Source of the DNA: Coniferiporia sulphurascens
Lineage: Eukaryota; Basidiomycota; Agaricomycetes; Hymenochaetales; Hymenochaetaceae
Length of the DNA: 64,000 nucleotides
NCBI GenBank assembly: GCA_002794785.1
Contig: NBBA01000015.1
Span: forward strand, 372,001 to 436,000
Direction of reading: 5' to 3'
Shown here: one piece after another, positions 1 through 64,000 of the stretch
How positions within the stretch are numbered: the first letter of the stretch is position 1
Layout of the letters: each line of letters opens with the position of its first letter
The notes under the pieces: model-generated
Seen by the model: only the letters and a program-made list of their open reading frames with translations
Databases searched by the model: none
Told to the model about the DNA's origin: nothing
Program-made: the position numbers and the translations under genes

Positions 1-1585
1 TGCTACCTACGTTTGTCCGTCAGCACAAGTGACACTGATGCCAAACAGCGAGAGATGCGATTTGAGCTTAGTAGTCAGATATGGACTTGCGGAGAACCCG
101 CCGACAAGATAAACTGTCTACAAAATTGTCATTAAATCTGTATCTGATAATGCATAAGGACACGCTCACTGTTATGTCGACTGAAGACTCATCGATAATC
201 TCCATAATGGCCGCCGTACTTGCTGTGATAGAGGGTCTGAATAGGGATGCAACGTCTTCCCTGTTGGCTAATTAACCAGGACAGCACAACAAAAAATGCC
301 TTTTCAAAGTCCTACCCAGATAACTTGAGCCCCCCCGACCTGACTCCATACTTCAAATCCTTATCCGATATATTACCGAAAGGCACAAGACACACATCTT
401 CGGCATCGCTAAATATCTTTTTCGTGGTCTCGTCGAACCGCTCGCTGATTTGTTTGACTTGCTCTTCGTGGCCGAACCGAGAGCCTCGGAGTTTGTCTAT
501 TCAACTAGTCTTTGGTACAGGTCTGACTCCATGCGGTGTTGATTAAATTACCTCTTATAAAAGATCTCGCCCTAGTGGTAACAGATGTTGAACCTTCAAG
601 TTGACCTACAGAACGGGAGATTAGAGTGTCTGGTCTTCATAGTCCTGGAGATTTGACTCACATTTTGCCGCAGAGGCTTCTTCAACCCTTAGCGGCTGAG
701 TTCCGATTATCTTATATGCGCTAAAGTCAAGAGTTCCTCCTCCAAGATCGGCAATCACAAATCCTTTCCCGTCCTGCATACATTCGTTTGCATGTACTAA
801 AAAGTTTCAGTCGGCATATGTGCTCACGTTGTCCAATGAGCCTTCCCGTAAGCAATAGTGAAGACTGGCCTCTCCTTCGGTTACAAACTTTACTCGTGAG
901 CGGCCTTGAGGGGTATCGGGGATCATCTTCGCCATGATCGCAGCCTTTCGCATCATATTCTGCTGCGTACCCTGTCATCCGTTCGGATGACCCAAGATGA
1001 AAGTTATGTCGTCCTTCAATGTATCCCAAGATCGGGATAAGGCAAGATGCGTATCGCATATGAATTTTTCAGCACAGGTCATAAGGTATCCCAAGAAATC
1101 TGCAAAGACCCGAACGAGTGTTTTTCCGGGAGGAAGTGGCCGCAAGGCGGACGCCTGAGCTACCGGCATGGAACCGGGTCGCATCCTTAGCTTAAACCTT
1201 CAAAGCTGGTAAGGATCTGAGCCTCTAACTCTGTTATAGACCGTACCATTCGACTTTTATCCACTCTTCATCTTCGGCTTTCTCGGTATTCTTGTCCAAC
1301 AAAGCTTCAGCACCTGCGGCGCGGAGAACGCCCTGTAGATCATAGTAGAGAATACTTGGGATTTTCGACGATCCCGAAGCGTGCTCTTGACCAGGATATC
1401 TATCCGCGGTATAATGAGACTGTACAGGAGGAAGAACTTAGACTTCTGTTTTCTGACCTTGTGATATTACAGATCTTGGGCTCCTGGCCTGGATCAAGAA
1501 GAGAGTAGGACACTCCGCTGAATGTCGTTCCGACGTCGAAAGCAATGGCTAGTCTACGGGAGGCTCCATTGTATTCTTTCGCCAT
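1..1585 (-). pseudogene. HSP70-like (HSPA12-type) copy 1, cut by window edge
   Basis: This is the 5' and middle part of an HSP70-family ATPase gene of the type expanded in agaricomycetes. The ATG is at 1585 and the N-terminus carries the phosphate-1 motif FDVGTTFSG. Supported exons are 1585-1458, 1399-1247 and 1197-828, followed by exons from 773 down that contain IADLGGGTLDFSAY (phosphate-2). All introns are GT-AG. An in-frame TGA at 975-977 replaces the Trp of HPNGWQGTQQN that copies 2 and 3 keep, so this copy is interrupted within the ATPase domain. The 3' end lies outside the window. About 80 bp upstream of the start is nearly identical to the sequence upstream of copy 2, so the promoter was duplicated with the gene. 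What substrate it would bind cannot be told. Confidence 0.8.
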
Positions 1586-2124
1586 GGCGGGATAGGAAGA
1601 GGGCTGCAGCCTCCTAGCCTGACGGACACCGCGAGGCCTACATGAGGGAAAGGTAAGAAAATAAGGTTTACGATCGTCGACAAACACAGAAAGCGCGTCT
1701 ACTCCGACACGGCAACAACCGACCAGTCACTATAAATATGGAGTTGTCGAGACAATTGAACCTTTTCAAGTTTTTTACGGAGGAGCACATGTGGCACACA
1801 TACGAAGAAAAAAAAACCCAGAGGATTGCGATGAATTACCACACTACAGATACCTCTACCTAAAGGTTTCCGGAATAAAAGGTGCTCTTCAAATACTCAT
1901 TGATCCTCCCCGTCTTCACTCTCAATCTTACCATCCATCCCTTTCAACCTCAGTCTGTCCTTCACTATCCTCGGGTCCATCAAATTGTTTGTTTTTTATC
2001 CTCTTCATTCTCATCTCGCTTCATTTTCTTCACTTATATCTTCTCTGAATTCTTCATAAACAATTAGAGCAGGGCCCCTGATGCATACAGGCCATACATA
2101 TGGTCAACATATATTCCCTTGCTA
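1586..2124. repeat. Spacer of the HSP70 tandem unit (left copy)
   Basis: This non-coding spacer upstream of copy 1 matches the spacer upstream of copy 2 (29495-30084), including a pyrimidine-rich stretch and the sequence ending TTCCCTTGCTA. The similarity breaks at 2124, where the large TIR element begins, and resumes at 27230. I see no gene here. Confidence 0.7.
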
Positions 2125-2166
2125 CATCAGGAAAAGCCCAAATGCTATATAGTGTGGCAGGATAAC
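2125..2166 (+). repeat. Left terminal inverted repeat of the 25-kb element
   Basis: This is the outer 42 bp of the left TIR. It is interrupted at 2166 by the Copia insertion and continues at 8099 with TATATAGCACTATATAGCAT. It pairs with the complement of 27160-27229. The first 30 bases differ from the right end by one substitution and a one-base gap. Confidence 0.8.
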
Positions 2167-2422
2167 TCTTAAAATCTACGCACATTGTGGTAGACGATGA
2201 GGTGCAGTGGTAAGGGTAAGGTGGAATGGGGTTATCAGTGTAAACCAATGTATTTCATGGTAGAGACCAGCTCTCCTTATATACATCTACTGTGGGCTAT
2301 GTATACTATAACTATCATAGCTCCTATTCATATGGCATTATCATTGCATTATCATTCACTTAGTAAGATGAATGTTCATATGACCATCTGTTATTTATAT
2401 TGTTCATTATATTTATTTAATA
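2167..2422 (-). repeat. Copia 3' LTR
   Basis: This 256-bp repeat is almost identical to 7838-8093. Read on the element strand it begins TATTAAATAA and ends TTTTAAGA, which is not the usual TG...CA. The same ends and the same length class appear in the solo copy at 19207-19463. Confidence 0.9.
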
Positions 2423-2439
2423 CTCCCCTTCAAACTTTT

Positions 2440-5400
2440 ACTAGGTGGAGTAGACTTGTAAAACATTTGATTAATTCAATTGTTAGTGCTTTCGTCATAA
2501 TATCAGCTTTTTGCTGTCCAGTTGGAATGTATGAAACTGATATAGTTTCATTTTCTATATAATCTCTTAAAAAATCTTTTCATATATCAATATGCTTCGT
2601 TCATTGCATATATTTTTGTTCTGTTGAATTTACTATAGTTATGGCTGCTTGATTATCACATAATATTTTCATAGGTGTATCCAAGGTCTGCAGTACCTCT
2701 TCAACCAGTCTTCTAAGCCATATAGCTTCTTTAACTCCATGAGTTAAAGCTTGTAATTCTGCTTCACATACTGATAATGACACTAATTCTTGTTTTTTAC
2801 TTGACCATGATGTCGTTGCATTTCCAATTTGAAATATATATCCAGATATTGCTTTATGTCCTTCTTGTGTCATTCCATCGGCATCAGTATATCCGATTAA
2901 CTCAATTGGTTCTTTTCCTCCGAGTATTAACCAATAATCATTTGTTCCTTTTAAATATTTAAAGCAGTGTTTTACTGCATTATAATGTTTGATACTAGGC
3001 TTATTTAGATGCCTAGCAAATTGACCTGTTGTGGATGATATGTCAGGTCTAGTGCAATCTGCTGCATATCGTAGTGCTCCAACCATATTCATGTATGGTA
3101 TTTGTTGCATGAAGTTTAATTCTTCATTGGTTGGGTTTTCCAGTGATTTTAATACTTGTCCTGGTGTCATTGGCATTCGTACTGTTGCAGCATCTTTTAA
3201 CTTATACTTTTCAATGATTGTATCAATATAATTTTTCTGTCTTAATTTGATTATTCTTTCTTCTCGGTTTCTTTCAATTTCAATACTGAGTAACCAATGT
3301 ACATCGTTTCCATCAGTAAATTTTATGTGTTTTCCTATTTCATCTTTGAAGGCTTTTATTATTAATAAATTTAAGCCACATATTGTTATGTCATCAACAT
3401 GTATGAAAAGTATTAGGATAGTTTTTTCTTTTACTTTTCTAAAGAATATTGCGTTATCTTGAACTGCTTGTGTAAGTCCTATTCCCGTTAATATTTCTGA
3501 TAACTTTTTATACCATCATCTTCCTGCTTGTTTTAATCCGTATAATGCTTTATTTAATTTTAAAACTTGTCCAGGTTTTGTTTCAATTAGATTTCCTGGC
3601 AGTGGTTTTATATATATATTTTCATCTTTTTCTAATTCACCATATAAGTAAGCTGATTTTATATCGATTTGGTGAATTTCGTAATTGTTTGTTGCGCTCC
3701 AACTTAATATAGTTCTTACTGTGGCTAATCATGCCACTGGAGCAAATGTATCATTAGAATAGTAGTCAATGCCTTCCATTTGGGTGAATCCTTGTACTAC
3801 TAGTCTTGCTTTGTATCATTTGATTTCTCTGTTTGCTAATCTTTTTGTTTTATAAATGAATCTTGTTCTGATTATATTTACGTTTTTTGGTGGATCAATG
3901 ATCGTCCATGTAGATCTTTCGATTAATGTTTTTATTTCTTCTTTCATTGCTGTGATCCACTGATTTGCGTCAATTCTATTGATCGCTTGTTGATATGAAT
4001 TTGGATCGCCTATTAATTCCGTATTGAATTGATTAAATTCCGTAAGATAGGCTACTGTATTTTGTTCATCAAAGTTAAGACCTATTGATCATTTTGTTGG
4101 TTTAATTGATCTTATTGGTCTTTCTTTTGTTAATTCTTGTATTTGCTCATTTTGTTTTTCTGTTATATTCTCCCCTTCAATTTTAGATGGTGGAGAATCT
4201 AAAAATTGTAAATTTTGTTCAACTGTAATTTTTTTGTGGTGATAGGTTCAATGACCTTTACTTTCTTCGTCAAAACCTAGCTGTTGTGCATAAATTCCTT
4301 TCAGTTGTAATTTGTTAACATCTTCTTGTCATATTATGCAGTATTGACCAAATTCTTTTAAATCGTCAATGTTATAATTTTCATTGTATCATTTGAAATA
4401 TGATGTTTTAAAATCAATAGCACTCTTTGGTGTTCTATTGTAAACGTAAGTGCTGTATTTTACAGCTTCTCCCCATAAACTGGGTGGTAATTTTGCTTGT
4501 AGCAGGTTAACTCATGTATTATTTAGAATTGTTTGATGTGATCATTCTGCTACTCCGTTTTGTTGTGGTGTATCGTGAACAGTCAGCTTTTGTATTGTTC
4601 CATTTTTTTCTAAGAATTCAGTGAATTGTTTACTTAAAAACACTGTATCATTATTGCTTTGTAATATTTTTACTTTTATATTAAATTGTGTATTGAGCAT
4701 TGTAGCCCAATTCATATAATTTTTCAAGCCCTCATCTTTTGTTTTCATTAAAATCATTTTTATCCATCTAGTAGTGTCATCTACTAGTGTTAGAAGATAT
4801 TTATATCCTCCTATGGCATGTGTGGATACAGGACCCCATATGTCCATGTGTATGTGATCGCCAAATTTTTCTGCTAACTTTGAAATACATAATTTTGGAA
4901 TTTGCATTCTTTTTATTTTTGCTTCAATGCAAATTTTACATTGAGTTTCGTCGTAATTTGATATTTTGTTATTTGTAATTTGATCTTCTTTTAGTAATCG
5001 CTTTATATAAGCATAACTTATGTGTCCAAGTTTTTTATGAAGTTCAAATAATGTTAAATTTTTTGTAGCCGCTTGTACATCATTGTTAAATATACTATAC
5101 AATCCATTCCTGTTTTTAATTTTTCCGCATAAAGATCCATTAGGATACTTTATTGTACATTTGTTTTCTTTATAAATAAATTCGTAACTGTCTTGACATA
5201 GAAGTCCTTGAGAGACTAATGTCATATTCATTTTAGGATTGTAATATACATTTGATAATGTAATGACACTTACCAAGTGTCCATTGGGATGTAAAGCTTA
5301 AGATCCCCTACTATGTTTGCCATAAATGTTGTTTTGTTTGCGGCCGTTATTGTTATTGCATCAGTTTTGTAAGTATTTCGTAATCGATTTAGATATGGTG

Positions 5401-7246
5401 TTAGATGTATCGTTGCACCAGTATCAATTATATCCATAGAAGAATAAACATTGTTAGCATATTCATTTGTAGTAATGGCATTTATGCTTATGTCAAGGTT
5501 GTTGTCATCCACGTCTTCCATAGCGCTGTCGCGATTCCCTAAAGTGTCAAGGAAGTCATTATAAGAATAAATTGGGAATTCTCCCATTTCGAAGTCATCT
5601 TCGTCAATCTCGGTTATAAAGGCGGTCTCGCCTTGGCCTATTACGGTGCTTAATTCGATTCGAGAGCTCGATGCAAAGTTTGTTGCTGCTGTTGCTGCAG
5701 TATGTTTAGCCTGGGCCGCACTTGCCCCAGTTGATGTTGGTGCCACTGATGCACCCGTTTCCTTTCCTTTTCCTTTTTCGTCATTTGTGTCCTCTTTCTT
5801 TTTCTGGGCTGCTTTCGTCCATTTGGTTTTTGGCACCCAGCAGTCTCTACTAAAGTGCCCTAGCTTATTACAGTTATAGCACTTTACTGTGTGTGATTGT
5901 TGGTTAGGGGAATATCCCCCATGTCCTCGTCCTCTCATATATCCGCCACAGCCCCTATAGCTGCGACCTCATGATTGTACACTGCAGCTAAAACTGCGTC
6001 TGTGGGCCCTAAAATAAGGGTGATTCCACTCGTCCTTGGGCAGGTGGTTAGCTGCCACTCCTGTCCTCTGATGATTTTTCCGCCATCCTTCAAAAGCATT
6101 ATGTAAGGTGTTTAATAGGAATTGTGGGGTTAGTTCAATTGGATCATTCCCCGGATTTGTTTCGTTAATAGTTTTTATATATAACTCACTTTGTGTGAGT
6201 ACATACTGATATTGTTTGGGCATTGCCCACGTAATAGCCGATATATACATTGACTCAGAAACTTTTACCCCTTGGGCTATTAGTTCCTCGTATTTATTGC
6301 TGAGGTTATCGAGTGTTCCATTGAAATGGCTGACATGACCTCTGATATCAAAAAGGGCAGCCTCATTAAAGCCCTTTGTAATTGTTGTCTGGACGTTATA
6401 TCGTCCACCAAGTGCTTTGAGTAGTGCTGGTATATCTTTATTAAAATTAAGATAATAAGCCAGTATTTTGTCAGGCATAGTGCACATAATGCCGTTATAT
6501 AAAGCACTTGATATACCAATCTCTCCAGTTCCTGGGGAGTTAGTGAGCAAGTTACCGTAACCTGCACTTTTGATGGCGCTGCGGACTCTGAAATTCCAGA
6601 GTTTATAATTTCTGTGGCCATCGAGTTTCTCGATGCCATCGAAGAATTTCTGGAGTTCTGTGAGTTTCGTTGCCATACTCGGTTCATCTTCCTCAGTATC
6701 GTTAGCATCTGAATCTCCAGGATCAGAAGGTTCTGATGGCTCATGTGAAGGTTTATTTTTTGATTCTTTGGTATCTTCTTCCTCATTGTCTTCTTTTTTA
6801 TCATCTTCTGGCTTAATATAAGGATTATCAATTTTGAACTGTTCTTTTTCTTTTGGATCAGATATACCCAAATACGTACTGATTCAATATCGGATTTCGG
6901 ATGATTTTCCTTGATCTGATATGCCTAAATCTTTAGCATGATTTGTTAATTCAATTTTATAGTCAGCTCTTGTTTTTAATTTTTCGTTGTTGGTGGAATT
7001 ATCATACCTGTCAATTCGATCTTGTATTTGTTGTTCCATTCCGTGTATAGGTATTTGTCTGAGATTACATTGAATTATTAGGTTGACTAACCTTTTGCTA
7101 TCTTTGGCTTTTTGAATTTTTTCTTTGAGTTCTTCGATTGTTGATGACTGCATGTATACTATTTTTAATTTGTTAGTGATTATTCGCAGTCCTGATAGTT
7201 TTTGCAAATGTGTTTGCTCACGAGTATTAGGACGTTTGTTGGACAT
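2440..7246 (-). pseudogene. Copia gag-pol polyprotein, decayed
   Basis: Gag begins at 7246 and one frame runs to 5270, broken only by TGA at 6884 and 5969. A CCHC zinc knuckle (CYNCNKLGHFSRDC) and the protease motif DTGA lie near 5880 and 5430. A one-base shift at about 5276 leads into the pol frame. It carries the integrase zinc-binding region, the D-D-E core (DIWGP... and PQQNGVAE) up to 4545, reverse transcriptase with FIHVDDI near 3390-3410, and RNase H (ILCDNQAA near 2660) down to about 2440. In-frame TGA codons stand at 4542, 4512, 4389, 4329, 4248, 4089, 3816, 3729, 3516, 2601 and 2580. There is no TAA or TAG. At several of these sites the Copia family normally has Arg (for example before YKARLV and around TKHIDI). 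This implies CGA-to-TGA decay, and the element cannot encode its proteins now. Confidence 0.9.
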
Positions 7247-7307
7247 AGTTTCATTTCATTTATAATTTGTTAATCGTTTCATTAGTTTGTAGAGTCAAGG
7301 CTCATAA

Positions 7308-7830
7308 TGTTAAGCTCAATGGTTACATGGTGATCGACATCGGGGCTGGTAGTACGGCAATGGGGCTTCCTAGATGTTGTAAGTCGAAGGTGATCAGTGA
7401 GGAGGCTTCCTGATCGGCAATGTGGACACGGTAGGCTTCTTAGCAGAGTCAGGTTACGACAAAGCGACTGGCGACTCGGTAGTCACACAGTAGACTGGTG
7501 AGGAGCAGATAATGGGCTTGTATGAACAAAGAGCACAAGCTTAGGGCTTGTGCTACCGACTTTACAGGCTTATATGCTACTCTATGCATTTACTACTGTA
7601 GCTGCTTGTATGCGGTCATTTACATGGCATGGAAGGTCATGGAAACACAAGGAATGCGATCAGTAAGTGGAGCACGTCATGATGGTGCGATAAGGCATCA
7701 TCATGGCATCTTATGGCGTGTTACAAATAAGGATGAGTAATAGAGAGAAATGGGGGAGTTGCGCTGACTGGTGATGATGAAGAGGGAATGAGTCAGTGCA
7801 ATGAGGTAAACGTAAAGGAAAATTGTAACA
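7308..7830 (+). mobile_element. Solo Gypsy LTR inside the Copia leader
   Basis: This 523-bp sequence begins TGTTAAGCTCAA and ends AATTGTAACA. A CATAA duplication flanks it at 7303-7307 and 7831-7835. It is the same LTR family as the Gypsy element at 17340-24639. It is inserted between the Copia 5' LTR and gag, and no internal region remains. Confidence 0.9.
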
Positions 7831-7837
7831 CATAACC

Positions 7838-8093
7838 TCTTAAAATCTACACATGTTGTGGTAGATGATGAGGTGCAGTGGTAAGAGTAAGGTGGAATGG
7901 GGTTATCAGTGTAAACCAATGTATTTCATGGTAGAGACCAGCTCTCCTTATATACATCTACCATGGGCTATGTATACTATAACTATCATAGCTCTTATTC
8001 ATATGGCATTATCATTGTGTTATCATTCACTTAGTAAGATGAATGTTCATATGACCATCTGTTATTTATATTGTTTGTTATATTTATTTAATA
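7838..8093 (-). repeat. Copia 5' LTR
   Basis: This is the 256-bp partner of 2167-2422. On the element strand it is followed by GGTTATGAGCC once the solo Gypsy LTR is removed. That stretch is the likely primer-binding region, although the tRNA is not identified. Confidence 0.88.
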
Positions 8094-8098
8094 ATAAC

Positions 8099-8340
8099 TA
8101 TATAGCACTATATAGCATTAAATAGGACTATTTTGTAGCTTTTGAGATAATATAGCATATATAGCACTATATAGCACTATATATTGGCCAATAGTGCTAT
8201 ATAGCAGTATATAGTACTATATACTGCTCAAGTAGTACTATATAGAAGTACATAGCACTATATTACCTTCTGATAAGTATTATGGCTATTTTTGAGTATT
8301 TTGAGTATTTCAGATTATTTGAACTATTTTTTCAGTCCCA
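8099..8340. repeat. Left subterminal TATATAG repeats of the TIR element
   Basis: This AT-rich stretch is packed with TATATAGCACTATATAG-like units, many of them palindromic (CTATATAG). The same units occupy the right end (about 27060-27210). Repeated short motifs just inside the TIR are typical of transposase-binding sites, but that role is inferred. Between 8340 and 8800 I see no gene. Confidence 0.6.
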
Positions 8341-8806
8341 AATCCTCAAAGGATTGGAGTAGAAGCCAAATTCGTCACACCCTCCTTTCGAGGCCATGCC
8401 AAAAGGTGCACTCGACTGTGATGTACAAGCTGACCGACAGTACCCCACCTCTTTCGCTTCAGTAATAATATCTCATCTTGCCCGTTATTTCCATACTGTT
8501 CAAGTTAAGGAAAAGCAGTACAATATTCCAACGAGATAAGTAATTACACGACAGAATCTGAGCGCATGTAGTAAAAGTGGGAGGACGGAGATAAAGAGAC
8601 GGGAGGCGTACTTCAAGGCGAGGAGACAGTTTGAGATAGAAAGATAAAAGTACGAAACAGAATGGACATAGCAGCCAGGACAGCACAGCAGAAACACATG
8701 GACTTAAGGAGAGAAAGCAGAGGGGCTAGTCGTGCATGTAGTTAGAGTAGAGACGATGCGAATTTGAGTGATGGTAGTTAAAAAGGACTTGCGTGTCTGA
8801 TATCCA

Positions 8807-11320
8807 TCACGGGGGTGCACCTTGTAATCGCATTTGCACCTTTGCACAATGCTGGGGATTTTTAAGGTGCACCTCGAAGTTTATGAGCGACTCGCCAGGA
8901 CCTGGAGTATTTACCTGTGCCAACGCCAATTGCTAAACAGTCAACACGCCATTCACAGCAACCAGCAGCAGGTGAAGATAAACACACCTTTCCAGGACAA
9001 TCAAGGCACTTCACACGCCACTCTGATGGGAAGCCATTGGCCGCCCTGCGCAGGATTATATCGAAGCGATCTTCGGGATAGCGGGATTGCGTTTCAGCGA
9101 TTACACCTTTATGCCACTGGGGCCGCCGCGGTTCCGTGAGAACACCATACAATGCGCGATATAATTATATATATACTCACACTAAGGTGGGGAGGTGGTG
9201 TTTCCTGGACGGGCGTTGCTTCAGGTGCAGGAGTAGCGAACGCTACGGACACCGACGGGGGTTCGGACCGTGCCGACTCTCTGGGTGTTGGCGCTGATGC
9301 CGAGGCCTCTGCCTGCACTGGTAACTCAGCTGCCGCCCTGGCCGGGGTAGTAGCAGAAGATGCAGGTCTGCTTCCACTGGCACCATTACCTTGCAGCACC
9401 GCTTGTGCAAGCGGACGCTCTGATGCACCTGAACTGACGCTAGAGGCCGGCGACAGTGGACGTTCAAGAAGCTCAAATGCCTCCGATGCCGGCGATGGTG
9501 GCCGTGTCTTCTTCACTGCCTTGATCCCAATCCACACCTCATGCTTCGGCACAGCCGGCGAAGATGTGCCGTCTGTAGGGGAGACAGGGGCCGGAGCTGC
9601 ATCCTGCTGTAAATTGAGCGCACGCATCGCTGCAGCGCCACCCCGCTTTTTCGCGCTGGCTTTAGCGTGCTCGGCCTCCATTTTGAGGTTGGTGTGATAT
9701 TCCGCATCGGTACTATACTCCACCGAACGTGGATGACGATAACGATGCCAAAATTTGCCTAAGAGATCATCGTCAGAATTTCGTCAACGACAAGGGAAAT
9801 ATATGATCCGTACCACAGGCACCGCACTGCGACTTGTCACCCAGCGGACCCTTTCGTCTACCGATCGCGATACTGTCGGGACAGCCACAATCGGAACAAT
9901 GCCAGACACCATCAATTATATTCGCGCGCTGCCCATCTGCATACTCATGCTCCTTGGCCTCTTTCTTGAGCTCCCTTTGCCGATGGGCCGAAACAACCTT
10001 GGCCGCTTTTGAATCCCGCGCAGCTGTAGACGACGTTAATGACACCGGTAACGGAAGATCGCCCTCCAACGGGAGCTCGTATGCTGCCACATCCCCCACA
10101 GTCGATGGCGTCGGCATGGTGACATTTGCACGAGTAGTCAACACGGATGAAGGGTACTTCGGCGCCTTGAAAGAGCCTTTCGCTTTCGAGATCTTCGACA
10201 ACGGAACTGCGGGTGCAGCCGGCATGCTCGAGATAGGTTGAATTATCGCCGTGCCGTTCTCTGAAGCGACCATATTTGCGATAGTGAGAGACGCTGCTGC
10301 CACAGCCACCCGACGCGATGTCGGTGCAGCCACGGCTGCAGCAAGCGCAAGCATAGACGGATCGATCTCGGGGAACCCAATGGCCGGAGTACGATGCGTC
10401 TTAAGTGGTTCACGATCAGGTAGAGCAATTCTGCGACATCCACATGTATTACGTTTCCGTCGTTTATTAGCTTCCTTTTCACGTTCTTTATCGAGCCTGT
10501 CAAGTTCTCCATCGCTCAGATAATTGATGATCGGCTGGAACAACTGCGTTTGATCGACAGACCGAGACACAGGAGTGATCGATGGCAAGAAGGACATGTG
10601 CAAATCGTCATCTTGCATCGCCAAGCCGTCAGATGGGTGTCCAACCAAGAAGAGCGACTTCTGGTAGGCATTGACTTGCTCCCGTATTGAGTGTGCGATG
10701 GCAGTTCTGTAAACTCAATTAGGATGTTATGCCGTCAGTGATCTGTGCCTGTGCCACTCACTTAAATCCTCCAGCAAGGCCAAGATCACTGCTATAAATC
10801 TCTGCGAATTGTTCCGGCATGGAATCTTCATTTTCAATATCCCACTCAAAAATTGATCGTCTAACTTCATCTCGCCCACAGTTATATCGAGCTGATAATA
10901 TCAAACTAATAAGCACTGCATAGTTACGGAGCGCAAACGCAGGGTGAAGTTGGCTCACCTTGATAACTATCCTCATCTCCTCATGCATCATGTCCTCGTT
11001 CACTTCAAACATCTCGACGTCCATCAACGAGTCTTCGTCGACAGGAGCCTTTTCCACGATGACGCTCACTTCCTGGTTGCACTTGTGACACTTCTTTGCG
11101 TGGCCCGGCGGCTCCTGCACACTTTGCAATAGCGTGCGTGTGCGGACGAATCTGTTACGGTTGTGTAAGCATTGTTTCCAGGTTTTCCACCACGTTGCTT
11201 CGGCATCCTGAAATCTGCCACACATCGGTGCACCTTCTGGGTTACCCTTCGAGGGGTCCGCAAAAGTTGCAGTGTGAGCCTTGTAGTCGCTCAGCTGCTC
11301 CTGAATACTAGCTTTTGTAA
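8807..11320 (-). pseudogene. SNF5: SNF5/SMARCB1-like chromatin remodeller, 5'-truncated copy
   Basis: SNF5 is a core subunit of SWI/SNF nucleosome remodellers. About the last two thirds of the gene is present with its introns. The order is a WWKTWKQ region (about 11220), an acidic segment ending MMHEEMRIVIK (10962), the SNF5 domain (LDITVGEMKLDDQF, then MPEQFAEIYSSDLGLAGGFK at about 10820-10760, joined by an intron to TAIAHSIREQ), and an Ala-rich region. It ends with a GATA-like zinc finger (WHCSDCGC ... CGACG | KFWHR across an intron at about 9760) and a tail with KCLDCPGK and TPGPGES. The frame ends at TGA 8807-8809. Two extra T residues at about 10852 (TTTTT for TTT before GAGTGG) shift the frame, and Arg-to-Cys changes occur at CG sites, so it is a decaying copy. 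Its 5' part is missing and a VPS35 fragment abuts it in the same orientation. Confidence 0.78.
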
Positions 11321-11344
11321 TCGTTGAATGGTAGCTCGAGGTGA

Positions 11345-12315
11345 CCTGTCTGTGAATTCTTTGATTCTCTCGCTTGCAAAGCCTAAGATCTGGTCAGCGT
11401 ACATTGTGAGCCTGTCAATGAGCGTGATGACGATCTGCTTGATGTTGACGGACTGCTGGAGCTGAGTAGTTGCGAGAGGAAGGGGACGAGAGAGTAGAGA
11501 TGGAGCTCGTTGGTGAAAACTTGGATGACGACTTCCATGAGGTAATCTTAGGCGATGATGTCTTTGCAGTTGACAACCTGCTCAAGGATGCTTGGGAGGA
11601 TTGTGTGCTGATACATTCCAAGGTCGACGCCATCAAGCACGCTGAGCCGTACGAGGTTGGTACCAATGAGAATACGCAGCTCGCATCGCTCCATCTCGCG
11701 CTTCTCGCGGTCATGTGAGTGTCCTTGGTGCCGCAGCCGTACCCAGAGCTTGTTCATCTCGATGAAATTGGTGAGCTTGAACGCGATCGAGTCCTGCAGG
11801 TTTCCGACCGGGCTGTGAAAGTGGAAATGAGGTCAGGGATCAGAGTGGGGGTAGGACACGTACCCCTCGTCGTCGCCTACAGGGATCCCGGGTCTGTCCG
11901 CTGAGATGGTGGTGGAGGAAGAGACCACAGGTGGGGTGCTGATGCTGCGTGACATCTCCGTCATGTCCTTCATGATCTCCTTGACAGGTGCGTCGGGGAT
12001 AGACATGTAGACGGTGCCGACGGTGATCATGAGGTATAGATGTGGGACGATATTGCGTGCATCATATTGAACGAGCTCATAGAGGTCGGCAAGGTGCTTT
12101 CCCTGCGTGTGTGCCGTAGACGTAGAGTGAGGTGCCAGAGGGTATCGAACACGGCCATGTCTGCGGTGGAGGAGGACGCATGTCAGAGTTGCAGCATCAG
12201 GAGATTGAACAGTAGGAGACCGCACATGTACACAATTCGTAGTATTGCTTTGGGGAGAGCAAGGAGGTACACAGGGTGCTGGCGATCTTGAGCACATCCA
12301 TGCCGATCTCCTGCG
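11345..12315 (-). pseudogene. VPS35: VPS35 (retromer) gene fragment
   Basis: VPS35 is the cargo-binding core of the retromer coat. The fragment shows LSPKQYYEL, an intron, then [107 protein letters not shown] and YLMEVVIQVFTNELHLYSL. This is the N-terminal half in the right order. After QIVITLIDRL it jumps to ADQILGFASERIKEF, which lies much further on in VPS35, so an internal segment is deleted. There are several one-base shifts, and a TAA follows CKDIIA at about 11547. Introns are retained, so this is a genomic copy. It cannot be translated. Confidence 0.85.
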
Positions 12316-12435
12316 GGTGATCAACTTCATATGGGTCTATAACCTAGAGCCTGTAATGTTAATTAGAAAGCATACTGTAAATGGAAATTAGGTCAGTAAG
12401 GTAGTCATAGGGGATGAATTTTGAAGAAATTTTAT

Positions 12436-12720
12436 GGCCTGGATGGCTCAGTGGTTGAGCGGTTTCCGAACCGTATGGAGGCTCGCTTAGAGTCAGGTGC
12501 TTTCGGGTTTCTGAACCTTATGCATCCGCTACTGGGATTGGCAACAGATACTGTGTAAGACAATCTGTCTATGCTTAACTGCAGCACTCTGGTATTGTGT
12601 AGGTGTGAATAATTCCGCCCCTCCCATTATTTTATTTTATTTTATCTTATGTTTTGTGGCTTTCCCCCCAGATGCTGCGGTGGGAGGGCCAAGTCCTGGG
12701 TTCAAGCCCAGTGGAAGCAA
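12436..12720 (+). repeat. tRNA-like A-box and B-box segment, possible SINE remnant
   Basis: The sequence GATGGCTCAGTGGTTGAGCG at 12443-12462 resembles a tRNA 5' half with an A box. CCTGGGTTCAAGCCCAG at about 12696-12712 forms a T-arm-like stem with a B box. The two are about 230 bp apart, far too much for a tRNA, and a run of TTTTA repeats lies between them. It may be a tRNA-derived short element with an insertion, or a chance pairing. The remaining sequence between the VPS35 and PHD fragments (12316-12890) has no gene. Confidence 0.25.
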
Positions 12721-12889
12721 GTGAATTTTTATTATTTTTTCCTAATAAATGCTACAATTCTCACGGCCGACTGTGCCGCAGGGGGGTGGGTGTGGCAAGT
12801 TGCAACTGCAGTGATTTGCAGACCCAGACGCGTCCTCCCTCCCTCCACCCACCAAAGAGCCTGACACTCACCCCTCCGTTCGCTCTGTT

Positions 12890-14095
12890 GCGTCCTCGTT
12901 GTCGAACTCGACTGCCGCCCGTGCAAAACGCACCAAGGACGATGTAGACGAATCCCAGGCTGCTCCGCTGACGAGCCACCACAGGAACCCTTCTGTCGCA
13001 TCTACCACCAATGTTGTACACACCCCCACCTCCCCAGAGCGGACAAAGCGTAGAGGAAAGGAGCACACTACCAAGGCGGAAGATTCCATTGAGCTCATCC
13101 CCCCAAGTGCAGTAGACACAGAGGTTCCCGCTGCTGGAGAAGAGGCTCCGGAAGAGGACGCAGGAATTACCCGCTGTGTCTGTGAAGGTCAAGGCACGTT
13201 ACGATGGCCACACCGATTTCAACCACACTGACGGTGTTCCATATATTCTTTCAGCCAATTATGACGAGGATGCTGCCGACTTTATGGTTCAATGTGAATT
13301 ATGCATGGCCTGGCAGCATGGTCCGTGCATAGGTTTCGCGCAGGAGAGCGAACTGCCCCCTGGCGATTATTACTGCAAGCGGTGCAAGCCAGAGAATCAT
13401 GTAGAGTTGTTAAAGTGCGTCACAGCCCTCCATACAATCCGTGATTTTGCTTAACTATATCCCAGGAAGCTGCAAAGGCGCCAACGACAGAGCTCTGAGA
13501 AGTCTCTACATGCATCCCACCAATCCCGCAACTCTCGCTCACATTCTCCCACTCACTTCTTGAAAACAGCAAAGAGGTGAAACACAATGAATAGTCACGA
13601 CGTGGCTTACAAAGAAAGCATACAGGAACTTCTGGATGCGACGGCGGCAACGGCAGAAGTGTCGCCTAACGGTGATGTAGTGAGCAAAGACAGGGCTATG
13701 CATGTTGTGGAAACCAAAGAAGTAGTAGAAGATGTTACCGATGCGGTATCTGGGGGGCGGAAGAAACGAAAACGAATAGATGAGGACACGTACGCGTTCT
13801 TTCCTTGTTCAAATGCTAACAGTATTTGACATCATCATACAGTGTGTCTACGAAGAGGAAGCGATCGTCTTTTATCGTTTCAGAATGCGTAGCCACAACA
13901 GCATCGGGTACCGAAAAGCCAGAGAAGATTGCAGAAATCACTATGACTCTTTTACCGCCACCTCCACCCCCGGTGCATGGAAAATCACGTCAGAGGCGCT
14001 GGAGGTTGGAAGAGTGCCATTGCGCAGGATGCCTCTGTTTTGGGTGATGGCGAGGAAGGTTTGTAACTCCGACTCGCTTTTTTTTCGCCGCACAG
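12890..14095 (+). pseudogene. PHD-finger protein (Cti6-like) fragment
   Basis: A Ser/Thr-rich N-terminal region (ATG at 12899) leads to ITRCVCE. An intron (about 13189-13251) joins this to ANYDEDAADFMVQCELCMAW, QHGPCIGF and DYYCKRCKPENH, giving a complete C4HC3 PHD zinc finger as in the Cti6 subunit of the Rpd3L histone deacetylase complex. After another intron, Ser-rich and basic segments follow (SKEVKHNE, then GRKKRKRIDEDT at about 13755-13790, and an exon from 13850). PHD fingers read histone H3 tails. The frame is lost near 14060, where an NDUFS4-like segment begins, so the gene is not complete. It lies inside the TIR element between the VPS35 and NDUFS4 pieces. Confidence 0.65.
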
Positions 14096-14610
14096 AGAGG
14101 CACAACTGGCTGTAATGCTGTATTCTCAGCATCCGCCCTTGCCCGCTTCCAAAGTACCTCTGCACCGCAAACCGACGTAGAGGTTGCTCCTCAAGCGAAG
14201 GCGTCCGATGTTACGACGACCGTTCCGCCAAAAGATGCGGTCACTGCGGACGTCATCAGCGGCGCTCTTGTCTCGGGTATATCCATCGCAAACGATACTG
14301 AATAAGGTGAACAGGCGAGCTGCGACACAGGACTGTGAGAGTCTACAAGCCGACACGGAGTACGATGCAGGGCGGAGGTGCACGAGGAGAAAAGTGGGGG
14401 ATCGACTTTGACATTCTGCAGGGAGGCGGACGATGGGAGAACCCGCTTATGGGATGGGCAAGCTCGTAAGTAACTCAGTGCGAACTGTTTTCTGGGTCCA
14501 AGCTGAACAGATGTATGTGCACCTCGAGTGCGGATTACGTGCAAGGCGCACATATGTCGTCCCGCTCAAAAGAGGACGCTATCCATTTCGCCGAAAAGCA
14601 GGGTGCGTTT
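14096..14610 (+). pseudogene. NDUFS4 (mitochondrial complex I 18-kDa subunit) fragment
   Basis: NDUFS4 is an accessory subunit of NADH:ubiquinone oxidoreductase. A mitochondrial presequence-like start (ALARFQSTSAP) is followed by TADVISGA. An intron then leads to ELRHRTVRVYKPTRSTMQ, GIDFDILQGGGRWENPLMGW and, after a further intron (about 14466-14528), ADYVQGAHMS, SKEDAIHFAEKQ. This is the family's conserved core in order and with plausible splice sites. The last exon (after the AEKQGW position) is missing and the sequence changes at about 14605. It sits inside the PHD-gene region in the same orientation. Confidence 0.75.
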
Positions 14611-14654
14611 TACCAGTTCTCCAACTTACTCGCTCGAAGCTGACACTGTTCGCT

Positions 14655-14840
14655 ATCTAATCGCTAATACAAGGGTCGTTAGCCACTAAGAAGCATCCAA
14701 ATCAGTACACTTATCGAGGTAAATCTGGCTCTAATACCCAGAGTCGACGTGCACCGCAGTCGACACTTGGACAAAGCCAACATAACTCGACAACGCACGA
14801 CCATGGACCGAGCCGCATCCTACCTGTCTATTTTCTCCTA
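14655..14840 (+). pseudogene. Possible C-terminal piece of the PHD gene
   Basis: The frame reads KKHPNQYTYRGKSGSNTQSR, followed by a Ser/His-rich tail. A HPNQYTYR motif near the C-terminus is, from memory, a feature of fungal Cti6-like PHD proteins. If so, the NDUFS4 fragment interrupts the PHD gene. The attribution is tentative, and an alignment against an intact host PHD gene would settle it. Confidence 0.3.
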
Positions 14841-16005
14841 TCTATGGTGGATGCGGGAGTTGAGCATCGCCTTCGCGACGAATTGACCGATAATCTCGAA
14901 TACATAGGTATGCTTTTCTCCACAGTCAGCTGTGGTATCAGACGGCCCCACTGGAGCGGGGAAGAGACCGGTGGGATGCCTGCCGCAGAGAACGTCGTCA
15001 CTGCGGCTTCTGCGCTTCGAGGGACAGATGCCGGCGGTGGTAGCGGGATCAGTCCGGATTTTGCGGCAGCCGGCGCGGGCGCAGGGTCGACCTTCTGCGC
15101 GGACGCCTGGCTCGCTGTCCGACGGATATGCAGCGGCGACACAGACGGCATGGTATACAAGATGGTCGAAGCTCCCGAAGGCGGGTCAATGGCACTAAGC
15201 TGGAATTCACTTCCGTACGCCGGCGCTGAGGTTGCCGTAGTGGGCGCACCGACTGAGAATCCGAATGCACTCGGTGGTGGGAGGCTGTTCGTGACCTTCA
15301 CATCAATCGCAGGCGGGCGGGAATTTGTGTGATGCGCGTGTTTGCGTGTGCCCAAGACCACGTTTCCCGTGGTTCGGCCATGTTTCGTTGTCTGGGGGAC
15401 ACCACCAGTGACAGACAGTGCGCGCCGGCGCGGGGGCATCGGCTGGTTGAGTAGTGGGACACCCATAGGCAGGTCTAATATGCGTCTCTTCAGGTCTGTG
15501 ATCTCATCCCGCGTTCGTGTGTGCGAAAGTTGCGAAGGTGCATTCACATGTCGCGACTGAATCGGACGTGGAGGTGACGATGCAGGCGTTCTACCTTGTG
15601 GCACGTTTGTCTTTACGCTATACGTATCCATACTAAGCAAGGTCACGCGCTCCACAGGCGTTGTGCCCAAGCGTGCCCAAATCGCACCGGGACTCGGCGG
15701 GGCCCCACGTGCAGACGGGATGGGCATCTCCGCCGCACCAAGTGCACTCGGTCCGGGGATCACAAGCGCCATCGGCGGAAGTGGGAAGCGCGAAAGTGAG
15801 AATGCCGACGGCACCGGCGAGACCAGCTCTTGCTCATGTCCTCGCATTGGCGAAAGCAGCTGCGGCTGTGCGGTCATCTGCGTCGGAGCGAGGGAGTTCG
15901 AATTTGGATGAGGAAGGGACCTGGCTTCGTGGTCCGGCGACGTGTGTGGCGTCGCAGCGGGCGTGGGCAACCCGGTACCAGAGCCGATCTTGTAAACGCC
16001 AGGAC
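14828..16005 (-). CDS. Pro/Ser-rich part of a long chimeric open frame
   Basis: A single open frame runs from 16426 to 14828 (about 532 codons, no internal ATG near its start). Its first 140 codons are UFD4. From about 16005 on it is a low-complexity Pro/Ser/Thr-rich sequence with MPPRRRALSVTGG and RDEITDLKRRILDL segments that I do not recognise. No intron is needed. It could be a piece of another host gene fused by the rearrangement that built the element. Nothing shows that it is expressed, and it has no own ATG context. Confidence 0.4.
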
Positions 16006-16925
16006 GAGTAGTGTCAGCATCTCGCCAAATCTTCAAGTCCCGCCTCGTGAACTCCTTGGACACCATGGAATAGAATTCAAGTGTCGGACGTAATCCAGTT
16101 CCAACCTCATCAAAGTACTCGACCTCCAGAATCGATGAAGACGACCCATAAAGCTCGAACACTTTGAAAGCGGACTCGAGTATATGCTTTCTTGATATCC
16201 GAACCTTTTGCCTCTGCAAGCGCCTGAGGAAACCAAATGTGTCGTCTCTCCGAGACGTCTCCTGGGCACGATTTTGGCTATGCCATTTTAAAATAAGGTG
16301 CGCATATCCGAAGGATGTTGACTGTAGGAATGAGAAGCGTGTAGAGAACGGGAATGAGAAAGGAAATGAAGTGGGAGATCCATGGCCCACTCCGGAAGGC
16401 AGGAGCTGAAAACAAAATGAGAACACGTAGCAACCTCAAATTACGCACCTAGCTACGATCATCGGCTCTTCTAGCTGACGAGTCAACTTAGCGGTCAATT
16501 TATTATTAAAAAAAGCCGTCTCAGGAAGTGGCCGGGCACTCGAAAAGCTATTGTCATTATTGTCTGCGTTCAGTCTGTGTAGGATGCGCAAAAGCTTAAG
16601 AATTTTCGAGTATGATGCCTCATCATGAAGGGAGGCTAACAAAAAGATAGGTGATCTTGCCCGCGACGGGGAATCAACTGCGGCTTATGAGGGTTAAGTC
16701 GAACGTAAATCAGGCCGAAGGGCACACCAGACTTACTTTCGGTAACCTGTCAAGGGCCGGTTACTTTCTTGTATTTCACGGTATACACTCCGAGTCCTCG
16801 CCAGATCATATTTGACAGGACAGTGCCCTCTGGAGACTTGTGAGCCTCATGTTGGTGTACTGCCCCGTAGATAGTCAGTCATATCCAAAGGGAGAATATG
16901 ACCATCCATGTTGAATTCCAGATGC
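15990..16925 (-). pseudogene. UFD4: UFD4/TRIP12 HECT ubiquitin ligase fragment
   Basis: UFD4/TRIP12 is a HECT E3 ligase of the ubiquitin-fusion degradation pathway. The pieces, in order on the minus strand, are FNMDGHILPLDM (about 16910), IYGAVHQHEAHK, MIWRGLGVYTVKYKKV, then ASYSKILKLLRILHRLN (16615), NNKLTAKLTRQLEEPMIVA. After a 40-50-nt intron follow CLPEWAMDLP, FSFLQSTSFGYAHLILKW, LQRQKVRISRKHILESA, VFELYGSSSSILEVEYFDEV, and LKIWRDADTTRPGVY. This is the region leading into the HECT domain, but the catalytic lobe with the active Cys is absent. One-base shifts occur at the start of the FPFSFPF segment and after DMT. The fragment ends in fusion with an unrelated Pro-rich sequence. Confidence 0.82.
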
Positions 16926-17339
16926 CAATCACTGCCTTTGTTCTTGAGTGCAGCTGTATAAGAAGGCTTCCGATCTGATGAGCAAAGCTAGGGATTGAGG
17001 GGCTTGTCCTATATAATAATCTTGCTCACCCTTTTCTTCCATAAGAATGTTACTAATAATTTTATTAATCACATTTTTGTGATTGCCAAGGCAAAATCGC
17101 TTTTTAAAGTAAATTTTCCCTGTGAATCTCATTTTTGGCAGGGTCTTGCGTGATATATCACTTTGGTAATTTGGGGAATGGTCAACTCCCAGAAAATATC
17201 CCAAAAGTAAAATATCTATGTGAGGTAAGTCCCTGGCAAAGCAAGGGATTGAGGGCTTGTAGAGGTGATAAACAAGCTGGGCAGGTTTGTGCAATATGTG
17301 AGAAATATTTCCTTATATATCTCTGTTTGTGGATATTTG
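16926..17339. other. Unassigned part of the TIR element core
   Basis: This stretch is AT-rich. An open frame of 121 codons on the minus strand (17294-16929) has no recognisable domain. It is probably another captured or decayed segment. Confidence 0.3.
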
Positions 17340-18019
17340 TGTTAAGCTCAACGGTTATGTGGTGATCAACATTGGGGCTTCCTGATCGTTGGTGCTGATG
17401 GTGATGACAATGGGGCTTCCTAGATGTCGTAAGTTGAAGATGATCGTCGGTGGGGCTTCTGTTAAGCTCAACAGTTACACAGTGATTGACATTGGTGCTT
17501 CCTGATCGTCAAGGCTGGTAGTTACAGCAATGGGGCTTCCTAGATGTCGTAAGTCGAAGATGATCGTCAATGGGGCTTCCTGATCAGCGATGTGGACGCG
17601 GTAGGCTTCTGAGAGTAAGTTGGGTTACGATGAAGTGACTAGTGGCTCAACAGCACACAGTAGACTGGTGGTAGCAGATAATGGGCTTGTATGAACAAAG
17701 AGCACAAGCTTAGGGCTTGTGCTACTGAAGTTACATGCTTATATGTTACTCTATGTGTTTACTACTGTAGCGGCCTGTGTAGGGTAGTTTACCAGACTAT
17801 GGAAGGTCATGGAAACCCAAGGAATGCCTTGGTAATACAAGTAGGGCTATCAGTAAGCAAGGCATGTCATGGTGATGCAATATGGCATCATCATGGCATC
17901 TTATGGTGCAAGGTGAATAAGGATGAGTAAGGAAGAGAAATGGGGGAGTTGCGCTGACTGATGATGATGAAGAGGGAAATGAGTCAGCACATATGGGAAA
18001 GTAAAGGAAAATTGTAACA
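17340..18019 (-). repeat. Gypsy 3' LTR with internal tandem duplication
   Basis: This LTR is 680 bp against 518 bp for its partner. The first about 120 bp (17340-17459) is a second copy of the sequence that restarts at 17460 with TGTTAAGCTCAA. The left half of this LTR family is made of short GGGGCTTCCTGATCG-like repeats, which may promote such duplications. Confidence 0.82.
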
Positions 18020-18660
18020 TTGCCTCCCATTTAGGATCGACAAGTCACCAAATTGTCAATAAAAAAATAAAAAATAAAAAAGAGGAAAGGGAAAATAAAT
18101 AAATAATAGAGACGAGTCTCAAAATAGAGTAAAAAAAAAAAAATCCAGGTGTATCAAGATGCCGGCCTAGCAGGTCTTTAAGTGTAGTGCTAGGTTCACC
18201 ACAGAGTTTGTTACCACACTCTTTGGTACCTAATCCTGGTCCTTCACCAAAATTAATGGTATGATGTCCAAAGACGGTGAAGAAGCAGAAAAAAGATGCA
18301 AAAAGAATCCCTAACCCGGATTGCAAGTCATAGGCGCCTATAGCGGCCAAGCAAAGGCCAATAAACAATAAGGAGAAGGCAAGCTGCCAATAAGGATGAT
18401 AACAAGCAGAGAAATGGGTGTAAAAAAAAGAAGTAGAAAAATGCACTAATGGGCCTTTTAAGGTCATACCCAGGAGTAGTAGTTTAGGGTCATTGCGGAC
18501 ACATGCTAGTTTTCTGTCATTGCGGACTAGAGCCCTCTTAGTCAGAGTGGTCGTCATTGTTTGACCCCATATTGACATCGTCTAGGTTGATACCAGCAGC
18601 GATGTCGTCCATGTAGGATTGGAGTAGAACTCGAGCCCCTAGGTCAGAGATGTGTACCAT

Positions 18661-20126
18661 TCATCTACCATTTGTTGAGGTGGTAGCTGGGGGTGGGATG
18701 TTCTCGTCTGGAGTAGATGCTGGTGTGAGTTGGGGAGGGGATGTCGACTGTCGTCTGTGTTGGGGACAATTTCCAGGAGGATGTCCTGGGGTGTTCCGGT
18801 TACACCATGGGCAGGTGTATTGTACACAGTAGGTGGTGAGATGGGCTGGCGATAGACACGCTGAGCAGTGTGTGCGTGAGGATGTCAAGGATGACGATTG
18901 AGACGGAGGTTGGACCGGAATGGGGGGTGCATCAGTCTGGGTGGCAGAGTTGCGATGAGTGACCACAGGTGAGGAGGGGATGGTTGGCACAAGAGGGGGA
19001 ATAGGTGCTGGTTGGTAGAGGTGTGCTTGAGGGTGAAGAGGGATGAGCACAGAGTGAAGACCTTCTTCTTCCAATGACTCATAATCTGTGTTGTGCAGGA
19101 GATGGAGATCGTCAACCAGATTACCCAAGCAAGAATCAAGCAACTCAGTGATTTCCTGGGCGTGCCATGCCAGGCGTTGCATGTCCTCCACCGTCCTGAG
19201 GCGTTGTATTAAATAAATACAATAAATGATATAAATATAGTATATGATCATATGATCAACCACCTTACTAAGTGAACGATAACGCAACGATAACGCCATA
19301 CGATATAGGAGCTAGACAGTTATAGTAGTACTAGCTCATGGAATGTGTATATAAGGGGAGCTGGTCTCGCCCTAGAAATACATCGGTTTATGCTGATAAC
19401 CCACCTTGCCTCAACTTCACCACTGCACCTCATCGTCTACCACAACGTGCGTAGATTTTAAGACGTTGGTGCATCCTGTTGATCTGGGTTGCTCTCGGGT
19501 GTGTGGAGATGAGACGGTTGACATCCGTATCCGGGTCTGGGGCTGCGAGTACGTGCTGGAGGATGGTACGCGGGAGGAGGGGTGCGAGTTGCCGGTTCTG
19601 ATTCTGTAGCGGGAACTGGCGACGGGTGGCTAGGTGGTGGTGGCGATGGTACTCGGTGTTGATGCCGCTGTTCCTGGAGTTGGGCTGCAAGGGTGAGTTC
19701 ATGGAAAAGGGCTGCCTGGTCATGAAGGTTGGTGAGGTGGAGAAGTAGGTCAACAGAAGGTGGGTCAGTGTGGCTTAGCTGGTTTTCTAGCCCTTCGATT
19801 TCGAATTCAATCTCGGTGAGGTCCGAGGGTTGGATGAAATCTTCGGGAAAGGTGTGTCTGAGTTGGTCGATGATGTCCTGGCGGGTGGGAGCGGATCTGC
19901 AGGGCTGATACTCTTGGTGGCGGATTTCAGCTGGAGGGTTTTGAATGGGGAGGGTTGGAGAGAGAGGTCGGCAATTGGCAATGGTGGGGTAGCGGATGTG
20001 CAGGGTACAATGTGTGCAGGCTCGAATAGTGGTGGTTAATGCACAGACAAATACGAATAGACCTCCGGGTATGGCGATGGTGAGGTACCAGAGGTGGTTG
20101 TTGGTGGTGATGTAGGCAGTGGGCAT
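18661..20126 (-). CDS. ORF region downstream of Gypsy pol (env position)
   Basis: A 222-codon frame (20126-19458) starts shortly after the pol stop. It has a hydrophobic segment near its N-terminus (about residues 15-35, LTIAIPGGLFVFVCALTTT), a charged middle and a Pro-rich end. It is cut by a solo Copia LTR. Beyond the LTR, in another frame, about 190 codons continue (19230-18661) with LAWHAQEITELLD and a Cys cluster reading CSACL...YCVQYTCPWC...CPQH, which resembles a zinc-binding knuckle. The two frames differ by one base at the LTR junction. Position recalls an env gene, but I see no similarity to a known envelope. The product is unknown. Confidence 0.45.
19207..19463 (+). mobile_element. 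Solo Copia LTR inside the Gypsy element
   Basis: This 257-bp sequence begins TATTAAATAA and ends TTTTAAGA, flanked by CGTTG at 19202-19206 and 19464-19468. It is the same family as the LTRs at 2167-2422 and 7838-8093, in the opposite orientation. It keeps several CG dinucleotides that are TG in the full-length Copia copy. Confidence 0.88.
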
Positions 20127-20156
20127 ATGATGAGAGGGTGATGCGGATGAAGGAAG

Positions 20157-23100
20157 TTAGGTGATTTTTTTGAGGGTTTTATACGTTTCTAGAGTGTCCA
20201 AGGCATGTGAAAGATCTTTTTTGGATAGCCATTGGTTCTCGGAAGATGGATAGCCGGCCCACTTAACTAGGAAACTCCGTCTGTTCCCGGCACCCTTGTG
20301 GGAGACGATGGCCTTGATTTTGTATTTCTGCTGATCTTCTATCAGGTCAGGTGGCAGTTGACTGAATGGAGGTCCATGTGCTTCGGTCTCCGAGTACGCC
20401 GAAAGAAGCGAGGCGTGGAAAATGGGGTGGATATGCCATGCGTCTGGCAACTTGAGGCGATAATTCAGGGGTGATAGTACCTGAATTATGGGAAATGGTC
20501 CCTCCCGTTTAGGTGACAATTTGCGGGATCAGTTGGGAAAATGTAAATTGGTGGCTTCTAACCAAACCTTGTCACCAAGTTTGAATGGTTTGAAGCCTCG
20601 TGCACCAAAACGTGCCATATGGGTGCAGGCTAGGTTGTGGGCAGCAAGCGCTTCTTTCCTGATTGATGAAAGAAGGCGCAGGTGCTGTGAGAGAGATGGG
20701 AGATCGGTGTCTTCTATCACCGCAGGGATGGGTATAGGGTTGTACCCAAGCATGATAGTGAACGGCAAAGTCTTGGTAACTGAATGGGTCTGGATATTGT
20801 GTGAGAATTCCAGGTCCATGAGTGAGTCAGCCCAGGAATGAGGCGATGTGCCGCAATAAATGCACAGATAAGCCTCTACTTCCTGATTGGCGTGTTCAGT
20901 TTGTCTGTCCGTTTGAGGGTGGTAAGCTGTAGATAGTTTAGACTTAATCCCGAGGCATTTACAGAGTGTCTGGAAAACCTGTGATGCAAATTGGGGTCCC
21001 TGGTCAGAGATTATGCACTTAGGGAGTCCGAAGTGTTTGTATACATTGTTGTGGTAACACTTCGCTGTTCTGAGTGCATCAATGGTCTTGTGGCAGGGAA
21101 TAAGAACAATTCCCTTGGACGCATCATGGTCAACGACTACCATTATGGAGTCGTATCTGTTAGATGCCAGTAGGTCAGTAATAAAGTCCATAGATACCGA
21201 TTGAAATGGGAGCATCGATGTGTCCGTGGGTATCAGGAGCATCGGCGGCTTGGTCGGGTGCATGTTGATTTTCATCTGTTGACACATGGCGCATCCTTTG
21301 ACATAGTTTCCCACAAAGACAGTTAGGCCAGGCCACCAATAGTGTTGTCGCACTAATTGAGAGGTTTTGAATACCCCGGGGTGGCCAAATGATGGGAGGT
21401 CATGGAACATCCGTAAGATTTCTTGTTTGATTTCCACATTGTCTGGTATGTAGACTTGTTTCTGGTATTGGAGAAGACCGGAATCAATGGTCCAGTCATC
21501 AAGAGAAAATCGGAAAGGAGACGGGATTTTCAAAGCCCGTGCATCCTGGATCGTTTTCGTGAATGAGTCCCCTTCCTGGGCATCTCGAATACGATTCTGG
21601 AGATCAACATTGATTGTTCCAATGAATAGTGTTTCCAGTAGCATAATACATTCTTCTAGTGGTTCTTTGCCATGGTCAGGGCATCTAGATAGGGCATCAG
21701 CACCAGGGATAGATTTTCCCGGGTGGTGAGTGATTGCGCAGTTGAACTGGGAAAGGAACAGATTCCATCGCGATTGTCTCGGGGTTAAGCGGCGCTCTGA
21801 TCAGAAATACAATAAGTTTTTGTGATCACACCAGATCGTGGTCATGTGTGGGTTGCCAAGTAAGTAGTGGTGCCATGCTTTGAGGCCACGTATTATCCTG
21901 AGAAGTTCTCTGTCATAAACTTCATAGCGCTGTTGGGCAGGTCCGAACGTTTCGGAGATGTAGCCGCAAGGTTGAAGATCACCATTAGAGTTTGCCTGGT
22001 AGAGGATGGCTCTGGAGGCAACTTTAGATGTGTCCATTTCGAGGATGAACAGTTTGGTGGGGTCTGGTACAAGTAGGGCTGGTTTGTTTAGAAAGAGCAT
22101 TTTAAGTTTGGTAAATGCTTGATCTCATTCAGTTGTCCATTTCCATTGTTCGTTGGTGCGGGTGAGCTCGTTAAGCGGGTATATGATATCTGAGAAGCTA
22201 GGGATGAACTGTCTGTAATAGTTGCAGAATCCCATAAAGCTTCGCAGCTGTTTAACGGTACGTGGGGTAGGCCAATCAGCAATGCCAGCAAGTTTAACTG
22301 GATCCATGTGAATATTATCTGGGGTGATGATCATCCCCAGAAATTCGACGTGTTGTACACCAAATAGGCATTTTTCCAGTTTACAATAAAGGTTGTTGGC
22401 AGTGCAGATATCTAGTACTTGGCAGGTGCATTGGTAAAGTTCTTCCATTGAGTTGGCTGGGATGAGTACATCATCCATGTAAATCATGGTTCCGTCTTCA
22501 AGTATTACGAAACGGAAAGTATCGTCCATGAAGGCCTGGAATGTGGCTGGTGAATTGCATAAGCCGAAGAACATGACAGTTGGTTTGAACAGTCCTCGAG
22601 GAGTTTTAAAAGTGGCTTTCCATTGATCACTGTCCTTGATCTGAATGTTATTGTAGCCAGAGTGAAGGTCGAGTTTTGTAAAGTATTTGGCTCCCTTCAG
22701 TTTGTCCATGAGGTCGCTGATCAGGGGTAACGGGTACACATTCTTAATGGTTCCTTCATTAAGTGCTCAATAATCTTGGCATCCGCGAAGGCTAGTATCC
22801 TTCTTCCCAACAAAGAAGAAAGGAGATGCCATTGGGGATTTAGAGGGGTGGATGTATCCTTTGCGAAGATTTTCATCTAGGAATTCGTTGAGTGCTGTGA
22901 GTTCTTTGGGTGCCAGTGGGTAGACTTTACAGTCATGTGGTATGAAATCAGGTTTGAGGTCAATGGCATGGTCATATGGTCTGGAAATCAGGAATCATTC
23001 TGCAGATTTCTTACAGAAGATGTCGAGGTACCGGTGGTATTCAGGTGGAACCATTTGTTCCACAGGTTTCATTTCTTTAACCTGTTCCTGAGCCAGTGAG

Positions 23101-23552
23101 GTAGCAGTGGTGACCTTTGCGATAGCGAGAGTGCCTTTATTCCAATCAATAACCGGGTTATGGTTCTTTAACCATGGTAGGCCAAGGATGATGTCTTCCT
23201 TGCCTAGAGATGTTATGAGAAGTTTCATAGGGAGTGACTTCTCCTGGATGCAGACCAGTCGCCAAGTGTATTTGGTGATGGTTCCATGCTCGTTGGTGGA
23301 TCCGTCTGCATTAAGAACAGTAATGGGATGGGCAAGTGTTCGCGTTGGTATGCAATGCTTGATAACAAATTTGGCATCGATAAACTGGCCTTCGGCGCCA
23401 GAATCGATGAGCATGTTGGTGGGGACGGTTTGGTCATAGACAATCATAGAAATTGGGATCTTCATTGCAGGGAGTGAAGGATCGGAATTTACAATTGGAG
23501 ACATGGTAACAGGAAGACTTAATGTCTGTCTAAGCTTCCTCTTTAAAAACCC
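20157..23552 (-). pseudogene. Gypsy pol polyprotein, decayed by TGA codons
   Basis: One frame runs from the gag overlap to TAA at 20157. The protease motif is LIDSGAEGQF (about 23410). The reverse transcriptase has LPLISDLMDKLKGAKYFTKL and the YMDD box (about 22475), RNase H has LEMDTSK (22030), and the integrase has the HHCC region (HPGVF...CAMCQQ, about 21390-21280) and D-D-E residues (SMDFITD, ISDQGPQF, AYHPQTDRQTE). A C-terminal chromodomain reads FLVKWAGYPSSENQWL (about 20235), which targets integration to modified chromatin in this group. Internal stops at 22995, 22767, 22125, 21801 and 20529 are all TGA, mostly at sites normally occupied by Arg (DY-R-ALN, YF-R-). There is no frameshift and no TAA or TAG, so the copy is inactive but otherwise well preserved. 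Confidence 0.9.
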
Positions 23553-24121
23553 TGCTTGTCCAGGATGTCGAAGATTTCGTCTTTCTTCATCTCGTCGAAG
23601 TGACTGAGCAGGTTACGGATGCTCGCAGTGATGTGCTTGGGCGAGGTGTTCTCGGGGGTTGGCTCGGGTGTCTCGACAATGGGGAACGCGTTGTTGATGG
23701 TACGGACAGTACACTGTTGGTTTGGTCCTTGCTGGTACTTGGTGCAATCACAGGCATTGTGCCCCTTCTCTCTGCAGGCAAGACAATGTCCTTCGCACAT
23801 GCATTTGGCACATTCTTCCTCTGAGAGATGTGGTGGGCGGCTGGTAGCTGTAACCTGCATACTACGCTGGTTAGGCTGGTATGGGCGGCACTGCTGGTTG
23901 TTTCCGAGGTTACAGAAGTGGTTCTCTTGTTTAATGGGAGCTTGTCCCGGGCCGTGGAGGGCCTTGAGTCGCTGGTAGACAGCGTCCTGCCTGGAGGCCT
24001 CACGATACCATTCCTCAATGGTGGTGGGCTGTTTGGTGTTTGCGAGAACACATGCCAGAAGGCCATGTTTGAGGCCTTTCTCGTAGATGGGGATGAGGTT
24101 GTTGTCCCCTGACATGCCAGC
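23543..24121 (-). pseudogene. Gypsy gag, C-terminal half
   Basis: The frame begins inside the 5' LTR and the first ATG in the element is at about 24115. It covers the C-terminal capsid part (GDNNLIPIYEKGLKHGLL, IEEWYREASRQDAVYQRL) and a Cys/His knuckle (CEGHCLACREKGHNACDC). The N-terminal half normally found in Gag is absent. The frame stops at TAA 23543-23545, just after a slippery GGGTTTT. Confidence 0.85.
23546..23552 (-). promoter_or_regulatory. Candidate -1 ribosomal frameshift site between gag and pol
   Basis: On the element strand the heptamer GGGTTTT lies directly before the gag TAA and fits the X XXY YYZ rule. Slipping back one base enters the pol frame, which is open from there to the protease. 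The second signal (a downstream structure) was not verified. Confidence 0.5.
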
Positions 24122-24639
24122 TGTTAAGCTCAACGGTTACGCGATGATCGACGTCGGGGCTTCCTGATTGTCGGGGCTGGTAGTATGGCAACAGGGCTTC
24201 CTGATCAACAATGTGGACGCAGTAGGCTTCTGAGCAGAGTCGGGTTACAACGAAGCAACTAGTGGCTCAATGGCACACAGTAGACTGGTGGTAGCAGATA
24301 ATGGGCTTGTATGAACAAAGAGCACAAGCTTAGGGCTTGTGCTACTGAAGTTACATGCTTATATGCTACTCTATGTGTTTACTACTGTAGTGGCCTGTGT
24401 AGGGTAGTTTACCAGACTATGGAAGGTCATGGAAACCCAAGGAATGCCTTGGTAATACAAGTAGGGCTATCAGTAAGCAAGGCATGTCATGGTGATGCAA
24501 TATGGCATCATCATGGCATCTTATGGTGTAAGGCGAATAAGGATGAGTAAGGAAGAGAAATGGGGGAGTTGCGCTGACTGATGATGATGAAGAGGGAAAT
24601 GAGTCAGCGCATATGGGAAAGTAAAGGAAAATTGTAACA
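24122..24639 (-). repeat. Gypsy 5' LTR
   Basis: This is a 518-bp TGTTA...TAACA repeat, near-identical over most of its length to 17460-18019. On the element strand it is followed immediately by gag sequence, with no primer-binding site. Confidence 0.88.
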
Positions 24640-24739
24640 ATTTGCCTGTCATGTGACATACTTCTATAAATTTGACTCAGGGTCTTCTGCTTCTTTTCCT
24701 TTTACCACCATCATCCCATTTGCAAATATTCCACATTTG

Positions 24740-26213
24740 TGTTAGGACCAAGGGTAACCATGGTTAGCCGATGGAACAAGTAGTCGAGATAGAGTTGAGG
24801 CATGTGATTGAGTCAAGAATAAGTCGGTAGATGTTGGTACTTCACTCAGGAGAAGTCTGAGAGAATTGAGAAGGTGAATTAAACTGGGGGTCTAGGCTGG
24901 TCTAGGCCTCCCTTATATACATGAAGAAGAAGCTCCGCTTGAAAGCGGACGCTCCACAAGGCTCTGCAGTTGGAGCTATGATGCCTCACAGTGTCGTCAT
25001 AAGCTCCACTGACTTGGAGCTGCGTACCAGTGCAATGACCTCATTAGAGGATCATATGAGAAATAACTATCTATGATTGGCCATTGGTGCTCCACTGAGC
25101 TCCACTGCGTGTCATGCGCTCCACTATGCTCCACTAGGCTCCACTGAGCTCATAGTGAAGTCATAGGTGTCATAATGACTTCACCATGATGCTTAGGCTG
25201 TGTGCGTCGCCCCACTGTTCTGCATGCTACTCTGTAGTCTTATGTGCCAGTGGCTTCTTGTTGAGATGCTGCCTAACAGCTTGATGATTGGTAAGTCGTT
25301 GACTTGTCTTGTTGGCCTCCTGTACTGGTTCCTCCATGTTATCCTGTTGTATTGGACACTTCACCATTTAGGGTTTGTGGCTGGCTTCGGTAAGTGCTTC
25401 GGTTCCTGCTAAGTGTGGCTTAATTGCGTAATGCGATATCGGCTAAAGGTCCATAGGCGGGTACCTTTCGGTTGGTGTCCTGTCATCAATCACATTGTCT
25501 GGCGGTTCATTAATGTGGTTTATCCTAGCAATACATCGCGTATATCCTGGAGGTGGCACCAGGGGTGATCCATTTGATAACCATAGTGTTATCACGTAAA
25601 AATTAACATTGCCGATCTGTTGATTGGTGGTCGTTGATCCCTTTGCTGATAGATTCTCGAAGAGGGTGATTACCTTTGTGCGTAATCAGTGAGCGTTAGC
25701 TAGGAATGTGTTATCCTGCAATGTCCTATATGGGAAGGATCCTGAGACCACTTGTAGGTCACATTCCTTGTCATGTATGTGCGGGTTCACTATCGTCTGG
25801 ACATGGACATTGTGCAAAAACTCCTGTACATCAAAGATGTACATTTGTATTGTGTGCATTACCCTGACCTCCGTGCCATCGCCTATGGGGTCTACAGTGT
25901 GATCTGTAGTTACCTGGCAGTTCGTGTACCCTGCCATGTAAAAGCATTCAGTTATTACTGTGTTAAATGCTTCCCATGATTGATTGTATGCGGTCCGGCA
26001 TCGGTGGCAGAGTATTGACAGGTCAAGAGTCTTTAGCGGTTGCTTGAGCATCATGATTGGCCTGATGTTCCCAAGAAGTCCTGGTTTTCTAGTTAGTTCC
26101 GTCCCCATGTTGAATGATCGCTGGATAGTCTCCGTGGGAGTCCCTTCCTGTATTGGTAGTCGCTGGTATCGTTGCCTAAGCTTGTAAGCAAGCTTATTCA
26201 TCAATTCCTAACA
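24740..26213. mobile_element. Large solo LTR or short LTR-type element with its own ORF
   Basis: The ends are TGTTAGGA and TCCTAACA, and ATTTG duplications flank it (24735-24739 and 26214-26218). Only the short terminal inversion is shared between the ends, as in a single LTR, but 1474 bp is long. It contains a cluster of GCTCCACT repeats (about 24970-25145) and an open frame of 172 codons. The internal retroelement it came from is not in the window. Confidence 0.7.
25686..26204 (-). CDS. Unknown repeat-borne protein with CxxC and YxNCQ motifs
   Basis: This 172-codon frame starts 9 bp inside the element end. An N-terminal basic region is followed by LCHRCRTAYNQSWEAFN, then YTNCQVTTDHT and VRVMHTIQMYIFDVQEFLHNV. 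A second, diverged copy of the last 110 residues is at 63113-63487, which suggests purifying selection or a recent common source. I do not recognise the family. The Cys pair plus later Cys could bind zinc. Confidence 0.5.
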   Translation of the reverse strand: MMNKLAYKLRQRYQRLPIQEGTPTETIQRSFNMGTELTRKPGLLGNIRPIMMLKQPLKTLDLSILCHRCRTAYNQSWEAFNTVITECFYMAGYTNCQVTTDHTVDPIGDGTEVRVMHTIQMYIFDVQEFLHNVHVQTIVNPHIHDKECDLQVVSGSFPYRTLQDNTFLANAH

Positions 26214-26218
26214 ATTTG

Positions 26219-26930
26219 GGATTTTGGTCATCCTAGATCATAAAAATATGTCTTGGGAAGTGGAGAAGGAGACTGATAGATTATCCTACTTTCTCTTCTC
26301 CATGTTCACTCCCACATATTATGCCTGCAATGCATCATCTCTTAACTTCAGATTTCTGCATCATTACTTCTTCCTCCCACAAGGACCCAATGCTTATCAT
26401 GCTTGTTGGTTTGCATGTCCTTGGGAGTACATCATTCATGCCATATCTGGCCTGTCCCCCATTTGACTTTGGCATTGCTTTCTCAAATAGTATTGCCATT
26501 GTCACCAGTGCATATCACATTTTTCAAACATTCTATGATGTAATTCTTTCCATTTATTTCAACTGACTTATAGATTCATCCACCATCCCAGTTGAACATC
26601 TAGGAGGTCTACTCATAAAGGTGAGTAATATGTTTCACAGATCTGTTGAACATCTCTTTATAGCTGATTTATTTATGCTTTCACTAACAGGACTCCTGTT
26701 ACCATGCTCATAGAGTGTTTCTTTTTTCTAATTGCTTAGGATGTTTTGGCCCCACTGACCACTGATTTGCCAGTTTTTATGCTTCTCTTCAGTCATACTT
26801 ACATACACCTGACTTGAAGAGTAAGATGTCTATATATCATAGCCAAATAGAACATATTTTCTCTGAAAGGACTAGACAAAGAATGTGATCAACCAATTGA
26901 CCAGGGAGATTATCAGTCAGAAATAGTCAA
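26219..26930 (+). other. Core of the TIR element, unassigned
   Basis: There are open frames of about 80 codons (26224-26466 and 26321-26566) with hydrophobic content and possible splice sites near 26622 (GTGAGT). They might be remains of a transposase or another captured gene. I cannot assign them. Confidence 0.25.
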
Positions 26931-27229
26931 ATATAGTCAGAAATAGCCAGAAAATAGTAGTAGATAGTCATAAATAGTGAGAAAATAGTTGAAAGTAGAC
27001 ACAATATAGTGAAAAATAGTGAAAAATAGTTGGAAAATAGTACAAAATAGTAGAGAAAGGGGGCTATATAGCAATATATAGTGCTATATAGTAAGGGGGC
27101 CTACTATATAGTACTATATAGTACTATATATGACCAAGAAGGGCTGGATTAACCTATTTTACCTATGGGCCCTATTTTAATTATATAGTGTTATATAGTA
27201 CTATATAGCATTTTGGGTTTTTCCTGATG
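26930..27229. repeat. Right subterminal repeats and TIR
   Basis: First come many AGAAATAGTC/AAAATAGT units, then TATATAGTACTATATAG palindromes, then the terminal repeat ending CCTGATG at 27229. This matches the left end (2125-2166 plus 8099 onward). Confidence 0.7.
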
Positions 27230-27242
27230 TATTGAAACGCAC

Positions 27243-29494
27243 CTACCGCTTTTCCACTCCCCGATTATTAAATGCAAACAATAAATCATGAACAACTATG
27301 GCTTTGAAAGCAAGAAGGAGCCTCACGTTTTCTGTCCAGGCAATTTGTGCTTTTAACTCCGTATCGCCAAAGAGCAATATAAGGTCATAAATTTGGGTCC
27401 AGTACGTCTTTCCATTGATTCCAGTCAAAGGTTTCGATAGCTTTTTTTAAGTTATAAGTTTCCGCAGTAACGGTGCATAGCGTTATCAATGGCGCTTTTT
27501 TAAAATTAAAAGTCAAAAAAAAAGTCAAAACACATGCGCGTGCTTGCCAGATCAAATGATCCAACCTTCATCCTTCCAAATTGGTGGTTTTCCACTACCT
27601 TGAAAAACAAGTAGGTTAATGCTCATTGATCCAAGCTCATCCAATTCTGTTTTCTCGACAAAAAACGATTGCCTGAATTCAGTTTCCTTTGAAACAGCGG
27701 TACCCTTCGTACATATTTTAGATGTAGCAATTGCACGACGGGAAGGCTGGAATATACCTTTCGTAAAACGACGCTGAACGTCCAGAGACCATTTTCTTTC
27801 CAGAGGGCAACACATGGATGTTCGCCTTCCGTCGAACATGTTCTGGGTTATTAGGATCGTAAACGGGGCGGGTTCTCATTCCATACGTAACACCTGCGAC
27901 TCTTGAAGAGACAAAATGATCGAGATAAAAAGAGATGGCTCCATCGGCGACAGCCTTCGCCCTGTCTGAAGTGTAGGTCAATCGATCCAATAGTCGAAGC
28001 GCTACTTGCGTTTGTCCATCCGGACAAATGGCATTGACTTCAAAGCGCGAAAGATGCAATTTGAGCTTAGTAGTCAGATGCGGACTTGCGGAAAACCCGC
28101 CGACGAAATAGACCGTCTACGAAATGTGTTATCAAATACGTAACTAATATTAAAAAAATAAAAAGCACCGTTATGTCGACTGATGACTCTTCAATAATGT
28201 CTATAATGGCTTCCATACTTGCTGTGATGGAAGGTCCGAAAAAGGACGCGACATCTTCCCTATCTCTTATTTAATCAAGAGTGGTAGATAAACGGTGACT
28301 TCGCGGGACCTTACCCGGGTAGTTTGAGCTTCCCAGATCTGATTCCAAAATCCGGATCTTTGTCTGATATATTACCAAACGGCACAAGACAAACATCCTT
28401 AGTGTCCTTGAAAATCTTTTTCGTGGTCTCGTCAAACCGCTCGCTAATTTGTTCGACCTGCTCTTCAGAGCCGTATCGAGAGCTCCGTAGTTTATCTATT
28501 CAACGAAAGTTCAGTGCGAGTCTGTTCGCGTATACGATATTGGTTGACTCACCCCTTATGAAAGACTTCGCTTTAGCAGTAACAAATATTGAACCTTGAA
28601 GCTTGCCTGCAGAACGAAGGATTGAGTGTCTATGGCGACTATATTACTAGCGACTCGCATTTTGCCGCGGAGGTTTCCTCAACTCTTAGCGGCTGAGTTC
28701 CAACTATCTTATATGCGCTAAAGTCGAGGGTCCCTCCTCCAAGGTCGGCGATCACAAAACCCTTCCCGTCCTAGATACATTCGTTCGTAACTCGCAAGTA
28801 CTCAAAAGTTCCAGTCAACACATGTGCTCACATTTCCCAACGAGCCTTCGCGCAGACAGTAGTGAAGACTGGCCTCTCCTTCAGTCACGAACTTCACTCG
28901 GGAACGACCCTGAGGCGTATCAGGGATCATCTTCGCCATAATCACCGCCTTCCGCATCATATTCTGCTGCGTACCCTGCCATCCGTTTGGGTGACCCAGA
29001 ATGAAGGTTATGTCGTTCTTCAGCGCATCCCAAGATCGGGATAAGGTAAGATGCGTTTCGCATATAAACTTTTCAGCACAAGTCATGAGGTATCCCAAGA
29101 AATCTGCCAAGACCCGGACGAGTGTTTTTCCTGGAGGAAGTGGCCGCAAGGTGGATGCATGAGTTGCCGGCATGGAATCGGGTCGCATTCTTAGTTTAAA
29201 CCTTCAAAACTGGTGAGAATATTCAATTCCCGGCCTATGTTACGAGTCGCACCACTCTACTTTTGTCCATTCCTCATCTTCGGCTTTTTCGGTATTCTTG
29301 TCTAGCAAAGCTTCAGCACCTGCTGCGCGGAGAAGGCCCTGTCGATCGTAATAGAGGATACTTGGGATTTTCGATGACCCCGAAGCGTGCTCTTGGCCAG
29401 GATCAAGCAGACAGTACGACACGCCGCTGAAAGTTGTTCCGACATCGAAAGCAATGACTAGTCGACGAGAGGCTCCCTTGTATTCTTTTGACAT
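27243..29494 (-). pseudogene. HSP70-like (HSPA12-type) copy 2
   Basis: The gene has an ATG at 29494 and a stop TAG at 27243-27245. Exon 1 is 29494-29253, exon 2 is 29201-28832 (HPNGWQGTQQN, VTEGEASLHYCL), and exon 3 begins at 28770 (IADLGGGTLDFSAY). Further short exons encode FVTAKAKSFIR, the LRSSRYGSEEQVEQISERF segment, VASFFGPSI, VYFVGGFSASPHL and GAISFYLDHFVSSRV. The last exons end at EN | GVEKR. One T is missing at about 27780 (VSGR | FSVVLRK), which breaks the frame in the C-terminal substrate-binding part. Exon 1 also lacks about 105 bp present in copies 1 and 3, including an intron, through a deletion between similar CCAGG/CCTGG repeats that leaves the frame open. It is the best preserved of the three copies. 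Confidence 0.85.
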
Positions 29495-30084
29495 GGCGGG
29501 GTGGCTGGAGAGGGAGAGGGCTACAGCTTCCCAGCCTGGCGGACATCGCGAGGCCTACATGAGGGAAAGGTAAGAAAATAAGGTTTACGATCGTCGACAA
29601 ACACAGAAAGCGCGTCTACTCCGACACGGCAACAGCCGATAGGTCTCGATCAGGTAAGCTACTACTTCAAGTTACTGCAATAATCAGTGAAAGAGTGAAG
29701 ATCCTCAAACAACCTCTTTCTTCAAGTTCACGGAGGGGTACAAGTAGAACAATGACGAATAAAGCCCAACGGCGGGATTACGACGAAGTTCCCAAATCCC
29801 TACAGATCCCTCTACATACAGTACTTTATGATGGTATCCGGAAGAAGTGGTCACTCTTCGAACACTCACTGAACCTCTCCATCTTCACTTCCATTTTCTC
29901 CGTCCTTTTCATCCTCTGCCTCTTCATCACTGTCCTCGGTACATCAATTTTTTCGTCTTCTTCATACCCTTCATCCTCTTTAAATTCATCTTCTCCAAAA
30001 TCTTCATCATAAACAATATGCGCAGGGCCGCTGGTGCATATAAATCATTCAGTCAACGTACATTCCCTTGCTATTGGAAAGCGC
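29495..30084. repeat. Spacer of the HSP70 tandem unit, with empty insertion site
   Basis: This is the duplicate of 1586-2124. It includes TTCCCTTGCTATTGG at 30064-30078, whose TA (30072-30073) corresponds to the target duplicated by the 25-kb element. No gene is seen. Confidence 0.75.
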
Positions 30085-32407
30085 TTACCGCTTTTCCACT
30101 CCCTGATCATTATTGGACGCAGGAGATAAACCATGAGCACTTAAACGCCGCTGCAGAAGCAAAATAGAACCTCACGTTTTCTTCCAAGAAATCTGTGCCT
30201 TCAGCTCCGTGCCTCCAAACTGCAATATAAGCTCATAATTTTGGATCCAGTATGTCCGCCCATTGAGTCCAGTCAAAGGCCTTAATAGTTCCTTTTAAAC
30301 TAGATGTATCCGCTGTGACAGTGCATAGCGTATCCAGTGGCGCTTTTTAATAAAAAGTTTATCCACGTGCGAATGTTTGCCAAATCAAATAACCCAACCT
30401 TCATCTTTCCATGCTGGCGGTTTTCCACTACCTCGAAAAGCAAGTAGATCAATGCTCTGTGATCCTGGCCAACCCAAGGATGTGCTCTGGGAGGAATACG
30501 GAAGCTTGAACTCGGTTTCCTTTGAAACAAGGGTACCCTGTGCATACTTTTCAATACAGTAATTGTATGACGATAGGGTGAGGAAGCACCTTTTGTAGAA
30601 CGACGCTGAACCCGCCATTGACTGCCTGCATCCCAGAAGGCAACAGATAAAGGTTCGCTTTTCGTTGAACATGTTCTGTGTTATCAGGATCATAAAAAGG
30701 GCACCTCCCCATTCCATATGTAATGCCCGCCATTCTTGAGGAGACAAAATGATCGAGATAGAAAGAGATAGCCCCATCTGCAACAGCCTTCGCTCTGTCC
30801 GAAATGTAAGCCAACGGGTCAGATAGATAAGGTAGGGTTTACGTTTGCCCGTCCGGACAGGTAACACTGATATCAAAGCGCGAAAGATGTAGTTTGAGCT
30901 GAGCAGTCAGATATGGGCTCGCAGAGAAACCTCCGACGAGATAGACTGTCTACGGTATACGTAGTTAAAACGCATGATACTAAACAACGCAAAACGCACC
31001 GTTATGTCAACAGACGACTCTTCAATAATGTCTATAATTGCTGCTACGCTTGCAGAAATGGAAGGTTTGAAGAAAGAGGCAACTTCATCCCTGGTTGGAT
31101 GCTAAATTAGGAGTGGCGAAATAAGCAGGGAATTCGCAAAGTCCCACCCTGACAGTCTGAGCTTCCCCGACCTGATTCCGTTCTCCAAGTCCTTCTCCGC
31201 TAAAGAACCGAAGGATACGAGGCAAACGTCTTTTGTATCCCTAAAAAATTTCTTCGTGGTTTCGTCGAATCGCTCGCTGATTTGTTTGACATGCTCGTCG
31301 GAGCCATACCGTGAGACTTTTAGTTTATCTGTTTGGAGCTTGGTGTGAGTCTATTCACACATGTGATATTTGGCTGACTTACTCTTGATAAAAGATTTCG
31401 CTCTGGCAGTAACAAATGTTGAACCTTGAAGCTCGCCTAAAGAGTGCGAATTCAGCCAAAGCCGCACCCTTGACGTACGGCTTACATTTTTCCGCAGAGA
31501 TCTCTTCGACTCTAAGCGGCTGCGTTCCGATCACCTTGTATGCACTAAAATCAAGAGTTCCTCCTCCAAGGTCGGCAATCACAAACCCTTTTCCATCCTG
31601 GATACATCCGTTCGCAGGTACTCAGACGTTTCAGTCGGCATATGTGCTCACGTTGTCTAATGAGCCTTCCCGTAAGCAATAGTGAAGACTGGCCTCTCCT
31701 TCAGTCACGAATTTCACTCGGAACGACCTTGAGGCGTGTCAGGGATCATCTTCGCCATAATCGCCGCCTTCCGCATCATATTCTGCTGCGTACCCTGCCA
31801 TCCGTTTGGGTGACCCAGGACGAAAATTATATCGTCCTTCAATGTATCCCAAGATCGGGATAAGGTAAGATGTGTTTCGCGTATGAAGTTATCGGCACAG
31901 GTCATGAGGTATCCCAAGAAATCCGCAAAGACCCGGACGAGTGTTTTTCCTGGAGGAAATGGCTGTAAGGCAGATGCCTGAGCTACCGGCATGGAATCGG
32001 GTCGCATTCTTAGTTTGAACCTTCAAAACTGGTGAAGGATATTCAATCCCCAACTATATTACGAAGTCGTACCACTCGACTTTTGTCCATTCCTCGTCCT
32101 CAGCTTTCTCGACATTCTCGGCTAATAGAGCTTCAGCACCTGCGGCGCAGAGTAGGCCCTGTCGATCGTAGTAAAGAATACTTGGAATTTTCGATCGACC
32201 CTGCAGCGTGCTCTTGACCAGGATACCTAGCCACGTTCTGATGAGATGATTTGGCGAACCTGGACTTTTGTTGCTGACCTTGTGATATTACAGATCTTAG
32301 GCTCTTGGCCAGGATCAAGCAGACTATAGGATACACCACTGAAATGTCGTGCCGACGTCGAAAGCAATGACTAGTATACGAGACGCTCCTTTGTATTCTT
32401 TTGACAT
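30085..32407 (-). pseudogene. HSP70-like (HSPA12-type) copy 3
   Basis: The gene runs from ATG at 32407 to TAA at 30085-30087 with the same exon order as copy 2. Exon 1 has an extra T at about 32341 (ACATTTCAGTGG for the phosphate-1 loop), exon 2 an extra A at about 32195, and one C is missing at about 31722 (GRSRVKF becomes GRSE-stop). It keeps the first intron (donor GTCAGC) that copy 2 has lost. Downstream parts (IADLGGGTLDFSAYKVIGTQ, GAISFYLDHFVSSRM, SKETEFKLP, DEGWVI) are intact. Three independent shifts make it a pseudogene. Confidence 0.83.
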
Positions 32408-32659
32408 GGTGGTATGAGGTAGTGGCTTCAGGCCAGGCGCGGCGAGGCCTACACGCGTTTATGCATAGATAAGGTTTACGATTATCAAAGGGTACGGTTC
32501 GGCACACAAAGCGCGCCAACTCCGACGCGGCAAAAGCCGAAAGTGTTCGTTGACATCCTCCAGCGTTTGCAACTTTTCTTGTGATCATCATATCAGTCTG
32601 TAGGGCACTCGTCCTATTGTCTCGTCCTATCTGGTTTAAGACTCTGCGCATATCCTAAA

Positions 32660-33900
32660 ATTCTTAGAAGGTAAGCTATAAGCTGCCCCATGACCTCTGC
32701 TGTGTGCGGACACCGTACACAATGATATAACTTGAATGCTGATGTTAGACTTGCAATAGGATTATACTTATTTAAACATTTCTCCAAGCTGCATCACTCT
32801 TTGAAGCGGTTGCAAGATCTCGGTCTCGGACAAAGTCTCGTTTTTCAAAGCGCAAAAGGCATTAAATATTGTCCGATTATGGCGTAACGATCGCTTCTCA
32901 TCGGATTCCCGACCGCTCCTGTACATATCACAACACGATGCTACGATGCACTTCTACCAGCACCACCAGCGTCTACCAACCGACCTAAACTTCCATTTCG
33001 TTTCAGGAGTACAGCACTACCTCAAGTCCGCGGGAATCATGCGAACATGGCCTCCCGTTGAAGTTTTTTTTTCTCGCAACCGCTCAGAAATACGATAGCA
33101 GTTACCGAGAGGCGTTCCTGGCTCGTGTGTGGATGTACTCCTCAATTGAGTCGGGGGGAAAAGATACATAAACTTCCAATGGCGCTTAGACGACCACGGG
33201 GACCCGTGCAGGATAAAATTCGACACTACATGTACCTGAGCTTCATGCAGCAAGATAGCTATTACAGCAAGCGCTCCGACGATTATTGACACTGGTTTTC
33301 TCCAGAAGCTCTCTCATCTTCGAATTTTTTGTATGCCTTGCAAGTGCGTGTTGCGCGGAGCGCTGAAGCCGGTCTGCTTTGCATATGCGCTTGGAGCAAA
33401 AGGTGCTTCTGGGGAGTTCCTGCGTCTATCCCGAATCAATGAGAAATGTTTTTCCCACATCGTGCCACGGAACGACTCCGGCAGTGTCGAGCAAGCGCCA
33501 GGCTTAGCACTCCCGGGGCCATGCCTTTCGTGCGGTCCGCAATCTGCGATCGAGGCTACTGGAATGCGGATCCAAGCTGCGGGTACGCACCAATGCATGG
33601 CTGCAACTAACTTTTTCAAGCCTGAAAAATCGCTCTTTTTGGGCACTGTCGGCCCTCCTTTTCCAATTTCATCTCTGCAGCTCTGTTCACGTATCTTGCC
33701 TGAAGGGGCTGGTAGAGGGATTCAGACATAGGCGTCTCCGGTCCCCTTCTTTTCTTTTGAAATGTCAGTAGAGATAGATGCCCGCTACCTCTTTGTTGTG
33801 TTTTCAACTTCTTGCTATGGACCGATAGCAAACATAGGATTGGCGCGCGTCTGTTATGTGGAAGTGTTTAATCTAACAAACACGTTTCAGCTTTTCTGAC
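32660..33900. other. Intergenic, no supported gene
   Basis: Several short frames occur on both strands, including a 91-codon minus frame with a hydrophobic start at 33292. None has a domain, splice pattern or homologous copy in the window. Confidence 0.5.
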
Positions 33901-33995
33901 GCTGGTTGTACGACTGCGCCCAACCAGACCTCTTAAAAGAGGCCGGAGGTCTTGTATCCTACCACCAGCCTTCTCCTCCAACTCGCCGACACACC

Positions 33996-35250
33996 ATGGA
34001 TCCTTCCACCTCACCAGCTGAAACCCCGAGCTCTCCCACAGGACCGACCGAAACTATGCACGATCTTAAGCCGGAAGCCCAGTTCGAACAAATGGCCGCA
34101 ACGATCTCGCCGGCTACACCAGAGGAACTTCTCGATCGGACGCTTGGTGGGCTGAGTCAACTTAATCTTACGGGTTTTGTTTCTTTCAATCGCTCGGCCC
34201 AGAGCGTCATAGGCTTGGGACACTCTGGTGATGTTTACCGTGGTACCTACACGGTCCCTGGACGTGCTCCAGTAGTGGTAGCCGTCAAGGTACTGCGATA
34301 CACGATTACCGATTCCGACGTCATTACAAAGGCATGGGACCTTGACTTCATTCAAGTTGAAGTTTATCTTACTGCAAAATTACAGGTTACGGCAAAAGAA
34401 GTTTACATCTGGTCTAAACTTGATCATCTGAACCTCCTTCCGTTATCGGGCTTTGTTTTTCTTGAGGGAGCAAGTCTTCCGTCGCTCGTCTCTGAATTGA
34501 TGGGAGGTGGTCCGGTATTGAAATATGTCAAAAGTCACCCTGAATGCGATGTGATTCATTTGGTCCGTCTTCACTTTCTCAATACTGTATATCGCACCTG
34601 CTTACGGTAATTATGCAGATCAATGGGATCGCTGAGGGATTATCATACCTTCACAAGAATGACGTGGTTCACTCTGACATCAAATCTGTGTGTTTATCCT
34701 CCTCATGAATTCGCGCCGGGACTCACGACGGACGGTTATCAAGGATAACATTTTGGTATCTGCATCCGGGGATTCAGTGATTTGTGACTTTGGCATTTCT
34801 CGTGCGATGAATTTTACGCAACAGGCACTAGGGGGAAACACTACACTTCCCAATGGACCAGGAGGGACATCGCGGTGGATGGCCTACGAGCTCATTGTCG
34901 ATTCTAAGAATTACAAGAAACCTTCTAAAGAGTCGGACGTTTGGGCTTTTGGTATAACAGTTTCTGTGAGCCGTATTCCTATTACCAATGGTGTATATTC
35001 TGATTGTGCGCGCCACAAGGAATTGTTGACGAAGAATTCGCCATATGTGGATATTCATATGGATTTGCAAGTCCTGCTCTTCGTGGCAAACGGAGGACAT
35101 CCTGTGCCCCCCAAAACCTTCGACACTTGGCCAGAGAGCATGAGAAATATTTGGGGTATATGCGAGTCCTGCTGGATAAAAGATCCCAAAGAGCGCATTA
35201 CGATGGCTAGCGTGGTTGAGCACCTCAAATCTCTGAGACGCGTGGGCTGA
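33996..35250 (+). CDS. TKL-family protein kinase K1
   Basis: This is a protein kinase of the expanded agaricomycete tyrosine-kinase-like group. Exons are 33996-34331, 34386-34562, 34619-34687, 34744-34965 and 35020-35250, giving 344 residues in frame. It shows a glycine loop (GLGHSGDVYRG), the VAIK Lys (VAVKVL), a catalytic loop HSDIKSDNILV, CDFGISRAM, the APE region as RWMAYELI, and DVWAFGITV. The catalytic loop has Ser where most kinases have Arg (HSD for HRD), as in K2 domain 1 and K3. Exons of 69 and 222 nt are shared with K2 and K3. The first intron would use a GC donor (34332), and reading through it keeps the frame and adds 18 residues. ATG 33996 is preferred because the preceding codons do not resemble the paralogues. 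Substrates are unknown. Confidence 0.75.
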
Positions 35251-35605
35251 GCCAAGTAGTATTCCTCCATATACTGTATTTCCATACAACTTGTAACTCA
35301 CCGTCAAATTCTCACGGGGCATAGGATTTTTGCGTGGACGTGTCGGGACGGTCGATGCGTTCACGCCATAGAAAGTTCAGTATATCCCGTAATCGAACTG
35401 TGTTAATAAGGGTGGTAAGGATTCAAAGGTGGCAGGCGGACATTAGTACTTTTCGTTTGCGAATTTGTAGAGAGACCGAAGACTACAATTGTTGAAATCA
35501 GAATGATTTGCTTTGGAGACCTGTATTGATAATGAGATTGTGTACGAGATCGAGTTTACTCATTGATTACTGTTGAATCGGATCGAACGACTTGTGCATA
35601 CCAAT

Positions 35606-35697
35606 GGTCATCATCCGGTAAACGCCGGGGTTTCCCGAGAGTTTTAATTGTCTTACGATAGGGAGAAATAGTGCATGTTCGCCATATGTGAGTCACT
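35606..35697 (-). repeat. 92-bp dispersed repeat, copy A
   Basis: The complement of this segment matches 61031-61122 at roughly nine bases in ten. Both lie a few hundred bases downstream of a TKL kinase gene. Function unknown. Confidence 0.7.
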
Positions 35698-35895
35698 ACT
35701 GCCAGTGGACTTTTGTCCGTGCCAATCGTTTCAATGCACGAATCGGATGATTGGATGGAGTTCGGCAGACGCTGCGGTTGATTGCGGGATACGCAGGAGG
35801 GAATGTCCGGGCGCCGCGCGCCGTGCAAGGCGTGCGTACGCAAATCGGCGCCGACGTGATTCGTCAACACCAAATTTACAGCGGTTTCTTACATC

Positions 35896-38800
35896 ATGTC
35901 TTCTGAAAGTATCGGCCCCGACGAGCATTATCACGCTCACTCACACACCATCATTGACGTCGAGCGAGGCCCATGTCTCCCCACAGAGGCGTGTCCGAGG
36001 TGAGGAAAGTGCGAGACCTGAAGGAAACGACCGAAATCCGTCGCGCTCGTGGGGAGATATCATGTGCAGAGTGCCGACGGTGAGCGCTTTCGTTTTTGCC
36101 CGTTGACACCGTTTATCGACCGTCCTCAATTCTTTCCCACCACCCAGATTAAAACTAAAATGTGACAAGACCGTGCGTGCCACTCACTAAAGTGCCCGAT
36201 GCTGCATATGGCCACGGGCTGACGCTCAGCCAGATCCCATGCAGTTCTTGCGTAAGGAGAGGATGTCCGACCATATGTCCGAATGGTATACACATATCCG
36301 CCTATTGTCCATCTCATGCTAACGCTTACATGTTCTTTGGCCATTCAGGCACACAATCAGTCGGTCAAACGACACGGTATGTTATGTACAGAATACCCCA
36401 TCCGTTTAAGCATTAATTGTAACTCAAGGTATACGCTCGCGGACGTGGAGAAACTACATCGCAAGCTCTCGGAAGCGAGAAGACGTATCCGTCTGCTTGA
36501 GGACGCTCTCCAAATTGCACACGCCTCCACTTCGCCCGGGCAACATCCTTTACTTTCGGAGGATCTTTTAGGAATTAAAAGCGATACAGACAGGCCCCAG
36601 GGGCCACTAATGGGACCGACAAAGAATCTGAGAAGGATGAGCTTGATAAAAGCATTTTGGGTTCATTTGGAAAGCTCGCTGTCTCGGACCACGAGGGGAG
36701 GCATCTCTCACAGGTGCAGAGGTACGTCAACTTGAAATGCCCTTGACCTATAAGGTCTTCGATTAACTGATTAACACGTGCAACACCAGCAAATCTTGAT
36801 TGCTGTAAGTCCGCTTGGTTCTGTTCCCCTTTCTCTTTCGACTAGTCTTGCTCATCATTCACATCGGAAACAAGTCCCACTGTGAACCTCCTGCGTTAAA
36901 CGAGAGAAATACCCTTATTGATGAGACAGACCCTCCGTCCTCACTGCCAGCACATATTGCACACCTCAGCAGCTCCTTTCCCTTTGCATCCCCTCCTCCG
37001 ACGAAGGACGAAATCCAGGATGCAATTGAAGAAAGGCTTCCGTCATACGAACGTGCCTCAGCACTTGTTGAAGCGTACCTTGAGAACCTCTCGTGGTTTT
37101 TTCGACCTGTTGAGCGTGAGCAGATCATGGAGGAACTCATCCCAACCGTCTATAAAGGACGACGAACCGCCTCTGTGGCGAAGTCGGCCCCATCTCCAGG
37201 CTCTGATGCATTCTCTGATGCGAGTAGTCCATCAACTACGGGTAACGAGGATACAGTATTGGCGCGTACAGATGCGCACACCCTCGCTCTGTTAATGATG
37301 ATCTTTTCAGCGGGTGCGATCGGAGATCTTACGCTCTCGCCCTGTAACGATGAGGCAGAGCTATACTATCATTTGAGCCGTGCCGCACTCGGTTTGAAAT
37401 CTGTGTTTGACCGTACGACGCTGACCACTGTACAGGCCGTAGTATTTGTTGGAACATATGACTTCTATTCATGCCGTAAAAGCTCGCTTGAAGGCAGTTA
37501 TAAGTTGCTTGGTTTTGGACTGTCACTTGCATCCAGTGTAAGTACTCCATCATTACGCTTTACACGGACTCAAGACTAAAATCCGTTAAAATCTAATAGC
37601 TGGGTTTGCGTGAGTGACCCACATCATGTTCTTCCGCCTATTTCACAGGTGCTGGTAGATCGAGATCCATCTCGCTGGAAACTGTCGCCGAAAATGATGC
37701 AACGTCGCAGATACCTCTTCTGGGAAATATATTCCCTCGACATGTGGAAGGTATTGTCCGTCAAACTTGACATCGAGCATCATCACTAATGTGCTTTATA
37801 GAGCTTTGGTGCAGGAAGGCCGACAACGTTTAACCCGCCTTACGTTGACTGTGAGCTGCCGCAGGACACGAATGCAAAAGTTGATGAATCTGGCTTGGAG
37901 ATTCCTAGTGGTTTGTCTTACCTGCGCCTCCGAGGTTGTAAGTCTTATGAATTCCCACCCAGTCTGGCGTTGGAGGCACCGTTTTGTCAAGGAAGTCGTT
38001 ACGGAAGTCATACAAAAGCTCGACTCAGTCCGAGGGCTGAAGTATTCCGAAATGTTGGCTCTCGATCAAAAAATCCGTGATTTCGGCCCGCGCGAGCTCT
38101 TTAAACGCTATTCTACAGCCATGAGTCATTCAAATGCATATGATGGCGTAATGTCTTATTTGCAGCGATATATAAGAATTTTCATGCTGGACAATAGTAA
38201 GCAGTCCTCATTTTCTGGAACAGAGACATAGCTGACCTGCGTGTGGTCTCAGCACTTATGCTTTTACACCGCAATTTTTTCGCACGTGCGATTCTCGAGG
38301 ATCCAGTTAACCCTATGCGCAGCATATTCGCACCATCATTCCTATCCGCATACCGCAGTGCCACGACGATGTTACGTATCGTGCGCGAAGAATATGATAA
38401 TCTCTCCCTCTTCATGCTGCGTATCTGGCCCATTTGGGCGCATACACTCACAGCAAGTGTCATCGTTGGATCAGTCGCTGCGCTTGGTTCGGCTTTTGCG
38501 CTTGCACCACAAGCGTTTATAGAGTTTGATCTTTCAATCGCACTGTTCGCGAAGGCGCAGATGCATCCCGTCGTCAAGAGCGGGCTGGTACGTTTGTCGC
38601 CATGGTTGTTGAAGCAGATGTTGACGTTCGCCTTTCTTGGAAGCCGATCCTACTACGCCTTCGAGAGAAGGCGTACCGAGCGATCACTGCACGAGGCAAT
38701 GAGATCATTCCAAATCCAATTCATCGACTGCGCAACGACTTTTTGGTGCCAGGGCCCCTCGAGTCCGGAGAGCAGAGCAAGGAGTTCGACGCCGTAAGGG

Positions 38801-39720
38801 GGATGGGTCGTCTCATGCGGAAATCCTTCGGGGGCGAATTTGCCTACATGCCTCACAGGCCTTTAGGCTTGTTGGATATGACGATAGACGCCCCGACTCC
38901 CATAAGGTCGGTCGCGCTGTCTCCCTCGTCAAGCGCAGCGGTTTCGCCACTTCCAAGCTCAAGTACCGACTTGTCTCTCTTCACATCACAGTCCAAACCA
39001 AAAGCTTCTTCATACGTATTCAATCCCGAATCGCGCGCTTCTCCACGTCCGCAGGGCGGAAACACAGATGAGGAAGTTGAAGCCAGTGCAGATGCGTTCG
39101 GCGACTGCGATGCTGCAGGACAAAGTAGTAAGTGGGCGTCGGGTGCAGCGGTGCTTGGCGAGGGGATGGAGATGGAAAACCCTGTGCCTTCAAATGCCCA
39201 CTCCGCTTTTGAACCCGCTCAAGCCTCAGGAGGCTCGGCTGAGAACGGACAGGGTCATGTGTCCCACTATGCGCAGGGTCCCAATTTCTCGGCATCAGTA
39301 GACTTTGGCGTCGATTCAGACATGAGCTTCTCGCCATTCAACCATGCGGCCGGAGAGACGTCAGATGCACACCCCTTAAGCACAAGCCAATTTATACCTT
39401 ATGATGCCGACGCCTTTTCCGGCGCCAATCTCACCGGCACATCTAGCTCTGCCTCAGGGTCCGCCGTTCGATCGGACCCCGCGCATACGGACTTGTATAA
39501 CCAAATGGATATGTCCGTCGACGCGTTTTCCACACTGGAAGGGCTGTCAACGTTTTCGCCAACGGCAGTGCTTAATACGGACTTTGATGTCAGCTACGAC
39601 ATGCGCTCGGCTGTGGGCCAGGAAAGCCTTCTCTCAATGCTGCCTCAGGAAATGGAGGCATGGCGTGCTCTGTTGGAGGACCCGCGATTGCTTGCAAGAT
39701 CTGCGGGCGGGGAGATTTAG
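35896..39720 (+). CDS. Zn2Cys6 transcription factor with fungal-specific domain
   Basis: This is a nuclear DNA-binding regulator. The binuclear zinc cluster is assembled over short exons: RGEISCAECRR (to 36079), LKLKCDKT (36148-36172), IPCSSCVRRGCPTICPNG (36234-36285). Then follow 36349-36376 and, from 36429, a coiled coil (LADVEKLHRKLSEARRRI). The fungal_trans domain (PF04082 type) follows: YLENLSWFFRPVEREQ (37070), LSRAALGLKSVF, WEIYSLDMWK, GRPTTFNPPYVDCELP, VVSALMLLHRNFFARAI (38245), PSFLSAYRSA, WPIWAHTLTASVIVGS. A long Ser/Pro/Asn-rich C-terminal tail ends at TAG 39718. The extreme N-terminus (ATG 35896) does not connect in frame by a splice I could confirm, and one base appears missing near 36600. 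The gene may have an unrecognised intron, a sequencing error or a real lesion. Target genes are unknown. Confidence 0.72.
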
Positions 39721-40335
39721 ATATTTGGACTTGCTTACTCGGGGATTTTTTTTTTCATATCCGTTCTGTATAATTTGTTTTGTTTTACGGTCTTCATCCA
39801 AATGGATGCTCGTAATAGGTATTAATAGCGGCACTTCCATAGAAACCCTCACTCAGTCATGTTGTTGTGTACAAAAGAATGTATTTAATGCGGGAGATAC
39901 CTAAGCCCTACCGTACTGACGAGGAACGTTTAATTCAATTCTGTGGTTATACGTACGTTAAAAGCACGTGGCTTGGACCCAGAGACGCGTTCCGATTCGC
40001 GTATCCTTCAAAGTCGCCTTTTAACACGTGACCACAAATTCAATTACCTTTGGAGACACCCCCTCACATGTGCTTACGGAAGAGCAAAAGAGACCGTGTC
40101 AACACAAAATGGAAAGAGCAGCCTGTAATTGGAATTCACGCCAACAATACTTGTCTATGACAAAGGCAATGACTAACGCTGGGAAGAAAACACCGGACCA
40201 GAGACAGTTGAATGCCTCGTAAAACACATATTCCAACTCTATACGATCATTTGAAAGTAAACTGGTCTCAAAGATAAGGTTGTTGAAAACCTTCACGACG
40301 ACATCGGTTACAAATGGCACCACCGATGTCGTCGA
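39721..40335. other. Convergent 3' region between regulator and INO1
   Basis: This region between two convergent genes holds no gene. Close to the INO1 stop it holds a perfect 13-bp inverted repeat listed separately. Confidence 0.6.
40296..40334 (-). terminator. Hairpin just after the INO1 stop codon
   Basis: Arms CGACGACATCGGT (40296-40308) and ACCGATGTCGTCG (40322-40334) pair perfectly around a 13-nt loop, starting 2 nt downstream of the INO1 TGA. The right arm repeats the coding sequence for GTDVV in INO1 exon 4. It may act in 3'-end formation or mRNA stability. Eukaryotic genes do not use simple hairpin terminators, so the role is only a guess. Confidence 0.45.
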
Positions 40336-42174
40336 TCACCACAGACGGGTGTCAAGGATGAGGTCCGACGAGCCTTCCAAGCCAATACACGCCTTCAAGA
40401 AGGCCTCGAGGCCATTACGCTGCCTGCTTAGACTGTTGACGACATCGGTGCCTGCATAAAAATGATCAGATTAAGTAGGTAAGAGGGGAAAAGGAGGTAC
40501 ATACCTGGCTTGACGAGGGGCGCCTTCAACATGAAGGACAACAGGGAAAGGACGGGGTAGAGAGGAGAGAAATCGCCCTCCTTCGCGACATCACGGTACT
40601 GCACACGGGTGAGAAGCTCGCCGAGGATCGTGAGATCGAGAATAAGCGGCGTAGCCAAGAGTGAGTCCTGAAACGGCGCATTTAGTTATAGGATAGATGG
40701 AAGATAGTGCTGAGACGTACCTCGCACTCGTTGAAGATGTTGATCGTCGAGCGACCGCCGCAAAGGATCTCAGAGTAGTACTCGTCGATAGCGCGCTTGG
40801 AGTCACCGACGGCGGGAACGTACTTGATGACGACAATGTGGTCGGGGTGCTCGCCCTTCCGCGCCTTGGCGTCCTTAGCGGACGGGTCAGCGGGTTTGAA
40901 GAGCAGGGCATTGCTCGCGACCATGTCGTCAACGACACTGCTCTTGCTGATCTCCTTGCTCTTGAACTGCGGCTCCGCGCTGAGGTTGTGTCCGTCATTG
41001 TTACCGAGATGGTTGTACGACGCAATTGAAAGGGGCTTGATACCCGCGTTTACGAGGAACTCCGCGAGCACTGATTTGAGCTTCGTCTGGCCGGACTTGA
41101 GGTCGTCACCGCCGATGAAAGACTTGTGCCTTTCCGCGAGGGCAATGACACCCGGCACAAATGTGTTCTGCGGCGCTCCGTTGATGAAAGGAACACCCTC
41201 GAGGATAGACGCGACGGCGAAGACCGACGACGGAGAGACCTCCGCGTGAGATGCCTTGATCGACGCGAGCACGTTGTCCGCAGTGTCGTTAACGCCTGGG
41301 ATAATGTCGCTGTAGCGCTCGGTATTTGCGGTCCAGAACACGATGACTTGGTCGAGGTCGTGCTTCTTCTTGAATGCGCGGATGTCGGCACGAATGTGCT
41401 CAACGTGCGCCTGCTTGTCTGTGCCAGGGATGACGTTGTCCGCGCGTGCCTCTTGGTTTGCGGCAATGAAGTCGGGGTAGTAGATGGAGGGGAGAGGAGC
41501 ACCGAGCTCGGCCATATGCGGTGCGACCTGGCGCTGGAGGTCCCAGTCAAGGACCTGCGCGCGCGCCATGGCTTTGTCCATAGGCAGGCCGGAGATATCC
41601 CAGCCGCCGAGAACAAGGTCGTTCGGGTGGACCATGGGCAGAACCTCGCCGATTGGGACATAGACATCCTTCCCGGTTACGGGGTCACCGCCGAGACGTA
41701 CGGTGGACGCGCGCAAGAGGGAGCCGATGTAGTTGGGCTGCTGGACGCCGGACTTGGTGCGCCAGGAGATGTTGTGACGGTTGGCGATTATAGTCGCGCA
41801 GAGAGTGGTGCCGTTGTTGCCACCAAGACCGACCATGAGCAAACTGATAAGATAATATTAGATAAGATAACCGAAAGAGGTAGGGATAATTCTCACCCAG
41901 TCTTCGGCACCTTCATCTGCGTCCTGAACTCATACGCCTTGACGGTAGGAGTGACCTTTAGCTGGCCATTGGGGAGGGTTTCGACGGTAGCACCACGGTC
42001 GTGGTACTTTGAAGTGATGAACTCGCCGGAATACGACGTGTTCTCGGACGCGACCTGGATGGGGTACGGACGGCGCGCCGCAGTTGGGTGTACGGGAACG
42101 ATAGATTCAAGTTGGGAGTCCGGCGTGTTACGGCCGGACGAAATGTTTGAAGTCTGAAGAGTTTGCGATGACAT
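40336..42174 (-). CDS. INO1: Inositol-3-phosphate synthase
   Basis: This enzyme converts glucose 6-phosphate to 1D-myo-inositol 3-phosphate with NAD+, the first step of inositol and phosphatidylinositol synthesis in the cytosol. Exons are 42174-41897, 41843-40721, 40667-40505 and 40451-40336 (all GT-AG), giving 559 residues, close to the usual fungal size. It shows the dinucleotide motif [10 protein letters not shown] just after intron 1, [40 protein letters not shown] and DDMVASN. The C-terminus ends [15 protein letters not shown]. The start MSSQTLQ is the first ATG and f its family alignment. No damage is visible, and it is expected to be functional. A hairpin follows the stop. Confidence 0.95.
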
Positions 42175-44206
42175 TGTGCGTAGAGGAGAAATTAATTTCC
42201 AAGAAGCGGTGCTGCGGAGTGCTTAGAGCCTCTGAACTGGTTGTGTCGACTGCTGAGCTGGTTCGAGAACATGCACTTGAGATGCAAGTAACTAGAGACG
42301 AGCTCGGGGGATGCGCGAGGGGAAGACTATGCTGGGGTAGACAGAGACGAAAAGTCAAGGATTTTATACGTGGTGAAGCGAGATGCAACGAGGACGTGGA
42401 AGAAAGGTGGACGAACAAAAACGCACAGATTTATGTCAGAGAGCGCGACCCCAAAATTTCGATTAGTGTATTCTCGTACGATCTACGGGACGTCGGCAAA
42501 GGCACGAGTGATGGGAAAAATACACGAACTCCTGCTTTATCGATGGCCGATTTCGTCCTAGTTTGGTAATTTCTTCCAGCGCTTTCGGTTCGCCGACTCA
42601 GCCAATTTGACTGCTTGGAAGAGAAAGCCGGCCAGTACACATTTAATTTGCGAACATGCGATTTAAATTCTGAATGTCGTATGGCAAGCATCATGACTTC
42701 ATTCCGTGTCGGGTACGATGGCGTGGGGGCACGTCCATTCTAGATATACGCGATACTAGCAGAAGAAAAAAAAGAAGCATCGGAGTAAGATTTGACGCAC
42801 ACGAGTCGTGCAACGTGCATTGCTATCAAGTTTTCTTCGCTTTCCCGAACTTGATTGGTGTGAAAATTGATACTTGGAGATGTCTTTCGGTTCCGCGAAG
42901 TTCGCCAGAATTTCTCATGATCAAGTGCAAGATCTTTTCAAAGTAAGGGTCCTCCCATGCTATTCCTATACTTTTGTGGTTACTTGATTCCATTTGGCGA
43001 AGAAGTGTAAAACCTGTTCGCAATCACAATGCATCTTAGCGCAGGGATACCAAATAAACGTCCGAATACTTACGAGAAGCCACCGTTATAAGCCGTAGCC
43101 GGCGACAATTGAACGGACTTAGCACGTTAAGCCAGGGCATTGGCGCAGAACTTCTTAGCATAATGGTCCAATATTGAGTTTCATAGAGGGGCCGATGCAA
43201 GCTTGTGAATTACACGCATTTCCGATAGGCGCGAGTCGGAGTAAGTGAAGGATGGTAACTTAGGATAGTACTACAGTCGGGTGTGTGTAAAGGTCGCGTC
43301 TCGGGATCTTCCGAAACGACCATATTTTGTAACTGTATCTAGTCCCTCAATATACCATATAAGCCAACGAAACCCGAGATTAAAATAGCCATAAGGATCA
43401 TTTATAAGACTTGTTGCTCAGAAGTTTGAAGTTTGGGGGGTGGGGAAATTTCCCGGGAAAATTTGACACTGAATATTTAAATAATTAAAAAATAATTTAT
43501 TTATTACAAATACTCCATATATGGTAGCTTACGTGATTAGCGCTGCGCAGTTAGAGCGTAGCCATACTAGCCAATGCGTCCCTAACCTCCTGTGTATCAG
43601 GTATACAGTGATGGGACTTGTGCTTCTTGACTGTATATGCAGTCTGCACGAAGTCAAGTCCCTTGCTAAGGTAGATAATGTTGAAGTTCGAGCTTGATGC
43701 CGAGTCGGCGTCGGAGTTTGAATAGTTTTTCGTAGATTTTTCATTGCATGTATGCGCGCTCGGTTTCCCTCGCGCAATTATCTACTGGTTACAAGATATA
43801 CGTTGGTGTACGGAAAGCATTTGCAAGCGCTGCAAATTGCTGAAAACCAACAGATAATGGTTAGATAGGTAGGTTAGTAGGTAATCAAGCCAGCCATGTA
43901 CCTGTATGAATCCATATAACACCAGCATTACACTGTCACCGGCTCCATAAGTTCAAGCACTCAACTCCTCTTGGGCATTTTGGCTACATCACTTAAACTG
44001 ATGCTTGTAGCATGCTAGTGCATTGCCTTGGCTTATTTTTTGGGGGGTTTTTTTTTTCAAAAATAATTTGACACTAATCTATTTTTAGAATGTCCTCAGA
44101 ATATTCCGAAAAAAGGAGGTTTTGGCTATTTTGTCTACTTTTCTGTTTAAAATTTTCATCTTGGCCCGAAATTCGGAAAATTCCGGGCCCGGCAGAAGTG
44201 CGGCTT
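42175..44206. other. Gene-poor region upstream of INO1
   Basis: About 2 kb has no supported gene. The first several hundred bases are the INO1 promoter region, in which I could not identify a conserved element with confidence. The stretch 43430-44160 is AT-rich. Confidence 0.5.
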
Positions 44207-44220
44207 CTTAGCACACCCGA

Positions 44221-45267
44221 TGATGATGATGATGATGAACTTTATTAGGCGCTGTGTAAATACAACTCTACTTAAGCACCCCGGCCCCTGAAGGGGCCAG
44301 AACTAAATGTCGCAATGGTAAATTTAAAAAGACAGGGGCTCGGGTCCTTGCCAGTGAATATCCTACATCCCTGCTTCCGCTCTCAGCCCCGTGACTTGCA
44401 CTTGTCCAGAGAGGTGGGCAGTCTCTCCCGGGGGGATGCCGTTCTCGAAACCGTGGACGTCCGTCAAGAATGATTCTCTTCTCCTTTGTCGACCCTTCCC
44501 TGCCAAAAAGATTCTGAAGTCGGGCAGGCGGCGCTGTCGAATTGCTGATCGAGGACCTTGGAGGGGTGTGGCTGTAGCTTATGACAGCCTCGGCTCGTTC
44601 ATCGGGGTGCGTGGATCTGCTTCGGCAAACCTCTGCCAGTGATGGCTATGGAGAGCCGGAGTCGGCCTAGCCGGTTGGAATGGGTCACCTGCCGGTGCCT
44701 TAGTCTTGGTGTGGGGAAAACCCGTGAATGCCACGGGGGCCCGGTTGGTATATCAATGAACTGAATGGCCATGCATTCGTGTGGGAATAAGAGTCATGAG
44801 GGACCGGTTAGAAATAAATTGTGGGGGCTAGACCGCCTGTAGCGGGTTCCTCGGGCCTAAGCAATTCAGGGACTGTCCCCTTAACCCAATATTTCAGAGT
44901 TTGAAGGCTTGATGGAAATGCTGCACGTTGTGTTGTCATCCTTATTGTTTTAAAACATCCCCAGTCCAGTCATGGCCCCTCCACGGGCAGTCAGTAGTTC
45001 CTGGTGCGAGAGGTAAACCACTCACACTCCCGACCCCCGACCCCTTATTAGGGGGTCCGGTGGGGTAGGCATTGGGGGGGTGGCGAGTCCCCTCGCAACG
45101 AAGTCGGCATCTACCCCAGGACGTTAACATCATAGCCCCCCTGAGTGACCCCAGGGTATGGTCGGGGTAGTGCCTGCAAACCACTCAGGCCCCCTTCCTT
45201 AGACGGATCCCCCCTCGCAGCACCCTCTCCAAAGGAGATGGTGGTGGTAAGAGATCAAGAAGGGATG
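44221..45267 (-). mobile_element. Partial non-LTR retroelement with 14-bp target duplication
   Basis: A perfect 14-bp duplication CTTAGCACACCCGA flanks it (44207-44220 and 45268-45281). On the minus strand the 3' end reads CCTAATAAAGTTCATCATC and runs into a (ATC)n tail, that is an AATAAA signal followed by a simple-repeat tail, as in LINEs and their short derivatives. The 1047-bp body is GC-rich, has Pro-rich coding-like stretches with stops, and carries no reverse transcriptase domain. It is therefore a truncated or internally deleted copy. Confidence 0.72.
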
Positions 45268-45627
45268 CTTAGCACACCCGACTATAGTCTGCAGAAGATT
45301 ACGCGTAATGTCACGTCCGGGTCACAAATAAGCGCCCAGTGACCGCAAAGGTCACAGTGACGTGTGAGGACGCGTGTTCTCGCGTCGCGGTTTGCAAACG
45401 TAGACTTCAAGTTCAAGGCTATCAAAAAAGCGTTTTCGAACCGAGGCTCGTAATCTACCCATTTTTTTTTGGTCCGTCTATCTGGCAGTGCTTGCGACTC
45501 TTCAGGTCTTCGCAAGCCGCACTTTAACACGAAACTGGGCACCGCCAAATCGGAAAAAGGCTGAAATTCTGGTTTCGTTTTGGCCGCAAATTCCGTCACG
45601 GTCATTCTCTAACTTGGACAGTTGTAC

Positions 45628-47062
45628 ATGCCGCTCCCCGTTCTCATAACTGTATTGCCAAAATACTACCCATCTCAGTACCATGTACAATTAGGTCTAA
45701 TAATCATCGCCATTGTGGCGATCCGAGCCTATGCTCAGGGCCGCTCCACAAATAGAGATCGAGACCTCCATGGTCGAGTAGTCCTAGTAACGGTTCGTAA
45801 TTTGTTTTTATTCAAAAGGCTACTGAATGATGTATTCTGTAGGGAGCGTTTACTCCAATCGGCTCAACTCTCGTAGAGTCCTTAGCTCGCAGAGGAGCAC
45901 ACGTCATTGCCCTTACGCACTTGTCCATAGAGGCTCCCGAAGTAACCTTGCTGGTCGGGGCCCTTCGAGATTCGACTAAGAACGAACACATCTTTGCGGA
46001 GCAATGCGACTTTCTCTCTATCAAATCTGTCCGCTCCTTCTGCACAAAATTTCTTACTGGGAAGGAGCATCGGCTAGATGCTATTATCTTTGCCCATGAA
46101 TATGAGCACATCGGACCCCTGTTCTCGTCAAAACCCGAGAAACTCGCATGCGAAGAGAGGCGAGCTGCCTCGAGCGACGGCGCCTTCCTGATGACGACTC
46201 TACTCCTTCCGACACTCCTCGTTGCACCGCCCGAACGTGACATTAGGATCATCAACGTGATTAATCCCTTTTACGCTGCTGCTATACCCTCATTCCCCAA
46301 ACCGCCACCTATTGCTGGATCAACGTTTCTACGCGAAGGGTACCGCGCACTTCGTACTGCTGTGCTTACACGTCATCTTCAACGTGTATTTGATGCACTT
46401 CCTCAAGCCCCGGCGCCGGACCCTGATAATGCATCAGCGGCGGCGGCAAGCAAGAAGACTCAGAAATCAAATATCGTGACTGTATCTGTTTCACCCGGAT
46501 TCAGCAGACATGACACCATCGCGCCGTTATTCCGAGCTAATCACGCCTCCCTTGAATTTTCGTTGATCGGCATTATTACGTTAGTGACCGTTTCCCGAAT
46601 TTCGAATAAAAATTCCTTGCTGATTCGTAGCATGCCCGCAGATACATCTTACTACAACCTATCCTTCGCGTATTCGCAAAATCTCCATCCCATGCCGTGC
46701 AGTCGATCTTGCATGCGCTCTTCCTCCCTACTCCATTCAAGCTTGCGACTATACCTGCATCCGAAACAACGGGGAAGGATAAGATAAATGATGAGTTACC
46801 AGAAGAGGTCCTAAAACCTGGCGCATTATACTCAGACTGCTCGATTGTTCGTGTCGACCTGCAGGACCGAGTCCAGCGCCTCGAGAGTCCGGACCGAAAA
46901 TCCGGAGACACATCAATGGCGGAGTTAGCCGACGACGGGGAATACGGTGGCGAAGCTTTGGGAAGACTGGTTTGGGAAACATTCGAGGAGGCGCTCAAAA
47001 TCAGGGAAAGAGACGCCGCTGAGGAGGCGCCCACGGTTCCGGCGGATAAGAAGAGCGATTGA
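45628..47062 (+). CDS. DUF1776-family NAD(P)-binding protein
   Basis: Exons 45628-45792, 45843-46579 and 46642-47062 give 440 residues in frame. A hydrophobic N-terminal segment (LGLIIIAIVAIRAYA, about residues 27-41) suggests a membrane anchor. After it comes the short-chain dehydrogenase nucleotide loop VTGAFTPIGSTLVESLARRG across intron 1, then LDAIIFAHEYEHIGPLF, TTLLLPTLL, IINVINPFYAA and VSVSPGFSRHDTIAP. A C-terminal hydrophobic stretch (YILLQPILRVFA) and VLKPGALYSDC follow. The family resembles SDR enzymes but usually lacks a clear catalytic YxxxK, and none is obvious here, so the reaction is unknown. ATG 45628 is used because the upstream TTG is not a eukaryotic start. Confidence 0.8.
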
Positions 47063-49106
47063 GGTCCATGTGAACTCTTAGCCTTCCTCCCGTGATAACT
47101 TCTGTTCAATGAGGAATCATACTGTGTAGTCCGTAGGTCCGTGAAATACGAACTTATTAGGTGCACGTTTGAACATTCAATTGTCGGACCCCTCCTTCCC
47201 ACTTGAAGTTTCGCGATCTCGATGGGATTTAAACATCGAGTACTATGTCAATGCGCAAGGTTTTGGCCTTAGTCAAGTGTGTTGCCGTCCCTAACCAATT
47301 TAACCCTTTAGTGCATACACTTCGGGTACGTTTAACACTTTGAAGTACAGTATCATATCCTAACTGAATGTGCGGAACAGCAAGGCCAGAGGCAGATCTC
47401 CAGATGCTATATTCGGGCCGGAGGAAGGATACATAGGCATATACAATCCACATGTCCGGTTCAAAACACAGGCCAATCATCTAACTGTCTACATCATGAA
47501 GTCATGCCGCCCTCTATACATCGCGGCATCTTAAAAGACAGTCTACTCAGAAAGCACAGGCGAATGCAGTTTTCGGAAACCATCAAGATCTACATGTGTC
47601 TTCGATACTAAATGTTCTATGTAGAAACACTCGGAGTCATTATGGACGTCATTGACCGACCATTTAGATGGTGCTCAAGAATGTTTCTCATGGGCGAACT
47701 ACATACAGTAAGTATGTAACTTCGCGTCCGCTCGGTTGTCTGAGGTTCAGGTTGTGATTGTCAATCTGAGAGGAAAGCAATCGAGTAAACGTTTGGGATT
47801 ATTTATCCTTTTGCATGACATAAAGGGAGTTGAAAGTACCGTGAAAATTATCATGCGGCGGACCATATCAGCAATAATATCAATGCCGAAAAGATGAGGG
47901 ACCTGGAGGTACTGTATAAGGAAGAAGGAGCCAAACCCAGAGCTGTCGACGTAGACGATAGTACTTTCTTATATACATTTGGTTCCTTTTCTGGAAAAAC
48001 ATGCCTTTCATGCAAGGTGGCCTGTCTTCTCGCCGCCAGATTTGTAAAGTACCAGCCGTGATGTGTGTGGACACCTGTTACGTAACTTACCTGTCCACAG
48101 CCGTGGACTTTTGAGACCGTCATAACTACGAAGTTTTTTGTCCAGAGAAATTTCTGGAAGGAAGTACACCGGGGTACCGCGTACTGCTATTTTTGCTTTT
48201 CTTGAGAGCATCAATTGCAGGCGCCCAAGCTGAAAGATTGAGCTGAGCTGATGCTCCTGGAATCGATGACGATCGTTATGTTCGGTACCGGCGGCCCTTG
48301 CATAACACTGACTTCCTCATTGAGCATGTGGCGAGCCCTCCCTCTTTCGTCCATTGCGCACTGCGTGTGTTGCGCAATTCCTGCTTGCGTTCTCTCGTCA
48401 ACATTAACCATCGCTATTACTTTCTGCTGCCTCTCCATGGTTATCCCAGAATCATGAACAGCCACTATATTTTGGGAACGGAGGGACTAGTCGGCATGAG
48501 TTCTTATGGGAACTCTTGCGATATCGTACACTTCCAGCGAGACCGACCCGTAAGTTTGTTTATCTATCTCACCATCTAAATTTTCGCAGTAATTACCCTG
48601 CGATTTCTCGGCATCCCTGAAAATGCTAGCTCGTTCCAAGTCACTTTTGAGGGCGAGGAAGATGCTGCATGCAAGTGGATACTGGGTCCACTAAGCCTGA
48701 GCCTTGGGTGCATCGACGGGCTTGCAATAACCTGTCCTATGCAATAGTTGAGGGTAGCTATCCGGAACGGATCGAGATATATCATGTGGTCTATGACTCT
48801 GGAGGAAATCAATGGCCTTTGGGGAGGAGTTGTATTTCGCCTCCGCAGCGGTGTTTCTCAGGGGTGACGATTTTGGGAAGAGTTCACATACTGTCCGGTG
48901 AGTATTCTGGTTATATGATTTTTCTTGACAATAATTTTCGTGCGAATTATGGAGGCAGAACATTTCTGTGGATTTTTGGAGCATATTCGAGCTGGTTTAG
49001 GGGTCCGACGAAGTTTTGTTGCACTGTGAAGTGAATATGTTCACCGCCGTGAGTATTCGTTAAGCATATATTTGAATCGCTTTACGGATTTTCATCAGAA
49101 TTTATT
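47063..49106. other. Poorly coding region, possible decayed gene at 48.1-49.0 kb
   Basis: 47063-48100 shows no gene. On the plus strand, 48250-48560 and 48600-48750 have coding-like segments (HRYYFLLPLHGYPRIM, YILGTEGLVGMSSYGNSCD, then SSFQVTFEGEEDAACKWILG) joined by a plausible intron (GTAAGT ... CAG at about 48549-48588). Frames break elsewhere and I do not recognise the protein. It may be a degenerate gene or one with exons I failed to place. Confidence 0.3.
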
Positions 49107-49543
49107 ATGGATGGCCATCGTGATAATCAACTGGATCTTGTTCCCACTTTTTCGTCGGAACCTGTCTTTTGGCCACTTTTTTTCTTGGCGTACGAAAGGG
49201 GTCACACAATGTTCTCACTATTCCGCTGTCGAAGTGGGGTTCTTCGCGATTTTCTACTCGACGAACGTGAATCCTATGCCTGTGCACCTTACGCACAGCA
49301 GCTATTAGACTCGGTTGACGCATTGGATAATTTCGTGGTAAGTGATATCCCTTCGCAACGCAAATGTCGTAAGGCCTTAATGCGCCTGCCATTTTTGAGT
49401 GTTGTGCGCCGTATGTTGAGTATTGAAGTCCATTTAACCAACAGGAACATCTGTTTGCTTCTCCGAAGCTCGTCCCAGCCTGGAATCTGCCAGAACGTTT
49501 GCAAAGAAAGGGAACCCGACTCGTGCGGGTGGCGATCTGGTGA
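49107..49543 (+). CDS. Small hypothetical protein
   Basis: Exons 49107-49337 and 49445-49543 join in frame across a GT-AG intron to give 109 residues (MDGHRDNQLDLVPTFSSEPV ... RLVRVAIW). The segments FWPLFFLAYERGHTMFSLF and SPKLVPAWNLPERLQRKGTR look protein-like. I do not recognise a family. It could be an exon pair of a longer gene that begins in the preceding stretch. Confidence 0.4.
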
Positions 49544-49979
49544 GCCTTCTGGTGTCCTAATTGCGACCTCACTAATTTATTTTGAAAAGAGGTTTCATTT
49601 AGGCTAGGTCCTGATAATTTCCGGTATGGCTTTACCTCGCTTTTTATTTGCCGTGCTCATAATATTCTAATATATCCTGCCCAAAGGATTAATTATGTCC
49701 ACTATTTCTTTTCCCCCCTTTTTTGTAAGTTGTCCAATCAGCGTGATGACGCGCATGGTGGTGGCACGTGGTTAGACGTATTGATTTACTCCCACGGCTC
49801 CAAATTGGGGGTTTATTTTTTCGGCCCGACGGACATGTCCGGATATGTAACGACCAACAGCCCAGCGCCGCCGTCGACGAACACAAACTCGGTGGCGAAG
49901 AATTTTCAACCAATTTTTGCCGAATTATCCGTCGTCGCCCCCATCGCTGCCTCCGACGTCCTTGACTGCTTCCCATGTC

Positions 49980-52900
49980 ATGCCTCGTAATCAGAATGCT
50001 GGCAACCCCTCCCTCCGCAACCGCAACCGTGTCACAAACAAGACCCGCCTCAAGGTCATTAAAGGCAACATCGATGCCGATCCAATTGTCATCGATGAAG
50101 ACGAAGAGCGCGCACGAGTCGTATCCACCGCCGGTGTCGATGCTGAGGATGCCAATGTGAGTTTCACGGGTTTTTGTCTCACATTTTCCCCTCGTTGCGG
50201 ACGACGCTGGCGTGGCCTTGTTGAACGCGCGGCGTGGCATCCTCTCATTGGCTGCCATTTTTCCCACGACGTTCCGCGGATTGGTTGCTGACTAAGTGGA
50301 CACCTATTTTAGGAACATCACTTACAAGCTGTATTGTCGGCCGCATCGCATCGAGCAACGACTCTCGCGCAGAAGTCGGCGCATGCTGCTACCACTGAGA
50401 GAGGCTTTAAACAAGGGGAAGGATCGACAGCTTTCATTCCCGTTCCTGACGCGGCAGGTGTTGTGGACGATGTCGCTGATTTGTATCCCCCTGGTCGATG
50501 GGTGGAGCCAGCGACATACGTTAAATTCTCCCTCACGGTCGATGACTGTATACCTTGCTCGCTCGTCGATGGCTTCACGTATGTCATGGATGAACGTGAT
50601 GCGGAATGGTTGGATAAGAACAACCAAGAGGCGCGCGGAGAGGGCACAAGTACTCAGGCCTCGTCATCGTCGGGAACAACAACGCGATCAGGGAGTCTTC
50701 ATCGGAGTGCGAAAGCAAAAGGAAAGGAGGCCGAACCGATCTCACCTGTGTCAATGGGTGAATCGGAATTTGAGCTCGTAATGGGGTTGTTTGAGAAGGT
50801 GACAAATGACAACACGCCTTTCCTTCACGTCGTGCGTAGATGATTTTTCTTCACATCAATCCGTAATTTACCGTTATTTTTGTAGAGTTTCCAACAGCAG
50901 CATGGCACCTCTATTCCCCCTTTCGCCGACTATAATGATATATTTGCCAATGAACTCCCTCCTTCCTTCTTCGCTACATATATGCGCCCAACGGATATTC
51001 CGAATCCTTCAACTCTCGTACGAATGGCTCGCGCAGTATACCCACATTGGCGCGATCGTAAGATCGAGCGAGAGGGCCACCGAATTATGCCTGCTTTGAA
51101 CGTGAGTTACAATGTTCCTCATCAGTTTCGGTCGTTAATTTTCTTTTTCTTTTCAAGTTTGATGAGTCTGATGCCAAGAACGAGTCTTATATTTGTTTCC
51201 GTCGCCGGGAGATCAAGGCCATTCGCAAGACGCGCACTGCTCAAGTTTCCTCCTCGGATAAGCTTCTACGTCTCAAGAGCGAGCTCACGCATGCTTCTGA
51301 GCTCGCTAGGAATATAATGAAACGTGAAATGCTTAAACGTGTGGGACTCGTGGAGGCAAAGGCTGTATGGGAAAAACGCATGGCTCTTGTCGACCTGAGA
51401 CGCCGCTTTCCTGCATTCGCAGGGAGAGATGAGGAAGAGTTATTGTTCGACAAAGAGCGAGTTCCTAAGAAGCAGAAACCCATTGATCAAAACGCGTACG
51501 TTTATGGCGAAATATACTTCAGAAAATATTATCTAACGAATTGTAGCGGATCCGCCTTCAGGCCCAAAAGTCGATTCACTGGTCACCCGTCTGCATCACC
51601 TGCTCCGGCGGAGCCACAGGTCCGTCCTAAGGACAGGCACAATGCAATCCAGGCAGCAATGGAGCTCTTTGCAAAGCATGCCAAGGAAGCAGATCACGGC
51701 TGGGATGACCGGATTGATGTAAGAAGCTTTTTTTGACTTAGACTTGCGGTGACTGATTCATGAAAAAGGCACCTTACCAGCCGTTGCCACAGTCTCCTCC
51801 AGATCGATTCTTTAAATTTGTCCGTCCAGACAGTTCAGGGTATCTTGCTGCAGAAGAACGCTTTCGTGAGCCTCGGAACATACGGTTACGTCGCGGTCGT
51901 GGCGGCCGCATTCACGTTGATCGTCGTCGTCCTAATGTTCGGGTAACCTTTTCCGGAGCGGATGTACTTCAATTCGATTCTCGCAGGCAGACGAAAAACA
52001 CTGATGCGAAGCTCGAGGAGGAAGAGATGGGTAGGCTTGCCGAGCGCTGGAGGTTCGACTCTGCCGGTGAAGCGGGTACCGATGATGAGGACCGCATGCT
52101 ACTTGACGACTTTGAACCTAAGTGGGTTGTCTGGTTCGCAAGTGCATGGCTGGCCTACTGACAATATTAAATATGTATAGGCACATCCGTTTCCAGGCGC
52201 AGCTGCTGCTTGATCAGGACGTGCTCAACACGGACGCTCGTCTTTATCTTTTCGATGCGCAGTCCGGCGTTCATAATTATGTGAGCCCCCTGAGGACGAC
52301 TCAAGTCACTCCACAGTCAAGAAGGGATGTCAGCATGTACCAGCATCGACCTCCGGGTACGGTACAGACACAGGCTCAACAACCTGTTGTGACCCAGACG
52401 CAGGCACAGACTAGTCCTTTGATACAACCCTCAAATCCTGTTCAATCGACCTTGCAGTCTCCATCGAAGGCAACTCCTACTGTTGCTCGACATACCCGTA
52501 CTCCTTCCAACGGCCTTCCGAATAATGTGTCTGTTCATGGTGCGCAGCCTACTACGGGTCCCAGTTCTTCACCCTCGACAAACCAGACAGTCACGGCACA
52601 GAGCAACGGCGTATCATCGCAAAGGAGTCCCGTTAATCCGGCCCCTGCTGTTTCTCTCCCCGTCGTGAATGGTATCCCTAATGGATCAACAAACGGGGCG
52701 AATGTGTCGCTAGCTGGGTTTGCCAATAGTATTGCATCCCTCGATCAGGTCCAGCAACGAGCGATTGCCATGCAACAGAAGCAGAACCTGCAAAAGATTT
52801 ACGCGAGCTACGCGGCAAATCTTAATGCCGGTGCGCAAAGGAACGGTCAAACAATATACGCTCAGCATGTGATGAACGGCGTCAACGGGGCTAGCGGGGA

Positions 52901-53351
52901 CACCAATGGAAATGTCAACACGAACTTAATGGGTCCCGTAAACATGAACCTTAAGTTGCCTGCGCAGCGCCAGATGCAATGGTCGTCTGCAGCACATCGT
53001 GCTCAGGCTGCGCAGAATGGTGACGCAGCGGCGATGCAGAGTATGCAGCTTGCGGGGATGCTACATGGGCATCCAACACCTGCCGTGAATGGCCACCTTT
53101 CTCCTGCGCGGTCAGCGCACTCTCCTCCAAACATGTTCGCTGGGCATACGCAGGAGCGAACGTCTCCTATGCTCACTCATCCCCTTTCTTTATCGCCACA
53201 TATTGGAAACCCCACTCAATCTCAGTCTCAATCGCACTCGTCTCCCAACCGGGGCATGCAAACTCCTGTACCACCTTCTCCAACCCCCCTTCTGCAGCAC
53301 CAGTTCCCGAACCTCGTCGGTGGTATGCCTTCTCAGGGCCAAGGTTTCTAA
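49980..53351 (+). CDS. EPL1: Enhancer of polycomb-like protein (NuA4 subunit)
   Basis: Epl1 is the scaffold of the NuA4/piccolo histone H4 and H2A acetyltransferase and acts in the nucleus. Exons 49980-50156, 50313-50831, 50886-51101, 51158-51495, 51547-51718, 51769-52121 and 52181-53351 give 981 residues, every junction in frame. The N-terminal EPcA region has LKVIKGNIDADP, EHHLQAVLSA, FIPVPDAAGVV, YPPGRWVEPATYVKFS and TYVMDERDAEWL. It continues with FELVMGLFEKVTND, PPFADYNDIF, VYPHWRDRKIEREGHRIMP and YICFRRREIKAIRKTRTAQ. The central part has FFKFVRPD and RLRRGRGGRIHVDRR, and the last exon is Gln/Asn/Ser-rich. The match to the family is unambiguous and no lesion is seen. Confidence 0.95.
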
Positions 53352-53679
53352 GTGCTAGGAAATATGTTTTATATTACGAATCACTTGGCACGATGGCTTA
53401 TTGTCTATAGCACCCCCCTTTCAATGCTTTCGTCTTGTGTCTACTGTACCATTTTTTTGTTTTCCCCATTTTTCTTTTTGCGACGCAACGACGAATTTGT
53501 TTTTACCTGCTGTAATTTATTTCCGTTCGACAGGCAATGACTCATTTCCTATGCATGCATCTCAGACGCCCTGTCGACTGAACTGAGAGGGGCTTAAAAG
53601 CGTGATTAATTTGCGCATACGCGTATGTATTCAACATTAACTCCTCGACTGGCTCGATAAATACTGTAAGCCGAAGCTA
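53352..53679. other. Convergent 3' region between EPL1 and TIM50
   Basis: About 330 bp between the two convergent genes holds their 3' ends. It is T-rich and I see no gene. Confidence 0.6.
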
Positions 53680-55459
53680 CTAAGGGCTTTTCGTCCCTTC
53701 TTTCGCGCCCCCACGCTCACCCGGCTGTTCCTGTACCTGTCCCTGAGGGGGTGGGGGTGGACCTGCCATGCCTGCCATGAGTGACCACAGATTGCCGGAT
53801 AGTTGCGCTGCGGCGGCTTGACGGTCCTCTTCAATGAGGCGATCGAACTGTCCACGGTTCGCAGCAATGTATGCCTGCTCCTCTAGATAATGCGCCTGCG
53901 CCTCCTTGCGCTTTTGCTCTAAGTAGGTGAGGGGTTCCGGAGAATGAGAGTCCTGAAGTATAATCATTAAGCTTAACGTTTAAAAGTCATAGCGCGGACG
54001 ACCGTAACTCACCGCAGATGAGCCGCCGAATAAGCTGGTGATCGTGAGACCGCCGCCTGTGGTCTTCGCTTTTCCGCTTTTCCGCCACTCCTCGAGGAAC
54101 TGATGCTTGGCTTCAGCCTCCTTCTTCGCGTATTCAACGGGGATGTTCTTCCCCTGATACGCCTTCAGGATTGGTCGCACATCTTGCGGTTTGTATATCG
54201 CAATTGCTAGGAAAATAGGAAGTGAAAACCGTATCAATATCACCGTCTCGTAAAGTTTTGTTCAGAAGAGAGCACGTACATTCTAAGAACGGAATCATCG
54301 CAACTAAGTCCTTGTCCGAAGAATCGCCTTTCCACTTCGGCAGGACAATGGCATTCTCTGGTTGCACCGAAACGTGATCATGATCCGTGTCCAGCATTAT
54401 GACTTTCGAAAGGTCGCGGTTGAGGTAGCTCAGGTCTTTAACGATGGAGCCATTGACAGAGCGAGTGGACTCCCGGAACAGTTTGTACATGATGAAGAAA
54501 TTATAAGGGTCGAGCTTCTCAATGATAGGGATTGCGGTCTGTACAGCCGTAAAATATCCTCAGAGGGGGTAAATAGAACGAGGAATGAAAGACGCACGTA
54601 GTGGTTCTGGCTTGTGAAGATGACGATTTCGTAAAACTGTGATAAATAAGCTAAGAAATAGTCGACGCCGGGTCGTTTTGCTGTTCGCCAGCCATGTTGC
54701 CGCTGAGTGTATAGTTCATTAATCCGCTCCGGATGTGATGGAAGAAAGCACGCACATCCCACGTAGAGGCGACCAGAAGATCGTCAATGGACAGCAACAG
54801 AGTATATGGCTTTTGATATGGCGGAATAGCTGGAGGCAAAAGTTCCTCCCAAGTCGGTTTGCTAAAGTACTGCGCCAGTATCAGTGATGAAGTTTGAGAA
54901 GCAACAGCAAGATGGCATACATCAAACAAGCTAGTAAAGCGCAGATTAGTGCGCCCAAGACGGGTGGAAGGCGCATCCTCTATTTTCTTCTCAAAGGGAT
55001 TAGATGTGCATGTTAGTCAAAGAACACTGCTAGACTCACTAGCTTCTTCGCCTTCAACTCATCCGCCTCCCAATCTCTACCCAGATATATGACACCTGAG
55101 AAGAGCCCTAGACCAAATGCAGCGAGCGTTGCCCGTCCAAGGAACCGTCTCCGCCGCTCGATACTAGATAGCGAGTCCTTCGAAGACCGTGCACCGGTCC
55201 GTTGCGATGGCTCGCCCTCAGTCTCAGCCACGGGAGAAAAATCCAAGCTCAGTGAAGCTGGAAGTGACGGGGGAGCTTCCGCAATCGGCTTTTCAGCCTC
55301 GCTGGACTCGGTAGTAGGCTTGGGCCCATTTGCTGAAGAGCCGTCCCGCGGAGCTTTTTGAGGAGACGAGGGCCGTTTCGTCGCCAAGTATCGCGCATTT
55401 TGAGTGACGGCGCAACGCCTAACAGCTGGGAGGGTGCGGAACAAGAGGCCGGTCTGCAT
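53680..55459 (-). CDS. TIM50: Mitochondrial import inner membrane translocase subunit Tim50
   Basis: Tim50 is the presequence receptor of the TIM23 translocase in the inner membrane, with its main domain in the intermembrane space. Exons 55459-55040, 54989-54921, 54869-54756, 54702-54598, 54538-54280, 54206-54013 and 53952-53680 give 477 residues in frame. The Arg/Ser-rich N-terminus is a mitochondrial presequence. A membrane segment ([18 protein letters not shown], about residues 112-130) follows. Then comes the FCP1/NIF-like domain: [64 protein letters not shown] and [10 protein letters not shown]. The FCP1 catalytic DxDx motif is SIDDL here, consistent with a non-phosphatase receptor. The C-terminus is Pro/Gln-rich. 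It looks intact. Confidence 0.95.
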
Positions 55460-55539
55460 CGTGTGGGCTCTAGGACGATGAGGCTACGACGACGCGTGAC
55501 AAGTGAGCTCGATGTCGAGCGCGACGTAGTGCCCATTTT

Positions 55540-56212
55540 TGCTTGAGGCGATGTGTCACGTGTTCCATTTCCCTCGAGTTTTCTTTTTGATCACTGGCAC
55601 TCGAAGCACCCACATTATTCTGCGACTCTAAAGACAATGTCAGCTCCTATTTTGCAACGGCTAAAGCATCGATCGGTGTTGTGTCCAACCAGTAGAGGCT
55701 CATAAATCAACTCAAGCTCGAGATCTGCCTTGTGATCGGAATCAACAAGCTTGGGATCGGGCACCGGCATCCAACGCTAGCCTTGGCCTGAGTTAAATGG
55801 CTCCTTCAACATTTTTAGGCGCCTCCATCTGATCTATCTGACTCACGACTTACTTCGGGCTCTGAATTATAGTAGGAGGCCCCTCACAGGCTATACTGGT
55901 CCAACCATACCTTTTTCTGGAGTGGAAGTTACCTGCTTCTAGTGTATGATGAACCTGCACCTGGGGGCCTTCCTCGTCCTTTCATGGCATTGATTAATTC
56001 GAGAGTCCTTGCGCTGTGGCGTCTATCTGCCTCGCGCAAAGCCTTGAGGCGAAATCCTTTGACCTCGAGGTCTGTGCCGCAGACTGGCCGGTACACACCG
56101 GTACCAGTCCATGACTATCCTCTCCGGCGAACAGCGATCATATAAAAGCGAAGGGTCGTGTATCCACCACTTTACAGCTTCCCCCTCCACACTCATTTCC
56201 TCAGTCCAAGTC
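55540..56212. promoter_or_regulatory. Intergenic region with TATA-like box before kinase K2
   Basis: No gene is present. TATAAAAG at 56141-56148 lies 65 bp upstream of the K2 ATG (56213), at a plausible position for a core promoter element. The left part is the TIM50 upstream region. Confidence 0.4.
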
Positions 56213-58628
56213 ATGGCCGAACCCGCCTCCAAGAACTCGATCTCGTCTTCAACCCCAAATCAATCCGATGACCTTCTAAAAGAGACCCTCGACAAGCACA
56301 GCCATCTAAATCTCTCGGGACGGGTCACTTTTGATCGCTTGAAGCCTATGAAGGATGCAGGGACCTATGGCAATGTCTACACCGGCATATACGACTCTCC
56401 AGAACGCGGAAAGGTGATGGTGGCCATCAAGTGTCTGCGCCATTTAAACTCTAGCACCGCAAAGGTGTGAACCTTTCTGTACCAATCGGGTATCAGTTTA
56501 GCAGACAAATCACAGATTGCGGCGAAAGAAATTTACATCTGGTCTAAACTTGACCATCCGAATCCCCTTCGGTTTTTGGGCTTTATTTTAGAGGACGGGA
56601 ATATTCCATTGCTTGTTTCTGATTGGATGGAAAATGGCTCGGTATTGGAGTATGTCAAGAGTCACCCTGAGTGCGATGTAATACGCCTGGTCCGCACTCG
56701 TTTCTTCTCTCCTTCGCTCGTGCATGACGAAAATGTAGATTCTTGGAATCGCCGAGGGGCTGGAATACCTTCACGAGAATAATATCGTACATTCAGACAT
56801 AAAATCTGTACGTTCATTCCGTGATACAACTCTCGCATTTACTTCACTGGGTATTATCAAGGACAACATTTTGGTATCCCCCTCTGGCGATGCAGTGATC
56901 TGCGACTTCGGGATCTCCCGTGCAATGAATGCCACCCAGGTCGTCCTAGGCGGAAATACTACAATGCCCGGCGGGCCAGGGGGGACCGTTCGGTGGATGG
57001 CCTATGAGCTCCTCGCTGAAACTGACAAGTATACAAAACATACGAAGGAATCGGATGTCTGGGCGTTTGGCATGACAGTATATGTGAGCCGTGCTTTGCC
57101 TCGTTCGGGTTATACACGCTAACATTTTGCATTTGGTAGGAACTGCTAGCCAAGGAACGACCATATGCGCATATAACCATTGAGATGCAAGTCGTAATCT
57201 CTGTGATGCGCAGACAGCTACCTAAATCTCCCGCATCCTTTGATACTTGGCCAAAGAAAAAGAAGGAAGCTTGGGGAATATGCGCATCCTGCTGGACCGT
57301 GGACCCTGTTCAGCGTATCACAATGGCTGATATTGTTAAGGAACTAAAGGCCATGAAGCAGTGCGTATGCTCCGTGTATAAAGTTGGATATCTCCCTCTA
57401 ACAGTCTCATAATATTTCCTAGTTTGATACTGGATATGGACAATGTTCTTACGGAAATGAAGCACCTCGACCTTACGCGCTTCATAACGTACGATCGTAC
57501 CAATACGTTTACTTCGGGGACCTACTCGGACATGTACGCCGGAAAGTATTATCCGGAGGGTGTGACCGGCACGGGAGCCAGTCAACTAGTCTCTGTCAAG
57601 CGCTATCGGCTTAACGCCATTGGCCCTCAAGACAATCCTCAAGTAAGTTTCATTGCTATTTCCCTGAAATCCATATCTCATAGCTATATAGGCCCAGCTG
57701 GTGAACGAGATCCAAGTCTGTTCGCCGCTAAAACATTCCAATATTCTTCAGTTCTTGGGGTATATCCGAGAACAGGATGGATCGCTCTCTCTCGTTTCGG
57801 AGTGGATGGGAGACAAGACCTTGTTAAGATTCATCAGAGGCAATTATGGACGGAACCGTTTGCGTACAGTCAGTATCCCACGCGCGATTGAAATTCTGCT
57901 GAATGTTTCTGGTATAGATATCAGGCATTGCTGAGGGACTGGCATATCTTCACGACAAAGACGTGATCCATAGAGATATCAAATCAGTAATTATACCCCA
58001 TTCTCTCTCTCCACCATTGGCACGTAACTGATGTGAACCTCGTACGTACAGGAAAATATTATCATGACCGGTTCCGGAGACGCGATTATCTGCGGACTAG
58101 AACTTGCCCACAAAATAGGCTCGGTAGTACCAGAGGACAGAGAAAGCGCGGATCCGGATACACCCATTGGTTCCATACGATGGATGGCCATTGAGTTAAT
58201 TGCAAACCCAGAGGGAGGGTACGCATTGCATTCAAAAGCATCGGATGTCTGGGCTTTTGCCATGACTGTATACGTGCGTTCTAGTTTCGTATGTTTGAAA
58301 TAGGAATGACCACTAATGGCCCGGCATGTTTTAGGAGACACTTGCTGAAACGACTCCGTACTCACGGATCCCGCGCGACGTCCAAGTCATAATCCGAATT
58401 GTGCAAGGCGAGCTACCTGCCAAACCGCAATCACATGAAGTATGGCCGCCGTACAAAGAAGCGCTTTGGAAACTGTGTGAATCTTGTTGGGACAAAAAAC
58501 CCGAAAAACGCCCCTCGATGAGAGCAGTCATTGCATCGTTGGAGAAGATACGCATACAGGCGGATAAAGTACAAGATCGCTACTCTGGCGATTTACTGAA
58601 GCCTCCTGCAAACAAGGCACAGGAATGA
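56213..58628 (+). CDS. Tandem double TKL-type kinase K2
   Basis: Ten exons (56213-56464, 56516-56689, 56739-56807, 56862-57083, 57140-57360, 57423-57642, 57692-57863, 57925-57986, 58052-58273, 58335-58628) splice in frame to 635 residues with two kinase domains. Domain 1 has GTYGNVYTG, VAIKCL, HSDIKSDNILV, CDFGISRAM and DVWAFGMTV. Domain 2 has SGTYSDMYAG, VSVKRY, IHRDIKSENIIM, but CGLELAHKI where DFG should be, then RWMAIELI and DVWAFAMTV. So domain 1 has lost the HRD Arg and domain 2 has lost DFG Asp. The linking intron (57361-57422) has GT-AG ends and keeps the frame. If it is not spliced, domain 1 stops at 57412 and domain 2 could start at ATG 57434. The arrangement recalls kinase plus pseudokinase pairs. 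Substrates are unknown. Confidence 0.7.
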
Positions 58629-59521
58629 TTCTCTTTACAGCTCCTGAATCAAGCGTGACCACGGATCCCAACCACTATTTATGAACCACTGGCATAATCC
58701 ATACCCGATGACAACTGAGAATGTTTCGCTTTGTCTTCCGTGGTGTTACCGCACCAGTTCAGTTAGGTGTATTACCCACACAAAATTATGTCATCGTATC
58801 CTGTTATTGAAGGGTCTGACACACTCATTGGTCTGCTCTCTACGCACTGCTCATTTCACCATGGACTCCCCTTCCACTTGATCACTACAAAAAACCTTGT
58901 AGATTCCGGGGTCCCCGAAATGCCGAATTAGCCACACTTGACGGTTCTCGGAATGGAAGTATTAGTTTCTGCGTCTATCGAAAGGCTACTTATCCCATAT
59001 TGGTATGGAACACCTTTGCCGCTCTTTCCACGTCGAGGTACCCTTGAAGGAGTCAAATGCGCGTCAATCCGAAAGCCTCATGTTCCTCACGTGGTAGAAG
59101 TTCCTTGGTCTTACCGCGGCTACTGTGCTACATTGGGTCTACCTAGGGACGTGTTTCTTCCCGTTAGTACTGAACCATAGCCTCGTTTTTGGTCTGGTAT
59201 GGGCGTCTTGCTGCTGCTCTCCGGGTTCGATCAGAGCTATCCACGAATTGAAGATGCATTCGTCTTTAATGTGATCCATCGGATTCTATCCTCCCCCGTT
59301 TTTATGATGGGATGATTTGACGTACCTGGTGGGCGTCTATGTGTGCTGTACGTGGCCGGGATTCTGTGAAGGTGTTTGGTCTAGAGGCTGCCCACGTTGC
59401 AGGGCACCTGATGCTAGTGCATTCGCAGCGGTTCACGACTCTCCTGGCCTTCTCCTTTCAACAAACCGAGGGCGGTGGCCTGCCGTCAATTCTCATTCCT
59501 CTTCATCCTCTATTCCAACTC
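58629..59521. other. Intergenic between kinase genes
   Basis: I see no supported gene. It contains the upstream region of K3. Confidence 0.5.
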
Positions 59522-60616
59522 ATGGCTCGAGAACTCGAAGTTGAGTTCGAAAAATCGATTTCACCCGTAGCTTCAAAGAGTCCCGAAGACCTCCTTAAAG
59601 GCACTCTTAACAAGCTTAGCCATCTTGATCTCACGGATCTTGTAACTATTGATCCATCTGCGGTCGCGAAAAGCAGTGGCAGCTACGGCAATGTCTACAC
59701 CGGTACTTACAATTGGCCCGGTCGTGGCATGGTGATAGTGGCTATCAAGTGTCTGCGTAACTTGAACGGAATTACAAAGGTACGAAAGCCTTGATCACTG
59801 GCAGGTCAAGGATTGTCTCAGCGTATACTACAGATTGTAGCGAAAGAGATTTATATCTGGTCTAAACTCGACCACCGAAACCTCCTTCGGTTGCAGGGCT
59901 ATATAACTGATACGGAAGGAAACCTTCCGGGACTTGTTTCCGAATGGATGGGAAATGGGACCGTGTTGGACTACGTCAAAAGTCACCCTGACTGTGATGT
60001 GATGCACCTGGTTCGTCCTTCCTCTTTGTTTTCTTGTTGCATTTGGTTGTAATAACTAGGTAGATTCTCGGCATTGCTGAAGGATTGGCATATCTTCACG
60101 ATAATGGAGTGATTCACTCGGATATAAAATCAGTACGTCCGTCTTCAAGAGCGACTTCGAATCTCTGTAGCTTACAGACTTCTGCCAAGGATAATGTTTT
60201 GGTTAGCTCCTCTGGCGATGCTTTGATCTGTGATTTTGGTATTTCTCGTGCCTTGAATGCCACGCAGGCTGGACTAGGTGGAAATACTACAGTTGCCGGC
60301 GGGCCAGGAGGGACCGTTCGATGGATGGCTTACGAACTAATTGCCGAAACAGAGACATACAGGAAGCATTCCAAAGAGTCGGACGTCTGGGCATTCGGTA
60401 TGACAGTATATGTGAGCTACATCTTACCATCTACCATGAGTATTTACTTAATGAATGGCACTACCTAAGGAACTTCTGACAAGAGACCGACCCTATGCAC
60501 ACATTCCTAATAATTTTCAAGTCCCGGTCTCTATAGCGAAAAAGGAACTCCCCAGTCCACCCGCGTCCTTCGATGAGTGGTCAACAGGCGGTCGGGAGAT
60601 TTGGGACCTGTTGTAA
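59522..60616 (+). pseudogene. TKL-family protein kinase K3, truncated
   Basis: Exons 59522-59779, 59834-60010, 60064-60132, 60190-60411 and 60470-60616 repeat the K1/K2 structure, including the 69- and 222-nt exons. Motifs are GSYGNVYTG, VAIKCL, HSDIKSKDNVLV-type loop, CDFGISRAL, RWMAYELI and DVWAFGMTV. In the C-lobe the frame meets TAA at 60614-60616, where K2 reads GICASCW. Around it, an extra T followed by a missing T would restore LCNSCWNLEPQKR, so two compensating one-base changes created the stop. The frame then stays open to about 60726 (MAEVVETLKTLK). The truncated product would lack the last C-lobe helices. Confidence 0.7.
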
Positions 60617-61030
60617 CTCTGCTGGAATTTAGAGCCGCAGAAGCGTATATCAATGGCGGAAGTCGTGGAGACTCTGAAGACTCTTAAAACTCCGAGTGCT
60701 CCGAGGTACTTCGTCTTTCAGACCTGAATCCACAGTTTCATTATGCGGGCAATGCTGATCTATCCCTTGTCGCTGTAAACAGCCCAGAACCAGTACAGTC
60801 TGTTCCTCATGAGAAACAAAGGTCACAAAATCGACCCAGCCCAGGAGTCTTGTCGGGAATTCTTGGCTGTTGTGTAGGAACTCGCTCCATCGAAAGTTGA
60901 AGATTATTTGATTGTTTTACATGTTGCTTGCTGCGCACGGTCACCTGCAGTTATGTCGTTTCGGTAATTGCTCGATTAAGCCTCGTATTTTGCATGTTTA
61001 CGTGTTCACTTTTTTTTACTATCGAATAAT

Positions 61031-61122
61031 GGTGACTCACATATGGCGAACATGCACTATTTCTCCCTATCGTAAGACAATTAAAACTCTCGGGAAACCC
61101 AGCGTTTACTGGATGATGAGCA
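61031..61122 (+). repeat. 92-bp dispersed repeat, copy B
   Basis: This is the inverted counterpart of 35606-35697, downstream of K3. Similarity to copy A stops at about 61122, where the MITE-like element begins. Confidence 0.7.
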
Positions 61123-61590
61123 TTACTATCGTGTGACCCCTCTTACAAAAGTTTTGTATTTGTCCCTACAGCACTCAAATTTTCATGTATTCTCTCAGGC
61201 TTTTTTCTTGACATTTTTATGCACCTTCAATTATCCTTGTCCAGAAATTTTCCGGATACTAGTTTTGATAAGCAGAAACTCTCAGAATGAAGGTGCCCCC
61301 CACTTACAAAACTTTGATCACACTCTGTCACGCAAATTGTTAACACTCCAACTGATGGACACTCGGCATCAAGCGGAAGCTCGCTCACACTCGCGGAGTT
61401 TAAAATGGAACAGAATGCTGCATTCTGTCACCGTTTGTCACCCATTAGACGAAGCAATTTTCCGCGAAGAAATTTTGCAGTCACTGTCACACAGTTTTCA
61501 AGGGTCTACAAGATTCTTTCCAAAGGTAATTTGGTTTGTATGGAAAGCTTGGAAAAGTGGATTTTGTAAGAGGGGCCACACAATAGTAAT
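61122..61590. mobile_element. MITE-like element with 29-bp inverted ends
   Basis: The left end reads ATTACTATCGTGTGACCCCT and continues CTTACAAAA. The right end, complemented, reads ATTACTATTGTGTGGCCCCT and continues CTTACAAAA. The element is about 469 bp and no transposase is encoded. A target duplication was not identified, so the exact edge may be off by a few bases. Confidence 0.6.
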
Positions 61591-62020
61591 TCCTGATACC
61601 GATAGGTAGAGGGTTCTATGGGGACAAAATTCAGGGTTTTTACATTGCTGAATAATTTTTTCTTAACCACACCTCAACCCTTTTTTACTTCGTTAGTTCT
61701 AACCTTCCTTATATAGTTATTTTGGCCTTCTGTTTAGAACTTCTATTTCGTGCCGGAATTCGGCTGAGCTTTATTGTGTAATATTCTTTGTGTCATGCGC
61801 TGACATTCATGTGTTCTCATTCGCTGGAACTCATCTGAGTAATAAACACTGACTTTCGCACTCTGGAATTCCTTGTCATCCCTTGCTATTCCATCCCTTC
61901 TTGTTCTCTTACCACCACCATCTCCTTTGCTAGGAGGGGCGCTGGGGGGGTTTGTGGTTTGTCCCTTGCTATCTGGCCTGTCTGAGGGTTGGCTCTGGTG
62001 GGGAGGGGGGGCTCTCCATC
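61591..62020. other. Intergenic, no gene seen
   Basis: A low-complexity T-rich then G-rich stretch. Nothing is supported. Confidence 0.5.
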
Positions 62021-62556
62021 TGTTACAATTTTCCCCTACTTCCCCTTATTGCACTGACTCACTTCCTCTTCGTCATCATCAGTCAGTGCAACTCCCCCAT
62101 TTCTCTGCCTTACTCATCCTTATTCGCCTTGTGCCATAAGATGCCATGATGACGCCTTATCGCACCATCATGACGTGCTTTGCTTACTGATCGCATTCCT
62201 TGTGTTTCCATGACCTTCCATGCCATGTAAACGACCACATACAAGCAGCTACAGTAGTAAACACATAGAGTAGCATATAAGCATGTATCTCCAGTAGCAC
62301 AAGCCCTAAGCTTGTGCTCTTCGTTCATACAAGCCCATTATCTGCTACCACCAGTTTACTGTGTGCCATTGAGCCACTGGTCGCTTCGTCGTAACCCGAC
62401 TCCGCTAAGAAGCCTACCACATCCACATCGTCGATCAGGAAGCCCCATCAACGATCACCTTTGACTTATGACATCTAGGAAGCCCCATTGCCATACTACC
62501 AGTCCCGACGATCAGGAAGCCCCACGTCGATCACCGTGTAACTGTTGAGCTTAACA
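62021..62556 (-). mobile_element. Solo Gypsy LTR
   Basis: This 536-bp sequence begins TGTTACAATTTT and ends AGCTTAACA, with CCATC on both sides (62016-62020 and 62557-62561). It is the reverse orientation of the LTR at 7308-7830. Confidence 0.9.
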
Positions 62557-62580
62557 CCATCTGTGTGTGAGTTCTCAGCT

Positions 62581-63114
62581 CTAGCATGCCAGCAGGTTAG
62601 CCAATGGCAGGAGAGAGGTGCAGTAGCCTGCCCATCGGTGAGGACATGATGTTAACGTCCTCAGGGGAGGGGTGGTCTGGCGGACATCATCCCTGTCTCC
62701 AGGGGGTTGGCTTGTTCTGATAAATCTCCTTTGGGGGGCCCCACTATCCCTGGCATCGACAGTGAAAACTGCCACCCCAAATCCCAGAAGGGTTCTAATG
62801 ATGGCATCTTGCCTAGGAATAGGGGTCTCATAACACGTATTGTAGTGGTGAGAACCAGCCGACTCGATGCCTCTGACCTGACACTGTGGAAGGGTGGCTA
62901 GAGACAGGTCAGCATGGGCCTCTGGATCATCCTGTGGGAGCATCCTTAGGTGGTTAGTATGGGAAACTCCTTGGTCTTCCCAATGATAGGGGGCTGGGGT
63001 CACCTGTGCAACATGGTAATCCCCGTATGCTGCAGATCCAGAAGTGGGGCGACTATTGTTAGTAAATTGATGAAAATCATGATCACCGGATCGACGGATT
63101 ATCAAGATCGACAT
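62581..63114 (-). CDS. Unknown open frame divergent from the CxxC ORF
   Basis: This 177-codon frame starts at 63114 and overlaps by 2 bases the start of the plus-strand ORF at 63113. Segments include YHWEDQGVSHTNHLRMLPQD and ATLPQCQVRGIESAG. I recognise no family. Given its place between two LTRs it is probably part of an unclassified retroelement, and it may equally be non-coding. Confidence 0.25.
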   Translation of the reverse strand: MSILIIRRSGDHDFHQFTNNSRPTSGSAAYGDYHVAQVTPAPYHWEDQGVSHTNHLRMLPQDDPEAHADLSLATLPQCQVRGIESAGSHHYNTCYETPIPRQDAIIRTLLGFGVAVFTVDARDSGAPQRRFIRTSQPPGDRDDVRQTTPPLRTLTSCPHRWAGYCTSLLPLANLLAC

Positions 63115-63487
63115 GGCAAGACCCGTAACTCTAATCGATACCAGGAACCTATGCCAACGCTGTAAAGACGCAGATCAGGTAGCATGGAAAGCATTTAACA
63201 TTGCATGTGCAACAGTAGGACAGAATGCAGGATATGACAACTGTCAAATTACATTCGATCATACTACAAGGGAACAACAAGTGGCGGAAAGGCTAGAAGT
63301 AATAATCGAACATAGAGTGACTATGTTCTCATACCAATTGAATAGATATGTAATCAGTGCTTACACAAGAACCAAGATTTATAATCAGCCACATAATGAA
63401 TTATGTTATCAAAGGGCAGTTATTACATCAACAGACTATGCAGAAGCAGCACACCAAATAGTTCATACTATCAATAAACAATTATGA
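63113..63487 (+). CDS. Second copy of the repeat-borne CxxC/YxNCQ protein
   Basis: This 124-codon frame (MARPVTLIDTRNLCQRC, WKAFNIACATV, YDNCQITFDHT, VIIEHRVTMFSYQLN) aligns over its whole length with the C-terminal two thirds of the ORF at 25686-26204. Shared features are LCxRC, WxAFN, YxNCQ and DHT at the same spacing. It ends with TGA at 63485, and a short stop-interrupted stretch follows up to the next LTR. Function unknown. Confidence 0.5.
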   Translation: MARPVTLIDTRNLCQRCKDADQVAWKAFNIACATVGQNAGYDNCQITFDHTTREQQVAERLEVIIEHRVTMFSYQLNRYVISAYTRTKIYNQPHNELCYQRAVITSTDYAEAAHQIVHTINKQL

Positions 63488-63610
63488 GAACAACTATTCA
63501 CATACAAAGCCAACTTCATAGCCAAAGGACACACAACAGTAGATTGAAAGGAACCAAACCAAAGACAGGAGTTAGTACCAATAGATAAAGAAATTATAAT
63601 ATGATGGTTC

Positions 63611-64000
63611 TGTTAAGCTCGACGGTTACACAGTGATTGACGTCGGGGCTTCCTGATCGTCTATACTGATGGTGATGACAATGGGGCTTCCTAGATGTTG
63701 TAAGTCAAAGATGATTGTTGATGGGGCTTCCTGATCGATGATGTGGGCGTGGTAGACTTCGGAATAGAGTCGGGTTACGATGAAGTGACTAGTGGCTCGA
63801 TGGCACACAGTAGACTGGTAGTAGCAGATAATGGGCTTGTATGAACAAAGAGCACAAGCTTAGGACTTGTGCTACTGAAGTTACATGCTTATATGCTACT
63901 CTATGTGTTTGTTACTGTAGCGACTTGGTTAGGTGTGTTTTACCAGACTATGGAAAGTCAAGGAAACTCAAGGAAGGCCTTGGTAATACAAGTATGGTGA
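63611..64000 (+). mobile_element. Gypsy-family LTR running off the right edge
   Basis: It begins TGTTAAGCTCGACGG and follows the family consensus (GGGGCTTCCTGATCG repeats, AAGAGCACAAGCTTAG) to the end of the window. Whether it is solo or the 3' LTR of a full element cannot be seen. Confidence 0.85.

Follow-up and report, generated by a model that had tools for sequence, protein, structure and literature searches.

A putative Pack-type Plavaka transposon in Coniferiporia sulphurascens carries intron-bearing pieces of host loci from six contigs

Introduction

Plant Pack-CACTA and other Pack-TYPE elements are described as non-autonomous transposons that are bounded by terminal inverted repeats (TIRs), carry coding pieces from multiple loci and have CACTA-like relatives (PMC8903248). 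The capture model given for plant Pack-CACTA elements requires two neighbouring elements that flank the captured DNA (PMC8903248), and a 2026 plant review presents tandem insertion as the revealed capture route for TIR transposons, adding that unlinked genes may be taken up by an alternative, yet undiscovered route (PMC13317346, section 7). In fungi, a host-type gene multiplied in a DNA transposon is described for hAT elements with histone H3 in Pyrenophora and Pseudocercospora (PMC3538342, PMC6710886). Among basidiomycetes, genes termed captured are reported in Helitrons of Pleurotus ostreatus; in the intact Helitrons of that study no P. ostreatus gene fragments were observed (PMC4289320). 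The PlavakaB transposons of Agaricomycotina have CATCA..TGATG termini and 2- or 3-bp duplications, and the cargo described for Plavaka is a TET/JBP dioxygenase gene (PMC12730594).

Here we describe a locus in the basidiomycete Coniferiporia sulphurascens, within a 64-kb stretch of DNA (contig C15, positions 372001-436000; hereafter the window), and its relatives across the 39.3-Mb assembly of 31 contigs. Unlike the Plavaka elements described with that cargo (PMC12730594), the subfamily of the window element carries several pieces of ordinary host genes and lacks a transposase. It also differs from the histone-H3 hAT elements, which hold one captured gene and in Pseudocercospora make 8-bp duplications and carry a spliced copy (PMC6710886), and from the P. 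ostreatus Helitrons, which are rolling-circle elements without a target duplication (PMC4289320). An earlier note, made from the letters of the window, had proposed a TIR element with collected host-gene pieces and held its kind to be little described in fungi. For the capture of several genes by Plavaka that opinion stands: titles and abstract openings of the Plavaka papers surveyed were not about multi-host-gene capture, although an earlier report of a Pack-type Plavaka is possible, the subscription literature being thinly covered. For host-gene carriage in general it does not, since the histone-H3 hAT elements had been published (PMC3538342, PMC6710886).

Results

Structure of the element

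Positions 2125-27229 of the window hold a DNA transposon with TIRs of about 30 bp and a 2-bp target duplication. The left TIR (CATCAGGAAAAGCCCAAATGCTATATAGT; 2125-2153, plus strand) and the right TIR (27200-27229, minus strand), match each other for about 30 bp and are flanked by TA at 2123-2124 and 27230-27231. An adjoining tandem gene copy contains an empty paralogous target with a single TA (30072-30073), and the two flanks of the element, fused at one TA, align through it without a break. The precise inverted ends and TA duplication proposed from the letters are borne out.

Three LTR-type elements are later insertions. A copia-like retrotransposon (2167-8093) has two 257-bp LTRs, 95% alike, and a 5-bp duplication, ATAAC; a gypsy-like retrotransposon (17340-24639) and a 1.47-kb, solo-LTR-like TG..CA element (24740-26213) each have the 5-bp duplication ATTTG. 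All three labels, and the minus-strand orientation of the first two, were assigned by eye; the boundaries given in the earlier note were exact. Once these inserts are set aside a core of ~10.4 kb remains. Its left arm (8094-8359) and right arm (26214-27199) carry subterminal TATATAG repeats; counting both strands, the outermost 300 bp of the core hold 16 on the left and 14 on the right. The inner portion of the right arm lies at 16984-17339.

Host-gene cargo and its donors

On the plus strand of the core, Pfam searches matched PHD and NDUS4; on the minus strand they matched SNF5 and Vps35, and one minus-strand frame (14831-16435) matched the solved yeast Ufd4 with an E-value of 5e-32. By DNA alignment, the donor loci of six pieces lie on six contigs (C14, C1, C3, C12, C15 and C2), with identities of 87-98% and introns retained. 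The cargo begins with an SNF5/SMARCB1 piece that keeps its introns (8360-11341, minus strand; 93.4% identical to its donor on C14), followed by a VPS35 piece with an internal deletion (11339-12316, minus strand; 87-89% to VPS35 on C1) and a segment of unknown origin (12317-12822). A PHD-finger gene piece comes in two parts (12823-14081, plus strand, 93% to C3; 14671-14806, plus strand, 98% to C3) with a 581-bp NDUFS4 piece between them (14086-14666, plus strand; 92% to C12). A UFD4 piece is likewise in two parts (14850-14979, minus strand, 97% to C2; 15992-16983, minus strand, 94% to C2), the second of which includes the match to the solved Ufd4; between them stands a 1014-bp piece (14980-15993) that we do not assign to a named gene, 94.6% identical to C15:777018-778031. 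The five named genes, their introns and their mixed orientation had been read correctly from the letters, and the profiles and donor alignments confirm them; the sixth piece had been missed, and NDUFS4, placed beside the PHD piece in that reading, lies inside it. Donors were found elsewhere in the host genome, as that reading had expected.

The cargo consists of copies of genomic, intron-bearing DNA. The alignment of the SNF5 piece to its donor spans 2990 bp and has 17 gap columns, and the profile match on C14 falls into three blocks. Donor intactness was judged by profile coverage alone, for four donors: positions 2-224 of 225 are covered in the SNF5 donor, 23-712 of 726 (in pieces) in the VPS35 locus on C1, 1-74 of 96 of NDUS4 in the NDUFS4 donor, and 3 to 306 of 306 of HECT in the UFD4 donor. 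For the donor of 14980-15993, Pfam in six frames gave no match. Another SNF5 locus lies on C22; it spans profile positions 1-225 and is absent among the best 40 of 76 DNA matches of the core. About 340 bp of the segment 12317-12822 are also found in two transposase-bearing copies of the element (C20 and C25). By eye, 12434-12775 suggested a tRNA-like SINE; ARAGORN found no tRNA in 8094-17340.

Summed over the six donor alignments, with pieces of 63, 136 and 130 bp left out, a donor C corresponds to an element T at 197 of 1412 CpG sites and at 98 of 2896 other cytosines, and an element C to a donor T at 30 of 1070 and 74 of 3031, respectively. At CpG, C-to-T change is thus in excess in the element, which means that the element copies decayed at these sites and the donors did not. 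The direction of copying is shown to run from donor locus to element, and the pattern suggests that the element copies may be CpG-methylated.

A family of copies related to PlavakaB

With up to 3 mismatches, the right-end pattern occurs at 20 places in the assembly and the left-end pattern at 21 (backward controls, 0 each); 15 copies could be paired by the position of their end matches, the other matches staying single. Because the DNA searches score the best candidates only (40 of 76 for the core), copy numbers are lower bounds. Statements on copies C12, C21 and C30 come from match coordinates, and those on C2, C25, C9, C3, C7 and C6c from the parts of their sequence that were read. Identical 2-bp flanks border 13 of the 15 paired copies (CA four times, TT, AA and TA twice each, and GG, TC and AT), and a 3-bp match borders none; the two copies without matching flanks are C3 (TG/TC) and C6a (AA/GG). 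In TA-specific superfamilies, Tc1/mariner and the like, the duplication is always TA. With TA in only 2 of 13 matching duplications such a superfamily is rejected, and the TA that had been taken for a trait of the element type is incidental. A Helitron, which is expected to leave no target duplication, does not fit the 13 matching ones either.

The further copies that the earlier note called for are present: they share these ends, and their cargo differs in part. Most of the window copy's cargo is common to sister copies, and the order SNF5-VPS35-PHD-NDUFS4-UFD4 was observed in copies of this Plavaka family alone. The C10 copy, which by eye sits in gypsy-like sequence, holds a PP2A B56 piece (Pfam); queried in a frame other than the matching one, this piece retrieved no solved structure at E 0.01. 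The C3 copy pairs the left end of subfamily 1 with the right end of subfamily 2, and holds a leucine-rich-repeat and Exo_endo_phos piece (Pfam) that we read as CCR4. The C6b copy is nested in the C6a copy, which continues beyond it after an overlap of 2 bases.

The six paired copies of subfamily 2 (C1, C7b, C12b, C16, C20 and C25) are 17-24 kb long with a slightly different left end. By coordinates, matches to the Plavaka profile PF18759 fall in all six of them, incomplete in C1 and in two pieces in C20, and in no paired copy of subfamily 1, the nine that have the left end of the window element. The subfamily-2 transposase frames carry stops (introns or damage), and the nearest relative, from Phellopilus nigrolimitatus, matches at 68% across 89% of the query length. 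The C25 copy carries, besides its transposase, NDUFS4 and PHD pieces. In the window copy, Pfam found no transposase in six frames of 8094-17339 and 26214-27229, and the right arm (26214-27229) gave no Pfam match in any frame. Separately, the C20 copy showed a cellulase-family match below the Pfam cut-off, a DUF6532 match, and stretches 85-94% alike to outside loci on C8, C13, C15, C11 and C20.

The ends of the family read CATCA..TGATG, its matching duplications are 2 bp long, and its similar-ended relatives hold matches to the Plavaka transposase profile PF18759, in each respect like PlavakaB (PMC12730594). By termini and duplication length, the lineage would fit the CACTA-like PlavakaB. As in Pack-TYPE elements, the window copy shares its ends with transposase-bearing elements while being non-autonomous, and holds host-gene pieces whose parents exist elsewhere. 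Since transposase is found in the similar-ended relatives and not in the window's own subfamily, we classify the window element, on sequence grounds, as a Pack-type, non-autonomous Plavaka.

Stepwise capture recorded in sister copies

The NDUFS4 piece stands inside the PHD piece, where 33 bp of PHD are replaced. In the C10 and C9 copies the PHD piece is uninterrupted here (donor positions 2272 to 1032). In the window, C11, C6c and C7, by contrast, PHD breaks off at donor position 1501, NDUFS4 follows, and PHD is taken up again at 1467. Copies C2 and C25 retain the right join (NDUFS4 929/PHD 1467) and have lost part of the left side. The 1014-bp piece in turn stands inside the UFD4 piece, where 5 bp are replaced. 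UFD4 is uninterrupted in C10 (1317 to 1) and C2 (1310 to 146); in C6c and the window it breaks at 1188 and 1182 to hold the 1014-bp piece. The alignments of C7 and C11 to the window continue through both joins. As the uninterrupted PHD and UFD4 states are those of the donor sequence, they are ancestral.

A join of SNF5 (1138) to VPS35 (1618) is common to C10, C9 and C3, and the window copy lacks about 490 bp across it. Copies C2 and C12 keep Vps35 profile positions from 70 or 71 to 712, and none of the 22 SNF5 profile matches lies on C2, C7, C12 or C21. From this join pattern, together with the absence of SNF5 from copies that keep VPS35, it is probable that SNF5 took the place of the 3' part of VPS35. 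Furthermore, C10 and C9 have SNF5 without NDUFS4, C2 and C7 have NDUFS4 without SNF5, and the window has both. If captures cannot be precisely undone, no one tree yields these combinations without recombination, and we infer that the window copy joins two capture lineages in this way. Taken together, the sister copies indicate that capture is stepwise, with cargo added and reshuffled between copies.

The joins themselves vary. In the C10 copy the SNF5-VPS35 join has a 4-bp overlap and the internal deletion of VPS35 a 7-bp overlap, and the PHD-UFD4 join in C2 has a 4-bp overlap. The NDUFS4 piece is bordered by 4 unmatched bases on each side, and the 1014-bp piece has a 2-bp overlap at its right join and no overlap at its left. 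Given this range (2-7-bp overlaps, 4-bp fillers, none), end-joining of a loose fragment may also have produced captures.

Mode of capture

We propose, with a probability of about 0.78, that the window element is a non-autonomous Pack-type PlavakaB element that took up its cargo stepwise by repair-type copying from distant loci, followed by recombination between copies. A transposase of the 17-24-kb similar-ended relatives would probably move the element in trans. A break or gap would form inside the element, repair would borrow an ectopic template at a distant host locus and close with little or no homology, and copies could later recombine, so that the window copy would combine two capture lineages.

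The proposal has to be weighed against tandem insertion, in which a pair of elements on either side of host DNA gives up its inner ends and transposes as a single unit; this mechanism has been published for Pack elements of the CACTA type (PMC8903248; PMC13317346, section 7). Copies do come side by side in this genome, as the hybrid ends of C3 and the nested C6 copies attest, and the oldest pieces (the first VPS35, PHD or UFD4 capture) could have been gained in this manner, no before state of these older captures having been found among the copies. However, the NDUFS4 and 1014-bp pieces interrupt older cargo that came from other contigs, and the cargo on both sides of each stays continuous with its own donor apart from the 33 and 5 bp lost. 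Signs of element ends are also scarce where tandem insertion would place them: 30 TATATAG motifs fall in the two 300-bp ends of the core and 2 in its middle 9.8 kb, and all 41 end matches stand more than 370 kb from every one of the six donors, the nearest being the window copy, ~378 kb from the C15 donor, and a copy on C12, ~407 kb from the donor of NDUFS4. Nor was any element end or TATATAG motif found in the six donor stretches (1.5-6 kb each). Copies may have stood near the donors once and have since left. The lack of ends near donors and the internal inserts with 5 and 33 bp lost favour repair-type copying, and copying from an ectopic template into an internal break or gap explains the NDUFS4 and 1014-bp captures best. 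For these two captures tandem insertion is disfavoured, and as an account of the whole we consider it unlikely.

Less probable still is that a Helitron or other element built the chimera and the TIR element took it up later. Helitrons make comparable chimeras in plants, with counts given for maize (PMC13317346, section 7), and captured genes of unknown origin are reported in Pleurotus Helitrons (PMC4289320), but the differing presence of pieces between copies and the additions inside older cargo require repeated capture within this Plavaka family. Capture from spliced transcripts, published for histone H3 in the Pseudocercospora hAT element (PMC6710886), has almost nothing left in its favour here, as donor alignments run through introns, for example in SNF5, and the long SNF5 and VPS35 pieces, introns kept, contradict a cDNA source. 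We give equally negligible weight to a chance rearrangement or assembly artefact between unrelated repeats: the element has later insertions and the C11 pieces resemble one broken copy, but the same ends, matching duplications in 13 of 15 copies and the same inner joins recur at several loci and contradict it.

Discussion

The window element resembles the Pack-TYPE elements of plants and departs from them in its fungal host, in its Plavaka lineage and in before and after states that misfit tandem insertion (PMC8903248). It departs from them as well in that a transposase-bearing relative, C25, shares NDUFS4 and PHD cargo with it.

For two events, one assembly still holds the donor and the acceptor both before and after capture, which lets the joins, the bases lost and the direction be read off directly. 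We lean, by a modest degree, towards the broader reading that the Plavaka family gains cargo by ectopic-template repair from distant genes and that one genome has kept the stepwise record. If true, ectopic-template repair would be the kind of route that the 2026 plant review calls undiscovered (PMC13317346). The locus would add a Plavaka family of fungi to the elements with Pack-type capture of several genes, and its sister copies, with their pre-capture states, hint at how such elements gather genes.

Relationships among element copies

DNA alignment identified approximately 340 bp common to both subfamilies, located at window positions 12434-12775, in the copy there of the transposase-free subfamily 1, and at L070:8231-8572 within the C20 copy. 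Transposase-bearing copies (subfamily 2) were found at C20:583747-600955 and C16:367483-386770; these are 96-100% alike, counting matched stretches only, and parts of them also match on contigs C15, C8, C13 and C11.

In the C10 copy, Pfam identified a PP2A B56 piece (C10:1089449-1090128) between the PHD and UFD4 pieces, which was not found in the window copy. On C11, DNA and end matches placed pieces in mixed orientation at 239255-242880, 409602-412270 and 450545-453311; taken together, these look like one sister copy, as if split by inversion or another rearrangement. The C3 copy (C3:2046808-2057410) has a subfamily-1 left end and a subfamily-2 right end, and its flanks carry no matching duplication. 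Its PHD piece adjoins a piece with LRR and Exo_endo_phos matches (Pfam) and ends at donor base 1501, the same base of the PHD donor at which NDUFS4 is joined in other copies.

Genomic setting of the window element

On both sides of the window element, at 1-2124 and 27232-31000, lie members of a tandem array of genes that resemble one another. Repeat comparison within the window showed array blocks 76-91% alike, spaced ~28 kb across the element, and by eye the array genes look Hsp70-like. Within the later gypsy-like insert (17340-24639), a copia-type LTR is nested in inverse orientation at 19197-19467.
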